From a candidate division WOR-3 bacterium (GTDB lineage: Bacteria; Hydrothermota; Tepidihabitantia; Tepidihabitantales; CAIPLT01), in assembly GCA_026418155.1 (NCBI GenBank), contig JAOABV010000009.1, positions 1 to 44,833 of the forward strand: a DNA stretch of 44,833 nucleotides, written 5' to 3'. How positions within the stretch are numbered: position 1 is the first letter of the stretch; each line of letters begins with the position of its first letter. The translations under genes were made by a program, and so were the position numbers. Of the stretch, positions 1-44,833 are shown piece after piece. The notes beneath the pieces are model-generated. The model had not been told where the DNA came from. It worked only from the letters and a program-made list of their open reading frames with translations, and ran no database searches.

Positions 1-7
1 ATTAATT

Positions 8-628
8 ATGGCGATAATTAGACTCGGTGTCTTGGTCTCTGGTTCTGGCACAAATTTGCAAGCAATTATTGATGCAATCGAACGAAAAGAAATCCCGGCT
101 GAAATTAGTGTGGTGATAAGTAATAAAAAGGACGCTTATGCTTTGGAGCGTGCGAAAAGACATAATATTCCTGCAGTTTTTATTAATCATAGAGATTATC
201 CGACACGCGAACTTTTTGAAGCAGCGTTGATAAAAGAATTGGATGCGAGAAGTGTTGATTTGGTCTGTTTGGCCGGATTTTTACGAGTGCTAACGCCTTA
301 TTTTGTTAATCACTACCAGATGAGAATTATGAATATTCATCCGGCTTTACTACCGGTTGCAAAAGGTTTGTATGGCGAATATGTGCATAAAGCAGTCTTA
401 GATTCTGGAGCCAAATTTTCAGGTTGCACCGTTCATTTTGTAACGGAAGATGTTGATGGTGGTCCAATAATTTTGCAGAAAATCGTTGTGGTCGAGGATG
501 ATGATACGCCCCAGACATTAGCCGAACGAGTTTTGCAACAAGAACATCTCGCTTATCCAGAAGCAATTAAACTTTTTGCGGAGAATAAATTAGAAATAGT
601 CGGTAAGCGAGTAAAAATAAAGAAATGA
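8..628 (+). CDS. purN: Phosphoribosylglycinamide formyltransferase (GART)
   Basis: Third step of purine synthesis: transfers the formyl group of 10-formyltetrahydrofolate to GAR, in the cytoplasm. The 206-residue product matches the usual PurN length. It has the N-terminal phosphate-binding loop GSGTNLQAI (residues 12-20) and the catalytic set N109, H111 (in MNIHPALLP) and D150 (in TEDVDGGP), matching E. coli N106, H108 and D144. The ATG lies 7 bp from the window edge, so its promoter and ribosome site cannot be judged. The next gene starts about 70 bp downstream on the same strand. No other purine gene is visible in the window. Confidence 0.95.
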   Translation: MAIIRLGVLVSGSGTNLQAIIDAIERKEIPAEISVVISNKKDAYALERAKRHNIPAVFINHRDYPTRELFEAALIKELDARSVDLVCLAGFLRVLTPYFVNHYQMRIMNIHPALLPVAKGLYGEYVHKAVLDSGAKFSGCTVHFVTEDVDGGPIILQKIVVVEDDDTPQTLAERVLQQEHLAYPEAIKLFAENKLEIVGKRVKIKK

Positions 629-700
629 TGTTATTAAAGAAATGATAATATAATAAATATTTTTCACTATGCTTTGTTATTAATTAAAAAAGGGAGTAAT

Positions 701-1717
701 ATGAAAGAGAAAATTGGCATTGGTATTGTTGGATGTGGTGCTCAAACTCAATTGGTTTATTTGCCCGCACTTAAGCGAAATAAATTTGCCGAAGTTGTCG
801 CGATTTGTGATAATGATGTGAGGAAATTAAACTATTTGGCAGAACGGTATAATATCAAGCACCATTATCAAGTTTATAATGACTTTATTGCGGATGCGGA
901 AATTGATGCGGTGATTGTTGCTACTCCCAATTATCTTCATGCACCAATGGCAATTGGCGCTTTGGAATATGATAAAGATGTTCTGGTAGAAATTCCGATG
1001 GCGGTAAATGCTAATGAAGCCAAAATAATGGTAAAAATGGCTGAAAAAAAGAAACGCATTCTAATGCCCGCATTAAACCATCGGCTACGCGCTGATGTCC
1101 AATTAATTAAAAACTTCATTGATGGTGGCGAAATTGGTTCTTTATATTACTGTAAAGCTGGTTGGCTCAGAGGACGAACTGAATGGTCGTTTTCCGGTTG
1201 GTGGGGCGAACGATTACGTGCTGGTGGAGGTGCTTTCCTCTCTTTGGGAAGCCAGATTTTAGATATCGCAATGTATCTGCTTGCCCAAGAAAAACCAATT
1301 TCTATTGTCGGCACAGGTTATAAGAGAAGTCCAGCCAATCAAGTTGAAGATAGTGCGTTTGCCTTGATACGCTTAGAAAAACAAATTCTGACAATTGAAG
1401 TAGGATTTAGTATGCTTCAAGACAAAGACTTTACCTATTTTAATCTTTTTGGTAATAAAGGTGCGGCTTTACTTAATCCTGTACAGATTCATCGTGAAAT
1501 GCATGGCCATTTAGTTAATGTCACGCCATCCAATATTTCTGCACAGAAAGATTATGTAAAAATTGCTTATCAACTATTGGTTGATTTATTTGTCGATAGT
1601 GTGTTGAAGAAAATAAAACCGCCTATTACTGGTGAAGACGGTCTCTTAATAAATCAGATTACAGACTCATTTTATAAATCTTACAAAACTCAAAAAGAAG
1701 TTACAATTAACTGGTAA
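701..1717 (+). CDS. Gfo/Idh/MocA-family oxidoreductase
   Basis: Predicted NAD(P)-dependent dehydrogenase, probably acting on a sugar or similar polyol; the substrate is not identifiable. The N-terminal Rossmann motif is GIVGCGAQ. The segment VIVATPNYLHAPMAIGAL is typical of this family, followed by the EIPMA motif (family EKP..., here with I replacing K). A Gfo/Idh C-terminal alpha/beta domain follows. I chose the ATG at 701 because AAGGGAG lies about 5 nt before it; an in-frame TTG at 674 would add nine residues without such support. Length is 338 aa, normal for the family. The lysine of the EKP motif normally helps catalysis, so its replacement by I may mean altered chemistry or a non-catalytic role. 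The last 13 codons form part of a triplicated sequence that runs into the next gene. Confidence 0.88.
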   Translation: MKEKIGIGIVGCGAQTQLVYLPALKRNKFAEVVAICDNDVRKLNYLAERYNIKHHYQVYNDFIADAEIDAVIVATPNYLHAPMAIGALEYDKDVLVEIPMAVNANEAKIMVKMAEKKKRILMPALNHRLRADVQLIKNFIDGGEIGSLYYCKAGWLRGRTEWSFSGWWGERLRAGGGAFLSLGSQILDIAMYLLAQEKPISIVGTGYKRSPANQVEDSAFALIRLEKQILTIEVGFSMLQDKDFTYFNLFGNKGAALLNPVQIHREMHGHLVNVTPSNISAQKDYVKIAYQLLVDLFVDSVLKKIKPPITGEDGLLINQITDSFYKSYKTQKEVTINW

Positions 1718-1960
1718 TCAATGAGTCAAACTAAAGATTAAAGACTCAAATGGAAATTGCTTTAATAATTTATAAATCTTACAAAATCCCCAAAGTCAGT
1801 AATCACCAAATCAAACTAAAGATTAAAGACTCAAACGGTAATTGCTTTAATAGTTTATAAGTGTTACAAAGACCAAAAGTAGTTACAATTAGTTGCTAAT
1901 CACCAAGTCAAACTAAAGATTATAGGCTAAAATGGTAGTTGCTCTAATAGTTTCAGCACT
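1672..1960 (+). repeat. Three degenerate direct copies of a gene junction
   Basis: Three diverged copies of an 85-98 bp unit: about 1681-1778, 1779-1863 and 1864-1960. Anchors are TTACAAA at 1681, 1779 and 1864, and TCAAACTAAAGATTA at 1726, 1811 and 1908. Copy 1 contains the end of the oxidoreductase gene; copy 3 runs into the first codons of lnt. Copy 2 lacks about 12 bp. Each unit therefore carries the tail of one gene and the head of the next. Copy 1 keeps an ATG (1750) opening a 36-codon reading frame; copy 2 has ACG in that place. Confidence 0.8.
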
Positions 1961-3467
1961 TATCTTAAATTTTGCTTTTGCTCCATTTGGCGTCCGATTT
2001 CTCGCCTACTTTACTTTGATTCCGTTGTTATTGTTAATTTATCGCTATCCGTATAAAAAAGTATTTTGGTATGCCCTTATTTTCGGTTTTGCCTTTGCTT
2101 TTTTTCATCTCTGGTGGTTGTATTTTTTAATTGTGCCTGTTGAACCGATGACTAAAATTTTATTATATTTAGGAGTCACAATTCTTTTTGGATATTTGGG
2201 TTTATATACCGCAATCTTTGCTGTGACGACAAAATTTTTAGGGCTACTTTTTGCACCTTTGGTTTGGGTAATTTTAGAATTCATTCGGACAAAATCAGAA
2301 ATTGGTTTTCCCTGGGGATTTTTAGGATATACCCAAACCTCATATATTCCGATTGTGCAAATAGCATCAATCTTTGGAGTTTATGGTCTTTCAGCCTGGG
2401 TCATCTGGATTAATCTTATAATCTTTTGGATACTTCAGAGAAAACATAAATTAACTTATTTTGTGCTTTTAATAATTTCTTTTATTATCCCAATTAGTTA
2501 TGGATTAGTCAGAATTAATACACCTAAATTAAAACCTCAAATAAAAGTTGCCGTTATCCAACCTAATGTTAGTCCTAATGAAAAAGGTGATTATGAAAGT
2601 CGTCAGCGATTGTTAAAAGAATTGATTGATTTAGTAAAACAAGCCTCAGTCCAAAAACCAGATTTGATAATTTTACCGGAAACAGCAACTCTGGTCGATA
2701 TCACTCGTAACGAGGAATTGAGAAATAAACTTCAGACAATTGTTGATTCCAATAAGGTTTATCTTTTTACTGGCACACCATTATATGAACCAACGAGTCC
2801 AGTGTATTATAATGGCGCGGTGCTTTTTGAACCCAATAAAACGGATAGTATTATATGTATCGTACCCGGTGATTCTTTGCTAAAAATTCGAGCACCATAC
2901 TTTACCAAAATTTATCGTAAAATTCACTTGGTGCCTTTTTCCGAAAGGATTCCTTATGTCGATAGAATAAAATTTTTACGTAAAATTGAGACCGGCGATA
3001 TGGGTGATTGCACACCAGGAAAAGAATACACAATATTCCAAATCACAAATTCAAAATCCCAAAGTCCCAATCGATTTGGATGTCTTATCTGTTTTGAATC
3101 GATATTTCCGGATTTGACTCGAGAATTTACTAAACGTGGTGCAGAAATGTTAATAAACATCACAAATGACGGTTGGTTTGGTAAAACTCCTGGACCGCAT
3201 CAACATTGTGAGTTAGCAATTTTGCGTTCAGTAGAAAATGGTGTTCCTTTAGTGCGCTGTGCTAATAATGGCATTTCTTTAATTACTGACCCATTTGCAA
3301 GGATTGTTGATAAAACAAAACTATTCATTCAAGATATTTTAGTTGCGGATATAACCAGTGCCCTTAAATCAACATTTTATCGCAAATATGGCGATATTTT
3401 TATTTATATTGCTTTAATAATATTATTTCCGGCAATAATTCTAAATCTATTTAGGAAAAGCAAATGA
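1932..3467 (+). CDS. lnt: Apolipoprotein N-acyltransferase
   Basis: Inner-membrane enzyme that adds the third acyl chain to the N-terminal cysteine of lipoproteins, implying an outer membrane. Residues 1-190 hold about six hydrophobic segments. The periplasmic nitrilase-like domain (about 205-470) has the catalytic triad E250 (ILPE), K330 (YRKIHLVPF) and C387 (CLICFES), equivalent to E. coli E267, K335 and C387. A last membrane helix is at about 487-507. Length 511 aa fits the family. Just before C387 there is a low-complexity stretch (residues 371-381, ITNSKSQSPNR) that looks like a short AT-rich insertion. The ATG lies inside the third copy of the junction repeat; only a weak AGG precedes it. 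Confidence 0.93.
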   Translation: MVVALIVSALILNFAFAPFGVRFLAYFTLIPLLLLIYRYPYKKVFWYALIFGFAFAFFHLWWLYFLIVPVEPMTKILLYLGVTILFGYLGLYTAIFAVTTKFLGLLFAPLVWVILEFIRTKSEIGFPWGFLGYTQTSYIPIVQIASIFGVYGLSAWVIWINLIIFWILQRKHKLTYFVLLIISFIIPISYGLVRINTPKLKPQIKVAVIQPNVSPNEKGDYESRQRLLKELIDLVKQASVQKPDLIILPETATLVDITRNEELRNKLQTIVDSNKVYLFTGTPLYEPTSPVYYNGAVLFEPNKTDSIICIVPGDSLLKIRAPYFTKIYRKIHLVPFSERIPYVDRIKFLRKIETGDMGDCTPGKEYTIFQITNSKSQSPNRFGCLICFESIFPDLTREFTKRGAEMLINITNDGWFGKTPGPHQHCELAILRSVENGVPLVRCANNGISLITDPFARIVDKTKLFIQDILVADITSALKSTFYRKYGDIFIYIALIILFPAIILNLFRKSK

Positions 3468-3547
3468 AAAGTAAATTATTTACAATCACAATGACAATGA
3501 AAATCTTATTGATTGCATTACCGCTATTGGGGGCAAGAAAAGGTTAA
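3464..3547 (+). CDS. Possible 27-residue secreted peptide or gene remnant
   Basis: A 27-codon reading frame whose ATG overlaps the lnt stop (ATGA). It encodes a Lys-rich start, a hydrophobic core (MKILLIALPLL) and then a stop. This resembles a signal peptide cut off shortly after its core. It may be the 5' remnant of a lost secreted-protein gene, or chance. I see no homologous family. Confidence 0.2.
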   Translation: MKSKLFTITMTMKILLIALPLLGARKG

Positions 3548-3632
3548 AGACACTTCATTTTTGATTCGAGTCTTTTTAGTTTATAAAAAAGATAAAAAAG
3601 TAGGATAAAAAATAATATATAAAAAATAATTA

Positions 3633-3705
3633 TAAAAAATAAGTTATATAAAATAAGTTATAAAATAAGTTATAAAATAAGTTATATAATAAGTTATATA
3701 ATCAG
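3633..3705. repeat. AT-rich tandem repeat, AATAAGTTATA type
   Basis: About five imperfect copies of AATAAGTTATA(TA) with a period of about 11-15 bp lie between the convergent lnt and hypE genes. The 3548-3761 gap around it is almost pure A/T and shows no gene. No GC-rich hairpin with a T-tract is seen, so no intrinsic terminator is called here. Confidence 0.6.
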
Positions 3706-3761
3706 AATTATTATGTAAAAATCAAATTTATTATTAAAGATATTTAAATTTTTCTTGAGTT

Positions 3762-4829
3762 TTAACAGATACGAGGGATTTGATGACCTTCTAATTGAAG
3801 AACAGGCCTTTGGCTTCCAATTTTTGTATTTAACCAAACACCAATACCGTATTTTCGTTCGGTAACTTTACCAATTAGTGCCGAGTTTTTACCGAGTGGA
3901 TGTTTTCTCATTATTTTTAATATTCTCTGGCTATCTTTAGTATCAGCAACAATAACTACTTTACCTTCATTTGCTAAGTATAATGGGTCAAAACCAAGTA
4001 TCTCACAAATGCCTCTAACTGATTTCTGTATCGGAATTGATTTTTCATCAATAACAATGCCTAAATTAGAGGCATCAGCAATTTCATTTAAGGTTGTTGC
4101 CAAACCACCGCGCGTTGGGTCGCGCATCATTTTTATCTTACATTTATTTTGTGCTAAAGTTTCAATTAATGGATATAAAGATACACAGTCGCTTTTGACA
4201 TTTGCCTTAAAGTCATATTCTCCTCGGGCTAAAATAATTGACGCTTCATGTTCGCCGATTGAACCATTGATAATTACCGCATCGTTCAATTTAATATTTT
4301 GAGCACCTAAAGTGGGATTTTGAAAGTGCGTTAATATTTTACCAATGCCACAAGTTGTGATAATAATTTCTTCACTATTAGTCCTTTTCTCAATGATTTT
4401 GGTATCACCTGTGACGAGTGGAACATTAACTGCTTGAGATGCCTTAGCAATTGAAAGACAAATTTGTTCTAAAGTTTTTATGCTAAGCCCTTCTTGGATG
4501 ACAAAGGAAATGGCAATATAGAGTGGTTTTGCACCTTTGACTGCTAAATCATTTATTGTGCCACAAATTGATAGTTTACCAATATCGCCACCAGGAAAGA
4601 ATAGCGGTTGTACAACATAAGAATCAATCGTATAACAGAAATCCGGTTGATTCGTTTGAAGTTTTAGTTCAGCCGAATCTTCAAATTTTGCTAAAATAGG
4701 ATTTTGAAAATATTTATAAAATAATTCGCGAATGAGCCGATGCATTTTACGACCACCAGAGCCATAATCGAGAGTTAGATGCAAGTCTAATTCTGATTTC
4801 GGATTTTTGATTTCTGATTTTTCTTTCAT
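3762..4829 (-). CDS. hypE: Carbamoyl dehydratase HypE, [NiFe]-hydrogenase maturation
   Basis: HypE uses ATP to dehydrate the carbamoyl group carried on its C-terminal cysteine to a thiocyanate; the cyanide then goes to iron on HypC-HypD. The 355-aa product shows the PurM-like fold: the N-terminal GSGGRKM motif (23-29), GDIGKLSICGTINDLAV, and the DPTRGGL motif. It ends exactly in PRIC, the family hallmark, with C355 as modified cysteine. The first about 15 residues (MKEKSEIKNPKSELD) are low-complexity and probably a recent extension. It follows hypD by 52 bp on the same strand. HypA, B, C and F and hydrogenase subunits are not in this window. Confidence 0.95.
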   Translation of the reverse strand: MKEKSEIKNPKSELDLHLTLDYGSGGRKMHRLIRELFYKYFQNPILAKFEDSAELKLQTNQPDFCYTIDSYVVQPLFFPGGDIGKLSICGTINDLAVKGAKPLYIAISFVIQEGLSIKTLEQICLSIAKASQAVNVPLVTGDTKIIEKRTNSEEIIITTCGIGKILTHFQNPTLGAQNIKLNDAVIINGSIGEHEASIILARGEYDFKANVKSDCVSLYPLIETLAQNKCKIKMMRDPTRGGLATTLNEIADASNLGIVIDEKSIPIQKSVRGICEILGFDPLYLANEGKVVIVADTKDSQRILKIMRKHPLGKNSALIGKVTERKYGIGVWLNTKIGSQRPVLQLEGHQIPRIC

Positions 4830-4881
4830 TTTCGGTTATTTAGTATTTGTAGAGTAATTTAAGTGCTTTCAAGTTTATCTC

Positions 4882-5940
4882 TTATCTTTCATATTTATAG
4901 TACGCAGCACAGGCACCTTCTGATGAGACCATACATGGTCCATATGGATTTTCTGGTTGGCAGGATTTAGCAAATAATGGACACTGTGGAGGAATAATTA
5001 GACCCAGCAGTATTTCGCCGCATCGACAAGAAGATAATTTGGGTTTAGGAATTTTGAGGTCAAAGTAATGCCGGGCATCAAATTTATCATATTCACGAGT
5101 AAATTTTAAGCCGGAGTCCGGGATTGTGCCAATGCCGCGCCAATTCGCATCCGTCTTGTCGAAGACTTGATTCATTATTAATTGGGCTTTTTGATTACCG
5201 AATTCTTTGACACTTCTTTTATATTGAATCGTAACTTCGGGTTTTTGTTTTGTGATTTGTTCCAGCAGAAAATAGACGCCTTCCAAAATATCCAATGGCT
5301 CAAAACCAGTAATAACACAAGGCAGATGAAATTCTTTTACTAAAAACTCATATGGTTTCCTGCCGATAATTGTGGAAACATGTCCAGGTAAAATAAAGCC
5401 GTTAATATTTACCTTTGGATGTTGTGCGATTACTCTTAAAGCAGGAGGGATTAGTTTAAATAAAGGTAAGACATAAAAATTTTTAATGTTTTGTTGTTGG
5501 GCTTTTATGATTGTCGCAGCAATGGTTGGCGCGGTAGTCTCAAATCCAACACCAAGAAAAACCACAGGTTTATTAGAATTAAGAGCAAATCTTAAGGCAT
5601 CGAGAGGTGAGTAAACTACTCTAATGTCAGCGCCTTTACTTTTTTCTTGGGCTAAAGAACTTTCAGTGCCAGGGACACGGAGTAAATCACCGAAGGTAGC
5701 GATAATCGCTTGATGAGAACGGGCTAATGCTATCATCCAATCAATATCTTTCTGGTCTGTGACACAAACCGGACAACCAGGACCGGACAGTAATTTTATT
5801 GGCGAAGGAATGAAATGACGAATTCCTGAAGATGAAATGGCATTGGTGTGTGTCCCGCAGACTTCCATTAAGGTGACAGTTTTTTTAGTTAATCGTTCTA
5901 TTTTTTGGAGATATTGCTGTGCTTTATCAGATAAATCCAT
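4882..5940 (-). CDS. hypD: Hydrogenase iron-cyanide/CO assembly protein HypD
   Basis: Scaffold [4Fe-4S] protein on which, with HypC, the Fe(CN)2CO unit of [NiFe]-hydrogenases is assembled. The 352-aa product has the conserved MEVCGTHT motif (active C28), GPGCPVC (C56, C59) and a C-terminal cysteine-rich region beginning CRCGEILLG and ending near GPCMVSSEGACAAYY, which binds the cluster. The start is 49 bp after the TPR gene stop; a weak TTAACC/16/TATATT element 5 nt before the ATG could be an internal promoter, but transcription from the DUF4175-like gene upstream is equally plausible. Confidence 0.95.
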   Translation of the reverse strand: MDLSDKAQQYLQKIERLTKKTVTLMEVCGTHTNAISSSGIRHFIPSPIKLLSGPGCPVCVTDQKDIDWMIALARSHQAIIATFGDLLRVPGTESSLAQEKSKGADIRVVYSPLDALRFALNSNKPVVFLGVGFETTAPTIAATIIKAQQQNIKNFYVLPLFKLIPPALRVIAQHPKVNINGFILPGHVSTIIGRKPYEFLVKEFHLPCVITGFEPLDILEGVYFLLEQITKQKPEVTIQYKRSVKEFGNQKAQLIMNQVFDKTDANWRGIGTIPDSGLKFTREYDKFDARHYFDLKIPKPKLSSCRCGEILLGLIIPPQCPLFAKSCQPENPYGPCMVSSEGACAAYYKYER

Positions 5941-5989
5941 TTAATAATATATTTTTATTTTATTTCGGTTAATATTATATATTCACAAA

Positions 5990-6778
5990 TTATTTAATCT
6001 TGCTTTCTTTCTTACCTTCTGTGTCAATAATTGCTAACTTAGCGCGTGCAAAAAAAGCCGGTATTGAAAACGGAAAATCCGTAATGAGGTCTTCCAAGAC
6101 AGTCCTGGCACGAGCAGTGTCTTTAAGCGATTCTAAGTAAATTAATCCTAATTCATATCGTGCCTTCGGATTGAGGTGGCTTTCGGGAAATCTTTGCACG
6201 AACTCATCTAATGTTGCAATAGATTGATTGATTTCCTTTTTTGCCCGATAGATTCTTTCTAAAAGCAGATAGGCATATTCAGAGACTTTATTCGTTTTGA
6301 CAATTAATTGCTTACAATCTTTTATTGCATTATCATAATCGCCAATTTCATAATCTAAATGGGCTCGTGCATAAATTTTTAAATCAGCGTCACTGCTTTT
6401 AGTTTCCGTAATTAAAATTCCTAACTCTAATGCATCGTTAAGATATGGACTCTTTGGAAATTTTGTTGCTAACTCGGTAATAAATCTTGGTATCGTGTCA
6501 AATTGATGAGCATAAAAAAGTACCCTAATATGTCCCCAAAGAAGACGGTCACTTAAATCATATTTAGTCAATTGCTGAGCGAATTTAATATCACCAATGT
6601 GAAGAAAAGATTTTTGTAATCCAAACCAGGCAGATTCATTATTAGGGGCTTTTTTTATTATTGATTGATAATATTCGATGGAGTCTTGAAAAATTTGAGG
6701 TTGTGCCATAAGTATGGTGAATGTAAATAATATAATCAATAGATATTTGCTATTTACGATGAAATTAACATTTAACAT
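5990..6778 (-). CDS. Exported tetratricopeptide-repeat protein
   Basis: A 262-aa protein with a hydrophobic N-terminal signal (about residues 10-25, ending near MAQPQ) and helical TPR-like repeats over the rest, for example YEIGDYDNAIKDCKQL, INQSIATLDEFVQRFPESH and ARTVLEDLITDFPFS. It should sit in the periplasm and bind partner proteins. I placed the start at the ATG at 6778, 7 nt after the stop of the upstream gene; a TTG at 6808 would overlap that gene and bury the signal peptide. The tight spacing implies co-transcription and co-function with the large coiled-coil membrane protein. Confidence 0.75.
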   Translation of the reverse strand: MLNVNFIVNSKYLLIILFTFTILMAQPQIFQDSIEYYQSIIKKAPNNESAWFGLQKSFLHIGDIKFAQQLTKYDLSDRLLWGHIRVLFYAHQFDTIPRFITELATKFPKSPYLNDALELGILITETKSSDADLKIYARAHLDYEIGDYDNAIKDCKQLIVKTNKVSEYAYLLLERIYRAKKEINQSIATLDEFVQRFPESHLNPKARYELGLIYLESLKDTARARTVLEDLITDFPFSIPAFFARAKLAIIDTEGKKESKIK

Positions 6779-6785
6779 ATTTAAT

Positions 6786-9700
6786 CTATTCTTGAATAAT
6801 TGTCTCAAAGTAATTTTTTATCATTGTTTCATATTCTTTGGGATAACCTTCCTGCAGAGCCCGTAATAGTTCTTCGCGTAATCGTTTTTTGGTTTCGCCT
6901 AAATTTTTATCTAAAATTGGACTTGGAGGTATGGAATAGTCTTTACCAATTTCCCGTTCCCGTTTTTCTGAATATTCTTTTTGCCGGATACTTCTCTGCG
7001 CATCTAACATCCGATTGATGATTTTTTCTTGACGTTCGATTGTTTTCCGAGAGATGTTAAGTTCGGAGAGGTCTTTTTCAATATTTTTCATTTCCTCAAT
7101 AGCGCCTTCAACACTGCCACTCAAACCGGGCAACTCGCCATATTTGCCGGTATTAATATCTTGTAATAACTGCTCGAGTGCTGACCGCAATTGACTTTGC
7201 ATTGATAAAAGTCTTTGCAATTGAGAGAGTTGTTCTTGTGATAAGCCACCCGAGATGGGCAAAGGAATCATACCACCCATTTGTTGACCCAGCATCATTT
7301 GTTCGGCAGTAAGTTGCGATAATGCTTGTAAGAGGCTCTCAAGACCGGCACCAAAATTATTTGGCATTTGTCCTTTGGATAGAAACTGCAGAATTTGTAA
7401 AGTAGTCTTATCAATTTGACTAATTGCTTCCTTTTGAAGAACCTGTGCCTGAGTGATTTGAGCATTATTGTGGAGCGCATCTTCAATTATGGTTGATGCA
7501 CGTTCCATTAAAGTAAATGTTTTCACTAAATCTTTGACCCAATGAATAGGGATTAAAATAGATTTTTCGGAAAGACTGGCAATACTTTCGGCTAAAACGC
7601 GTGTTGCTTCTACTAATCGCATCTGCGTCAATACCAGATTTCGGCTTAGCGCTTGGTTTGATTGATTGATAATTTGCTCTTGTTCCTGAGAAAGTTGATT
7701 TAAAGCAAGCGCATTTTTTAATAGGCGCTCCATAATTGCTAAGTGCTGATTTTGTTTATAACTATCTGCCAACTCTTGCAAACGTTCTTTTAAGCGTTTC
7801 AAATCTTGTAATAGTTCTTGAGAACCTTTTTTGGCCTGACCTTTTTGATTTTGAGATAGATTTTGAGTAATGGTATTAACTTGCGAAGATAACTGCATTT
7901 TATTGAGTTCATTGGCAATATCAGAAAGTTGTGCTTGAATAGCGCTATCGTCGAAAGTTTTGCTTAATCCATTAATCTGGTTCTGTAAGTCTTTTATCTC
8001 TTCACCGATTTGCTGTTGTGGTTGAATGAGATTAGATAGTTTTTCATTGTCAATGCGATGATGGAGTTGCGATTGTTGTTTAAAAACTTCTTCGGCTTTA
8101 CGCGCTAAAGATTGTAACAGCGCTTCTTTTTGCAGATTTTTTAACAATTCCAGCGCACGAGATAACGCTTGTTTCATCTCATCTGAGGATAGTTTTAGTT
8201 GTTCTAAGGATTTACTTAGATCAGGATTTTTTTGTAAGGCCTGCTCGGCTAAAATCTGTAATTTTTCCTTTAAGTCCTGAGGAAGAATCTCTGAAAGAAT
8301 TTTGCTGATTTCTTGTAGTTTTTCTAAGGTCTCTTTATCAATCATTAAGCCTTGATAGAGTTCTGATATTGTATTATTAATTTCGTCCTGTAAGGCTTTA
8401 ATCTCAGAAATCAATTTTTGTTTTTCAGATAATACTTCGGATAGTGTCGATTTTTCTTCCCAATCTAAATTTCGGTATGCTTTTAATTTCTCTGTTATCT
8501 TTTCAAGTTGTTGTGAGATTTTCTGCTCGGTTTTAGCAAGTGGAGATAATTTTTCAATTGTTGTTTGCGTCTTTTCGGTGACTTGTGAATAGATTTCATT
8601 GAGTGTGGGAAACCTTATGATATAAGTTTCACTCCGGCTGAACTTATTACCGGAAACGGCATCATTGTCATAAATTTCTGCAAAATAATTTATTTCTTCA
8701 CCGGGTAAAAAGATAATTTTATTCAAATCCCATAAATAATAAGCAGTATCTTCGTTTTTACCAAAACTTGATTTTACTAAGATTCGAGATGTTTCGGTGC
8801 TAGTCGATTTGAACCAATATAAATAGAAACGATTTATGCCGAAGTCATCAATGCCATACATTCCAATTAACACTTGCATATTTACTGGAACATCAAGGTC
8901 TTGGCCTGGTGCAAAGATTCGGACATAAGGTGATTCATCGAAACGCGGTCGAATCGCATACCAAAATGATTTACCTTGGGTTTGCTGGTTACCTTTAAGA
9001 AGAAAATAGAATGAGTCGGGCTTTATAACCGTAAAATGTCCTTTGAATTCTCGATTGTTGACACTTAAAGTTTCGGTCAAACCGATTGAATTAATTCGAT
9101 ATGCAGAAATTAATGAATCAGATGCGATTGCTTGGAAATATACTTTAGTGCCGAGTAAAGCGTTTATTTCTTGGACACGCTGTTGAGAAACAGGGAGTTT
9201 TGTATAAGATGGATAATGATAAAAAAAGACTAAATCAGTAATCTCAATTGGCTCAAAAAGTTTAATTTGATAAGTTGGGCTTCTTCTAATCGGAACTCCC
9301 CATGCGGACCGTATGATAAAATAATAGGAAAATGCTTTATCGGCTTTAATATTAATCGATAATGATTCCTTACTCGTATATTCTACTCCTTTGGCATAAA
9401 TAGTAGCGGATAAATTTTTAATCGGGGTTGTGAAATTTAATCTTAAATTAACCACACTATCTTTATTAACAAAGGTATTGCCGGGGCTTATATTTAAGAA
9501 GAGAGGAGCATCTTGAGGAGCGAATGCTAATTTCCAACCAAATCGGAAATGAGTTGGAGTAACATAGATAAATCCAAGCATTATGAAAATTAAAATAAAT
9601 GTTACTATTAATGCATACCAAGTTTTTTTGTAGTTGATAAGATTTTTTAAGGGTAAATTTTTTATTTGGTTATTGACTTGTTCTATTGCCGCAGTGATAA

Positions 9701-10022
9701 GTTCTGAAGAATAATTCTCTTTTTGGACAAGCAATGTTTGTTGATATTGATAAAGTTGAAGTGCCGGAATTAATTTACCTTTGATTTCGGAGAAACTATG
9801 CTCTATTCTCTGGGCTATTTTGAAGAAGGAACACCGAGAAAATGAATACAAGGAATATAAGGGAATTGATATTAGGGCTAATAAGATTAACCGGTTTAGG
9901 AAAAGACCAGTAATCAGTAGCAACAATAATATGAGTAGAGCAATAAAGACTGAAATCAAAAAAATAATTTGATTCTTAATAAATCGGTGCTGAAATTGTT
10001 TAAGGCGATAGTATAAATCCAT
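6786..10022 (-). CDS. DUF4175-like large membrane-anchored coiled-coil protein
   Basis: A 1078-aa protein. Membrane helices lie near residues 18-60 and 135-155; then comes a beta-rich extracytoplasmic part (about 170-460) and a long Gln/Glu/Lys/Leu-rich coiled-coil region (about 470-1000). The end has a conserved-looking LREELLRALQEGYP segment, followed by a short helix. This plan matches DUF4175-type proteins that occur with MoxR/DUF58/vWA and TPR genes in envelope-associated clusters; that context is from general knowledge, and only the TPR partner is present here. The ATG at 10022 is fixed by a promoter whose -10 ends 7 nt upstream, with no Shine-Dalgarno. A diverged 50-bp piece of a related gene lies at 23752-23801. 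Confidence 0.7.
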   Translation of the reverse strand: MDLYYRLKQFQHRFIKNQIIFLISVFIALLILLLLLITGLFLNRLILLALISIPLYSLYSFSRCSFFKIAQRIEHSFSEIKGKLIPALQLYQYQQTLLVQKENYSSELITAAIEQVNNQIKNLPLKNLINYKKTWYALIVTFILIFIMLGFIYVTPTHFRFGWKLAFAPQDAPLFLNISPGNTFVNKDSVVNLRLNFTTPIKNLSATIYAKGVEYTSKESLSINIKADKAFSYYFIIRSAWGVPIRRSPTYQIKLFEPIEITDLVFFYHYPSYTKLPVSQQRVQEINALLGTKVYFQAIASDSLISAYRINSIGLTETLSVNNREFKGHFTVIKPDSFYFLLKGNQQTQGKSFWYAIRPRFDESPYVRIFAPGQDLDVPVNMQVLIGMYGIDDFGINRFYLYWFKSTSTETSRILVKSSFGKNEDTAYYLWDLNKIIFLPGEEINYFAEIYDNDAVSGNKFSRSETYIIRFPTLNEIYSQVTEKTQTTIEKLSPLAKTEQKISQQLEKITEKLKAYRNLDWEEKSTLSEVLSEKQKLISEIKALQDEINNTISELYQGLMIDKETLEKLQEISKILSEILPQDLKEKLQILAEQALQKNPDLSKSLEQLKLSSDEMKQALSRALELLKNLQKEALLQSLARKAEEVFKQQSQLHHRIDNEKLSNLIQPQQQIGEEIKDLQNQINGLSKTFDDSAIQAQLSDIANELNKMQLSSQVNTITQNLSQNQKGQAKKGSQELLQDLKRLKERLQELADSYKQNQHLAIMERLLKNALALNQLSQEQEQIINQSNQALSRNLVLTQMRLVEATRVLAESIASLSEKSILIPIHWVKDLVKTFTLMERASTIIEDALHNNAQITQAQVLQKEAISQIDKTTLQILQFLSKGQMPNNFGAGLESLLQALSQLTAEQMMLGQQMGGMIPLPISGGLSQEQLSQLQRLLSMQSQLRSALEQLLQDINTGKYGELPGLSGSVEGAIEEMKNIEKDLSELNISRKTIERQEKIINRMLDAQRSIRQKEYSEKREREIGKDYSIPPSPILDKNLGETKKRLREELLRALQEGYPKEYETMIKNYFETIIQE

Positions 10023-10029
10023 ATGCTTT

Positions 10030-10058
10030 ATTATACTACCTATTTATCTGGTATTCAA
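10030..10058 (-). promoter_or_regulatory. Promoter of DUF4175-like gene, leaderless type
   Basis: On the minus strand: TTGAAT (10058-10053), 17-bp spacer, TATAAT (10035-10030), then 7 nt to the ATG at 10022. Transcription should begin within a base or two of the start codon. Confidence 0.75.
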
Positions 10059-10120
10059 GATTAGTTTGTGAACTAAAAGATTTTGGTTATTGAATGATTA
10101 GAATATAATTTTATATTAGT

Positions 10121-13100
10121 CTACTCTTTGACAATTTTCAAAACTTTTTTCCCGGTTATATCTCCATTTAACACTTGGTAGTCGATTACGATAAAATAGA
10201 CTCCTGCAGGAATATCTTTCAAAAACAACGGTATATGATATTTGCCAGATGCAATTGAAGATTCTTTGACTAATCGGTTAAGCGAACCGGTTTGGTTAAA
10301 AAGTTTAATGGAAATTTTACTTGGTTGCGGAATGTTGCAAGAGACATTTGCTGAAATATTACACGGATTAGGTTTAACATCAAAAAGAAACTTCGAGACT
10401 GAAACTGTAGTTTTTTCTTGAATTACAGGATATGTTATGGTCGAATTGGTGTTGTCCGCTAAGAAGTTTTTGTCAACATAAGGAACATAATTCCAGAATT
10501 CACGAGTATTATTACCTTTCTGGAGATAGATTTTGGCTGTACTTGCAGTTAATCCAGCACCGCCTTTAGGTACACTCTTTTTATCAAGTCTTCTTATCGT
10601 ATCTAATAAAGTCCAAGTGCCTTTATTGTCATTGGGAGTATATTTCCAAAATTCGTTGACGCCACCGCCTTTGATAGCATAAATTTCATTATTGAGCACA
10701 GTCAGGGCACCACCGGCTTTTACTCGGGTTTTCTTATTTACATCCCAGAATGCTCTTTGAGGAATTGTATCGCGTAGACTATCTCCGGGCCGATAAGACC
10801 AGGAATCACCAATAATATCATAATAATAGAACTCGTTAACTTTAGAACATCCTTTGAGCGCATAAATTCGGGAATTACCGTCAAAAACAATTGCAGAGCC
10901 CGCCTTGAATAATTTATTATCTGGACCAGCCGGAGCATTCGGTTTTTTTATCCAGGTGTCGTATTCGACCGCATAAGCGTAAAATTCAAATTGATTATTA
11001 GCACCTTTCAGTAAATAGACAAAAGAGGTTTCTTCAAATTGTTTATTATTTTGAGGCATCTTCTTATCGATTAGTTGTAAAAACTTTTTACTCTGAGCAG
11101 GAACATAAGTTATACTTGAGCCATCTTTACCACAGCCACCAGGAATTGATTTCTTTTGAATCCAAGTGTCAGTTTTGGGATTATAAACCCAGAATTCGTC
11201 GGCATTGTTACCTTTGATTGCGTAAATTAGAGTATCACCGAAACACATTGAAGCGCCTTTTTTCACTTTGCGTGCTTTAGGTTCAATGCCAAGATAGGCA
11301 AATGGTATTTCAGATTTATTTATCCAAGATGAGTCCTTAATCTTATAAGCAAAGAAGTCTCGCGTATTATTACCTTTTAACACATAAATACTGGAGTCTA
11401 ATGGACAATAGACTAAACAACCACCATCTTTAACATTTTTGCCACTGATCCCTAATGGAATATCCTTTAGTTTATACCAACCGAAAATAGGTTGTGGTGG
11501 AGGAATTACAGTCAATTTTCTTGGTTCTGAGGTCGGTCCGTATGGCATACCAGCTCTTACTCGCCAATAATAAGTGCCACCGGGCATTGAAAGATTATAA
11601 AAAGTATCCGAAGTTGTATTAACCGAATAAGCAATTTGGAATAATGAGTCACGAGCAATTTGCAACTCATAAATAGTAGCACCAGCAACCGAGTGCCATT
11701 GGAAAGGAATTGTAATTGCTAAAGTTTCAAGTCTGTTAGTTGGATAGATTAACGAAGGACCAAGTGGATACCAGGTGACAGAAAAGTCATCAAGATACCA
11801 CCAGTATTCATCATAGGCACCATAAAGAAAACAGACCCGAACATCAGGTTTTCCTGATGCATAAGCAGAGATGTTATGCACTTTTCGACCCGAATCAGTA
11901 ACATTGGTATATTGAGCAATTCTGGTCCAAGTCAAACCGCCATTATTACTTATCATTACAACTCCTGAATCTCGTCGGGTTGAATTCCAATCCCGGTACC
12001 AATGCCAATAAGAAAGATTATAAATGCCCGGATTAGAGCAATTCAGTCGTGGTGAGATTAATCGGTCATTATGGTTTTCTCGTGGACTGAAAAAGATTTT
12101 AGCAATAGTTCTGATATTAGAACCATAACGACAAGTATCACGGTACCAATCATTGGTGTTCCAAGTCGCAGGATTTTCCGTGCCGCCAGCAACAATCCGC
12201 CAGCCACCAAAAGGCGGCGCATCACCATAAGGACCCCAGTTTTCATTAAAATTGGCAGAATAGGGAATAGTTTGATATTTAGGCGCAATTACTGCATTGC
12301 GTCTTAAGGTATCGTTAGCAGGGTTCTGGTCATTGGGATTTTTCGTCCAGGTTTTTATGACAATTGTATCATATTCAGTCGGATTAAAGGGGTCAAAGGT
12401 AATCGTGCAGATTTCTCCTTCTTCTAAGGAGAGAACTTCAGTTGAATCAAGATAATTGAGCGTATTACCAGTGATTTGATAGAAGACCCAAACATCACTG
12501 GCACCGGTGTTGATGCTGTTGTTTCGAAAAGTCGCTTTTGGTGTATAGACAGAGTCAATAATGATTGGTAAATTCGGTGCGTCAATTCTTTCGGCAAAAA
12601 AATCGTAATGCGGAATTGGCTGAGGTAATATAATATCATCTAATCCAATCCAGTATTTATCAAAACAACGATAATGGAATGCAATATACAAATTAGCACT
12701 GTCAGTGAGATTTAAGGGGATAATTTTTCTTTGCCAATTGGTATTGTTAGTCACAATTCTTTGTAGTAAGACAAAATTTGCCGTGTCGAGATTATTTGCC
12801 GATGAGATGCGCACTAATAGTGTTTCGTAATAACTGGCTGATGCTGAACGATACCAAAAGATTATTGAGTCATTAGGAGCACAAGCAACCTGAGGACTTA
12901 TTAACCAGTCATTATTGGGCCAATAAGGATATTGGTCATAAACAATACGAACACCAGCAGGTTTAGTATAATAAGCACTTAGAGTATCCCGCATCCATTG
13001 GTTACCGCCATTGAAATTATAGATTGTCCAGCCAGCCGGTGGAAAATCAGTTGATTCAAAAGTCTGGCGGTACCCATGAGTATATACAAACACTGAGTGT

Positions 13101-14176
13101 TGAGCCGTATCATTGTCAGGAACTGGGTCACCGCTCAGTTCGGTCCAAACTTTTATTTGCCAATCTCCAGGTTGATTGGGAACATTCCAGGCTGGTTCAA
13201 ATGTGATAATTTCAGTTCCATTACGAGCAAGCGAAGTTTGGGTGTAACCAGTATCCATATAAGTCTCAGTGCCTGTGATTTGCAGAATTACCGGAATACC
13301 TGGAGATAAAGTATTTCTGCCGTAATTTCTTACTTGGGCTTTAATGGATATTGAGGTATCACTTTTTTGTACTTTATCAACATCAACTATTTGCTCTGTG
13401 CCAATATTATTATCTAAAGGCGTATAACTGACTACTGCTTCTTGAAGAAAATCATAATTGTAATAACTCCAAGATTGAGTAGGCAATCTCCGTGCATTTC
13501 TGGTTGTATCGGAATTTAATGAACCATCAATGAGTTGATAAACATCTGTAGTTAAACAGAAAATACCAATCCAGAAATTTTCGCCTGGATTGAAAGTGAT
13601 ATTAGAAGTTGTAAAAGTTAAACTAAACCAGGCATAGTAACCTGCCTGCCAAGTGCCGATTGTATACAAAGATCTAAATACAGATCGGCCTGGTCGGTGG
13701 ACATCATTTACAATTGTGTCGCGCCAAATTAATAAACTGCAAGGTGCAGGCGCGGTACTTGCGGGTCGATATAATGCAAAACGAATTGCTTTCACTGTAC
13801 ACTGAGATGCGGATAAACTTGGCATAGTTAAGCGAGTAGCAAAATAAGTTGAATCGATTGTAAAATAACTGCTTGCTGTTCTATCATGATTGCGAAGTGT
13901 GTCTAAGCCAGCGCCGGTTAAAAGAAGGTGCGATGCGTGAGGAACGATAGAAGAGAAACGAGGCGAAATTTTAGAAACAGTGAAAGAAGGTAAGTCAGGT
14001 TCATATTCAATAATTTCGGATTTAAGAGCAAAATTTTTACCAATTTGTTTCGCAACAACTGGAATAGTTAAATCCGTAAAAGAGGATTTCGGTTCTGACT
14101 TTGATATTGCATCGGAAAAAGAATATAAATTGAAAATTAAAAACCAAAAACTAAAAATTAATATTCGTATTTTCAT
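10121..14176 (-). CDS. Secreted multidomain Kelch-like protein with Por/T9SS-type C-terminal domain
   Basis: A 1351-aa surface or secreted protein. Order: signal peptide (1-21, ending YSFSDA); jelly-roll-like region; CARDB-like domain (about 258-360); choice-of-anchor/MAM-like domain (about 375-520, FPPAGWTIYNF and WLISPQ); second CARDB-like segment (about 525-625); second choice-of-anchor domain (about 640-800, FGGW and DRLISPRL); fibronectin-III-like segment (about 805-885); at least five Kelch-like repeats with IYALKG/FWxY motifs (about 900-1255); and a C-terminal beta domain (about 1270-1351) with FDVKPNPC, ISIKLFNQTG, PAGVYFI and KVLKI, as in type IX sorting domains. The ATG at 14176 is supported by the promoter 7 nt upstream; an in-frame codon at 14212 falls on the -35 box. 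Ligand unknown. Confidence 0.85.
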   Translation of the reverse strand: MKIRILIFSFWFLIFNLYSFSDAISKSEPKSSFTDLTIPVVAKQIGKNFALKSEIIEYEPDLPSFTVSKISPRFSSIVPHASHLLLTGAGLDTLRNHDRTASSYFTIDSTYFATRLTMPSLSASQCTVKAIRFALYRPASTAPAPCSLLIWRDTIVNDVHRPGRSVFRSLYTIGTWQAGYYAWFSLTFTTSNITFNPGENFWIGIFCLTTDVYQLIDGSLNSDTTRNARRLPTQSWSYYNYDFLQEAVVSYTPLDNNIGTEQIVDVDKVQKSDTSISIKAQVRNYGRNTLSPGIPVILQITGTETYMDTGYTQTSLARNGTEIITFEPAWNVPNQPGDWQIKVWTELSGDPVPDNDTAQHSVFVYTHGYRQTFESTDFPPAGWTIYNFNGGNQWMRDTLSAYYTKPAGVRIVYDQYPYWPNNDWLISPQVACAPNDSIIFWYRSASASYYETLLVRISSANNLDTANFVLLQRIVTNNTNWQRKIIPLNLTDSANLYIAFHYRCFDKYWIGLDDIILPQPIPHYDFFAERIDAPNLPIIIDSVYTPKATFRNNSINTGASDVWVFYQITGNTLNYLDSTEVLSLEEGEICTITFDPFNPTEYDTIVIKTWTKNPNDQNPANDTLRRNAVIAPKYQTIPYSANFNENWGPYGDAPPFGGWRIVAGGTENPATWNTNDWYRDTCRYGSNIRTIAKIFFSPRENHNDRLISPRLNCSNPGIYNLSYWHWYRDWNSTRRDSGVVMISNNGGLTWTRIAQYTNVTDSGRKVHNISAYASGKPDVRVCFLYGAYDEYWWYLDDFSVTWYPLGPSLIYPTNRLETLAITIPFQWHSVAGATIYELQIARDSLFQIAYSVNTTSDTFYNLSMPGGTYYWRVRAGMPYGPTSEPRKLTVIPPPQPIFGWYKLKDIPLGISGKNVKDGGCLVYCPLDSSIYVLKGNNTRDFFAYKIKDSSWINKSEIPFAYLGIEPKARKVKKGASMCFGDTLIYAIKGNNADEFWVYNPKTDTWIQKKSIPGGCGKDGSSITYVPAQSKKFLQLIDKKMPQNNKQFEETSFVYLLKGANNQFEFYAYAVEYDTWIKKPNAPAGPDNKLFKAGSAIVFDGNSRIYALKGCSKVNEFYYYDIIGDSWSYRPGDSLRDTIPQRAFWDVNKKTRVKAGGALTVLNNEIYAIKGGGVNEFWKYTPNDNKGTWTLLDTIRRLDKKSVPKGGAGLTASTAKIYLQKGNNTREFWNYVPYVDKNFLADNTNSTITYPVIQEKTTVSVSKFLFDVKPNPCNISANVSCNIPQPSKISIKLFNQTGSLNRLVKESSIASGKYHIPLFLKDIPAGVYFIVIDYQVLNGDITGKKVLKIVKE

Positions 14177-14183
14177 AGATATA

Positions 14184-14212
14184 AGTATAATTTGAAATTT
14201 GATAATTGTCAA
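14184..14212 (-). promoter_or_regulatory. Promoter of the Kelch-like protein gene, leaderless type
   Basis: Minus strand: TTGACA (14212-14207), 17-bp spacer, TATACT (14189-14184), 7 nt to the ATG at 14176. Near-consensus in both boxes; no Shine-Dalgarno is possible in so short a leader. Confidence 0.85.
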
Positions 14213-14432
14213 GATTTTTTAAGAGATATCCACAAAAGCCATTTTTAACACGAAAGCACGAAAAATAAACAAAAGTAAGAAACTCGTTCTGGCTCGAAAC
14301 AGGATAGGTTAAAACTGGATATTTTGGGCCTTTGTGCTATTTTCATATCTTTGGGACTTTTTAGTGTGTTTCCTTTGAGAGCTAAAAAAACAATATACAC
14401 GACCGGATTTTGTGATAATTTTTGGTAAGACT

Positions 14433-14547
14433 ATCTAAATGTTGGTATAAGTTCTGAGTTATTTGTAGAATGCCAAATCGGGAATTTTTTCTGCGAGCCA
14501 GAGCCAATGGCATCTAAATGTTGGTATAAGTTCTGAATTATTTGTAG
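14433..14547 (+). repeat. Pair of 36-bp direct repeats
   Basis: ATCTAAATGTTGGTATAAG... at 14433-14468 and again at 14512-14547, with a single mismatch (G/A in the TTCTGARTT part), 79 bp apart. The second copy ends 2 bp before the -35 box of the downstream operon, so it may be an operator or a mobile fragment. Confidence 0.8.
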
Positions 14548-14549
14548 GG

Positions 14550-14578
14550 TTGACATTCATTTTTAGTTAAGGTAAATT
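14550..14578 (+). promoter_or_regulatory. Promoter for DUF296-uvrB operon
   Basis: TTGACA (14550-14555), 17-bp spacer, TAAATT (14573-14578). It predicts a leader of about 107 nt before the ATG at 14692, which has its own Shine-Dalgarno AAGGGA. Confidence 0.6.
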
Positions 14579-14691
14579 TTATTATGATTGTTAAAGTAAT
14601 TATATGAATAAAAGTAATTATATGAATATTCGAATAAATAATTATATGAACACTATATTAAAAGTAAAAAAATAAATTAAGGGAAATTTTT

Positions 14692-15135
14692 ATGCAAGTC
14701 TTAAAAGTAAAAAATGGATATGTTTTGAAATTAGAAACAAACGAAGATATAATGGCATTACTCAAAGACTTTACGAAACAAAAGAAGATTAAAGGAGCAT
14801 TTCTCTTTGGACTCGGTGCTGGTAAAGAGATTACACTGGGATATTATGACCCGTTAAAAAAGAACTATCAGAAACGATTTTTTGCGGAAGATTATGAGTT
14901 TGCTTCCATCATCGGCAACATTGCCTATTTAGATGAAGAGCCAATATTACATATTCATTGCACAATTAGCCCGGGTAATTTTAATACTTATAGTGGCCAT
15001 CTGTTTTCAGCAAAAGTAGCAGCAACGGTCGAACTCTTGATAATTCCTTTAGATAAAAAATTATTACGAAAACCTGATACCAAAACCGGACTTAACCTGC
15101 TATTTTTTGACCCGAGTAAAACAAGTAAAAGGTAA
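14692..15135 (+). CDS. PPC/DUF296-domain protein (possible DNA-binding)
   Basis: A 147-aa single-domain protein of the PPC (DUF296) fold, known from plant AT-hook proteins and stand-alone bacterial homologues that form trimers. The metal-site motif is visible as ILHIHCTIS plus [10 protein letters not shown], followed by TVELLI. Ligand and role of the bacterial proteins are poorly defined. The start is supported by AAGGGA about 8 nt upstream. It lies 31 bp before uvrB on the same strand and is probably co-transcribed; I infer no direct repair role from that. Confidence 0.85.
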
Positions 15136-15166
15136 ACGCAAAAACTCGAAATTCGATTCTCAAAAA

Positions 15167-17179
15167 ATGTTCAAATTAAAAGCACCTTTTAAGCCCACTG
15201 GCGACCAACCATCAGCAATCTCCGCTTTAGTTAAAGGTCTTAAGGAGAATAAAAAGTATCAGACGCTTTTGGGTGTTACTGGTTCTGGTAAGACCTTTAC
15301 AATGGCTAATGTAATTGCTCAAATTAATCGGCCGGTGATTGTTATCTCCCATAATAAAACTTTAGCTGCACAACTATATGGAGAATTCAAACAGTTCTTT
15401 CCCGAAAATGCCGTAGAATATTTTATTTCTTATTATGACTACTATCAACCGGAAGCCTATGTGCCGGAAATGGATTTGTATATTGAGAAAGATGCTTCAA
15501 TTAATGAAGAGATCGAACAGATGCGTTTACGAGCAACATCAAGTCTCATTGAACGCAGAGATGTTATTATTGTTGCTTCGGTCTCTTGTATTTATAATTT
15601 AGGTGAACCTGAAGAATATAAAGAATCATTATTGCCCATTAGTTTGGATAAGAATATCAGCCGAGATGAATTGATTGAAAAACTGGTCTATCTGCAATAT
15701 GCACGCAATGACACTGAACTTAAAAGGTCTTGTTTTCGCGTGCGTGGGGATGTTATTGAAATTCATCCTTCACATCGTGATTATGGAGTAAGAGTTGAAT
15801 TTGGCGCAAATAATATTGAACGGATTTCAATCTTTGATATTCTTAATCGGTCAGTATTAGAAACCAGAGAACGGATTGTTATCTATCCGGCAAAATATTT
15901 TGTTACCAGCGGTAATAAGTTGGAACGTGCCATTAGAAGTATTGAAGCCGAACTTTCCCAAAGATTAGCCGAACTCCAGTCCCAAAATAAGTTATTAGAA
16001 ATGCAAAGATTAAAAACCCGAACCAAATTTGACATTGAAATGTTACGCGAATTTGGTTATTGCCCAGGAATTGAAAATTATTCTCGACATCTTTCGGGAC
16101 GGCCACCAGGTTCAAGACCTTATTGCCTTTTAGACTATTTTCCGTCTGACTATTTAATGATTATTGATGAATCACATCAGACAATTCCTCAAATAATCGG
16201 AATGTATAATGGCGACCGAGCGCGCAAAGAAGTCCTGGTGGAACATGGTTTTCGTTTACCTTCTTGTTTAGATAACCGACCATTGAAATTTGATGAGTTT
16301 CAGTCTTTAATCAATCAATGCATCTTTACTTCAGCAACCCCAACTGAGTTTGAAATTCGGTTAAGCGGGGGAGAGGTAGTGGAACAAATAGTGAGACCAA
16401 CTGGATTAGTTGACCCTCAAATGATTGTCCGGCCAACAACTAATCAAGTTGATGATTTAATTAAAGAAATCCGCATCAGAATGGAAAGAAAGGAACGCGT
16501 CTTGGTTACAACCTTGACAAAACGGATGGCAGAAGATTTGGCAGAATATCTGACCGAAATGGGGCTTAGAGTAAAATATCTCCATTCAGAAATTGATGCC
16601 ATTGAAAGAATTGAGATTCTACGCGGATTGAGATTAGGTGAATTTGATGTACTGGTCGGAATTAATTTGTTGCGGGAAGGACTGGATTTACCCGAAGTAT
16701 CATTAGTCGCAATTTTAGATGCTGATAAAGAAGGATTTTTACGAGATGAACGCAGTATTATTCAGACCGCAGGTCGTGCGGCACGCAATGTTTCTGGAGT
16801 TGTTATTCTTTACGCGGATAATATCACAAAATCAATTAAAAACGCTTTGGCTGAAGCCGAACGCAGACGACAAAAACAGATTGAATATAACCGCCAACAT
16901 AAGATTACGCCCAAATCCATCGAAAAATCAATAACTCAAGTAATCAAAACAACCATTGTGGCTGATGCAAAAGTAAGCAGTGATGTTATTGAAGAGATCG
17001 AGCAAGGTGCAGATAAAAAGGAAATTTTGACTCGTTTAGAACAAGCAATGCGCCAAGCCGCAGAGAATTTAGAATTCGAAAAAGCAGCAAAGATTCGTGA
17101 CCAAATTAAAAAACTAAAGCAAGAATTACTTGACCAGGAATTCATTAAGAACCGAAAAAAACCGACGATTCACAAGTAA
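15167..17179 (+). CDS. uvrB: UvrABC system protein B
   Basis: Damage-verifying helicase-like subunit of nucleotide excision repair, working with UvrA and UvrC. Features: Walker A GVTGSGKT (36-43), the tyrosine-rich beta-hairpin [12 protein letters not shown] that inserts next to the lesion, DEAH-type box (IIDESH), helicase motif VI region (QTAGRAARN), and the C-terminal UVR domain (about 625-660) that binds UvrC. I chose the ATG at 15167, giving 670 aa (E. coli 673) and the usual [15 protein letters not shown] opening; a TTG at 15107 would overlap the upstream gene and add 20 unconserved residues. No clear Shine-Dalgarno precedes the chosen ATG. Confidence 0.96.
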
Positions 17180-17222
17180 CTAAGTCGCAATGTGTCTTGC
17201 GAAGTTCCTTGAGGGCTAATCA

Positions 17223-17651
17223 TTGAAAATTTTTCCCCTGATTTATAATTTCTTTATTTCAGTAAGCAAACGGACAATAAATACCTTTTTAAGTCTAATG
17301 AAAATAATTATTCCTGTTTACACTTTGGTGTATATACTTTCTTTAACACCGGTATTAAAAACCTTCGCCGATTTTCTTAAACCCGCAATGAAGCATTTTG
17401 GATTACCAGGAGAAAGTGCTTTAGCACTAATTCTGGGCAATTTTATTAATCTCTATGCCGCAATCGGCGTAATCCCATTATTAAAACTCTCACCGCACCA
17501 AGTTACGACCATCGCCTTAATGCTTCTAACTTCTCATAGTCAGATTCTGGAAACATCGGTCTTTATTAAACTCAAGACACGATTTTTATTCCTCTTATTT
17601 TTAAGAATTATCATTGCGATAATTGTTGGTTATGTCTTTGCCCGCATATGA
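17223..17651 (+). CDS. Half-size GATE/nucleoside-recognition membrane protein (first of pair)
   Basis: A 142-aa protein with about four hydrophobic segments and the GATE (nucleoside recognition, PF07670-like) core LPGESALALILGNFINLYAAIGVI. Such proteins occur as adjacent small pairs that together resemble one transporter-like unit, akin to SpmA/SpmB; the substrate is unknown. It uses a TTG start preceded by GAGGG, 44 bp after uvrB. Its partner begins 200 bp downstream. Confidence 0.7.
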   Translation: MKIFPLIYNFFISVSKRTINTFLSLMKIIIPVYTLVYILSLTPVLKTFADFLKPAMKHFGLPGESALALILGNFINLYAAIGVIPLLKLSPHQVTTIALMLLTSHSQILETSVFIKLKTRFLFLLFLRIIIAIIVGYVFARI

Positions 17652-17851
17652 TGATTGTAATCTCCAATAAACATTATTGTCAGAAATTATTTTTTTGTTC
17701 AATCTCTCGTTATCTACCTCATAGACATTATCAGCAACATTACGGGCGATATCTTTTCTCACTTATGATTATTATCTATTTTGGATGTTTGTTCGGACCG
17801 GGTTTTCTAAAAACAATTATGATAATCGCTTGATTATCTTTCTGCGCACTT
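17652..17851 (+). other. Gap between paired GATE genes, with possible coding remnant
   Basis: These 200 bp separate two genes that are normally adjacent. A 61-codon frame (17648-17833) and a second frame (about 17675-17768) both encode hydrophobic runs such as SLVIYLIDIISNI and FGPGFLKTIMIIA. Neither has a ribosome site or a recognisable family. CTTATGATTATT occurs at 17762 and again at the true start of the second gene (about 17849), suggesting a small duplication. Confidence 0.3.
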
Positions 17852-18274
17852 ATGATTATTGCTAATTATTTGAAAGGTATTTCCAGTTTAGGTATTAAAA
17901 CCTTCATTATTCTTTTCTTAGTCTTTGTTTTATTGGAACTAATCCAAAGAAGCGGAATCTTAAGTAAAGGTTATCAAGCAATAGCAAAAGTTGTTAAGTT
18001 TATCGGATTTAATATTCAAGGCACGGCACCCCTTTTAGCCGGGATTATCTTGGGTATTATTTATGGTGCCGGAGTTATTGATGACTTGATTAAACAGGGA
18101 AGTGTTGATAAGAAACAAGTCTTTTTAGTGTCCGTATTTCTTTCAATGTGCCATGCAATATTTGAAGATACAGGGTTATTTCTCATGCTCGGGGCAAGTT
18201 TTTTTTGGATAACCGTGCCCAGATTATTACTGGCAATAGTCGTAACATTTATAATCAGTAAACTCACTAAATAA
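17852..18274 (+). CDS. Half-size GATE/nucleoside-recognition membrane protein (second of pair)
   Basis: A 140-aa membrane protein with the second-half signature: PLLAGIILGIIYGAGVI followed by CHAIFEDTGLFL, the acidic CHAIFEDT motif being typical of this partner. About four membrane helices. Probably functions with the 17223 gene as a two-component membrane unit; substrate unknown. No Shine-Dalgarno is evident at the chosen ATG, and no better alternative start is seen. Confidence 0.72.
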   Translation: MIIANYLKGISSLGIKTFIILFLVFVLLELIQRSGILSKGYQAIAKVVKFIGFNIQGTAPLLAGIILGIIYGAGVIDDLIKQGSVDKKQVFLVSVFLSMCHAIFEDTGLFLMLGASFFWITVPRLLLAIVVTFIISKLTK

Positions 18275-18409
18275 TACCTGAAAAAAACAACAATTACCCA
18301 AAGAAACATTATAAAAATTAGTTTTCGTTACTGAAAGCACAAATCAATTTATATTTTCTGTATTTTCCGTGAATGAAGCGGTATATTCTGAACCTCTAAA
18401 ACTTTTTAC

Positions 18410-18438
18410 TTGACAAAAATCCTAAAATCTGTTATACT
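18410..18438 (+). promoter_or_regulatory. Near-consensus sigma-70-type promoter
   Basis: TTGACA (18410-18415), 17-bp spacer, TATACT (18433-18438). The leader to the ATG at 18481 would be about 35 nt and contains a strong Shine-Dalgarno. Confidence 0.85.
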
Positions 18439-18480
18439 ATAACAAAAGTAAGGATTTTAATAAGAAAGGCGGTGATAGAA

Positions 18481-18852
18481 ATGCCGGTAAGAACTACTTT
18501 AAGAAGAGTGCAAAAGTTTAAGGCAAAGTATGACCCGGAAGTAATTCGCAATGCGGTTGAAAAACAATTGGATGCAATTATTGAACAGCAGACTTATGCT
18601 CAAACGCAACTGGAGAAAGTTGAAAACCTGACTAAAGTTATTTTAGGCCAAGAAGGTGTGCCTTCGCCATTGATTCCAGCCTATTTAAACTTTGCTCGGC
18701 AGGTTTGGCGGATTCGAAATAAATTTTCGGCTGAAACCTTAAAGATTGAAACCGATATCGCATTATATAAATGGGTAAGGCGTTCATTGCAAGAATCAGT
18801 CTTAATTCGGATTCGGGACCAAATCTTTACTCTTGAAGCACCTGCGTCATAA
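18481..18852 (+). CDS. Uncharacterised small helical cytoplasmic protein
   Basis: A 123-aa basic protein, predicted mostly helical, with no signal peptide or membrane segment; I do not recognise a family. It opens MPVRTTLRRVQKFKAKYDPE and has charged helices ending in a KWVRRSLQESVLIRIRDQIF region. I chose the ATG at 18481 because AAAGGCGGTGAT, almost the full anti-Shine-Dalgarno complement, ends about 5 nt upstream; a GTG at 18472 falls within that site. It has its own near-consensus promoter, so it is probably well expressed and monocistronic. Confidence 0.7.
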   Translation: MPVRTTLRRVQKFKAKYDPEVIRNAVEKQLDAIIEQQTYAQTQLEKVENLTKVILGQEGVPSPLIPAYLNFARQVWRIRNKFSAETLKIETDIALYKWVRRSLQESVLIRIRDQIFTLEAPAS

Positions 18853-19282
18853 GAGACTGTCGACATATCCAGAGTTATAGAGCCGATTAGTTTCTCTAAG
18901 TTTCAGTTTCTACCTGTTTCTATAGATATTCATTTTATAATATGCTTTTTTGTGTTTGATTTTTATTTTGTAAGGCCTGAAGGGTGTGATTGGTTGCCTA
19001 AAGGGCGAGCCGGTCGGCAAGCCGGGGGGCAGGCCGAGGGGCATACCCCTCGGCAACCCACCGGCTCGCTCAATCGACTGCCAAATCTATAGATTTTTAG
19101 ATTACCTTTTATATTACCCTTTGGTTTAACCTCTAAGTTATCAATAGGATAACAGGGTAAGTTGCCTAATATTTTGCCTACTATGTCGAGCAGACCAGCA
19201 GACAAAAATCTTTAGCAAGTCGGACCTACTTTCTTCTTTTCGGTTTTCCAATATTATATACTATACAGATCAATTACTTCCA
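18853..19282. other. Intergenic region with GC-rich repeat
   Basis: 430 bp between convergent genes. Apart from the GC-rich cruciform element at about 18990-19075, it is ordinary AT-rich sequence with no gene that I can support. Confidence 0.5.
19005..19069. repeat. GC-rich nested palindrome (REP/MITE-like), copy 1
   Basis: Outer arms GCGAGCCGGT (19005-19014) and ACCGGCTCGC (19060-19069) are perfect 10-bp inverted repeats. Inside is a perfect 9-bp hairpin GCCGAGGGG (19033-19041), loop CATA, CCCCTCGGC (19046-19054). Base composition is sharply unlike the surroundings. A 47-nt part matches 44787-44833 with about four differences, so this is a dispersed family. Confidence 0.85.
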
Positions 19283-19765
19283 TTACTTCCATATTATAAG
19301 AGTTCCACATATAAATTCTGCAAGAACTTTTCTTTCACCACTGAAAAAACCATATCGCGGATTTATAAATCCCATTGAAGGAACCTCACGCCATTCGCGT
19401 ATATACTCAATATTTATTACAGCATCGACGTTTCTTCTAAACGCTTCTTCTCTTAATGCTTCAATTGCCTCTTCTGGGGATATGTCTCCGAGTTCTGTTC
19501 CTAAACAACTTTTAACTACTTTTAATGGAATAGTGACTTCTCCAATGCCTTCATATTGATATGGGATAGCCTCACCTTTCATAATTAATTGGATATCTTG
19601 AGAAGACTGATGTTGGCGTCTCTCATATGATAATTTAATCGGGCGGTAATTGATTATTGGTTTTGGTGTACATTGTAATAAGAATATACAGAAAAAAGAA
19701 TAAATTATAGATTTTGTAAAAACAATTTTTTTATTTTGCTTTTTTCTAATTTCAAATATTTTCAT
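19283..19765 (-). CDS. Predicted lipoprotein, DUF4156/RcsF-like tail
   Basis: A 160-aa protein with a basic N-terminus, a hydrophobic core and a lipobox FLLQC, so likely a lipid-anchored envelope protein. The mature part contains EAIEALREEAFRRNVDAVINIEY, here in segments EAIEALREEA and NVDAVINIEY, a pattern seen in small lipoproteins such as RcsF/DUF4156, where an ALREEA helix precedes a xADAV strand. That match is weak. The ATG at 19765 is supported by AAGGAG 6 nt upstream. No partner gene is adjacent. Confidence 0.7.
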   Translation of the reverse strand: MKIFEIRKKQNKKIVFTKSIIYSFFCIFLLQCTPKPIINYRPIKLSYERRQHQSSQDIQLIMKGEAIPYQYEGIGEVTIPLKVVKSCLGTELGDISPEEAIEALREEAFRRNVDAVINIEYIREWREVPSMGFINPRYGFFSGERKVLAEFICGTLIIWK

Positions 19766-19906
19766 TGCTACTCCTTGTTGCTATATCTATTTTAATATAG
19801 ATTATAGATGAATAGATTACTCATTATTTCAATTCCTACCGTTTGTTGTCAAAATTATTTTTGATATTCGTAGAAACTCAGTAGCAAATCATTTGAAGTT
19901 TATTGT

Positions 19907-19991
19907 TTAACTAAACGATTCTTTAATTACTTCTTGCTTATCTTTTTTTAATGTAATCCGCAACATCATTCAAAATATTATTTAGCGTCCT
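19907..19991 (-). pseudogene. hicA-type toxin remnant (C-terminal piece, frameshifted)
   Basis: Immediately after the hicB-like stop, the minus strand reads RTLNNILNDVADYIKK, then after a one-base shift KDKQEVIKESFS and a stop. This resembles the C-terminal helix region of HicA-family mRNA interferases (GTL..IL.DVA.Y...). The N-terminal RNA-binding and catalytic-histidine part is absent. It appears joined to the truncated antitoxin by a deletion. Confidence 0.45.
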
Positions 19992-19994
19992 TTT

Positions 19995-20171
19995 TTATCG
20001 ATTAATACGCGGTAAATCTTTTTCATCAAAATGACATTTAACTGCATCAATTATCGATGTCTTCAATTCATCCAAAGAATCTGCCTCAGTAAAAATAGAG
20101 TAACCTAAAGCCCGTGCTTCATAACAACCTTCTTTTGACTCTTCAATTAAAAATATTATCTCTTTATCCAT
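19995..20171 (-). CDS. HicB-like antitoxin, truncated
   Basis: A 58-aa product with the sequence style of small HicB-type antitoxins (often misnamed 2-oxoisovalerate dehydrogenase): IIFLIEESKEG, YEARALGYSIFTEAD, LDELK and VKCHFDEKDLPR. Relatives continue for about 10 more residues after DLPR; here the frame ends at INR. A perfect AGGAGGTGA Shine-Dalgarno (20184-20176) lies 4 nt before the ATG, so it may still be translated. With the toxin destroyed it may be a relic or a solitary antitoxin. Confidence 0.7.
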   Translation of the reverse strand: MDKEIIFLIEESKEGCYEARALGYSIFTEADSLDELKTSIIDAVKCHFDEKDLPRINR

Positions 20172-20789
20172 TTAATCACCTCCTGATTTATTTATTTAAT
20201 ACTCATACAATTTTATGGTATTGATTAAAGTTTTATTGTTAATACTTGTAACACGAGTAATATTTGTAATATAATTAAGTATTTGCATTTTTCATAGATT
20301 CAATCTTTATAATTATTACAATCTCAATCGCTTGATTGTCAAGATTAATTTTTAAGCCTTCTGAAAAAGTGCCACTGACTGTTCTGCAGTACCGCAGACA
20401 TCACTCACTAAAAATACAGAAAGCCTGATACCCGATACAAGTATCCGAACCGGATACAGATTCTATTAATTTAATAACAAACATTTGTGATATGCACCAG
20501 TTTCTGGGTCGGTCAACAGCGAAGGAACAAAGTACTTGAGACCATTCTCCATCGTTTCACTCAGGTCAGGGAGATATCGGAAACAAGAGGCATTCTGAGC
20601 CTCGTGAAGAATCCTAACAGCGAAGAAACTCAATATTTGAGACCCTTTGACAAATTTAGAGTGATATAGTATGTCTATTTCAAGTTTATTTCGTGGTTAA
20701 AATTCATTATGAATTGAACACCAATTACACAAAGTTTAGCGATTGCAGTATTACGAATAATAATTTAAGAATAATTTGTGCGATTCGAC
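20172..20789. other. Accessory intergenic region with short repeats and hairpins
   Basis: 618 bp without a convincing gene. It contains a 7-bp hairpin GTATCCG-AAC-CGGATAC (20441-20457), a pair of related blocks beginning ACAGCGAAG at about 20515 and 20617, each followed by ...TTGAGACC, and two copies of TTCGTGGTTAAAATTC at about 20687 and 20790. A 60-codon open frame at 20487-20669 spans the blocks and is probably not a gene. Confidence 0.5.
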
Positions 20790-21482
20790 TTATTCGTGGT
20801 TAAAATTCCTACCGGAACAAATTTTAACACATACTCCACAGATATATTGTCCGACATATCCTTTTCGCTGAAATTCTTTTAACTTTTCAAAACACTTTAG
20901 ATGGTCAAAGGCTTCAGGTCTTTCTTTTATTGCCTGTGCCGGACATATCTCAAGACATTTATAACATTCTTGGCAGTTTTCCGATACTGGCATATCAGTT
21001 GGAAGGGGCATATTGGTTAGCACTGTTACTAAGCGAAATTGTGAACCATACTCGCGGTTAACTAAAAGATTATTTCTGCCAATCCAACCCAGTCCAGCAA
21101 AAAGACCAATCCTTTTATGAGAAAGATGCGCCCGCTGATTTTGCCAGTCAACAATCTGTGATGCCGGAATCGGTAAGGCTAAAAAATTGTTGCTTTCAAT
21201 AGATAGTGTAATCTTTAACGCAATCCGGTCTAATAATGCATTGACTTGACGATAATGGTGAAAATAAAGTTGAGTCGGATGGTCAACGATTTCTTCTAAA
21301 ACTGCTTTTGATAAGACAACACCAACACTGATGGCATATGAAAATTTTGCCAGCAGTGATTTTGCTAATATGAAATCATCGGTTTTAATTTTGCTTAAAT
21401 CAGCCACGCCAAATAATGACGCACCTTCTTTTAGGGCAAGTTCTTTTAGTGCAGAATATCTTTGTTGATTATCGATTGTCAT
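20790..21482 (-). CDS. QueG-like double [4Fe-4S] cluster protein
   Basis: About 230 aa. It resembles epoxyqueuosine-reductase-related ferredoxin proteins, with CQECYKCLEICP and, later, CFEKL plus CGVCVKIC, giving two [4Fe-4S] sites. The N-terminal half (ALKEGASLFGVADLS, FSYAISVGVVL, RIGLFAGLGWIGRNNLLV) matches the family, but it is shorter than true QueG and I do not see the complete cobalamin and catalytic aspartate region, so I withhold the gene name. I favour the ATG at 21482, preceded by AAAGGCGG; an ATG at 21548 would add 22 residues. The two candidate starts open with near-duplicate words (MTADNQRY, MTIDNQQRY). Confidence 0.75.
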   Translation of the reverse strand: MTIDNQQRYSALKELALKEGASLFGVADLSKIKTDDFILAKSLLAKFSYAISVGVVLSKAVLEEIVDHPTQLYFHHYRQVNALLDRIALKITLSIESNNFLALPIPASQIVDWQNQRAHLSHKRIGLFAGLGWIGRNNLLVNREYGSQFRLVTVLTNMPLPTDMPVSENCQECYKCLEICPAQAIKERPEAFDHLKCFEKLKEFQRKGYVGQYICGVCVKICSGRNFNHE

Positions 21483-21568
21483 TATCCGCCTTTTATTTCC
21501 TTCCTTTTTGTTTTTGGGGATTAAATATCGCTGATTATCGGCAGTCATATTTTAAAAATGACTTTCCT

Positions 21569-21682
21569 TTAAGTGACTCTATTATTTCTAATTTTTCTCA
21601 AACCAGCAATTCTAAAGAATATATTATCTTCTTTTAATGCGACTTGTTTAACTTCTAAATCTCGTTGATGATTATTTTTCAT
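21569..21682 (-). CDS. Possible 37-residue small protein overlapping mnmG stop
   Basis: A 37-codon frame whose ATG lies 11 nt inside the end of mnmG, so translation could be coupled. The sequence looks protein-like (QRDLEVKQVALKEDN, FFRIAGLRKIRNN) and is richer in charged residues than random AT-rich frames here. It could be the end of a lost gene, or a small basic protein. No family is recognised. Confidence 0.3.
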   Translation of the reverse strand: MKNNHQRDLEVKQVALKEDNIFFRIAGLRKIRNNRVT

Positions 21683-23588
21683 TTTTGATATTTGATTTTT
21701 GGTCTTTCTTTAAGTGGACCATTAAAGCAAATATTGCTGAGGGGGTCACGCCAGGAATTCTTTGCGCTTGGCCAAGATTATCCGGCTTAAATTTAGTTAG
21801 TTTTTCTTTTATTTCATTAGATAAACCATGGACAGTTCGAAAATCGAGACTGCTCGGAATTTTGATATTCTCCAATTCGTTAAATTTTTCAATGTCATTT
21901 AAGGTTCTCTCAATATATCCTTTATATTTCACTTCAATTTCAATGTTCCAAATTAAAGAGGTGTCTTTTAATAAGGGAATATTTGCTGGGGAAATGATTT
22001 CTGCAAGATGCGAATAACTTATTTCAGGTCTTCTTAATAATTCTTCTAAAGTAACCGAATACCTCAGGGGAGCAGTATTAAATTGTTTAAGTTTCCTATT
22101 AATTTTATCAGATGGTGAGATACGGGTTCGCTTCAACCAATCTAAGGTTTCGTTAATCTTTTTCTGTTTTTGTAAAACTTTTTTATAGTATTTATAAGGA
22201 ATCAAACCAAGTTGATAACCTTTGGGTGTTAATCTTAAATCGGCATTATCTTCGCGTAAAAGTAGTCGATATTCAACTCGGGAAGTAAACATTCGATAAG
22301 GTTCATTCGTGCCTTTAGTAATTAAATCATCAATCATTACACCAATATAAGCATCAGCCCGGGTCAAAATAAATTCGGGTTTTTCTTGGGCTTTTAATGC
22401 CGCATTAATACCGGCAATCAAGCCTTGAGCACCAGCTTCTTCATAACCAGTTGTGCCATTAATCTGACCAGCAAAAAATAAGTTCTCATATAGTCTTGTT
22501 TCTAAAGTTGGCTTTAATTGTGTTGGGTCAGAATAATCGTGTTCAATGGCATATCCTGGTCTTAAAATTTCAACCTCTTCCAATCCTTTAATACTTCGTA
22601 ACATCTTAATCTGAATATCTAAAGGTAGGCTAGTCGAAATACCATTAGGATAATATTCAATTGTATTTAATCCTTCGGGTTCAATAAAAATTTGATGTCG
22701 GTCTCGTTCAGGAAACTTTACAATCTTATCTTCAATTGATGGACAATATCTGACACCAGTTCCTTTGATAATTCCAGTATATAATGGCGAGCGATTAAGG
22801 CCAGATTTTATAATTTGATGGGTTTTGGGATTAGTATAAGTGATATAACAAGGACGATAATTTTTGACTTTCTTCTTGGTCCAGAATGAGAAAGGAATTG
22901 GTGGTTCATCGCCATATTGTGGTTCTAATTTAGCAAAATCAATTGTTCTGCCATCAAGTCGAGCCGGAGTCCCGGTTTTGAATCGGCCCATTGCAAAACC
23001 GAGTTCTTTTAAGTTTTGACTCAATTCGTTTGCCGGATATTCGCCTAATCTGCCTGAAGGAAAATTGACTAAGCCAATATGGATGAGACCTGATAAAAAA
23101 GTGCCTGGGGCAAGCACAATAGCTTTGGCATAAAACTTTTCACCAATTGTCGTTTCCACGCCAATTGCGATATTGCCTTTTACTAAAATTTTGCACACCG
23201 TGCCAGTATGAAGCAATAGATTTTGTTGTTGTTCTAACACTTCACGCATATAAGTCTTATAAAGTTGTCGGTCAGTTTGAGCTCGGGACGAATGCACTGC
23301 CTGACCTTTTTTAGTATTAAGTTGTCGATATTGAATTGCACTGCGGTCAGTATTTTTTCCCATCTCGCCACCAAGGGCATCAAGTTCTTTTACTAATTGG
23401 CCTTTACCAATGCCACCGATTGCGGGATTGCATGACATCAGTCCAATTGTATCAATATTCATTGTAATGAGCAAAGTTAAAGAACCGATTCGTGATGAGG
23501 CTAAAGCGGCTTCAATACCCGCATGACCACCGCCAACAACAATCACATCATATTTTCCACTATTTGGTGTAATGATATTATTCCGCAT
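21672..23588 (-). CDS. mnmG: tRNA uridine-5-carboxymethylaminomethyl modification enzyme, FAD subunit
   Basis: With MnmE (not in the window), installs the cmnm5 group at the wobble uridine of several tRNAs. At 638 aa it has the family length. Features: FAD-binding GGGHAGIEAA (from residue 19), CNPAIGGIGKGQLVKE, GTFLSG, and the second FAD segment NLFFAGQINGTTGYEEAGAQG. The last residues (KSNIKNEK) are low-complexity. The ATG at 23588 sits 8 nt after a -10 box, so the mRNA is predicted leaderless. No Shine-Dalgarno is present. Confidence 0.97.
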   Translation of the reverse strand: MRNNIITPNSGKYDVIVVGGGHAGIEAALASSRIGSLTLLITMNIDTIGLMSCNPAIGGIGKGQLVKELDALGGEMGKNTDRSAIQYRQLNTKKGQAVHSSRAQTDRQLYKTYMREVLEQQQNLLLHTGTVCKILVKGNIAIGVETTIGEKFYAKAIVLAPGTFLSGLIHIGLVNFPSGRLGEYPANELSQNLKELGFAMGRFKTGTPARLDGRTIDFAKLEPQYGDEPPIPFSFWTKKKVKNYRPCYITYTNPKTHQIIKSGLNRSPLYTGIIKGTGVRYCPSIEDKIVKFPERDRHQIFIEPEGLNTIEYYPNGISTSLPLDIQIKMLRSIKGLEEVEILRPGYAIEHDYSDPTQLKPTLETRLYENLFFAGQINGTTGYEEAGAQGLIAGINAALKAQEKPEFILTRADAYIGVMIDDLITKGTNEPYRMFTSRVEYRLLLREDNADLRLTPKGYQLGLIPYKYYKKVLQKQKKINETLDWLKRTRISPSDKINRKLKQFNTAPLRYSVTLEELLRRPEISYSHLAEIISPANIPLLKDTSLIWNIEIEVKYKGYIERTLNDIEKFNELENIKIPSSLDFRTVHGLSNEIKEKLTKFKPDNLGQAQRIPGVTPSAIFALMVHLKKDQKSNIKNEK

Positions 23589-23596
23589 TGTATGAT

Positions 23597-23625
23597 ATTT
23601 TATAATCTAAAAAATCAAATGTCAA
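23597..23625 (-). promoter_or_regulatory. mnmG promoter, leaderless type
   Basis: Minus strand: TTGACA (23625-23620), 17-bp spacer, TAAAAT (23602-23597), 8 nt to the ATG at 23588. Confidence 0.75.
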
Positions 23626-23751
23626 TTAAATACTCATTGAGACGAACTCTAAAAAAGTTAATTTTGTTATTAGTTGTAATTAGTGAAGTGTTTCGAAGTG
23701 GTTATTTAAATGTTATGTACCTACTTTATACTCATTATTAAAAATAAAAGT

Positions 23752-23801
23752 AGTTTCTCCGTTTTTACCAAAGCCCGATTTTATCAAGATTCGAGATGTT
23801 T
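23752..23801 (-). pseudogene. 50-bp fragment of a DUF4175-like gene paralogue
   Basis: 43 of 50 bases match 8745-8794 within the intact DUF4175-like gene. Translated in the same frame it reads TSRILIKSGFGKNGE, against TSRILVKSSFGKNED there. Several of the differences are conservative at the protein level, suggesting the fragment derives from a once-functional paralogue rather than a very recent copy. Flanks do not match. Confidence 0.6.
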
Positions 23802-23858
23802 ATAAAGAGAGTTTAAGAAATAACAATTTTGAATAGATTTAATAAATACGGAACAGGT

Positions 23859-24137
23859 TTAACGGAAGGCGTTGACTAATAAATAAATAATCCCGATAAC
23901 TGCAGTGATTACCCAAAGAAAGTCTTCAATCGTCCGAAATTGCCAGGGTTGCTCAAAAAACGATTTGGTGCGTTTGCCAAAAAAGAAAAGAATATAAAGC
24001 AGAATCGCAATTAACCAACCGAGTGCTTGATTAATATTCTTAATCTTAAATGCAAAGGATAAGAAAAATATAAGGACGATGATTTTAATTATTATATATA
24101 GCACTTGTCTTGACTTTTTCTCTTTTATTTCATCCAT
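23859..24137 (-). CDS. Small three-helix membrane protein
   Basis: A 92-aa protein with a charged N-terminus (MDEIKEKKSRQ), three hydrophobic segments (about 12-28, 35-52, 72-88) and a basic loop (FFGKRTKSFF). No family recognised. AGGGGTGAT, overlapping the stop of the HEAT-repeat gene, lies just before the ATG at 24137; a GTG at 24146 falls inside that site. It is the last gene of a three-gene operon. Confidence 0.6.
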   Translation of the reverse strand: MDEIKEKKSRQVLYIIIKIIVLIFFLSFAFKIKNINQALGWLIAILLYILFFFGKRTKSFFEQPWQFRTIEDFLWVITAVIGIIYLLVNAFR

Positions 24138-24148
24138 TATTATCACCC

Positions 24149-27070
24149 CTATTTCAATATTTCTTGATACTTTTTTATAACAAACTCATTTGTTTCTATT
24201 GCCATCTTTTCTTGTAATATTAATTTTGCTTCTTTGAATTGAGATAAGACTTCTACTGCTTTTAAGCGCACACTTGGATTGGAATGTTCTAAATAGGGTT
24301 TGATGATATTAATGATTTGTGCTCGGTCATTTTTCTTTTCAATTGTATCTAATTTAGCACCTAATACTCCGATTACTCCCAAAATTTTCGGGTCATTAGT
24401 TTTTGTTAATAAAAATTTTAAGGATGAATCACCGATTGAAACTAAGGCAGATTCTGCGGACATCCGCACAGTAAAAAACCTATCATTTAACGCATTATAA
24501 AGAGCAGGAATTGCTCTTGGGTCTTTAAGTTTTGCTAAGGCTCTGGCTGAGGCAATTCGTGTTGGTTCTTCTTTATCTTTAAGATAAGGAATTATTATTG
24601 GTACAATTGATGAGTCGCCAATATCTTCAAATGCTCCAATCATTGCTCGTGCTCGAATTCGTTTCTGATGGTATGCTAAGATTAAAGAGTCAATCGCATC
24701 TATCGCTTTGATTTTACCCAGTAAATAAGCCGAATTACTCCGTGCCCATCGGTCTTTATGATACAGTGACTGGTAGAGTAATTTTTTTAATTTATTTTTA
24801 ATTAAGGTATCAGGATAACTCGTATCCTGGATTGATTTTGTCAATTCTTCAATTGCTCTTAACTCTAATCCATCTTTAGTAGCAATTTTCTTGTCAAAAA
24901 TATAATTAATTGCTTGTTCCCCGCGTTTTAGTAATTCTTTTCTTCCGGCTCTGACTCTTTTTTTTGCACTGCCAACTTCCCATAAAGATGCCTCTTTGAA
25001 CACATCTTCAATTGGTCCAGTGATTAATTTTATTGTATCTGGTTCTTCTTGAATTTCGGCTTCAAGATCTCGTGGTTTGCCTTTAATGTCAATACCAAAA
25101 CCGTAAACTGATTGCGTCCAGTTTGTATTATTCTCAGCGAAAGATTCGCGCGGATATTTATCATCGCCCTGCAAATCTAAAAAGACGCCGATGCCACCAA
25201 ATCCACGAGACCAGTTTGCCATTCCTTGACCAAAATATTTTTCTTTTGTTGTGTAAATATCATCGCCTTCATTATCAATAAACAATCCCAATGAGTTCGT
25301 CAAACCAATGCCTTGTCCACCACTTGTGACATAGTAATCATTACCTTTTTTATCAATGAGAATGCCGACTGAAAAATCATGGCCTTCACCTTGTGCTGGT
25401 CCAAATCGGGAAAAATAATGGTCATTGCCTGAACGGTCAACTAATATTCCAATTGATAGGTGAATTCCGGCACCTTGAGAGTATTGTGTGGCATTATAAA
25501 AATCATTCCCTTCCTTATCGTATAACATTCCCAGTGAATACCAATAACTTGTGCCTTGCGCGTAAACACTGCCATTATAATAATCTTGACCAGATTTATC
25601 ATAAAGCAAAGCAATACCACCACTGGCAGTTGGACGAAAACCTATAGAGAAACCTTGACTCAAGGTCCGATAATCATTGGGCAATAGTGGTTTGTGAAGA
25701 TATTTGCCACCCGCATAATATAAGTCATTGCCGTCAAAATCGGTAAGTAGTCCATATCCCCAGGTAGAACTGAACGCTTGACAATTCTCATAGCCATAAT
25801 ATTTATCATTACCTTTAATATCAGTAAGCATACCGACACCGAGATTACCGGCTCCTTCACTAAAACATCCGGCAGAATAAATGTCATCGCCTTCATAATC
25901 TAATAAAACACCTGTGCCTAATAGTCCTGCACCTAATGAATTATGAAAACTTCGGTAAGTATCATTTCCTTTTTTATCAATTAAGATGCCACAACCTATT
26001 AGTGCAGCACCAAAGTTGAATAATTTTTCAGGAGTGTCATATAAATCATTCCCTTCTAAATCGATAACAACTGAGAAAGGATTAGATAAAATGCCGATAG
26101 CACTGCCAATTCGTGCTTGATATTTGTCGTCACCTCCAATATCAATAATTAAAGCATAATTTTTGTAAGTTCGTGCGCGATATTTATCATTACCAAAAGT
26201 ATCATTTCCATAATAGACGTTATCTTCTTCACTACCAATGACAATTTTGCCCCATTTAGTCTCTTGATAAAAATAGACTGAGCCAATAATACCGTCAACA
26301 TTAAATTTTGGCAGAGAATCAAAAAATATCTTCCCTAAATCCGGCATAACATTTTCAATTCCCATAGCAACTGCTAATCCACTAAGTGCCAATGCTTTTC
26401 GGTCAATCTTGGTAAATAGTTCTAAAATCGTGTCGATTTCAATCTTTTTACTCGTATCAATCTCAATACCGAATTCTCGATGTAAAGCACCTTTCAGACC
26501 ACTTAAAGTATCTTCTTCATCACTCCACAAAACAGGTGTCATCATTAAAAGTTTATCAATTTCAGAACGAGATAAATTTCTAATGGATTGTCTTAAATAC
26601 TTATCAGCGCACTCATAACTGGCTAAAATAGTGTTTACTTTTGAAATAAGATTTCTCGATGTTTTTATATGAAGCCCAGGTTTTATATGAATCCCGGTTT
26701 TTATATGAAGCTCAATCTCTTTGTCTAATTTTTTAAGGTCTTGATGAGTAATTTCTAAGTCGATTTGATTTGATAAGAAACTCAGTTGGTTGACTATTTT
26801 ATCCTTAAAATTATCAATCTCGTTTATGCTTTTATCAAGATAATCTGGTGTTTGTAAGGGTTGGTCTAAAAGTTGGGTGACGATTTTCAGACGATAAATA
26901 CTATCCCAAGCCCACTTTTTTTCAAAACCAAGCTCTTTTTCAGTTATACTTTGAATCTGAAGACATTCATTAATCTTTTCTCGTTCAATTTTGCCAAGCG
27001 AAGGTTCAATTGCCCAAGAAAAACTAAAAATAAAAAAACTAATCCAAAGAAGGAATTGTGATTTACTCAT
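24149..27070 (-). CDS. Exported GND-Y repeat / HEAT-repeat protein
   Basis: A 973-aa protein with a signal peptide (about 1-20). Residues about 283-640 contain roughly a dozen units of about 30 aa built on G-N/D-D-x-Y and a G-x-G-x-L-x-D core (for example GVLLDYEGDDIY, GILIDKKGNDYY), probably a repetitive beta structure. Residues about 740-960 are HEAT/PBS-lyase-type helices (RASARAL-like IASARALAKLKDPRAIPAL). An 18-bp tandem triplication encodes HIKTGI/HIKPGL/HIKTSR near residues 120-137. Role unknown; likely periplasmic or surface protein interaction. It starts 6 nt after the metallophosphatase stop. Confidence 0.75.
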   Translation of the reverse strand: MSKSQFLLWISFFIFSFSWAIEPSLGKIEREKINECLQIQSITEKELGFEKKWAWDSIYRLKIVTQLLDQPLQTPDYLDKSINEIDNFKDKIVNQLSFLSNQIDLEITHQDLKKLDKEIELHIKTGIHIKPGLHIKTSRNLISKVNTILASYECADKYLRQSIRNLSRSEIDKLLMMTPVLWSDEEDTLSGLKGALHREFGIEIDTSKKIEIDTILELFTKIDRKALALSGLAVAMGIENVMPDLGKIFFDSLPKFNVDGIIGSVYFYQETKWGKIVIGSEEDNVYYGNDTFGNDKYRARTYKNYALIIDIGGDDKYQARIGSAIGILSNPFSVVIDLEGNDLYDTPEKLFNFGAALIGCGILIDKKGNDTYRSFHNSLGAGLLGTGVLLDYEGDDIYSAGCFSEGAGNLGVGMLTDIKGNDKYYGYENCQAFSSTWGYGLLTDFDGNDLYYAGGKYLHKPLLPNDYRTLSQGFSIGFRPTASGGIALLYDKSGQDYYNGSVYAQGTSYWYSLGMLYDKEGNDFYNATQYSQGAGIHLSIGILVDRSGNDHYFSRFGPAQGEGHDFSVGILIDKKGNDYYVTSGGQGIGLTNSLGLFIDNEGDDIYTTKEKYFGQGMANWSRGFGGIGVFLDLQGDDKYPRESFAENNTNWTQSVYGFGIDIKGKPRDLEAEIQEEPDTIKLITGPIEDVFKEASLWEVGSAKKRVRAGRKELLKRGEQAINYIFDKKIATKDGLELRAIEELTKSIQDTSYPDTLIKNKLKKLLYQSLYHKDRWARSNSAYLLGKIKAIDAIDSLILAYHQKRIRARAMIGAFEDIGDSSIVPIIIPYLKDKEEPTRIASARALAKLKDPRAIPALYNALNDRFFTVRMSAESALVSIGDSSLKFLLTKTNDPKILGVIGVLGAKLDTIEKKNDRAQIINIIKPYLEHSNPSVRLKAVEVLSQFKEAKLILQEKMAIETNEFVIKKYQEILK

Positions 27071-27076
27071 TTTAGG

Positions 27077-28975
27077 TTACTCAATAAATTTTAATGTTGC
27101 GAAGGATTTTGGGTTATGTTCAAAAGGAACTGAATAGATGCTTACGGTCTCTTTACGCTTCTGAAAACGGACTAAATTAAAACCCCATTCAGTAGGTGTC
27201 TTGGAACTCAAGTCTTTTAAGGGAATTGCGATTTCCAAGGTCCAGCCCTTAAAACTTTTGGTATTCATAACCTGTCCTTTAGCAATAATATTACAGTTCC
27301 ATTTTGCATCTTTTTTAGAATCATTTCCTATCAGATAACATTTTCGGTCCATTACAGCACCATTAGCATTAACAAAAAATTGATAATAAGTATCACCTTT
27401 CACATCAGGCTGAAGAATGAAATTAAGATGGTCATCGTTATAAACTTTTTCATCCCGTTCTTTAATTGTAGTCGAAATCTTTTCAATTTCGTCATCGTTC
27501 ATTTTCGCACCAAGATAAATATAATTTTCGTCATAAGCAAACTGGACTTGCCAAGGGTCAGTTAAGGATATTTTGCCGTCACTGGAACCAAAAATATAAA
27601 TTGGCTTACTTTTTTGACCGAAACGGTCTTCATTACTTTTTGAATTATCGACTGAAATCAGTTTCGGATGCCAAATTGGTTCGTCTAACTTACCATCAAT
27701 ATTAATTGGTCTTTGGGTTTTAATACAAGTCGTAGTGAGTTTGATTGGTAATAATCGCTCAAGCAGATATATCTTTTTGCTATTAGCATAGGGATAGTGC
27801 AGTTTTATTTTGGGCAAAGGATAAATACTATCGCTTTTAATGCTTGTGGAAAATTCATATAACAAATTACTATCAGGTAGAATTGTGAGAATGGGGTTAG
27901 AAGGACTTATATACCATTGGCTATTTTCAGTTATCCATTCGCATTGTGTTGTAATCGGCGTTTCATTTATATTAGTTATTTTCAGAATGATGGAATTAGT
28001 TTTATCTATTGCAAAAGGTAAAATTTCAACTGCCTGTTCAATCTTTTTTATTTCTTGAATGTCTTGTAAAGTTACAACATCAGCGTTTAACTCTGAAAAT
28101 TTCGCTTTGGATGTAACGTGGTTATCGGCTTTGATAACTTCGAGATTAACTTTATCATTTTTTACTGATTTAAATGTATCGCGGTCTTCTACTTTGATAA
28201 CTTTGATATTAACTTTATTATTTTTTACGGAAACGACACTGAAATTTTGAAATGCGCCGAGTTCTTGTTTTCGGTAAATTTTGTATCTGCTACCGGAGGG
28301 GCCGACTTGGGTATAGGTAATGCCATCCCAAATTAATTGACAATAGAAATGGTCATGTCCAGAAAAGACATAGTCAACGCCATATTTCACAAACAATTTA
28401 TGAAAAGTATCGGGCTTATTATTAATATAAGCATCTTTCCAAAACGATTTATGCATAAAACAGAAAATGGTGGCGCTCTGCTTAAGTTTACTCAGTGTCG
28501 AATTCAACCAGTTCAATTGAATAGTATCAATCTCATTAACTTTTTCTTGTCGGCTATTATCTAAGACAACAAAATGATTATTACCAATTGAAAAAGCATA
28601 ATATGGTTTTTGATAACCAATGCGATAAAGATAAATTCGAAAACTCAGAGAATCCCATATATCGTGATTGCCGGGGGTAAAGTAAAATTTCTGTTTCCAT
28701 TTACCGAGATTAGAAAAAATTGAATCCCACTCAAGGTTAATGGTAGTTTCATTTTTTGTATATCCTTCAATTAAATCACCAACATTAATAATAAAGTCTG
28801 GTTTGATGGAATCAATCGCTAAAAGTATTTGTTCAAAAATTTCTTGCTCTGCGCTACCAGTCCTATCGCCTAAAACTACAAAGGTAAAATTTTTTTTATC
28901 AACACGAGGATTTATTGTTTGACTATAGACAAAAATGGGTAATAAAAGAAAGAATATAATTTTAATATGTTTCAT
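27077..28975 (-). CDS. Secreted metallophosphatase with CBM9-like C-terminal domain
   Basis: A 632-aa protein with a signal peptide (1-19, ending VYSQ). Calcineurin-like phosphoesterase motifs occur in order: LGDRTG, NVGDLIEG, PGNHDIW and SGHDHF (about 30-215), giving a di-metal site. A beta-rich linker follows; then a family-9-type carbohydrate-binding-like domain (about 420-632) with IDGKLDEPIW, YLGAKMNDDE and WTLEIAIPL. A 63-bp tandem duplication (28129 and 28192) makes two KxDKVNLEVIK-type segments. Substrate unknown. First gene of an operon with the GND-Y/HEAT protein. Confidence 0.82.
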   Translation of the reverse strand: MKHIKIIFFLLLPIFVYSQTINPRVDKKNFTFVVLGDRTGSAEQEIFEQILLAIDSIKPDFIINVGDLIEGYTKNETTINLEWDSIFSNLGKWKQKFYFTPGNHDIWDSLSFRIYLYRIGYQKPYYAFSIGNNHFVVLDNSRQEKVNEIDTIQLNWLNSTLSKLKQSATIFCFMHKSFWKDAYINNKPDTFHKLFVKYGVDYVFSGHDHFYCQLIWDGITYTQVGPSGSRYKIYRKQELGAFQNFSVVSVKNNKVNIKVIKVEDRDTFKSVKNDKVNLEVIKADNHVTSKAKFSELNADVVTLQDIQEIKKIEQAVEILPFAIDKTNSIILKITNINETPITTQCEWITENSQWYISPSNPILTILPDSNLLYEFSTSIKSDSIYPLPKIKLHYPYANSKKIYLLERLLPIKLTTTCIKTQRPINIDGKLDEPIWHPKLISVDNSKSNEDRFGQKSKPIYIFGSSDGKISLTDPWQVQFAYDENYIYLGAKMNDDEIEKISTTIKERDEKVYNDDHLNFILQPDVKGDTYYQFFVNANGAVMDRKCYLIGNDSKKDAKWNCNIIAKGQVMNTKSFKGWTLEIAIPLKDLSSKTPTEWGFNLVRFQKRKETVSIYSVPFEHNPKSFATLKFIE

Positions 28976-28981
28976 AGAAGT

Positions 28982-29009
28982 ATTATAGATATTTTTAAGA
29001 TATGGTCAA
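28982..29009 (-). promoter_or_regulatory. Promoter of the metallophosphatase operon, leaderless type
   Basis: Minus strand: TTGACC (29009-29004), 16-bp spacer, TATAAT (28987-28982), 6 nt to the ATG at 28975. Confidence 0.8.
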
Positions 29010-29564
29010 GGTCTGGTAAATACTGTTCCAAAGAATTCTATTATTTTTGTTTGATTAATAGAATATAATCAAGTTTTGTGTAAAATTTGATAGTGTTTTA
29101 CTTATATCTGTATCCCAGCAGTATCGGGGCTAGGGTCGGGTTAGCCTAATCTTGGCCAACAGCCAGCACAGAACAAAGACTGTCTTATCCGATAATCGGC
29201 ATACAAGGTTGCATACCAGTTAGGCTTATTTGTCTATTAAAATGTCTCGGAAGATTTATCGTTAGAAAAAATAAACTTTTACTCTGACATTCTATTGTAT
29301 GAAATCTTCTTTTCTATTTCATAGGTTGTTTCTAAGATATTTTGCATCAAACTATAAGGAAAACTCTGAAGTTAAATCAGAAAGAAAGTTTAAGTTGCAA
29401 GGTGTGACTTTTTTAGTGTTTATTGATATGAGCGTTCTTGAAAAGTAGTGCTTGAGGCACGTATCTGTATCGGTGAAACATAGAAAAAATAAGAAAATAT
29501 TCAGTAAGTTCAATTTATAATTGTAGTAAGAATTGATTTTTACAGGATTCTTCGATATTAATTC
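29010..29564. other. Divergent intergenic region
   Basis: About 555 bp between two divergent promoters. A GC-richer patch at about 29110-29230 (containing GTATCGGGGCTAGGGTCGGG) stands out from the AT-rich background and might be a dispersed repeat or a structured RNA; I cannot assign it to a family. No protein frame is convincing. Confidence 0.4.
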
Positions 29565-29592
29565 TTGACTTATAGATTTTTCAGAATAGAAT
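29565..29592 (+). promoter_or_regulatory. Promoter of trmI-btu operon, leaderless type
   Basis: TTGACT (29565-29570), 16-bp spacer, TAGAAT (29587-29592), 7 nt to the ATG at 29600. Confidence 0.7.
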
Positions 29593-29599
29593 TGGGATT

Positions 29600-30385
29600 A
29601 TGTTAAAGGTTGGTGACTTAGTCTTGCTTTATCATAATGAGCGAGCAAAATATCTTATTGCTGTTCAAGACAAAGGGCATTTTTCAACTCACAAAGGAAA
29701 TATTGACTTTGCCGAGGTTCTACATAAGAGTTTTGGTGAGGTTATAAATACTCATACAGGTATTCCATTTTTTATCCTAAGACCAACCTTGGCTGATTTG
29801 TCGATGAAAGTTAGAAGGACAACAACAATAGTTTATCCGAAAGATGCTGGACTAATGCTACTGAGAAGTTTTGTTTATCCTGGAGCACAGGTGATTGAAA
29901 CCGGCACCGGTAGTGGTGCTTTGACTGCAATTCTTGCGACTTATGTGCAACCTTATGGGAAAGTTTATTCTTATGAAGTCCGACAGGATTTTTCGGATAA
30001 TGCTAAAGAAAATCTAAAACGATTAGGTTTAGATAATTATGTTGAGTTTTATGTTCGTGATGTGGAAAAACAAGGATTTGAGCAAAAAGAGGTTGATGCG
30101 GTTTTTGTTGACCTGCCAGAGCCCTGGATTGCCATCAGACCGGCTTTTGATGCCTTAAAAGGTGGTTCTTCATTCTGTTCATTAAGTCCAAATACCGAGC
30201 AAGTTAGAAAGACAAAATCAGTTTTAGAATTAGAAGGTTTTGTCAGAATTAAAGTGGTTGAGATTTGGGAACGGGAACTTTTAGTCAGAGTTACCGGCAC
30301 AAGACCAGCCGAACGGATGGTTTCCCATACCGCGTATCTGGTATTTGCACAGAAAGGACAGAGAATAATAAAAAGTAATGTGTAG
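29600..30385 (+). CDS. trmI: tRNA (adenine-N1)-methyltransferase, TrmI family
   Basis: SAM-dependent enzyme making m1A58 in the T-loop of tRNAs. The 261-aa product has the N-terminal beta domain (GDLVLLYH, then PFFILRPTLADL), motif I ETGTGSGALT (about 98-107), acidic post-I residue in YEVRQD, and the motif IV DLPEPW. Family length is about 250-280. Opens a plus-strand gene set that continues with a B12-type importer; there is no obvious functional link. Confidence 0.92.
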   Translation: MLKVGDLVLLYHNERAKYLIAVQDKGHFSTHKGNIDFAEVLHKSFGEVINTHTGIPFFILRPTLADLSMKVRRTTTIVYPKDAGLMLLRSFVYPGAQVIETGTGSGALTAILATYVQPYGKVYSYEVRQDFSDNAKENLKRLGLDNYVEFYVRDVEKQGFEQKEVDAVFVDLPEPWIAIRPAFDALKGGSSFCSLSPNTEQVRKTKSVLELEGFVRIKVVEIWERELLVRVTGTRPAERMVSHTAYLVFAQKGQRIIKSNV

Positions 30386-30490
30386 TAAGCGAGAGCAATG
30401 GATAAATGTTAAGATCAGATAACACTCAATAAAATGATTGGCAATGGGAGAATTGTGCTTGATATTATGACTAATCATAAAATGGCTCGC

Positions 30491-31402
30491 ATGTCAACGC
30501 ACCGTAATCTCAGCGCACTTTGTTGGTACTCAAAATGGAGAAATAATTATGGCTTCATTTTGCATTACATTTTGATATTTTCATTTTTCATTGTGTGTTT
30601 GGTCCGATGTTCCAGTTCAACCAATAAAGTTACCGGTAAACGCATTGTATCATTAGTTCCCAGTGTCACAGAAATTATATATGCTTTGGGTCGGGATAGT
30701 CTTTTAGTGGGCAATACAATCTATTGTGATTATCCTGAACCAGCAAAAAAGATTTATAAAGTTGGTGATTTTTCTAATCCTTCTTTAGAAAAAATTCTTA
30801 AAAGAAAACCAACATTAGTATGTGCAACTTTGCCTGAACAAAAGAATATTGTGGAACAACTGAAAAGATATAAAATCCCAGTTTTTTGTAGTAAGCCTAG
30901 TTCAATTGATAACCTGTTTCAGGAGATGATTGCGATTAGTAAATTAGTGGATGCTGAAGAGCAAGGTAAGATTTTAGTTTCCGCACTTAAAAACAGGTTG
31001 ATTGAAATTGCTAATAAGCATAATATTATTGATTCGCCCAAAGTCTATATTGAAATTGCCGGAACTCCAATAATGACTATAGGTAATCTTTCTTATATTA
31101 ATGATTTAGTTCGATATGCTGGAGCAATTAATGTCTTTGCCGATGTCTCAAGAGAATATTTTGTAACTAATAGCGAAGAATTAATAAAAAGAAATCCAGA
31201 TATTATATTGATATTACATCCTTCAGCAACAAAATCGCAAATCAGAAAAAGAGTTGGTTGGTCACAGATTTCTGCTATTAAAAAGAATCGTATTTATGCC
31301 GAATTAAATCCTGATTATTTTTTTCGGCCTGGACCACGATTTATTTTGGCCGTAGAAGAATTAGCTAAGATTGTCTATTCAACTTCTAAAAAACGGAAAT
31401 AG
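30491..31402 (+). CDS. btuF: Substrate-binding protein of B12/siderophore-type ABC importer
   Basis: Periplasmic binding protein of the BtuF/FhuD class: RIVSLVPSVTEIIYALG opening, DYPEPA, the long linking helix and a C-terminal FRPGPRFILAVEELA. A hydrophobic segment (ILIFSFFIVCLV) followed by RCSSS suggests a lipid-modified cysteine, but R at -1 is a poor lipobox. The start is uncertain: 30491 is a compromise, with ATGs at 30434, 30467 and 30482 also in frame and no Shine-Dalgarno at any. Ligand may be a corrinoid, haem or siderophore; the gene symbol follows the operon class. Confidence 0.8.
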   Translation: MSTHRNLSALCWYSKWRNNYGFILHYILIFSFFIVCLVRCSSSTNKVTGKRIVSLVPSVTEIIYALGRDSLLVGNTIYCDYPEPAKKIYKVGDFSNPSLEKILKRKPTLVCATLPEQKNIVEQLKRYKIPVFCSKPSSIDNLFQEMIAISKLVDAEEQGKILVSALKNRLIEIANKHNIIDSPKVYIEIAGTPIMTIGNLSYINDLVRYAGAINVFADVSREYFVTNSEELIKRNPDIILILHPSATKSQIRKRVGWSQISAIKKNRIYAELNPDYFFRPGPRFILAVEELAKIVYSTSKKRK

Positions 31403-31448
31403 TGATTTGAAGAAAAAGTTTAATTTTTAAGATGGTCATATAATTCTC

Positions 31449-32405
31449 TTGACGAAAAAAAGCACGAAAGGAACATATTCTGTAATTTTATTAATTATTT
31501 TATTGCTTGTGGCAATAATCGTGTCTTTTGGTTTGGGCCCAACAGGATTTTCACTATCCGACCTAAAAATACCTATTGAAATTCGTTTGCCAAGGATTGT
31601 TTTAGGAATTTTTGCCGGCGGGATTTTATCCTTAGTAGGTGCTACTTTACAAGGACTTTTACAAAATCCACTGGTTGACCCATATACTTTAGGCATTGCC
31701 AGTGGCGCAAGTTTTGGTTCTGTCATCGGGTATCTGTTTGGTCGATTTGGGGTTTTTACAATACCAGTCTTTGCTTTTTTAGGCGCATTCATAACAATTT
31801 TTTTGGTTTATAATTTAGCATTAGTTCAAGGCAAAATTACTAAAATTAGTTTGGTTCTGGCTGGTGTGATAATGAGTTTTCTTTTTTCTGGACTGGTTAT
31901 GCTTTTAATGGTTTTAATAAAAAGACCGCTACCAGAAATTATTTATCTTCTTATGGGACGATTGAATCTTGTCTTTACCACAGAATTATTAGTTTTATTT
32001 ATTGTTATTGTTATTTTAGCAGTACCGGTAACGCTATTCATTTTTAGTAAATGGCGCTCACTAAATATACTATCAATGAATGAAGAAGTTGCTGAGAGTT
32101 TAGGGGTTGATACTCAAAAATTAACGCGTAATATTTTTGTCACTTCATCTTTTCTTATTGCCTCGGTCGTATCATTTACCGGTGCAATTAGTTTTATTGG
32201 TTTGTGTGTTCCTCATATTGTGAGAATGATTTATGGTCCCGACCATTATAAAGTTTTGCCATTGTCATTTTTATTAGGAGCAAGCATCTTAATTTTTACA
32301 GATTTAATTGCACGAAGTATTGCGCGGATTGAACTACCAATAAGTGTTATCACCGCTTTATTTGGAGTCCCATTTTTCATCTATTTGTTAAAAAAGAAAT
32401 TATAG
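31449..32405 (+). CDS. btuC: FecCD/BtuC-type ABC importer permease
   Basis: A 318-aa inner-membrane permease with about nine hydrophobic helices. Family motifs: RLPRIVLGIFAGG, LSLVGATLQGLLQNPLVDPYTLGI, and the coupling-helix region near AESLGV, then SFIGLCVPHIVR. The start is a TTG with no Shine-Dalgarno; no in-frame ATG lies before the first helix. It follows btuF by 46 bp and precedes the ATPase gene. Confidence 0.9.
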   Translation: MTKKSTKGTYSVILLIILLLVAIIVSFGLGPTGFSLSDLKIPIEIRLPRIVLGIFAGGILSLVGATLQGLLQNPLVDPYTLGIASGASFGSVIGYLFGRFGVFTIPVFAFLGAFITIFLVYNLALVQGKITKISLVLAGVIMSFLFSGLVMLLMVLIKRPLPEIIYLLMGRLNLVFTTELLVLFIVIVILAVPVTLFIFSKWRSLNILSMNEEVAESLGVDTQKLTRNIFVTSSFLIASVVSFTGAISFIGLCVPHIVRMIYGPDHYKVLPLSFLLGASILIFTDLIARSIARIELPISVITALFGVPFFIYLLKKKL

Positions 32406-32408
32406 CGT

Positions 32409-32465
32409 ATGTGTAATAGCATTAAAAATATTAGTTTTCGTTATGGAAAGAAAGAAGTTTTATGA
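32409..32465 (+). pseudogene. 5' fragment of a duplicated ABC ATPase gene
   Basis: An ATG at 32409 opens MCNSIKNISFRYGKKEVL followed by an in-frame TGA. The same part of the intact ATPase just downstream reads MFSIELKDITFRYRENEIL. The next codons after the TGA give EIS, as in the true gene (KIS). The rest is not homologous. This is a decayed head of a second ATPase gene, or a diverged duplication. Confidence 0.6.
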
Positions 32466-32531
32466 GAAATCTCAAAGAATATTCGTTCTTGCTATAAAAG
32501 AAGGAAATATTATCAGAAATCTCAAAGAATT
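32462..32531 (+). repeat. 20-bp direct repeat before btuD
   Basis: AGAAATCTCAAAGAAT follows TATG at 32461 and TATC at 32511, with a 50-bp period. It lies between the ATPase fragment and the intact btuD start, suggesting a local duplication event. Confidence 0.6.
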
Positions 32532-32551
32532 GTTAAAAAGAATTGTAGAAT

Positions 32552-33325
32552 ATGTTTTCAATTGAATTAAAAGATATCACTTTTCGCTATAGGGAGAACG
32601 AAATCTTATCAAAAATTTCATTAACTATTAAACCAGGTGAGTTTTTTGGTATTATTGGACCAAATGGTGCGGGCAAAACAACTCTTTTGAAATTAATTGC
32701 TGGTCTGTTAAAACCCAATTCAGGTGAGATTAAAATCTTGGGTGAAGCCCTGCATTCATTAGCTTTAGAAAAACGGGCTAAATTGATAAGTTATGTACCC
32801 CAAGAAAATTTCTTTTATTTTGACTTTTCGGTATTAGATATTGTTCTTATGGCAAGACATCCTTATCTTAAACCCATGGAACGTCCCAAAAAAACTGACA
32901 TCGAAAAAGCATTAGAAGCCCTGAAGATTACCGATGCTCTGGAACTAAAAGACCGAAATATTATGGAGATTTCATCCGGAGAGCGACAACGCGTAGTCTT
33001 AGCGCGAGCATTAGCATCTGAACCGGAAATTTTATTATTAGATGAACCGACTTCTTATCTTGATATGACACATCAGATTGAAATTATTAAAATCCTAAAA
33101 CGGCTTAATGCAGACGGATTGACAATTGTCTTTTTATCCCATGATATTAATCTTACAAGTCTTGTTTGCGATCGAATTTTGCTACTTCACCAAGGTAGGG
33201 TAGTTGCTTGTGACGAACCACCAAAAGTTATTATTAAGGAAATAATTCAAAATGTTTATAGCATCTCGCCAGATATAATTGAGCATCCTAAAATTAAAAG
33301 ACCACAAATTGTTCTTCCCTACTAA
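32552..33325 (+). CDS. btuD: ABC importer ATPase, BtuD/FhuC class
   Basis: Cytoplasmic ATPase of the importer formed with the two preceding genes. Walker A GPNGAGKT (36-43), Q-loop (VPQENF), signature SSGERQRV (about 138-147, S replacing the usual L), Walker B ILLLDEPT, D-loop SYLD and H-loop FLSHD. Length 257 aa is normal. No Shine-Dalgarno is seen at the ATG. Confidence 0.93.
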   Translation: MFSIELKDITFRYRENEILSKISLTIKPGEFFGIIGPNGAGKTTLLKLIAGLLKPNSGEIKILGEALHSLALEKRAKLISYVPQENFFYFDFSVLDIVLMARHPYLKPMERPKKTDIEKALEALKITDALELKDRNIMEISSGERQRVVLARALASEPEILLLDEPTSYLDMTHQIEIIKILKRLNADGLTIVFLSHDINLTSLVCDRILLLHQGRVVACDEPPKVIIKEIIQNVYSISPDIIEHPKIKRPQIVLPY

Positions 33326-33337
33326 TTACTCAAAATA

Positions 33338-33880
33338 ATGGGTAATTTTCTTTATCGGTATCGCGGTGTTGTTGGATTTATTGCTTTTGTGGTGGTTTAT
33401 CTTATGGCACATCCTGAATATAAATCTATTTTATTATCAATACCATTAATTGTAATTGGTTTGGTAATAAGGAGTTGGGCAATCGGATATATTGGGAGGC
33501 ATTCTCGGTCAAAAGAGATTTGCGCACGAATATATATTACGGCTGGTCCATATCGTTTTATTAAACATCCGTTGTATATCGGAAATTTTTTTCTGGTTTT
33601 AGGAGTTTTGATTGCAATGTCAGCCCAATTTATAATTTCTGCAATTGTCTTACTTCTTTTTGGGTTAGAGTATTTTCTAATTAGCAAAAGCGAAGAAAAA
33701 TATCTGCACAACAAATTCATGAACAAGGATAACACTCAATATTGTAATGAGGGTACTCTTCAACAAAAATTCAAATGGAAGAATGTGTTAATAGAATTTA
33801 ACACAATAGTAACTATTATCTTTATATATGGTTTTATCATAATAAAAATACATTGGTGGGAACTTTTAAAAATCAAGTAG
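33338..33880 (+). CDS. Isoprenylcysteine-methyltransferase-like membrane protein
   Basis: A 180-aa protein with four to five hydrophobic helices and the ICMT/PEMT methyltransferase core ITAGPYRFIKHPLYIGNF followed by an acidic E-x-x-L-...-F element (SEEKYLHNKF). Such bacterial proteins methylate lipids or small thiols; the substrate here is unknown. It starts 12 bp after btuD and ends the plus-strand set. Confidence 0.78.
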   Translation: MGNFLYRYRGVVGFIAFVVVYLMAHPEYKSILLSIPLIVIGLVIRSWAIGYIGRHSRSKEICARIYITAGPYRFIKHPLYIGNFFLVLGVLIAMSAQFIISAIVLLLFGLEYFLISKSEEKYLHNKFMNKDNTQYCNEGTLQQKFKWKNVLIEFNTIVTIIFIYGFIIIKIHWWELLKIK

Positions 33881-33946
33881 CGATAATATTAAATTTTAGT
33901 GTAGAATTTTGCTGGGGTTAGAGAGCAGGGGAGAAGTAATATGCGG

Positions 33947-35590
33947 TTAAATCTTTCGCATGGGAATTTTTATTTTGTATTTTTCTGCAGTTCTGACGGC
34001 TAATTCATATCCAGCATCAACATGACGAGCGACGCCAATTCCTGGGTCATTGGTTAAAACCCGTTCTAATCTTTCATCCATTTCTTTACTACCATCACAG
34101 ACAACTACTTGACCAGCATGTATTGAATACCCAATGCCGACGCCGCCACCATGATGTACAGAAACCCAGGAAGCACCAGAAGCAACATTTAACATTGCAT
34201 TTAAGATTGGCCAGTCAGCAATGGCATCAGAACCGTCCAGCATCTTTTCTGTTTCTCGGTTAGGTGAGGCGACCGAACCTGAATCAAGATGGTCCCTTCC
34301 AATTACAATCGGTGCTGAAATTTTACCATCTTTTACAAGTTGGTTCATTGCTAAACCCATTTTGTCTCTTTCGCCATAACCCAGCCAGCAGATTCGAGCC
34401 GGTAGACCTTGAAATGGAATCTTCTCTTGGGCTAATTTTATCCACCGTTTAAGTGACTCATTTTGGGGAAATAATTCTAAAACCAATTTATCTGTTGTAT
34501 AAATATCCTGTTTTTCTCCAGATAAAGCGACCCATCGGAAAGGGCCTTTTCCTTGGCAGAACAAAGGCCGGATGTATTCTAAAACAAATCCGGGAATATT
34601 ATAAGTATTTTTCACACCGGCTTTTTGGGCTTGAGCACGGATATTATTGCCATAGTCAAAAGCAATTGCACCACGGTTTTGCATTTCTAACATAGCCTCC
34701 ATTTGACGAGCCATCGATTCGTAGGCGCGTTTGATGTATTCTTGAGGATTATTTTTTCGCAGTGCTAATGCTTCTTCTAAACTCATTTTACCTGGAACAT
34801 ATCCGTTTAATTCGTCATGGGCTGAAGTTTGGTCAGTTAAGACATCAGGAATAATTTCGCGTCTTAATAATTCGGGATGGATATCAGAAGCATTGCCAAC
34901 TAATCCGATAGATAGCGGTTTTTTTTCTTTCACGGCAGAATTTACTAATTTTAGTGCTTCATCTAAATTAAAAACCATCGTATCACAAAAACCTTGTTTG
35001 ACTCGGCGCTCAATTTTTTGAGGGTCGACCTCGACATCTAATATAACTCCTTCATTCATTGTAACTGCTAAAGGTTGTGCTCCGCTCATTCCACCCATGC
35101 CAGCGGTTAAAACCCATCGACCACGAAGGGTTCCGCCAAAATGTTTACGGGCACATTCAGCAAATGTCTCATAAGTGCCTTGAATGATTCCTTGAGTGCC
35201 AATATAAATCCAGGAGCCAGCAGTCATCTGACCGTACATAATTAAACCCAATGCTTCAAGTTTTCGAAAGTAATCCCAGTTGGCCCATGCTGGAACTAAT
35301 AACGAGTTTGCAATTAAAACTCGAGGAGCATAAGGAAATGTTTTAAAGATTCCGACTGGTTTGCCGGATTGAATTAAAAGTGTTTCGTCATTCGCTAAGT
35401 TTTTAAGGGATTCGATAATTGCGTGATAACAATCCCAATTTCGAGCTGCTTTACCGGCACCGCCATAAACTATAAGTTCTTCGGGTTTTTCGGCAACTTC
35501 GGCATCAAGGTTATTCATTAACATTCTCATTGCAGCTTCTTGATGCCAACTCTTACATGTGAGCTCTTTTCCTTTTGGTGCTCTAATCAT
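33947..35590 (-). CDS. hutU: Urocanate hydratase
   Basis: Second step of histidine degradation: urocanate to imidazolonepropionate, using tightly bound NAD+. The 547-aa product has [39 protein letters not shown], the catalytic cysteine region [15 protein letters not shown], and [19 protein letters not shown]. Close to the usual 555 aa. No other hut gene (hutH, hutI) is in the window. The start has no Shine-Dalgarno and lies 55 nt beyond the tRNA on the same strand, so it may be co-transcribed with it. Confidence 0.96.
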
Positions 35591-35645
35591 TTATTTTTCA
35601 CTGGGTTTTATTTTTAGTATTTGATTTTTTAAAAATATTTACAGG

Positions 35646-35719
35646 TAGCGGGGGCTGGATTCGAACCAGCGACCTTGAGGTTATGAGCCTCACGAGCTTC
35701 CAGACTGCTCTACCCCGCA
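35646..35719 (-). tRNA. Initiator tRNA-fMet (CAU)
   Basis: Full 74-nt cloverleaf with anticodon CAT. Initiator hallmarks: no Watson-Crick pair at 1-72 (T1 against T72), A11-T24 in the D stem, and CTCATAA anticodon loop. The anticodon stem has A29-T41, G30-C40, G31-C39, so only two of the usual three G-C pairs. The gene encodes ACC then T, so the terminal A must be added after transcription. Confidence 0.95.
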
Positions 35720-35727
35720 GTATGATT

Positions 35728-35756
35728 ATTATAAATAAAAATTGATAAAAAGTCAA
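35728..35756 (-). promoter_or_regulatory. Promoter of initiator tRNA
   Basis: Minus strand: TTGACT (35756-35751), 17-bp spacer, TATAAT (35733-35728), 8 nt to the first tRNA base. A start 7-8 nt after the -10 box puts the transcript end at the mature 5' end or one base before it. Confidence 0.82.
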
Positions 35757-36050
35757 TAAACCATCAGTTGTTATGCTTTAAATGTCCATTAATTAGTCGA
35801 AAACTATTACAAAAAATAAAGGCAATAAACACAAAATTTTATTATTGTTTGTTCTGTCTAATCACATATGAAGGTTTGTATTCAGGTTATTTTATGCTTT
35901 TGTGAATAAAATAATTTTTATCATTGTTTGGATAAAAAATATTTTTTGCAAAGATAATTTTGTCGGTAAAAGAAATTGGTTCGCGAAATTTTCTTTTTAA
36001 GTCTGTTTTAATATATTTTCAGTGTTATTATAATCTTTTAAAACTTCTTG
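35757..36050. other. Divergent intergenic region, no gene seen
   Basis: AT-rich spacer between the tRNA promoter and the rho promoter. I see no coding frame, hairpin terminator or repeat that I can support in it. Confidence 0.5.
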
Positions 36051-36078
36051 TTGACAAATTAATTATTTTTAGTAAAAT
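36051..36078 (+). promoter_or_regulatory. rho promoter
   Basis: TTGACA (36051-36056), 16-bp spacer, TAAAAT (36073-36078). Predicted leader about 62 nt, with AGAAGGTAAC before the rho ATG. Confidence 0.7.
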
Positions 36079-36147
36079 GTAATATCTTAAAATAAATTTA
36101 AATCATAACTAATAATTCCCAGTATTGTGGAAATTTAGAAGGTAACA

Positions 36148-37446
36148 ATGAAACAAACAAACGCAAAAAAATCTCAAAAGGAGATAAGCATGGATGCAGA
36201 AGAATTAAAGAAGAAAAAACTGGCGGAACTTTATGAAATCGCAAAGGAGCTCAATATTCCCGATTATAGCGAGAAAAAGAAGCAAGATTTAGTATTGTCA
36301 ATTTTAGAAGCAGGCGTCAAACAGAAAAGCGAATCCGCAGTTACGGTTAGTGGTGTGTTAGAAGTATTAGAAGACGGCTTCGGATTTTTACGGTCGCCTG
36401 ATTATAGTTATTTACCGAGCTCGGATGATGTTTATGTTGCTCCCTCACAGATCAAAAAATTCAATCTTAAAACCGGCGATACTATTTATGGCCAGGCTCG
36501 ACCACCAAAACCTGGTGAAAAGTATTTTGCTTTACTCAAGGTAGAAACTGTCAATAATGACCCTTTGGATGTAGTTCACGAAAGAATTCCTTTTGATGAC
36601 TTGATTCCGCTTTATCCGCAAGAGCGCATTCGCCTAGAGATAGAGGAGAAAAATGATTTCTCAATGCGAGTCGTTGACTTATTTATTCCTATTGGCAAAG
36701 GTCAACGAGGATTGATTGTTTCACCGCCTCGTGCTGGCAAAACCGTATTACTACAAAAGATTGCAAACAGCATTACAACAAATCATCCGGAAATCGTGCT
36801 GATTATTCTTTTAATTGACGAACGACCTGAGGAAGTTACAGATATGGAGCGTTCGGTTAAAGCCGAAGTAATAAGTTCGACTTTTGATGAGGTCCCGGAA
36901 CGACATGTAGAAGTTGCGGATATTGTTCTGGAAAAAGCAAAGCGATTAGTCGAACACAAGAAAGATGTCGTGATTCTTTTGGATAGTATCACTCGACTGG
37001 CGCGTGCGCATAATTTGGTTGTGCCCCATTCGGGCAGAACCCTATCCGGTGGTCTTGATTCTAATGCGCTACAAAAACCGAAGAAATTTTTTGGTGCAGC
37101 ACGTAATATTGAAGAAGGCGGGAGTCTTACAATCATTGCAACCGCGCTAATTGATACCGGCTCACGAATGGATGATGTAATTTTTGAAGAATTCAAAGGC
37201 ACAGGCAATATGGAGTTAGTTTTAGACCGGAAACTTGCTGACCGAAGATTGTTTCCTGCAATCGATTTACAAAAATCTGGAACTCGTAAAGAAGAATTAC
37301 TGCTTTCTGAATTTGAACTCAACCGAATCTGGATTATCCGTAAACTTTTGGCGGAATTGAATCCGATTGAAATGATGGAATTTATTCTGGATAAGATGCG
37401 CTTGACAAGAAATAATATTGAGTTCTTAGAATCAATGAATGAATAG
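36148..37446 (+). CDS. rho: Transcription termination factor Rho
   Basis: Hexameric RNA helicase that ends transcription. The 432-aa product has an N-terminal helical Rho_N part (about 15-55), the RNA-binding OB fold with GFGFLR (77-82), Walker A SPPRAGKT (192-199), Walker B ILLIDE, and the Q/R-loop region [21 protein letters not shown] supports the ATG. The scarcity of intrinsic terminators in this window fits Rho-dependent ends. It is followed closely by rpmE and prfB. Confidence 0.97.
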
Positions 37447-37465
37447 TCTTCACAATGAGGTACCA

Positions 37466-37669
37466 ATGAAAGATAAAATACATCCTAATTATGTTGATTG
37501 CATCATTACTTGTTCTTGCGGTAATGTGGTTAAAACCCGCTCAACTAAACCAAAAATTTCCGTAGAAATCTGTTCGGCATGCCATCCGTTCTTTACCGGC
37601 AAGCAAAAAATTATTGATACTGCCGGAAGAGTGGAAAAGTATCGGAAACGATATCAGAAAAAAGTTTAA
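37466..37669 (+). CDS. rpmE: Ribosomal protein bL31, zinc-binding form
   Basis: A 67-aa large-subunit protein. Four cysteines C16, C18 (TCSCGN), C36 and C39 ([10 protein letters not shown]) make it the zinc-bound C+ type. The ATG at 37466 is supported by ATGAGGT 5-6 nt upstream and gives the normal start MKDKIHPNY. Its TAA shares one base with the prfB ATG, so the two are translationally coupled. Confidence 0.95.
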
Positions 37670-38770
37670 TGCCAGATTTTCCTTCGGTTATCAAAACCTT
37701 ATCCGAGCGTCTAACCACATTGCAGGAGTTTCTTTGAAATTGATAAGAAGAAACAAGAAATAGCCCTGCTTACGGAAAAGAGCCAAAAACCTGACTTTTG
37801 GCAAGACCCCAAAACCGCTAAAGAAATTTTAGGTCAAATCCAAAAACTATCTGAGATTGTCCGTTCGATAGAACAAATAAAAAGAGAAATTGAAGAAGCC
37901 CAAGAACTATTAGCGCTTTTTGCTGGTGACGAACATTTAGAGAATGAACTTAATGTCCACTTAAATAAAATCGAAAAAGATTTATTTGAATTACAATCGA
38001 AAAGTCTTTTTTTAACTCCCGAAGATAGCAAAAAAGCAATTTTGACCATTCACCCGGGTGCGGGCGGTGTTGAATCTTGTGATTGGGCAGAAATGCTTTT
38101 TCGGATGTATACCAAATATTTTAATCGTAAAGGCTTTAAGTATCATATTCTGGATTACCAACCAGCCGAAGAAGCCGGTATCAAAGACGCAGTTATTGAA
38201 GTTCTGGGCGAGAATGCCTACGGTTTGCTAAAAGCTGAAATTGGGATTCATCGATTAGTACGAATTTCACCATTTGATGCTAATAAAAGACGACATACTT
38301 CGTTTGCAGCAGTTTTTGTCTATCCTGAGATTGAAGATGTGGAAGTAAATATTAATCCCAATGATTTGAAAATTGATACTTTCCGTGCAAGTGGTCATGG
38401 TGGTCAAGCCGTGAATAAAATTTCTTCGGCGGTCAGAATTACCCATATTCCCACAGGTATTGTGGTTACTTGTCAGAATGAGCGCTCGCAATTTCAGAAT
38501 AAACAAAACGCTATGAAAATTTTACGGGCGCGACTTTATGATTATTATAAAAAACAACAAGATGAAAAGTTACAGAAATTAGAAGAGACCAAAACAGAAA
38601 TTGCATGGGGACACCAAATCCGTTCATATGTCTTTTTTCCATATCAAATGGTCAAAGACCACAGGACAGGTTTAGAAACCGGTGATATTCAAAAAGTTAT
38701 GGACGGAGATTTAGATGACTTTATCTATGCCTTCCTTTTGTCAAAACAGAACAAATCCAAGCCCAATTAA
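37669..38770 (+). CDS. prfB: Peptide chain release factor 2, with programmed +1 frameshift
   Basis: RF2 reads UGA and UAA stops. Translation from the ATG at 37669 runs 22 codons to an in-frame TGA (37735-37737); a +1 shift at CTT-TGA continues to 38770, giving about 366 aa (E. coli 365). Motifs after the shift: PDFWQDP, the SPF anticodon-like tripeptide (VRISPFD), and the catalytic GGQ (SGHGGQAVN). A Shine-Dalgarno-like AGGAG is 3 nt before CTT, as in other prfB genes. Simple gene finders will see only a truncated C-terminal part. Confidence 0.96.
37724..37738 (+). promoter_or_regulatory. prfB autoregulatory frameshift site
   Basis: AGGAG, three bases, CTT, TGA, A. The internal Shine-Dalgarno and slippery CTT before a UGA codon are the known RF2 autoregulation signal. 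The base after TGA is A rather than the more common C, which may change shift efficiency. Confidence 0.93.
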
Positions 38771-38848
38771 ATATATCTGCGTATTTTTTATACAAGATAC
38801 CTTAATCAAATATATCTGTATATTTTTCTCATAAAACACCTTAATCGT
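38769..38848 (+). repeat. 39-bp tandem duplication after prfB
   Basis: AAATATATCTG...CCTTAATC occurs at 38769 and 38808, with a 39-bp period and several mismatches. The remainder of the 38771-39062 gap is AT-rich with no supported gene. Confidence 0.65.
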
Positions 38849-39062
38849 AATTTCGCATCGAGAATTAAGATTATTTTTGCAATAATAGTAATGAATCTAT
38901 GTTTTTTTAACTTCAAAGTTTGTGGCTTGAGATGTTTTCTAGATTGTGAAATTATAACTTCGAATAAGATTATTTTGCTTTTGAGTACACATAATATTTT
39001 TCCGTTTCTTCTGGTGACTTCAATGGCTTTTTCATACCTATTAGACACATTGCAATGTGTTC

Positions 39063-39090
39063 TTGACAAATTGGATTTTTATAGTAAATT
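39063..39090 (+). promoter_or_regulatory. proS promoter, leaderless type
   Basis: TTGACA (39063-39068), 16-bp spacer, TAAATT (39085-39090), 6 nt to the ATG at 39097. Confidence 0.72.
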
Positions 39091-39096
39091 AGGCAT

Positions 39097-40539
39097 ATGG
39101 CAGATAAAAAAGAATTTGTGAAAGAGATTCCATCAAAGCAAGATAGTTTCTCTGAATGGTATACTGCGGTGATTCTCAAAGCAGAATTAGCGGACTATGC
39201 GCCAGTGCGCGGTTGTATGGTTATTCGACCTTACGGTTACCGAATTTGGGAACTGATGCAATCACTCTTAGATAAAAGATTTAAAGCAACCGGGCATCAA
39301 AATGCATATTTTCCGATATTTATTCCTGAAAGTTTTTTACAAAAGGAAGCAGAACATGTTAAAGGATTTTCACCGCAGGTCGCTTGGGTGACAAAAGGCG
39401 GCGACGAAGAGTTAACAGAAAGATTAGCGATTCGACCGACTTCAGAAGCAATTATTTGTTCAATGTATGCCAAATGGGTAAAGTCATATCGAGACCTACC
39501 AATTTTAATTAACCAATGGTGTAACATTGTCAGATGGGAGAAGACTACCCGCTTGTTTTTGAGAACAACAGAATTTTTATGGCAGGAAGGTCATACCCTC
39601 CATCGCACAAAAGAAGAAGCTGAAGCCGAAGCCATTAAGATGTTAAATGTCTATGTAGACTTTGTTCAAAATGATATGGCGATTCCTTTAATCTATGGCC
39701 GAAAACCGGAAAGCGAGAAATTTCCTGGCGCCTTGCATACATACACTATTGAAGCCTTAATGCCCGATGGTCAAGCCCTACAAGCAGGAACATCTCATAA
39801 CTTAGGACAATTTTTTTCAAAAGCATTTGACATAAAATATCTGGATGAAGATAATATTGAAAAATATCCTTGGGGAACTTCTTGGGGATGTACCACACGT
39901 TTAATCGGCGCTTTGATTATGACTCATGGTGACGATAAAGGTTTGAGATTGCCCCCGCGGATTGCGCCAATTCAGATTGTGATTGTGCCGATTCTCTTTG
40001 GAAAAAGCGATGAGAAAGTATTAGTTAAAACTAAAGAAATATACGACAATTTAAAAAATGATTATCGTGTCTATTTGGATGATAGATTAGAATATACGCC
40101 AGGCTGGAAATTTAATGATTGGGAGATGCGAGGTGTTCCCTTACGTATTGAAATCGGACCTAAGGATATTGAAAAAGAACAATTAGTTCTTGTGCCGCGT
40201 GATGAAACTGGTAAAAGAGCTATTCGTCTATCGGAAATAAAAGAAAATATTGAGACTATCTTAAATCAAGTACAACAGAATCTATTTACTTCTGCCCAGC
40301 AGAGATTATTTGAAAATATATCTGAAGCATATACCATTGAAGAATTTAATGACAAAATTAGCGAAAAACCTGGTTTTGTCAAGGTCTTCTGGTGTGAAAA
40401 ACAGCAATGTGAAAATGAAATTATCGATAAGACTAAGACAACACCGAGATGTATTCCTCTTAATGAGAAGCATAAAGGTAAATGTATTATTTGTGGCAAA
40501 GAAACTGAGACTATAATTTATTACGCTCGAGCATATTAA
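39097..40539 (+). CDS. proS: Prolyl-tRNA synthetase, archaeal/eukaryotic type (ProS type 3)
   Basis: Charges tRNA-Pro. The 480-aa length, lack of the bacterial editing insertion, and C-terminal zinc-type domain (CEKQQC...CIICGKE) ending in YYARAY mark the archaeal/eukaryotic form. Class II motifs: motif 2 region RWEKTTRLFLRTTEFLWQEGH and motif 3 GTSWGCTTRLIGALIMTHGD. This form also occurs in scattered bacteria, so it is not by itself proof of recent transfer. The ATG is fixed by the promoter 6 nt upstream. Confidence 0.96.
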   Translation: MADKKEFVKEIPSKQDSFSEWYTAVILKAELADYAPVRGCMVIRPYGYRIWELMQSLLDKRFKATGHQNAYFPIFIPESFLQKEAEHVKGFSPQVAWVTKGGDEELTERLAIRPTSEAIICSMYAKWVKSYRDLPILINQWCNIVRWEKTTRLFLRTTEFLWQEGHTLHRTKEEAEAEAIKMLNVYVDFVQNDMAIPLIYGRKPESEKFPGALHTYTIEALMPDGQALQAGTSHNLGQFFSKAFDIKYLDEDNIEKYPWGTSWGCTTRLIGALIMTHGDDKGLRLPPRIAPIQIVIVPILFGKSDEKVLVKTKEIYDNLKNDYRVYLDDRLEYTPGWKFNDWEMRGVPLRIEIGPKDIEKEQLVLVPRDETGKRAIRLSEIKENIETILNQVQQNLFTSAQQRLFENISEAYTIEEFNDKISEKPGFVKVFWCEKQQCENEIIDKTKTTPRCIPLNEKHKGKCIICGKETETIIYYARAY

Positions 40540-41020
40540 ACCAAAAATTCGGTATGGGGTAATATATTTTAGTCAAATTTGTATTAATGGATTAGCGGGC
40601 ATAATCGAGATTTTATTGATTTTCCCTTTTCATAGAGATTTTATTGTCCTTGTTTATTATATTTTGTGTAAAATAAGTGTTTTAAGTGCCACAGACTAAT
40701 TGAAAATACAGCGAAATAAGAGTAATGGTTTGATGTGTTCCGTATATTAAGGGGAACTTGACATTTTCAGAACTCTCTAATAGGTAGCGTCAAGAATTTT
40801 GTTTAATTTCTTTTTCTTATCTAAATTAAATATTGACGAATTTTTTATTTTTAGTATACTATAAAATAATAAGTGATAATATTAATAAATTATAAGTTGT
40901 ACAGTGTTATAAATTGAGAAGGTTAAGAAATTTTATAATCTTAAAAAATTTATTTTTCTAATGCAGAGTTTTTTTCCATTGGAGAAGTAATTTCTGCACG
41001 GAGAAGATTGGAATTAGCAG
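40540..41020. other. Intergenic region with a promoter and long leader
   Basis: 481 bp. A promoter is at 40833-40860. The 155 or so bases after it form an AT-rich leader with no ORF or known riboswitch motif that I recognise. Upstream of the promoter nothing is supported. Confidence 0.5.
40833..40860 (+). promoter_or_regulatory. Promoter of HEAT-repeat gene
   Basis: TTGACG (40833-40838), 16-bp spacer, TATACT (40855-40860). The start codon is 160 bp further on, so this mRNA has a long leader, unlike several genes in the window. Confidence 0.65.
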
Positions 41021-42634
41021 ATGACTGAAGATAAATTGCTGGAAAATTTATTGTCGCAAGACCCCAAAATTCGTTTTATTGCTCTAAAAACATTAAAAAA
41101 TCTTGGTGTTAAAAAAGCCACCGAAATATTAATACCTTTACTGGGTTCAGATAATCAAGTAGTTCGCGATAGTGCGGTAGCAACAGTTTTGGCATTAGGC
41201 AAGCCGGCAATCTCATATCTGCTTGATGCGCTGAAGTCACCTAATGAATTAATTAGAATGAATGCAGTTAGGATATTAAGTGAAATTGGAGATGCTTCAA
41301 TCAGCAGTGAACTTTTGGGGTTATTAAAAAAAGGAGATAGCAAAATTAAGGCTGCAGTTATTGATGTCTTGGGAAGAATCAAGGAATTCTGGACAATAGA
41401 ATATCTTCGGGATTTTCTCAAAGCGCCTGAGCCGGTAGTACGTGCTGCTTCGGCGCGAGCACTTGGTGAACTAAAAGATAAATTAGCCATTGATGCGCTT
41501 TTGTTCCTTTTGTCGGATAAAGAAAAAGAAGTGAGAATTGCTGCAATTGATGCGTTAAGTAAAATTGGAGATATTCGCGCTTGTGATAATCTTTGGCAGG
41601 TGGCCAGCAATGATGTTGACTTTGAAGTTAGAAGCAAAGCAATGTCGGCTTTGAAAACAATTGGTGCAGAAATACTTAAACCTTACGAGGAGTGGTTAGT
41701 GTCAAAAGATATTAATAAAAGAGATTCGGCACGCTTAAAATTGTCGTCAATTGGTAAACCGGTGCTTTTGCCTTTATTGGAATATACCAAACATTATGAT
41801 GCCTCGGTGCGTGAATTGAGCGCGAAAATCTTAGGCGATATTGGCGATAATTTTGCAACCGCCAGACTAATTGAATTGGCAAACGATATTGACCAAGATG
41901 TAAAAATAACCGCAATTGAAGCGCTGGGAAAAATAAAATCCGAATCAGCAATTCGGTTTCTTTTATCTTGTTTGGAAAGTCCTGATAGTTCAGTTGTTAA
42001 TGTAGCTACTGAATCTTTAAGTAAAACAGGTAAAGAACTTATAAAATTTTTACCAGCAATTCTTAGTGAACATAATGTTCAAAAACAAATTAATATTGTT
42101 CAATTAATTGCTAAAATCGGTGATGTTGAATATATTCCTTTACTTAGTGAATATATTGACCACCCAAGTATATGGGTACGAATGACAATCTGTTCAGCCT
42201 TGGGGGAATTAAAAAGTCCGTTATCAGCCGATTTATTATTAAAAAAACTTTATGACGACCCATCGCCATTGGTTCGAGTAGCATCAGCGAAGGCATTTGG
42301 TAAATTAAAAATTCCTGAAAAAATCGATTCTTTAATTTGGGCTTTACAAGAAGAAAAAGAGGAGACAGTTCAAATCGCAATTATTGATGCGCTTGCCGAA
42401 ATAGGTGAAGAAATGGTAGGTTCGTTTTTGCTAAAGTATTTGTCGCAGGATTCGATAGAATTAAAAATTGCTACGATAAAAGCATTAGGAAAGATAGGTT
42501 ATTTCGGTGCTATTCCTTTCTTAAAAAAAATAACCCAGCCCTGGCCATTTAGTAATGAAAATGCAGAAGTTAAAAGTATTGCTCGGGAAGTATTGAAAAA
42601 ATTAAGTCTTGAATCAACAATCAGTAAACCCTAA
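41021..42634 (+). CDS. Cytoplasmic HEAT-repeat (PBS-lyase-type) protein
   Basis: A 537-aa protein made almost wholly of 31-residue helical repeats (for example VRAASARALGELKDKLAIDALL, here VRAASARALGEL and KDKLAIDALL), about 16 units. No signal peptide, membrane segment or catalytic motif. Such scaffolds bind proteins; a few bind DNA or phycobilins, but nothing here indicates which. Distinct in architecture from the exported HEAT protein at 24149-27070. No Shine-Dalgarno at optimal spacing. Confidence 0.85.
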   Translation: MTEDKLLENLLSQDPKIRFIALKTLKNLGVKKATEILIPLLGSDNQVVRDSAVATVLALGKPAISYLLDALKSPNELIRMNAVRILSEIGDASISSELLGLLKKGDSKIKAAVIDVLGRIKEFWTIEYLRDFLKAPEPVVRAASARALGELKDKLAIDALLFLLSDKEKEVRIAAIDALSKIGDIRACDNLWQVASNDVDFEVRSKAMSALKTIGAEILKPYEEWLVSKDINKRDSARLKLSSIGKPVLLPLLEYTKHYDASVRELSAKILGDIGDNFATARLIELANDIDQDVKITAIEALGKIKSESAIRFLLSCLESPDSSVVNVATESLSKTGKELIKFLPAILSEHNVQKQINIVQLIAKIGDVEYIPLLSEYIDHPSIWVRMTICSALGELKSPLSADLLLKKLYDDPSPLVRVASAKAFGKLKIPEKIDSLIWALQEEKEETVQIAIIDALAEIGEEMVGSFLLKYLSQDSIELKIATIKALGKIGYFGAIPFLKKITQPWPFSNENAEVKSIAREVLKKLSLESTISKP

Positions 42635-42716
42635 ATTCCCCTGCTGGATACTAAAAAGTCCCAATGCGATTCAATATGAAAAATGTCTTTGTTTTATATC
42701 GGATAGTTGATAGAAT

Positions 42717-43316
42717 TTAATTTTTATTCCGTTTATGCTGAGTGTTAAGATAATTAAGATGTTTTATTAATTTAGATACCGGTAATCCTACAACATTGAG
42801 ATAACAACCTTCGATTCTTTCAACAAAAAGCCGGGCTTTGCCTTGGATTCCATAAGCTCCGGCTTTATCATAAGGTTCTTTGGTCTTAAGATAATTTTCG
42901 ATTTCAATTTCAGTTAACTTACGGAATTTTACTTTGGTCCGTTCAAAATCAATTATAATAGTATTATCAGGTTTGCTTAAAAGACAAAGACCTGAGATAA
43001 CATGATGGGTTCTGCCACTTAAAAGATTTAACATTCTTCTGGCATCTTTTCGATTTTTAGGTTTGCCTAAAATTTTTTTGTTAATCGTAACGATTGTATC
43101 AACACCAATAATGATTCCTCGATGCACTTTATTTTCAACTGCATTAACTTTCTGATGGGCAATTTTGATTGCATAAAGTTGAGGATTTTTCTCTGAAATG
43201 CATTCAGAAATCTTGGGAATCAGAATCTTAAATTTTATGCCTAATTGTTTTAACAGGTTTTGACGGCGGGGGGATTTTGAGGCGAGATAAATCGGATAGT
43301 TGTTTAATTGTGTCAT
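42717..43316 (-). CDS. maf: Maf-family nucleoside triphosphate pyrophosphatase
   Basis: Hydrolyses non-canonical or modified NTPs (dTTP, UTP, m7GTP depending on subgroup). About 199 aa from the ATG at 43316, which gives the standard start YPIYLASKSPRRQNLL. Motifs: ASKSPRR, GVDTIV (catalytic D), LSGRTHHVISG, and YDKAGAYGIQG. A TTG at 43361 would add 15 residues and is less likely. Subgroup specificity cannot be read with confidence. Confidence 0.92.
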   Translation of the reverse strand: MTQLNNYPIYLASKSPRRQNLLKQLGIKFKILIPKISECISEKNPQLYAIKIAHQKVNAVENKVHRGIIIGVDTIVTINKKILGKPKNRKDARRMLNLLSGRTHHVISGLCLLSKPDNTIIIDFERTKVKFRKLTEIEIENYLKTKEPYDKAGAYGIQGKARLFVERIEGCYLNVVGLPVSKLIKHLNYLNTQHKRNKN

Positions 43317-43329
43317 ATTTTGATAATTA

Positions 43330-43482
43330 TTAGATATATTTTTGGTGCCAGACTCTTTCAATAACTCGTTGCTTAAATTTTTCTAACATTTCTGCATTTA
43401 ATCCTTGGATTGCCATTTTTTCATAACTTCGGCTGAAAATTGTTTTAATAATAAAGCATTTTGGAAATAATATTTCTTTAAC
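43330..43482 (-). pseudogene. Possible gene remnant upstream of maf
   Basis: A 51-codon open stretch without an early start codon reads FSRSYEKMAIQGL, NAEMLEKFKQRVIERV and WHQKYI, then stops 14 nt before the maf ATG. Composition looks coding. The ATG at 43416 would leave only 28 residues. Probably the 3' end of a lost operon partner; family not recognised. Confidence 0.35.
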
Positions 43483-43699
43483 AACTTAAAACACTTACGG
43501 CAAAGTCGTTATAAATATATACAGAATACATTCAACATTAAGTTCTGTGAGGAGTTTGTGATGTCAGTCTCTATGGTCTCAATCGCCGTGCGAAATATTA
43601 AATAACCGGTTGTCATTTTTTTGTTTTTCGGATTAAAGTGTTTTTTCTTCTCAGTATATTTGGTCTTACAAATAATAATTTTGATTTTTGGAAATTATT

Positions 43700-44257
43700 T
43701 TATAGTTTAATCCTGTTTGATGATATTTTCTGGAAAACTTTTTTAAATTTATCACTATTAATGCTTAATAAGATTTCATTGGCACAATTAAGATATTTGG
43801 GCAATAGGTTATCCATAATACGATGATTATATAGCAAGATTTTGATTTATTTTCAATTTTTTGTTTTATTAAATCAAGGTCAAGTTTATCTGACTTTTGG
43901 CAATGTTTAATTCCATCCAGACATTTTGCCGAGATTCGGCCAAGTTTTTGGATTTTGTTGTATCAAATTTATGTTATTTTCTGATACATCTTGAAATAAC
44001 TGAGGAGGCTCTTGCTTAAAATAGATAGCAGACAAATCAGCAAGAAAGGATTGCCAGTATGAATGACAGGGAGTAAGATAGAGAAAAATTGTGTCTAAAG
44101 ATGGATTTTTAATTTTACTATTTTCTAAATACGAAATGTAGACTTTCTTCCACCCAAAGTCTTTTGCCAGTTCTTTTTGTCTCAAGCCAGCAGGCTTTTG
44201 GTGTTTTCTAAGAAGTTGTGCCATTTCTTTGTTAAAGATGAAAGTTTTATTAGTCAT
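43700..44257 (-). pseudogene. XRE-type helix-turn-helix regulator, frameshifted
   Basis: The first frame (43907-44257) gives a 116-aa product with an XRE HTH: LRQKELAKDFGWKKVYISYLENSKIKNPS. After a stop, two other frames continue with protein-like sequence in order: YNKIQKLGRISAKCLDGIK and LDLDLIKQKIENK (about 43850-43962), then ILLYNHRIMDNLLPKYL and SINSDKFKKVFQKISS (to 43700). Joined, they would make a regulator of about 180 aa. Two single-base indels, biological or from assembly, would explain it. The HTH part alone may still be made. Confidence 0.6.
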
Positions 44258-44270
44258 AAATGGTCATAGA

Positions 44271-44299
44271 AGTATAACTGCCATTTTAACAAAAATCAA
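44271..44299 (-). promoter_or_regulatory. Promoter of XRE-type regulator
   Basis: Minus strand: TTGATT (44299-44294), 17-bp spacer, TATACT (44276-44271), 13 nt to the ATG at 44257, a leader of only about 6 nt. Confidence 0.65.
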
Positions 44300-44369
44300 G
44301 GATAGTTTTTATATAATTATTGATTTATCTAGTATTATCTCAAGATCAGTTTAACAAGGGAAAGAGAAT

Positions 44370-44672
44370 ATTGACAATGTTTTTGAAAAGACTGGTAGAT
44401 TAAAGATAAATATATTCTTTGCCGAAATATTGTTAATGTTTTGGGAGGGAAAATTCTGGTAAACTAAAGATAAGTATATTCTTTTACTGAGATATTGGCA
44501 ATGTTTGTGAAAATTCTGATAAACTAAAGATAAGCATATTACTTTACCAAGATATTGGCAATGTTTGGAGAAATTCTGATAAACTAAAGATAAAATATTC
44601 TTTTACCAAGATATTGGCAATGTTTGGAGAAATCATAGTAAATTAAAGAAAAGATAAACATATTCTTTCCTG
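44370..44672 (+). repeat. 60-bp minisatellite, about five copies
   Basis: Tandem units start near 44400, 44460, 44520, 44580 and 44639 (last partial), with a half unit at 44370. Each has TAAACTAAAGATAA, a TATTCTTT block and GATATTGGCAATGTTT. The middle copies are the most alike; outer copies have diverged. The unit is fully conserved along its length, with no unique spacers, so it is not a CRISPR array. Confidence 0.9.
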
Positions 44673-44786
44673 CTTTTTAATGTTCTGGCTTTATGTTTAT
44701 GTTAATAGACAGTCCTTGTAATCAAATCAATTATACTTTTCCTCTAACCACCGGCTTAACTGACATCCTCGGTTACCTAATAGGTA

Positions 44787-44833
44787 AGCCGGTCGGCAAG
44801 CCAGGAGGCAAGCCGGGGGGCATACCCCTCGGC
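44787..44833. repeat. GC-rich palindrome, copy 2 (cut by window end)
   Basis: Matches 19008-19054 with about four differences in 47 nt, including the hairpin GCCGGGGGG, loop CATA, CCCCTCGGC. One stem position changes A to G, giving a G-T pair. The right arm lies beyond the window. Confidence 0.82.

Follow-up and report, generated by a model that had tools for sequence, protein, structure and literature searches.

Leaderless expression is usually seen as a trait peculiar to actinobacteria, Deinococcus-Thermus and archaea. In Deinococcus-Thermus, leaderless genes have a -10 motif next to their open reading frames and amount to about 30–46% of the genes (Zheng 2011, PMC3160421; Zhong 2025, PMC12340547). 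A very similar layout is found in candidate division WOR-3, a phylum named Caldifarciminota in NCBI's current naming: As in Deinococcus-Thermus, the -10 box lies 6–7 bp before the open reading frame, there is no Shine-Dalgarno (SD) sequence, and a ribosome binding site motif coexists with this arrangement. On the other hand, WOR-3 belongs to another phylum and differs in having a strong TTGAC -35 box, a spacing of 16–17 nt, an AT-rich -10 box and a lower overall fraction of such genes. Actinobacteria (e.g. M. tuberculosis, PMC3898074) also have a -10 box adjoining the start codon and mixed leaderless and SD genomes, but they are an unrelated lineage with high-GC TAnnnT boxes (PMC3160421). Their transcript ends have been mapped (PMC3898074), while those of WOR-3 are predicted from sequence. 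The sequence-only reading of this DNA had named these two groups for leaderless starts with such a spacing, and the papers just cited bear this out.

Surveys of bacterial genomes show how common this mode is. Leaderless genes were reported in 207 of 953 genomes (PMC3160421), and the accessible text of PMC9581028 gives leaderless transcription as predicted by GeneMarkS-2 in 21.6% of 4,769 representative bacterial genomes. In that text, the leaderless clades examined are Actinobacteria and Archaea, FCB genomes are given AT-rich non-canonical ribosome binding sites, and WOR-3 is not found among the clades named. By our analysis, the genome studied here would fall in the leaderless class of GeneMarkS-2, which combines a promoter model and an SD model. 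The more recent survey was run on complete reference genomes, leaving out unclassified species (PMC12340547). In the open-access literature, which is only part of the whole, we have found no paper joining leaderless expression with WOR-3 or the other names of the phylum, in line with the earlier statement that no description of leaderless starts is known for this lineage. What appears to be new is the lineage; leaderless initiation itself is a well-known, though minority, way of starting translation.

The window, a stretch of 44,833 nt, is contig 9 of a 1.74-Mb assembly (122 contigs, 95% complete) with about 35% GC. The rho of the window shares 81% identity with that of a candidate division WOR-3 bacterium; the next best matches, in other phyla, reach about 71%. 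Direct reading of the sequence reproduces exactly the hexamers and spacings of the six -35/-10 pairs which had been claimed to end 6–8 nt before an ATG. Four are on the reverse strand. The gene at 6786–10022 is preceded by TTGAAT (10053–10058), 17 nt, TATAAT (10030–10035) and 7 nt, and the gene at 10121–14176 by TTGACA (14207–14212), 17 nt, TATACT (14184–14189) and 7 nt. The mnmG gene (21672–23588, Pfam GIDA) has TTGACA, 17 nt, TAAAAT and 8 nt (promoter at 23597–23625), and a metallophosphatase gene (27077–28975, Pfam Metallophos) has TTGACC, 16 nt, TATAAT and 6 nt (28982–29009). The other two are on the forward strand: trmI (29600–30385, Pfam GCD14) has TTGACT, 16 nt, TAGAAT and 7 nt (29565–29592), and proS (39097–40539) has TTGACA, 16 nt, TAAATT and 6 nt (39063–39090). 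Only ten of the 1,316 ATGs in the window, counting both strands, have a promoter at 6–8 nt, and six of these ten are the gene starts just named.

Pfam backs the identities of MnmG/GidA, the TrmI/GCD14 methyltransferase and ProRS, while the metallophosphatase matches a calcineurin-like phosphoesterase and has an N-terminus resembling a signal peptide. The product of 10121–14176 also starts, at the promoter-adjacent ATG, with a sequence of this kind. This protein is large and secreted, and Pfam gives weak matches, most of them under the cut-off, to Cleaved_Adhesin, Kelch and Por_Secre_tail, which suggest a type IX-like sorting tail.

As had been noted, none of the six starts has an SD, while other genes in the window do carry one. 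For contrast, the gene at 18481–18852 (forward strand) has an SD-type start, GGCGGTGATAGAA followed by ATG (18468–18483), and the small gene at 19995–20171 (reverse strand) has a strong one, AGGAGGTGATTAA followed by ATG (20169–20184). A seventh promoter of the same kind, TTGACA/17/TAAATT/5, opens a seven-codon reading frame (MIVKVII and a stop codon) at 14550–14607 on the forward strand, upstream of an SD-bearing gene (14692–15135). This might be a leaderless mini-ORF. It is followed by near-repeats of AAAGTAATTATATGAAT and lies about 80 nt upstream of the SD-bearing gene, which codes for a PCC domain.

This arrangement is not limited to the window. In the whole genome, the pattern TTGACN-N16-18-TANNNT-N5-8-ATG is found 153 times, compared with 18 for the reversed pattern. 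When the same promoter is placed 25–28 nt from the ATG, the counts are 44 and 17 in the control, so that the excess at 5–8 nt is five times that at 25–28 nt. We have also called genes on the window and L081–L120 (814 kb, 47% of the genome), with starts chosen only from a dicodon coding score and the type of start codon. Since upstream signals were kept out of this procedure, the starts are unbiased by the promoter. For the gene at 6786–10022, the caller placed the start downstream, at an internal TTG (9734). The promoter of this gene is therefore the least certain of the six, and the counts of leaderless-type genes given below are, if anything, low.

A promoter weight matrix was trained on one half of these data (half A), ignoring position, and then run on both halves. 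A promoter is found at 5–8 nt in 25 of 169 divergent and well-separated genes in half A (P = 1e-22) and in 22 of 145 in half B (P = 3e-14), while other windows of 4 nt contain 1.4 and 2.4 promoters, respectively, and shuffled sequences at most 2. The distance from the -10 box to the start codon peaks at 5–8 nt, with a mode of 6 nt, in both independent halves. A sharp peak of this kind is what the sequence-only reading had asked for as support, and it is absent from operon-internal genes. With a mode of 6 nt, the +1 position of a standard sigma-70 promoter falls on the A of the ATG. Among the promoter matches up to 90 nt from a start, 56 are at 5–8 nt, 17 at 0–4 or 9–19 nt and about 56, after subtraction of the operon-internal background, at 20–89 nt. 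No other single position is as common as the flush one, which has about 43% of the total.

These promoters are a feature of genes which open transcription units, as had been suggested. At a strict promoter cut-off, the leaderless type is found in 32 of 92 divergently oriented genes (35%, or 40% among unambiguous starts), in 18 of 222 well-separated co-directional genes (about 8–9%), in 1 of 149 closer co-directional genes and in none of the 83 operon-internal genes; the difference between divergent and operon-internal genes has P = 1e-10. SD sites, defined by at least four matching bases, are present in 34% of divergent genes; among operon-internal genes the figure is 54%, and the background is 16%. 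The mixed usage of both modes in one genome had thus been rightly described, but to call leaderless mRNAs the norm was an overstatement: Roughly two in five first genes with divergent orientation (35–40%) are of this type, and a similar number have SD leaders. About one third of divergent genes have neither signal at these cut-offs, partly because of wrong start calls.

Leaderless and SD signals avoid each other (P = 2e-5). In divergent and well-separated genes, 4 have both signals, 46 only the leaderless one, 98 only an SD and 166 neither. The bases around the start also differ: T is found at -1 in 72% of leaderless-type genes, compared with 41% of those with an SD (P = 6e-5). The 54 leaderless-type starts include 48 ATG, 6 GTG and no TTG. 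This preference and the absence of TTG are expected if transcription starts at the purine of the start codon.

Of the explanations considered, leaderless or near-leaderless transcripts fit this architecture best by a wide margin, and we consider this reading very probable. In many genes opening transcription units, in this genome and in its class, a primary promoter of the sigma-70 type is flush with the coding sequence: -35 TTGACN, 16–17 nt, -10 TANNNT, about 6 nt and ATG. RNA polymerase would initiate on the A of the ATG, or 1–2 nt earlier, giving an mRNA with neither leader nor SD, which would be translated by leaderless initiation, with a 70S ribosome binding the AUG at the 5' end. We infer the exact 5' ends and the 70S route from the layout of the sequence. 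Operon-internal genes and about one third of first genes would use their SD, with a ribosome whose 16S rRNA has a canonical 3' end. The 16S gene is absent from the assembly of the window genome, so the anti-SD was read in relatives from the order: all 12 of their 16S genes examined have the canonical GGATCACCTCCTTT at the 3' end.

The alternative which survives best is that the transcripts have leaders of 1–5 nt, or that these promoters are secondary and the main transcripts start farther upstream and are leadered. Spacings of 7–9 nt do permit leaders of 1–3 nt, and promoters farther upstream are compatible with the sequence. Nevertheless, an SD is found in just 4 of the 50 genes with an adjacent promoter, compared with 98 of the other 264 divergent or well-separated genes, so leadered transcripts of the former would have no known start signal, and the preference for T at -1 and A at +1 favours initiation at the ATG itself. 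We consider this alternative unlikely.

A weaker alternative accepts the promoters and places the error in the start codons: The true starts would be downstream, with normal leaders and SD sequences. Gene starts are often miscalled, and some of these genes have further in-frame ATGs. The peak is nevertheless maintained in genes which leave no such choice: It is found in 23 of 57 divergent genes with neither an alternative upstream start nor an ATG in the next 20 codons. In addition, conservation in proS, trmI and mnmG reaches almost as far as these ATGs, and the distance of the promoter follows the ATG. For both reasons we reject this explanation, which we regard as very improbable.

The three orthologue families were compared in related genomes. 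Of the 25 proS loci whose N-terminus can be read, the window included, 24 have a -35/16/-10 promoter at 6–9 nt. The -35 box is TTGAC(A/T), the spacer and flanks vary between loci, and the -10 box takes many forms: TAAATT, TAGATT, TAATAT, TAGTAT, TACCAT, TATCTT, TATTTT, TATAAT, TACTAT and TAAGAT. The genomes which keep this promoter differ widely in base composition. In trmI, TTGAC(T/C/A)-16/17-TA(G/C)AAT is found at 5–8 nt in 18 of the 23 loci compared in the order, again including the window. Of the five exceptions, four lack this promoter and have an upstream sequence which looks coding; in the fifth (L283), TTGACT is present and the -10 box is beyond the tested distance. The mnmG promoter is retained in most of the order and missing in families f2 and f6, where the start adjoins an apparent upstream coding gene. 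These promoters therefore come and go with the position in the transcription unit, at a fixed distance from the start codon. In genus g13 (G114–G118; mnmG loci L185, L187, L189 and L190), the mnmG match is split near residue 121, and the distance from the promoter appears to be 10–11 nt with the start chosen; these starts may be misassigned.

The same pattern was counted over 147 genomes of the phylum. In the class of the window genome (families f1–f10), the excess at 5–8 nt is large, about 90–390 sites in the tabulated genomes, and 3–20 times that at 25–28 nt. It is also clear in f15, f28–f33 and f36 and modest in f11–f14 and f16, while f17 and f20–f23 have little or none. For the position of the promoter relative to called genes, some families (f17, f19, f21, f25 and f26) were sampled at 20–60 kb, with few genes each. 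In other phyla, the genomes reached through rho give mostly about 1–3 times the control, a few somewhat more, far under the class of the window. These low counts show that AT-richness does not in general bring the pattern with it. That TANNNT boxes, common before any ATG in an AT-rich genome such as this one, should produce the excess by chance has a negligible probability and is refuted by the controls, since reversed patterns and shuffles are about tenfold or more lower and GC-richer relatives show an even larger excess (395 vs 4 in G116, family f5, with 59% GC in the sample; 227 vs 2 in G102, with 44% GC). In the small 60-kb sample of G116, the few promoter sites present lie at 10 nt, while the genome-wide excess is at 5–8 nt. 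The same pipeline finds no promoters at 5–8 nt in 150 kb of E. coli MG1655, where TANNNT is below expectation, and 16 TANNNT boxes at 5–9 nt (1.7 expected), with a peak at 6–8 nt, in 200 kb of Thermus thermophilus pTT27, in agreement with the earlier work on that phylum (PMC3160421, PMC12340547).

The leaderless mode appears well established throughout a class of a phylum most of whose members are uncultured, and its distribution over the 147 genomes is graded: a natural series of how leaderless and SD modes may replace each other. The phylum does have a pure culture, strain sy37 (NBRC 116057, genome AP038914; PMC12285271), which PMC12542636 assigns to class Hydrothermia. There are practical consequences as well. 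Gene finders which assume an SD may misplace starts in these genomes, and the fixed 6-nt spacing could be used to call promoters and starts jointly in metagenome-assembled genomes.

Families f22 and f23 are a special case: The TTGAC pattern is absent, yet TANNNT is found at 5–9 nt. The samples analyzed were G043 for f23 (L137–L140 and L235–L244) and G035 for f22 (L141–L144 and L245–L254). In f22, 32 TANNNT sites precede 67 first genes (6.9 expected), nearly half of them, and the motif is CTT-TAWAMT. In f23 there are 46 sites before 78 first genes (7.9 expected). The box is present in 43 of these 78 genes, with a C 6 nt before it in 91% and another 3 nt before it in 72% of the cases, and no -35 box is visible. 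The resulting element, CNNCNNTANAAT-N5-9-ATG, that is, C-N2-C-N2-TANAAT, precedes more than half of the first genes. With a spacing of 7 nt (CNNCNNTANAAT-N7-ATG) it is found 64–101 times per genome in all eight f23 genomes (control 1–10) and about 20 times in two f22 genomes; elsewhere it is near the control.

The f23 element looks like a lineage-specific promoter without a -35 box, flush with the start codon. We lean, with some reservation, towards the view that in f23 the -35/-10 promoters at gene starts have been replaced by this extended element. It would be a promoter class peculiar to the lineage and linked with leaderless expression; a diverged primary sigma factor would presumably recognize it, and f23 would have one of the highest leaderless fractions among bacteria. 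With f23, one can test how a change of promoter and leaderless usage are linked. In some divergent gene pairs of G043, a common region of about 45 bp contains two -10 boxes in opposite orientation and little more. An example is TACTGTCGG...GGCTATAAAAT together with its reverse complement; these appear to be very compact divergent leaderless promoters.

Follow-up and report, generated by a model that had tools for sequence, protein, structure and literature searches.

A GND-Y/HEAT protein from a candidate division WOR-3 bacterium belongs to a large family of predicted exported repeat proteins in WOR-3 and Zixibacteria

Three genes behind a conserved promoter

The window analyzed here, a stretch of 44,833 nucleotides (contig JAOABV010000009.1, assembly GCA_026418155.1), is part of the 1.74 Mb draft genome of a candidate division WOR-3 bacterium. 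On its minus strand, to which all coordinates below refer unless a strand is given, three consecutive open reading frames can be read at 27077–28975, 24149–27070, and 23859 to 24137 or 24146, and all three are genuine genes. The first encodes MPE, a metallophosphoesterase of 632 aa that has a CBM9-like domain at its C-terminus, the second MID, a 973-aa GND-Y/HEAT protein, both predicted to be exported, and the third TM (23859–24137, 92 aa), a small orphan membrane protein in which three hydrophobic helices are seen, in agreement with an earlier note made on the letters of this DNA. That note had described the genes as spaced by 6 nt or overlapping. The 6-nt gap between MPE and MID is as described, but MID and TM do not overlap, being separated by 2 nt if TM starts at GTG 24146 or by 11 nt if it starts at ATG 24137. 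The ATG is more likely to be the start because the GTG falls within a Shine-Dalgarno-like sequence, GGGGTGAT (24142–24149), which can be read directly in the window, shares its first base with the end of the MID stop codon, and lies 4 nt before the ATG.

Upstream of MPE, TTGACC (29009–29004) and TATAAT (28987–28982) are separated by 16 nt and together match the promoter consensus at 11 of 12 positions. Only 6 nt lie between TATAAT and the MPE ATG at 28975, from which a leaderless start is predicted. The earlier note had proposed such a promoter, and the proposal is supported: the layout of TTGAC, TATAAT, and ATG is kept in 5/5 genomes of the family (that of the window and four others). Because the same layout precedes the MPE orthologue in all four other genomes, the prediction that the MPE message is leaderless is well supported. 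TTGAC and TATAAT-like boxes that end shortly before the ATG also lie upstream of the genes at 23588 (minus strand), 29600 (plus strand), and 39097 (plus strand); this genome may have many leaderless transcripts.

A metallophosphoesterase with a CBM9-like domain

The naming of the first product as a metallophosphatase-CBM9 protein was borne out by profile searches, in which MPE matches Metallophos (1.1e-15, 59 bits against a Pfam cut-off of 21.5) and, over residues 477–610, CBM9_1 (1.5e-6, 28.6 bits against a Pfam cut-off of 23.4). The metal site expected of calcineurin-like metallophosphoesterases (GD / GD / GNH / H / GHxH) is present in MPE as GDR...GD...GNHD...H...GHxH, with the motif residues kept in 27–30 of 30 homologues. 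The GD, GD, GNHD, H, and GHxH motifs that MPE homologues have in common are those of the purple-acid-phosphatase type, and the best PDB sequence matches of MPE are plant purple acid phosphatases, although these are weak (1e-4), and MPE differs from that type in being bacterial and fused to a CBM9-like domain. Within this domain W559, W578, and D residues are conserved in homologues and carbohydrate binding is putative; the domain sits here in a phosphoesterase, not in a xylanase. The N-terminus of MPE is hydrophobic and signal-peptide-like, and relatives occur in 72/147 WOR-3 genomes (at 1e-8). The linker of MPE (approximately 28100–28235) contains a near-duplicate segment, VKNNKVNIKVIKVEDRDTFKS / VKNDKVNLEVIKADNHVTSKA, at which the alignment to each of the four family orthologues is interrupted between residues 263 and ~294.

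Architecture of the GND-Y/HEAT protein

MID begins with a signal-peptide-like N-terminus (residues 1–20; 27011–27070), followed by an N-terminal domain of no known family (residues 21–285; 26216–27010) that is weakly conserved, with a mean column identity of 0.37, and that contains a private 18-bp tandem repeat encoding HIKxG three times (26663–26711). The GND-Y repeat region (residues 286–665; 25076–26215) contains 13 G[NDQ]DxY motifs, a number far beyond chance, as shuffles of the same protein have 0.05 on average and 2 at most. The unit frame is D-x-x-G-[ND]-D-x-Y with a spacing of mostly 26–28 aa. Twelve of the units are regarded as ancestral, because the motif at residue 293, an extra GNDKY, sits in a 15-aa insertion (residues 287–301; 26168–26212) that the alignment indicates is private to the source genome. 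In 48 sequences, conservation of the frame across the 12 ancestral units is 96% at the first D, 99% at G, 100% at the second D, and 98% at Y. Neither a Pfam family nor a PDB sequence relative was found for these repeats.

A conserved segment (residues 691–760; 24791–25000), which forms the start of the separate HEAT gene in genomes where the protein is split, precedes the HEAT repeats (residues 761–950; 24221–24790; repeats at ~765–945). These match HEAT_2 at 9.9e-20 (71.1 bits against a cut-off of 27.7), and 47/48 members match the HEAT profile as well. The joining of about a dozen GND-x-Y units to HEAT helices is the part of the earlier note that has proved durable. By phmmer this region matches alphaRep HEAT structures (best 1.1e-34). 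The C-terminal part of MID also scores well over the HEAT_2, HEAT, and HEAT_PBS cut-offs of Pfam. In this it resembles HEAT and PBS-lyase HEAT-like repeat proteins, from which MID differs in that its HEAT part is exported, is preceded by a conserved segment of its own, and is coupled to a beta-repeat protein.

Distribution and linkage of the GND-Y and HEAT parts

Relatives of MID were sought in two phyla, WOR-3 and the phylum around a Zixibacteria genome (here the Zixibacteria group), and are present in 123/147 genomes of the former, ~111 of them with E < 1e-40, and in 112/119 genomes of the latter. Viral contigs, phages, and plasmids were also searched and no relatives were found in them, so that an origin from such elements was rejected. 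In the open-access literature nothing was found on the GND-Y/HEAT protein or on these gene combinations; so far as this literature shows, the exported repeat proteins to which it belongs form a large family without a previous description.

The surroundings of the GND-Y genes were read at 82 WOR-3 and 41 Zixibacteria-group loci, with one duplicate in each set. Among the WOR-3 GND-Y genes, HEAT is fused in ~55/84 and next-door in 9 more; the 20/84 without an adjoining HEAT are mostly paralogues. Those at loci L096–L109 (~590–740 aa and 1110–1160 aa) mostly lack HEAT, and they keep H537 and D565 (MID numbering) and lose some other residues of the conserved edge discussed below. In the Zixibacteria group HEAT is a separate gene on the same strand and lies next-door in 36/40 distinct loci, often with a 4-nt overlap; of the other four, three are cut by contig ends and in one HEAT follows after an intervening gene. 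Since the first 20 loci had been taken as the top matches of a profile that contains HEAT, adjacency is favored among them, but in the second 20, chosen on matches to the repeat part only, HEAT is next-door in 18. In a tree of the repeat domain, split pairs are found in several branches, two of them within the fused clade, so that the switch between fused and split states took place more than once, with the two parts kept together throughout. Fusion or neighbor linkage across both phyla, together with these repeated switches, identifies GND-Y plus HEAT, and not the trio of genes seen in the window, as the conserved unit in comparisons of gene order.

Both halves of this unit carry export signals as judged from their N-termini. 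Signal-peptide-like N-termini were scored by a simple hydrophobicity rule (a hydrophobic 10-mer near the N-terminus) rather than a trained predictor, and are present in 48/52 fused members, 40/41 Zixibacteria GND-Y proteins, and 35/37 separate HEAT proteins; by the same rule such a 10-mer occurs in 146/507 other genes of more than 300 aa. Export of MPE and MID, as the earlier note had suggested, is supported by these N-termini.

Neighboring genes

MPE adjoins MID in 5/5 genomes of the family, at a distance of 0–15 nt, and in that family only: at the loci read outside it, no MPE relative adjoins MID. The trio of MPE, MID, and TM is confined to the source genome. Among the 147 WOR-3 genomes no convincing relative of TM was found, the best match (5e-5) being weak, confined to hydrophobic segments, and, like the others, not adjoining MID. 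By these comparisons MPE is a family-level operon partner of MID, and TM is a private add-on of the source genome. The three-gene exported module of the earlier note was rejected because the trio occurs in one genome. That note had named the three genes never being together elsewhere as the observation that would count against it, and this is what is found for the trio, but not for MPE and MID. On the whole, its observations are partly confirmed and its interpretation is partly supported.

Elsewhere, the neighbors of MID in WOR-3 vary by family. In five genomes of another family (loci L040, L042, L043, L044, and L046) a secreted M6 peptidase is encoded 8–15 nt upstream of MID, in a third family the upstream neighbor is a GTPase-like gene, and at other loci the neighbors are unrelated genes. 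One family (L054, L058, L060, L062, and L064) has arrays of small exported proteins (~145–180 aa), similar to one another, immediately after MID. In the Zixibacteria group the genes after HEAT encode RNase_H_2-like and HDOD proteins, with pilin and response-regulator genes nearby; these look like local synteny and were set aside as a clue to function. At the loci read, no neighbor other than HEAT is common to both phyla.

Predicted fold of the GND-Y repeats

Structure prediction, which the earlier note had proposed for these repeats, gave a suggestive picture at low confidence. Two AlphaFold models were built from shallow alignments of 3 and 6 rows and reached mean pLDDT values of 60 and 70 and pTM values of 0.72 and 0.67. 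In the 6-row alignment, three rows were unmodified repeats of the first half placed against those of the second as a deliberate work-around, so that the second model calls for caution. Both models consist of all-beta 27-aa units in which two strands flank the GND-Y turn, and in the second model the strands are 9–10 aa long, two per repeat. Foldseek searches with the repeat models returned no structure match below E 0.001, but parallel beta-solenoids make up most of the weak lists, among them RTX beta-rolls, the Ca2+-dependent ice-binding solenoid MpAFP, pertactin, and phage tailspikes. Given the two-strand all-beta models and the content of these lists, the GND-Y repeats likely form a beta-solenoid and Ca2+ binding by the GND-Y turns is plausible; the modest pLDDT values and the lack of a match below E 0.001 keep both fold and Ca2+ binding from being firm.

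RTX proteins, which appear in the weak fold matches, offer a close analogy. In these, each 18-aa coil is made of two tandem GGxGxDxUx nonapeptides, and a non-cleaved type I secretion signal lies at the C-terminus (PMC6891781). The likeness to GND-Y proteins lies in short G/D/N-rich turns between tandem beta-strands of exported proteins, with Ca2+ binding probable, and by this analogy the GND-Y protein may work like an RTX-type Ca2+ solenoid. Membership in the RTX family was, however, rejected on motif, period, and secretion signal: GGxGxD is missing from 45/48 GND-Y members and there is no Pfam RTX match, the unit is of 26–28 aa with one GxD turn, compared with 18 aa per coil, and an N-terminal signal peptide (48/52 fused members) and a HEAT C-terminus take the place of the C-terminal type I signal.

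A conserved edge and its possible function

Conservation is concentrated in one half of the repeats. Across 48 WOR-3 sequences, invariant columns number 48/180 in units 7–12, compared with 18/168 in units 1–6 and 1/190 in HEAT. The most conserved half (residues 471–650; 25121–25660) contains Q472, R479, Q505, Y509, W510, Y530, Q532, H537, H564, D565, N592, and R622, which are conserved at 94–100% in WOR-3 fused proteins and 95–100% in Zixibacteria. H537 and D565 are at 100% in all five groups, paralogues included, and Q472, R479, Q505, Y509, W510, Q532, and H564 are near 100% in the main groups. Judged by register alone, four units in a row have W510, H537, H564, and N592 at position +16, and Q505 and Q532 both lie at +11. 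Polar and aromatic residues that hardly vary recur in this way at equivalent positions of consecutive repeats, opposite the GxDxY turn. In a solenoid, such residues would form a ladder along the edge opposite that turn, which suggests a ligand-binding or catalytic site rather than packing.

The reading that we favor by a modest margin of confidence is that MID is a Sec-exported, metal-stiffened beta-solenoid with a HEAT arm and a polymer-binding or catalytic edge, to which MPE is accessory and TM private. The D-x-x-G-[ND]-D-x-Y turns would be probable Ca2+-binding turns that stiffen the solenoid, the exported solenoid would bind or process an envelope or extracellular polymer through its conserved edge, and HEAT would serve as a protein-binding arm. 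Within the family, a single leaderless message would give rise to both MPE and MID, and MPE would probably act in the compartment of MID, as an accessory and not a core partner. A bolder form of this proposal, which we regard as speculative and rather unlikely, is that GND-Y proteins represent exported enzymes or receptors of a new class, with an active site on one edge of a 27-aa-per-coil solenoid (Q505/Y509/W510, Q532/H537, H564/D565, N592, and R622) and an obligate HEAT partner that was repeatedly fused and split, and that they perform a function central to the envelope of WOR-3 and Zixibacteria.

An equally tentative alternative denies the GND-Y protein a catalytic site and gives it a solely structural role, as a Ca2+-dependent adhesin or scaffold of the surface or periplasm comparable to RTX-type or ice-adhesin solenoids. 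The repeat architecture and export of the protein and the resemblance of its turn to Ca2+-binding turns would suit such a role, as would the presence of RTX beta-rolls, MpAFP, pertactin, and phage tailspikes among the weak fold matches. It is rare, however, for structural solenoids to keep H, R, W, and Q residues of individual units unchanged from phylum to phylum, and here they are borne by one half of the solenoid, which is far better conserved than the rest. Less probable still is a true three-component envelope complex of MPE, the GND-Y/HEAT protein, and a membrane anchor, as the earlier note had proposed; tight spacing, a common conserved promoter, signal peptides, and a good ribosome-binding site ahead of TM speak for it, and the restriction of the trio to one genome, the lack of a convincing TM relative in 147 genomes, and the MPE relatives elsewhere in the phylum that are unlinked to MID speak against it. 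A beta-propeller-like or other non-solenoid repeat fold is the most improbable of these alternatives, since weak SBBP matches in 8/48 members (best 2.8e-4) and the possible pairing of units into ~53-aa blades are outweighed by two-stranded 27-aa units in both models and the absence of propellers among the first structure-search matches, which are mainly solenoids, and membership in the SBBP family was rejected because MID itself has no such match.

Whichever role the conserved edge of the exported solenoid may have, a protein present in most genomes of two uncultured phyla, and whose main part is without a Pfam or PDB relative, points to a common envelope or extracellular function that has yet to be named. 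The fixed pairing with HEAT and the few near-invariant residues provide a concrete entry point for structural work and mutagenesis, and, as regards the window, the proposal of a system of three genes is corrected.

Other proteins encoded in the window

Two further genes of the window are of note. On the plus strand, 41021–42634 encodes a separate 537-aa protein composed almost wholly of HEAT repeats (HEAT_2 3.1e-77). On the minus strand, 10121–14212 encodes a 1363-aa protein with Cleaved_Adhesin, Kelch-like, and Por_Secre_tail-like parts, the last at its end; Cleaved_Adhesin alone passes its Pfam cut-off, and the end of the protein hints at a type IX-like sorting signal.
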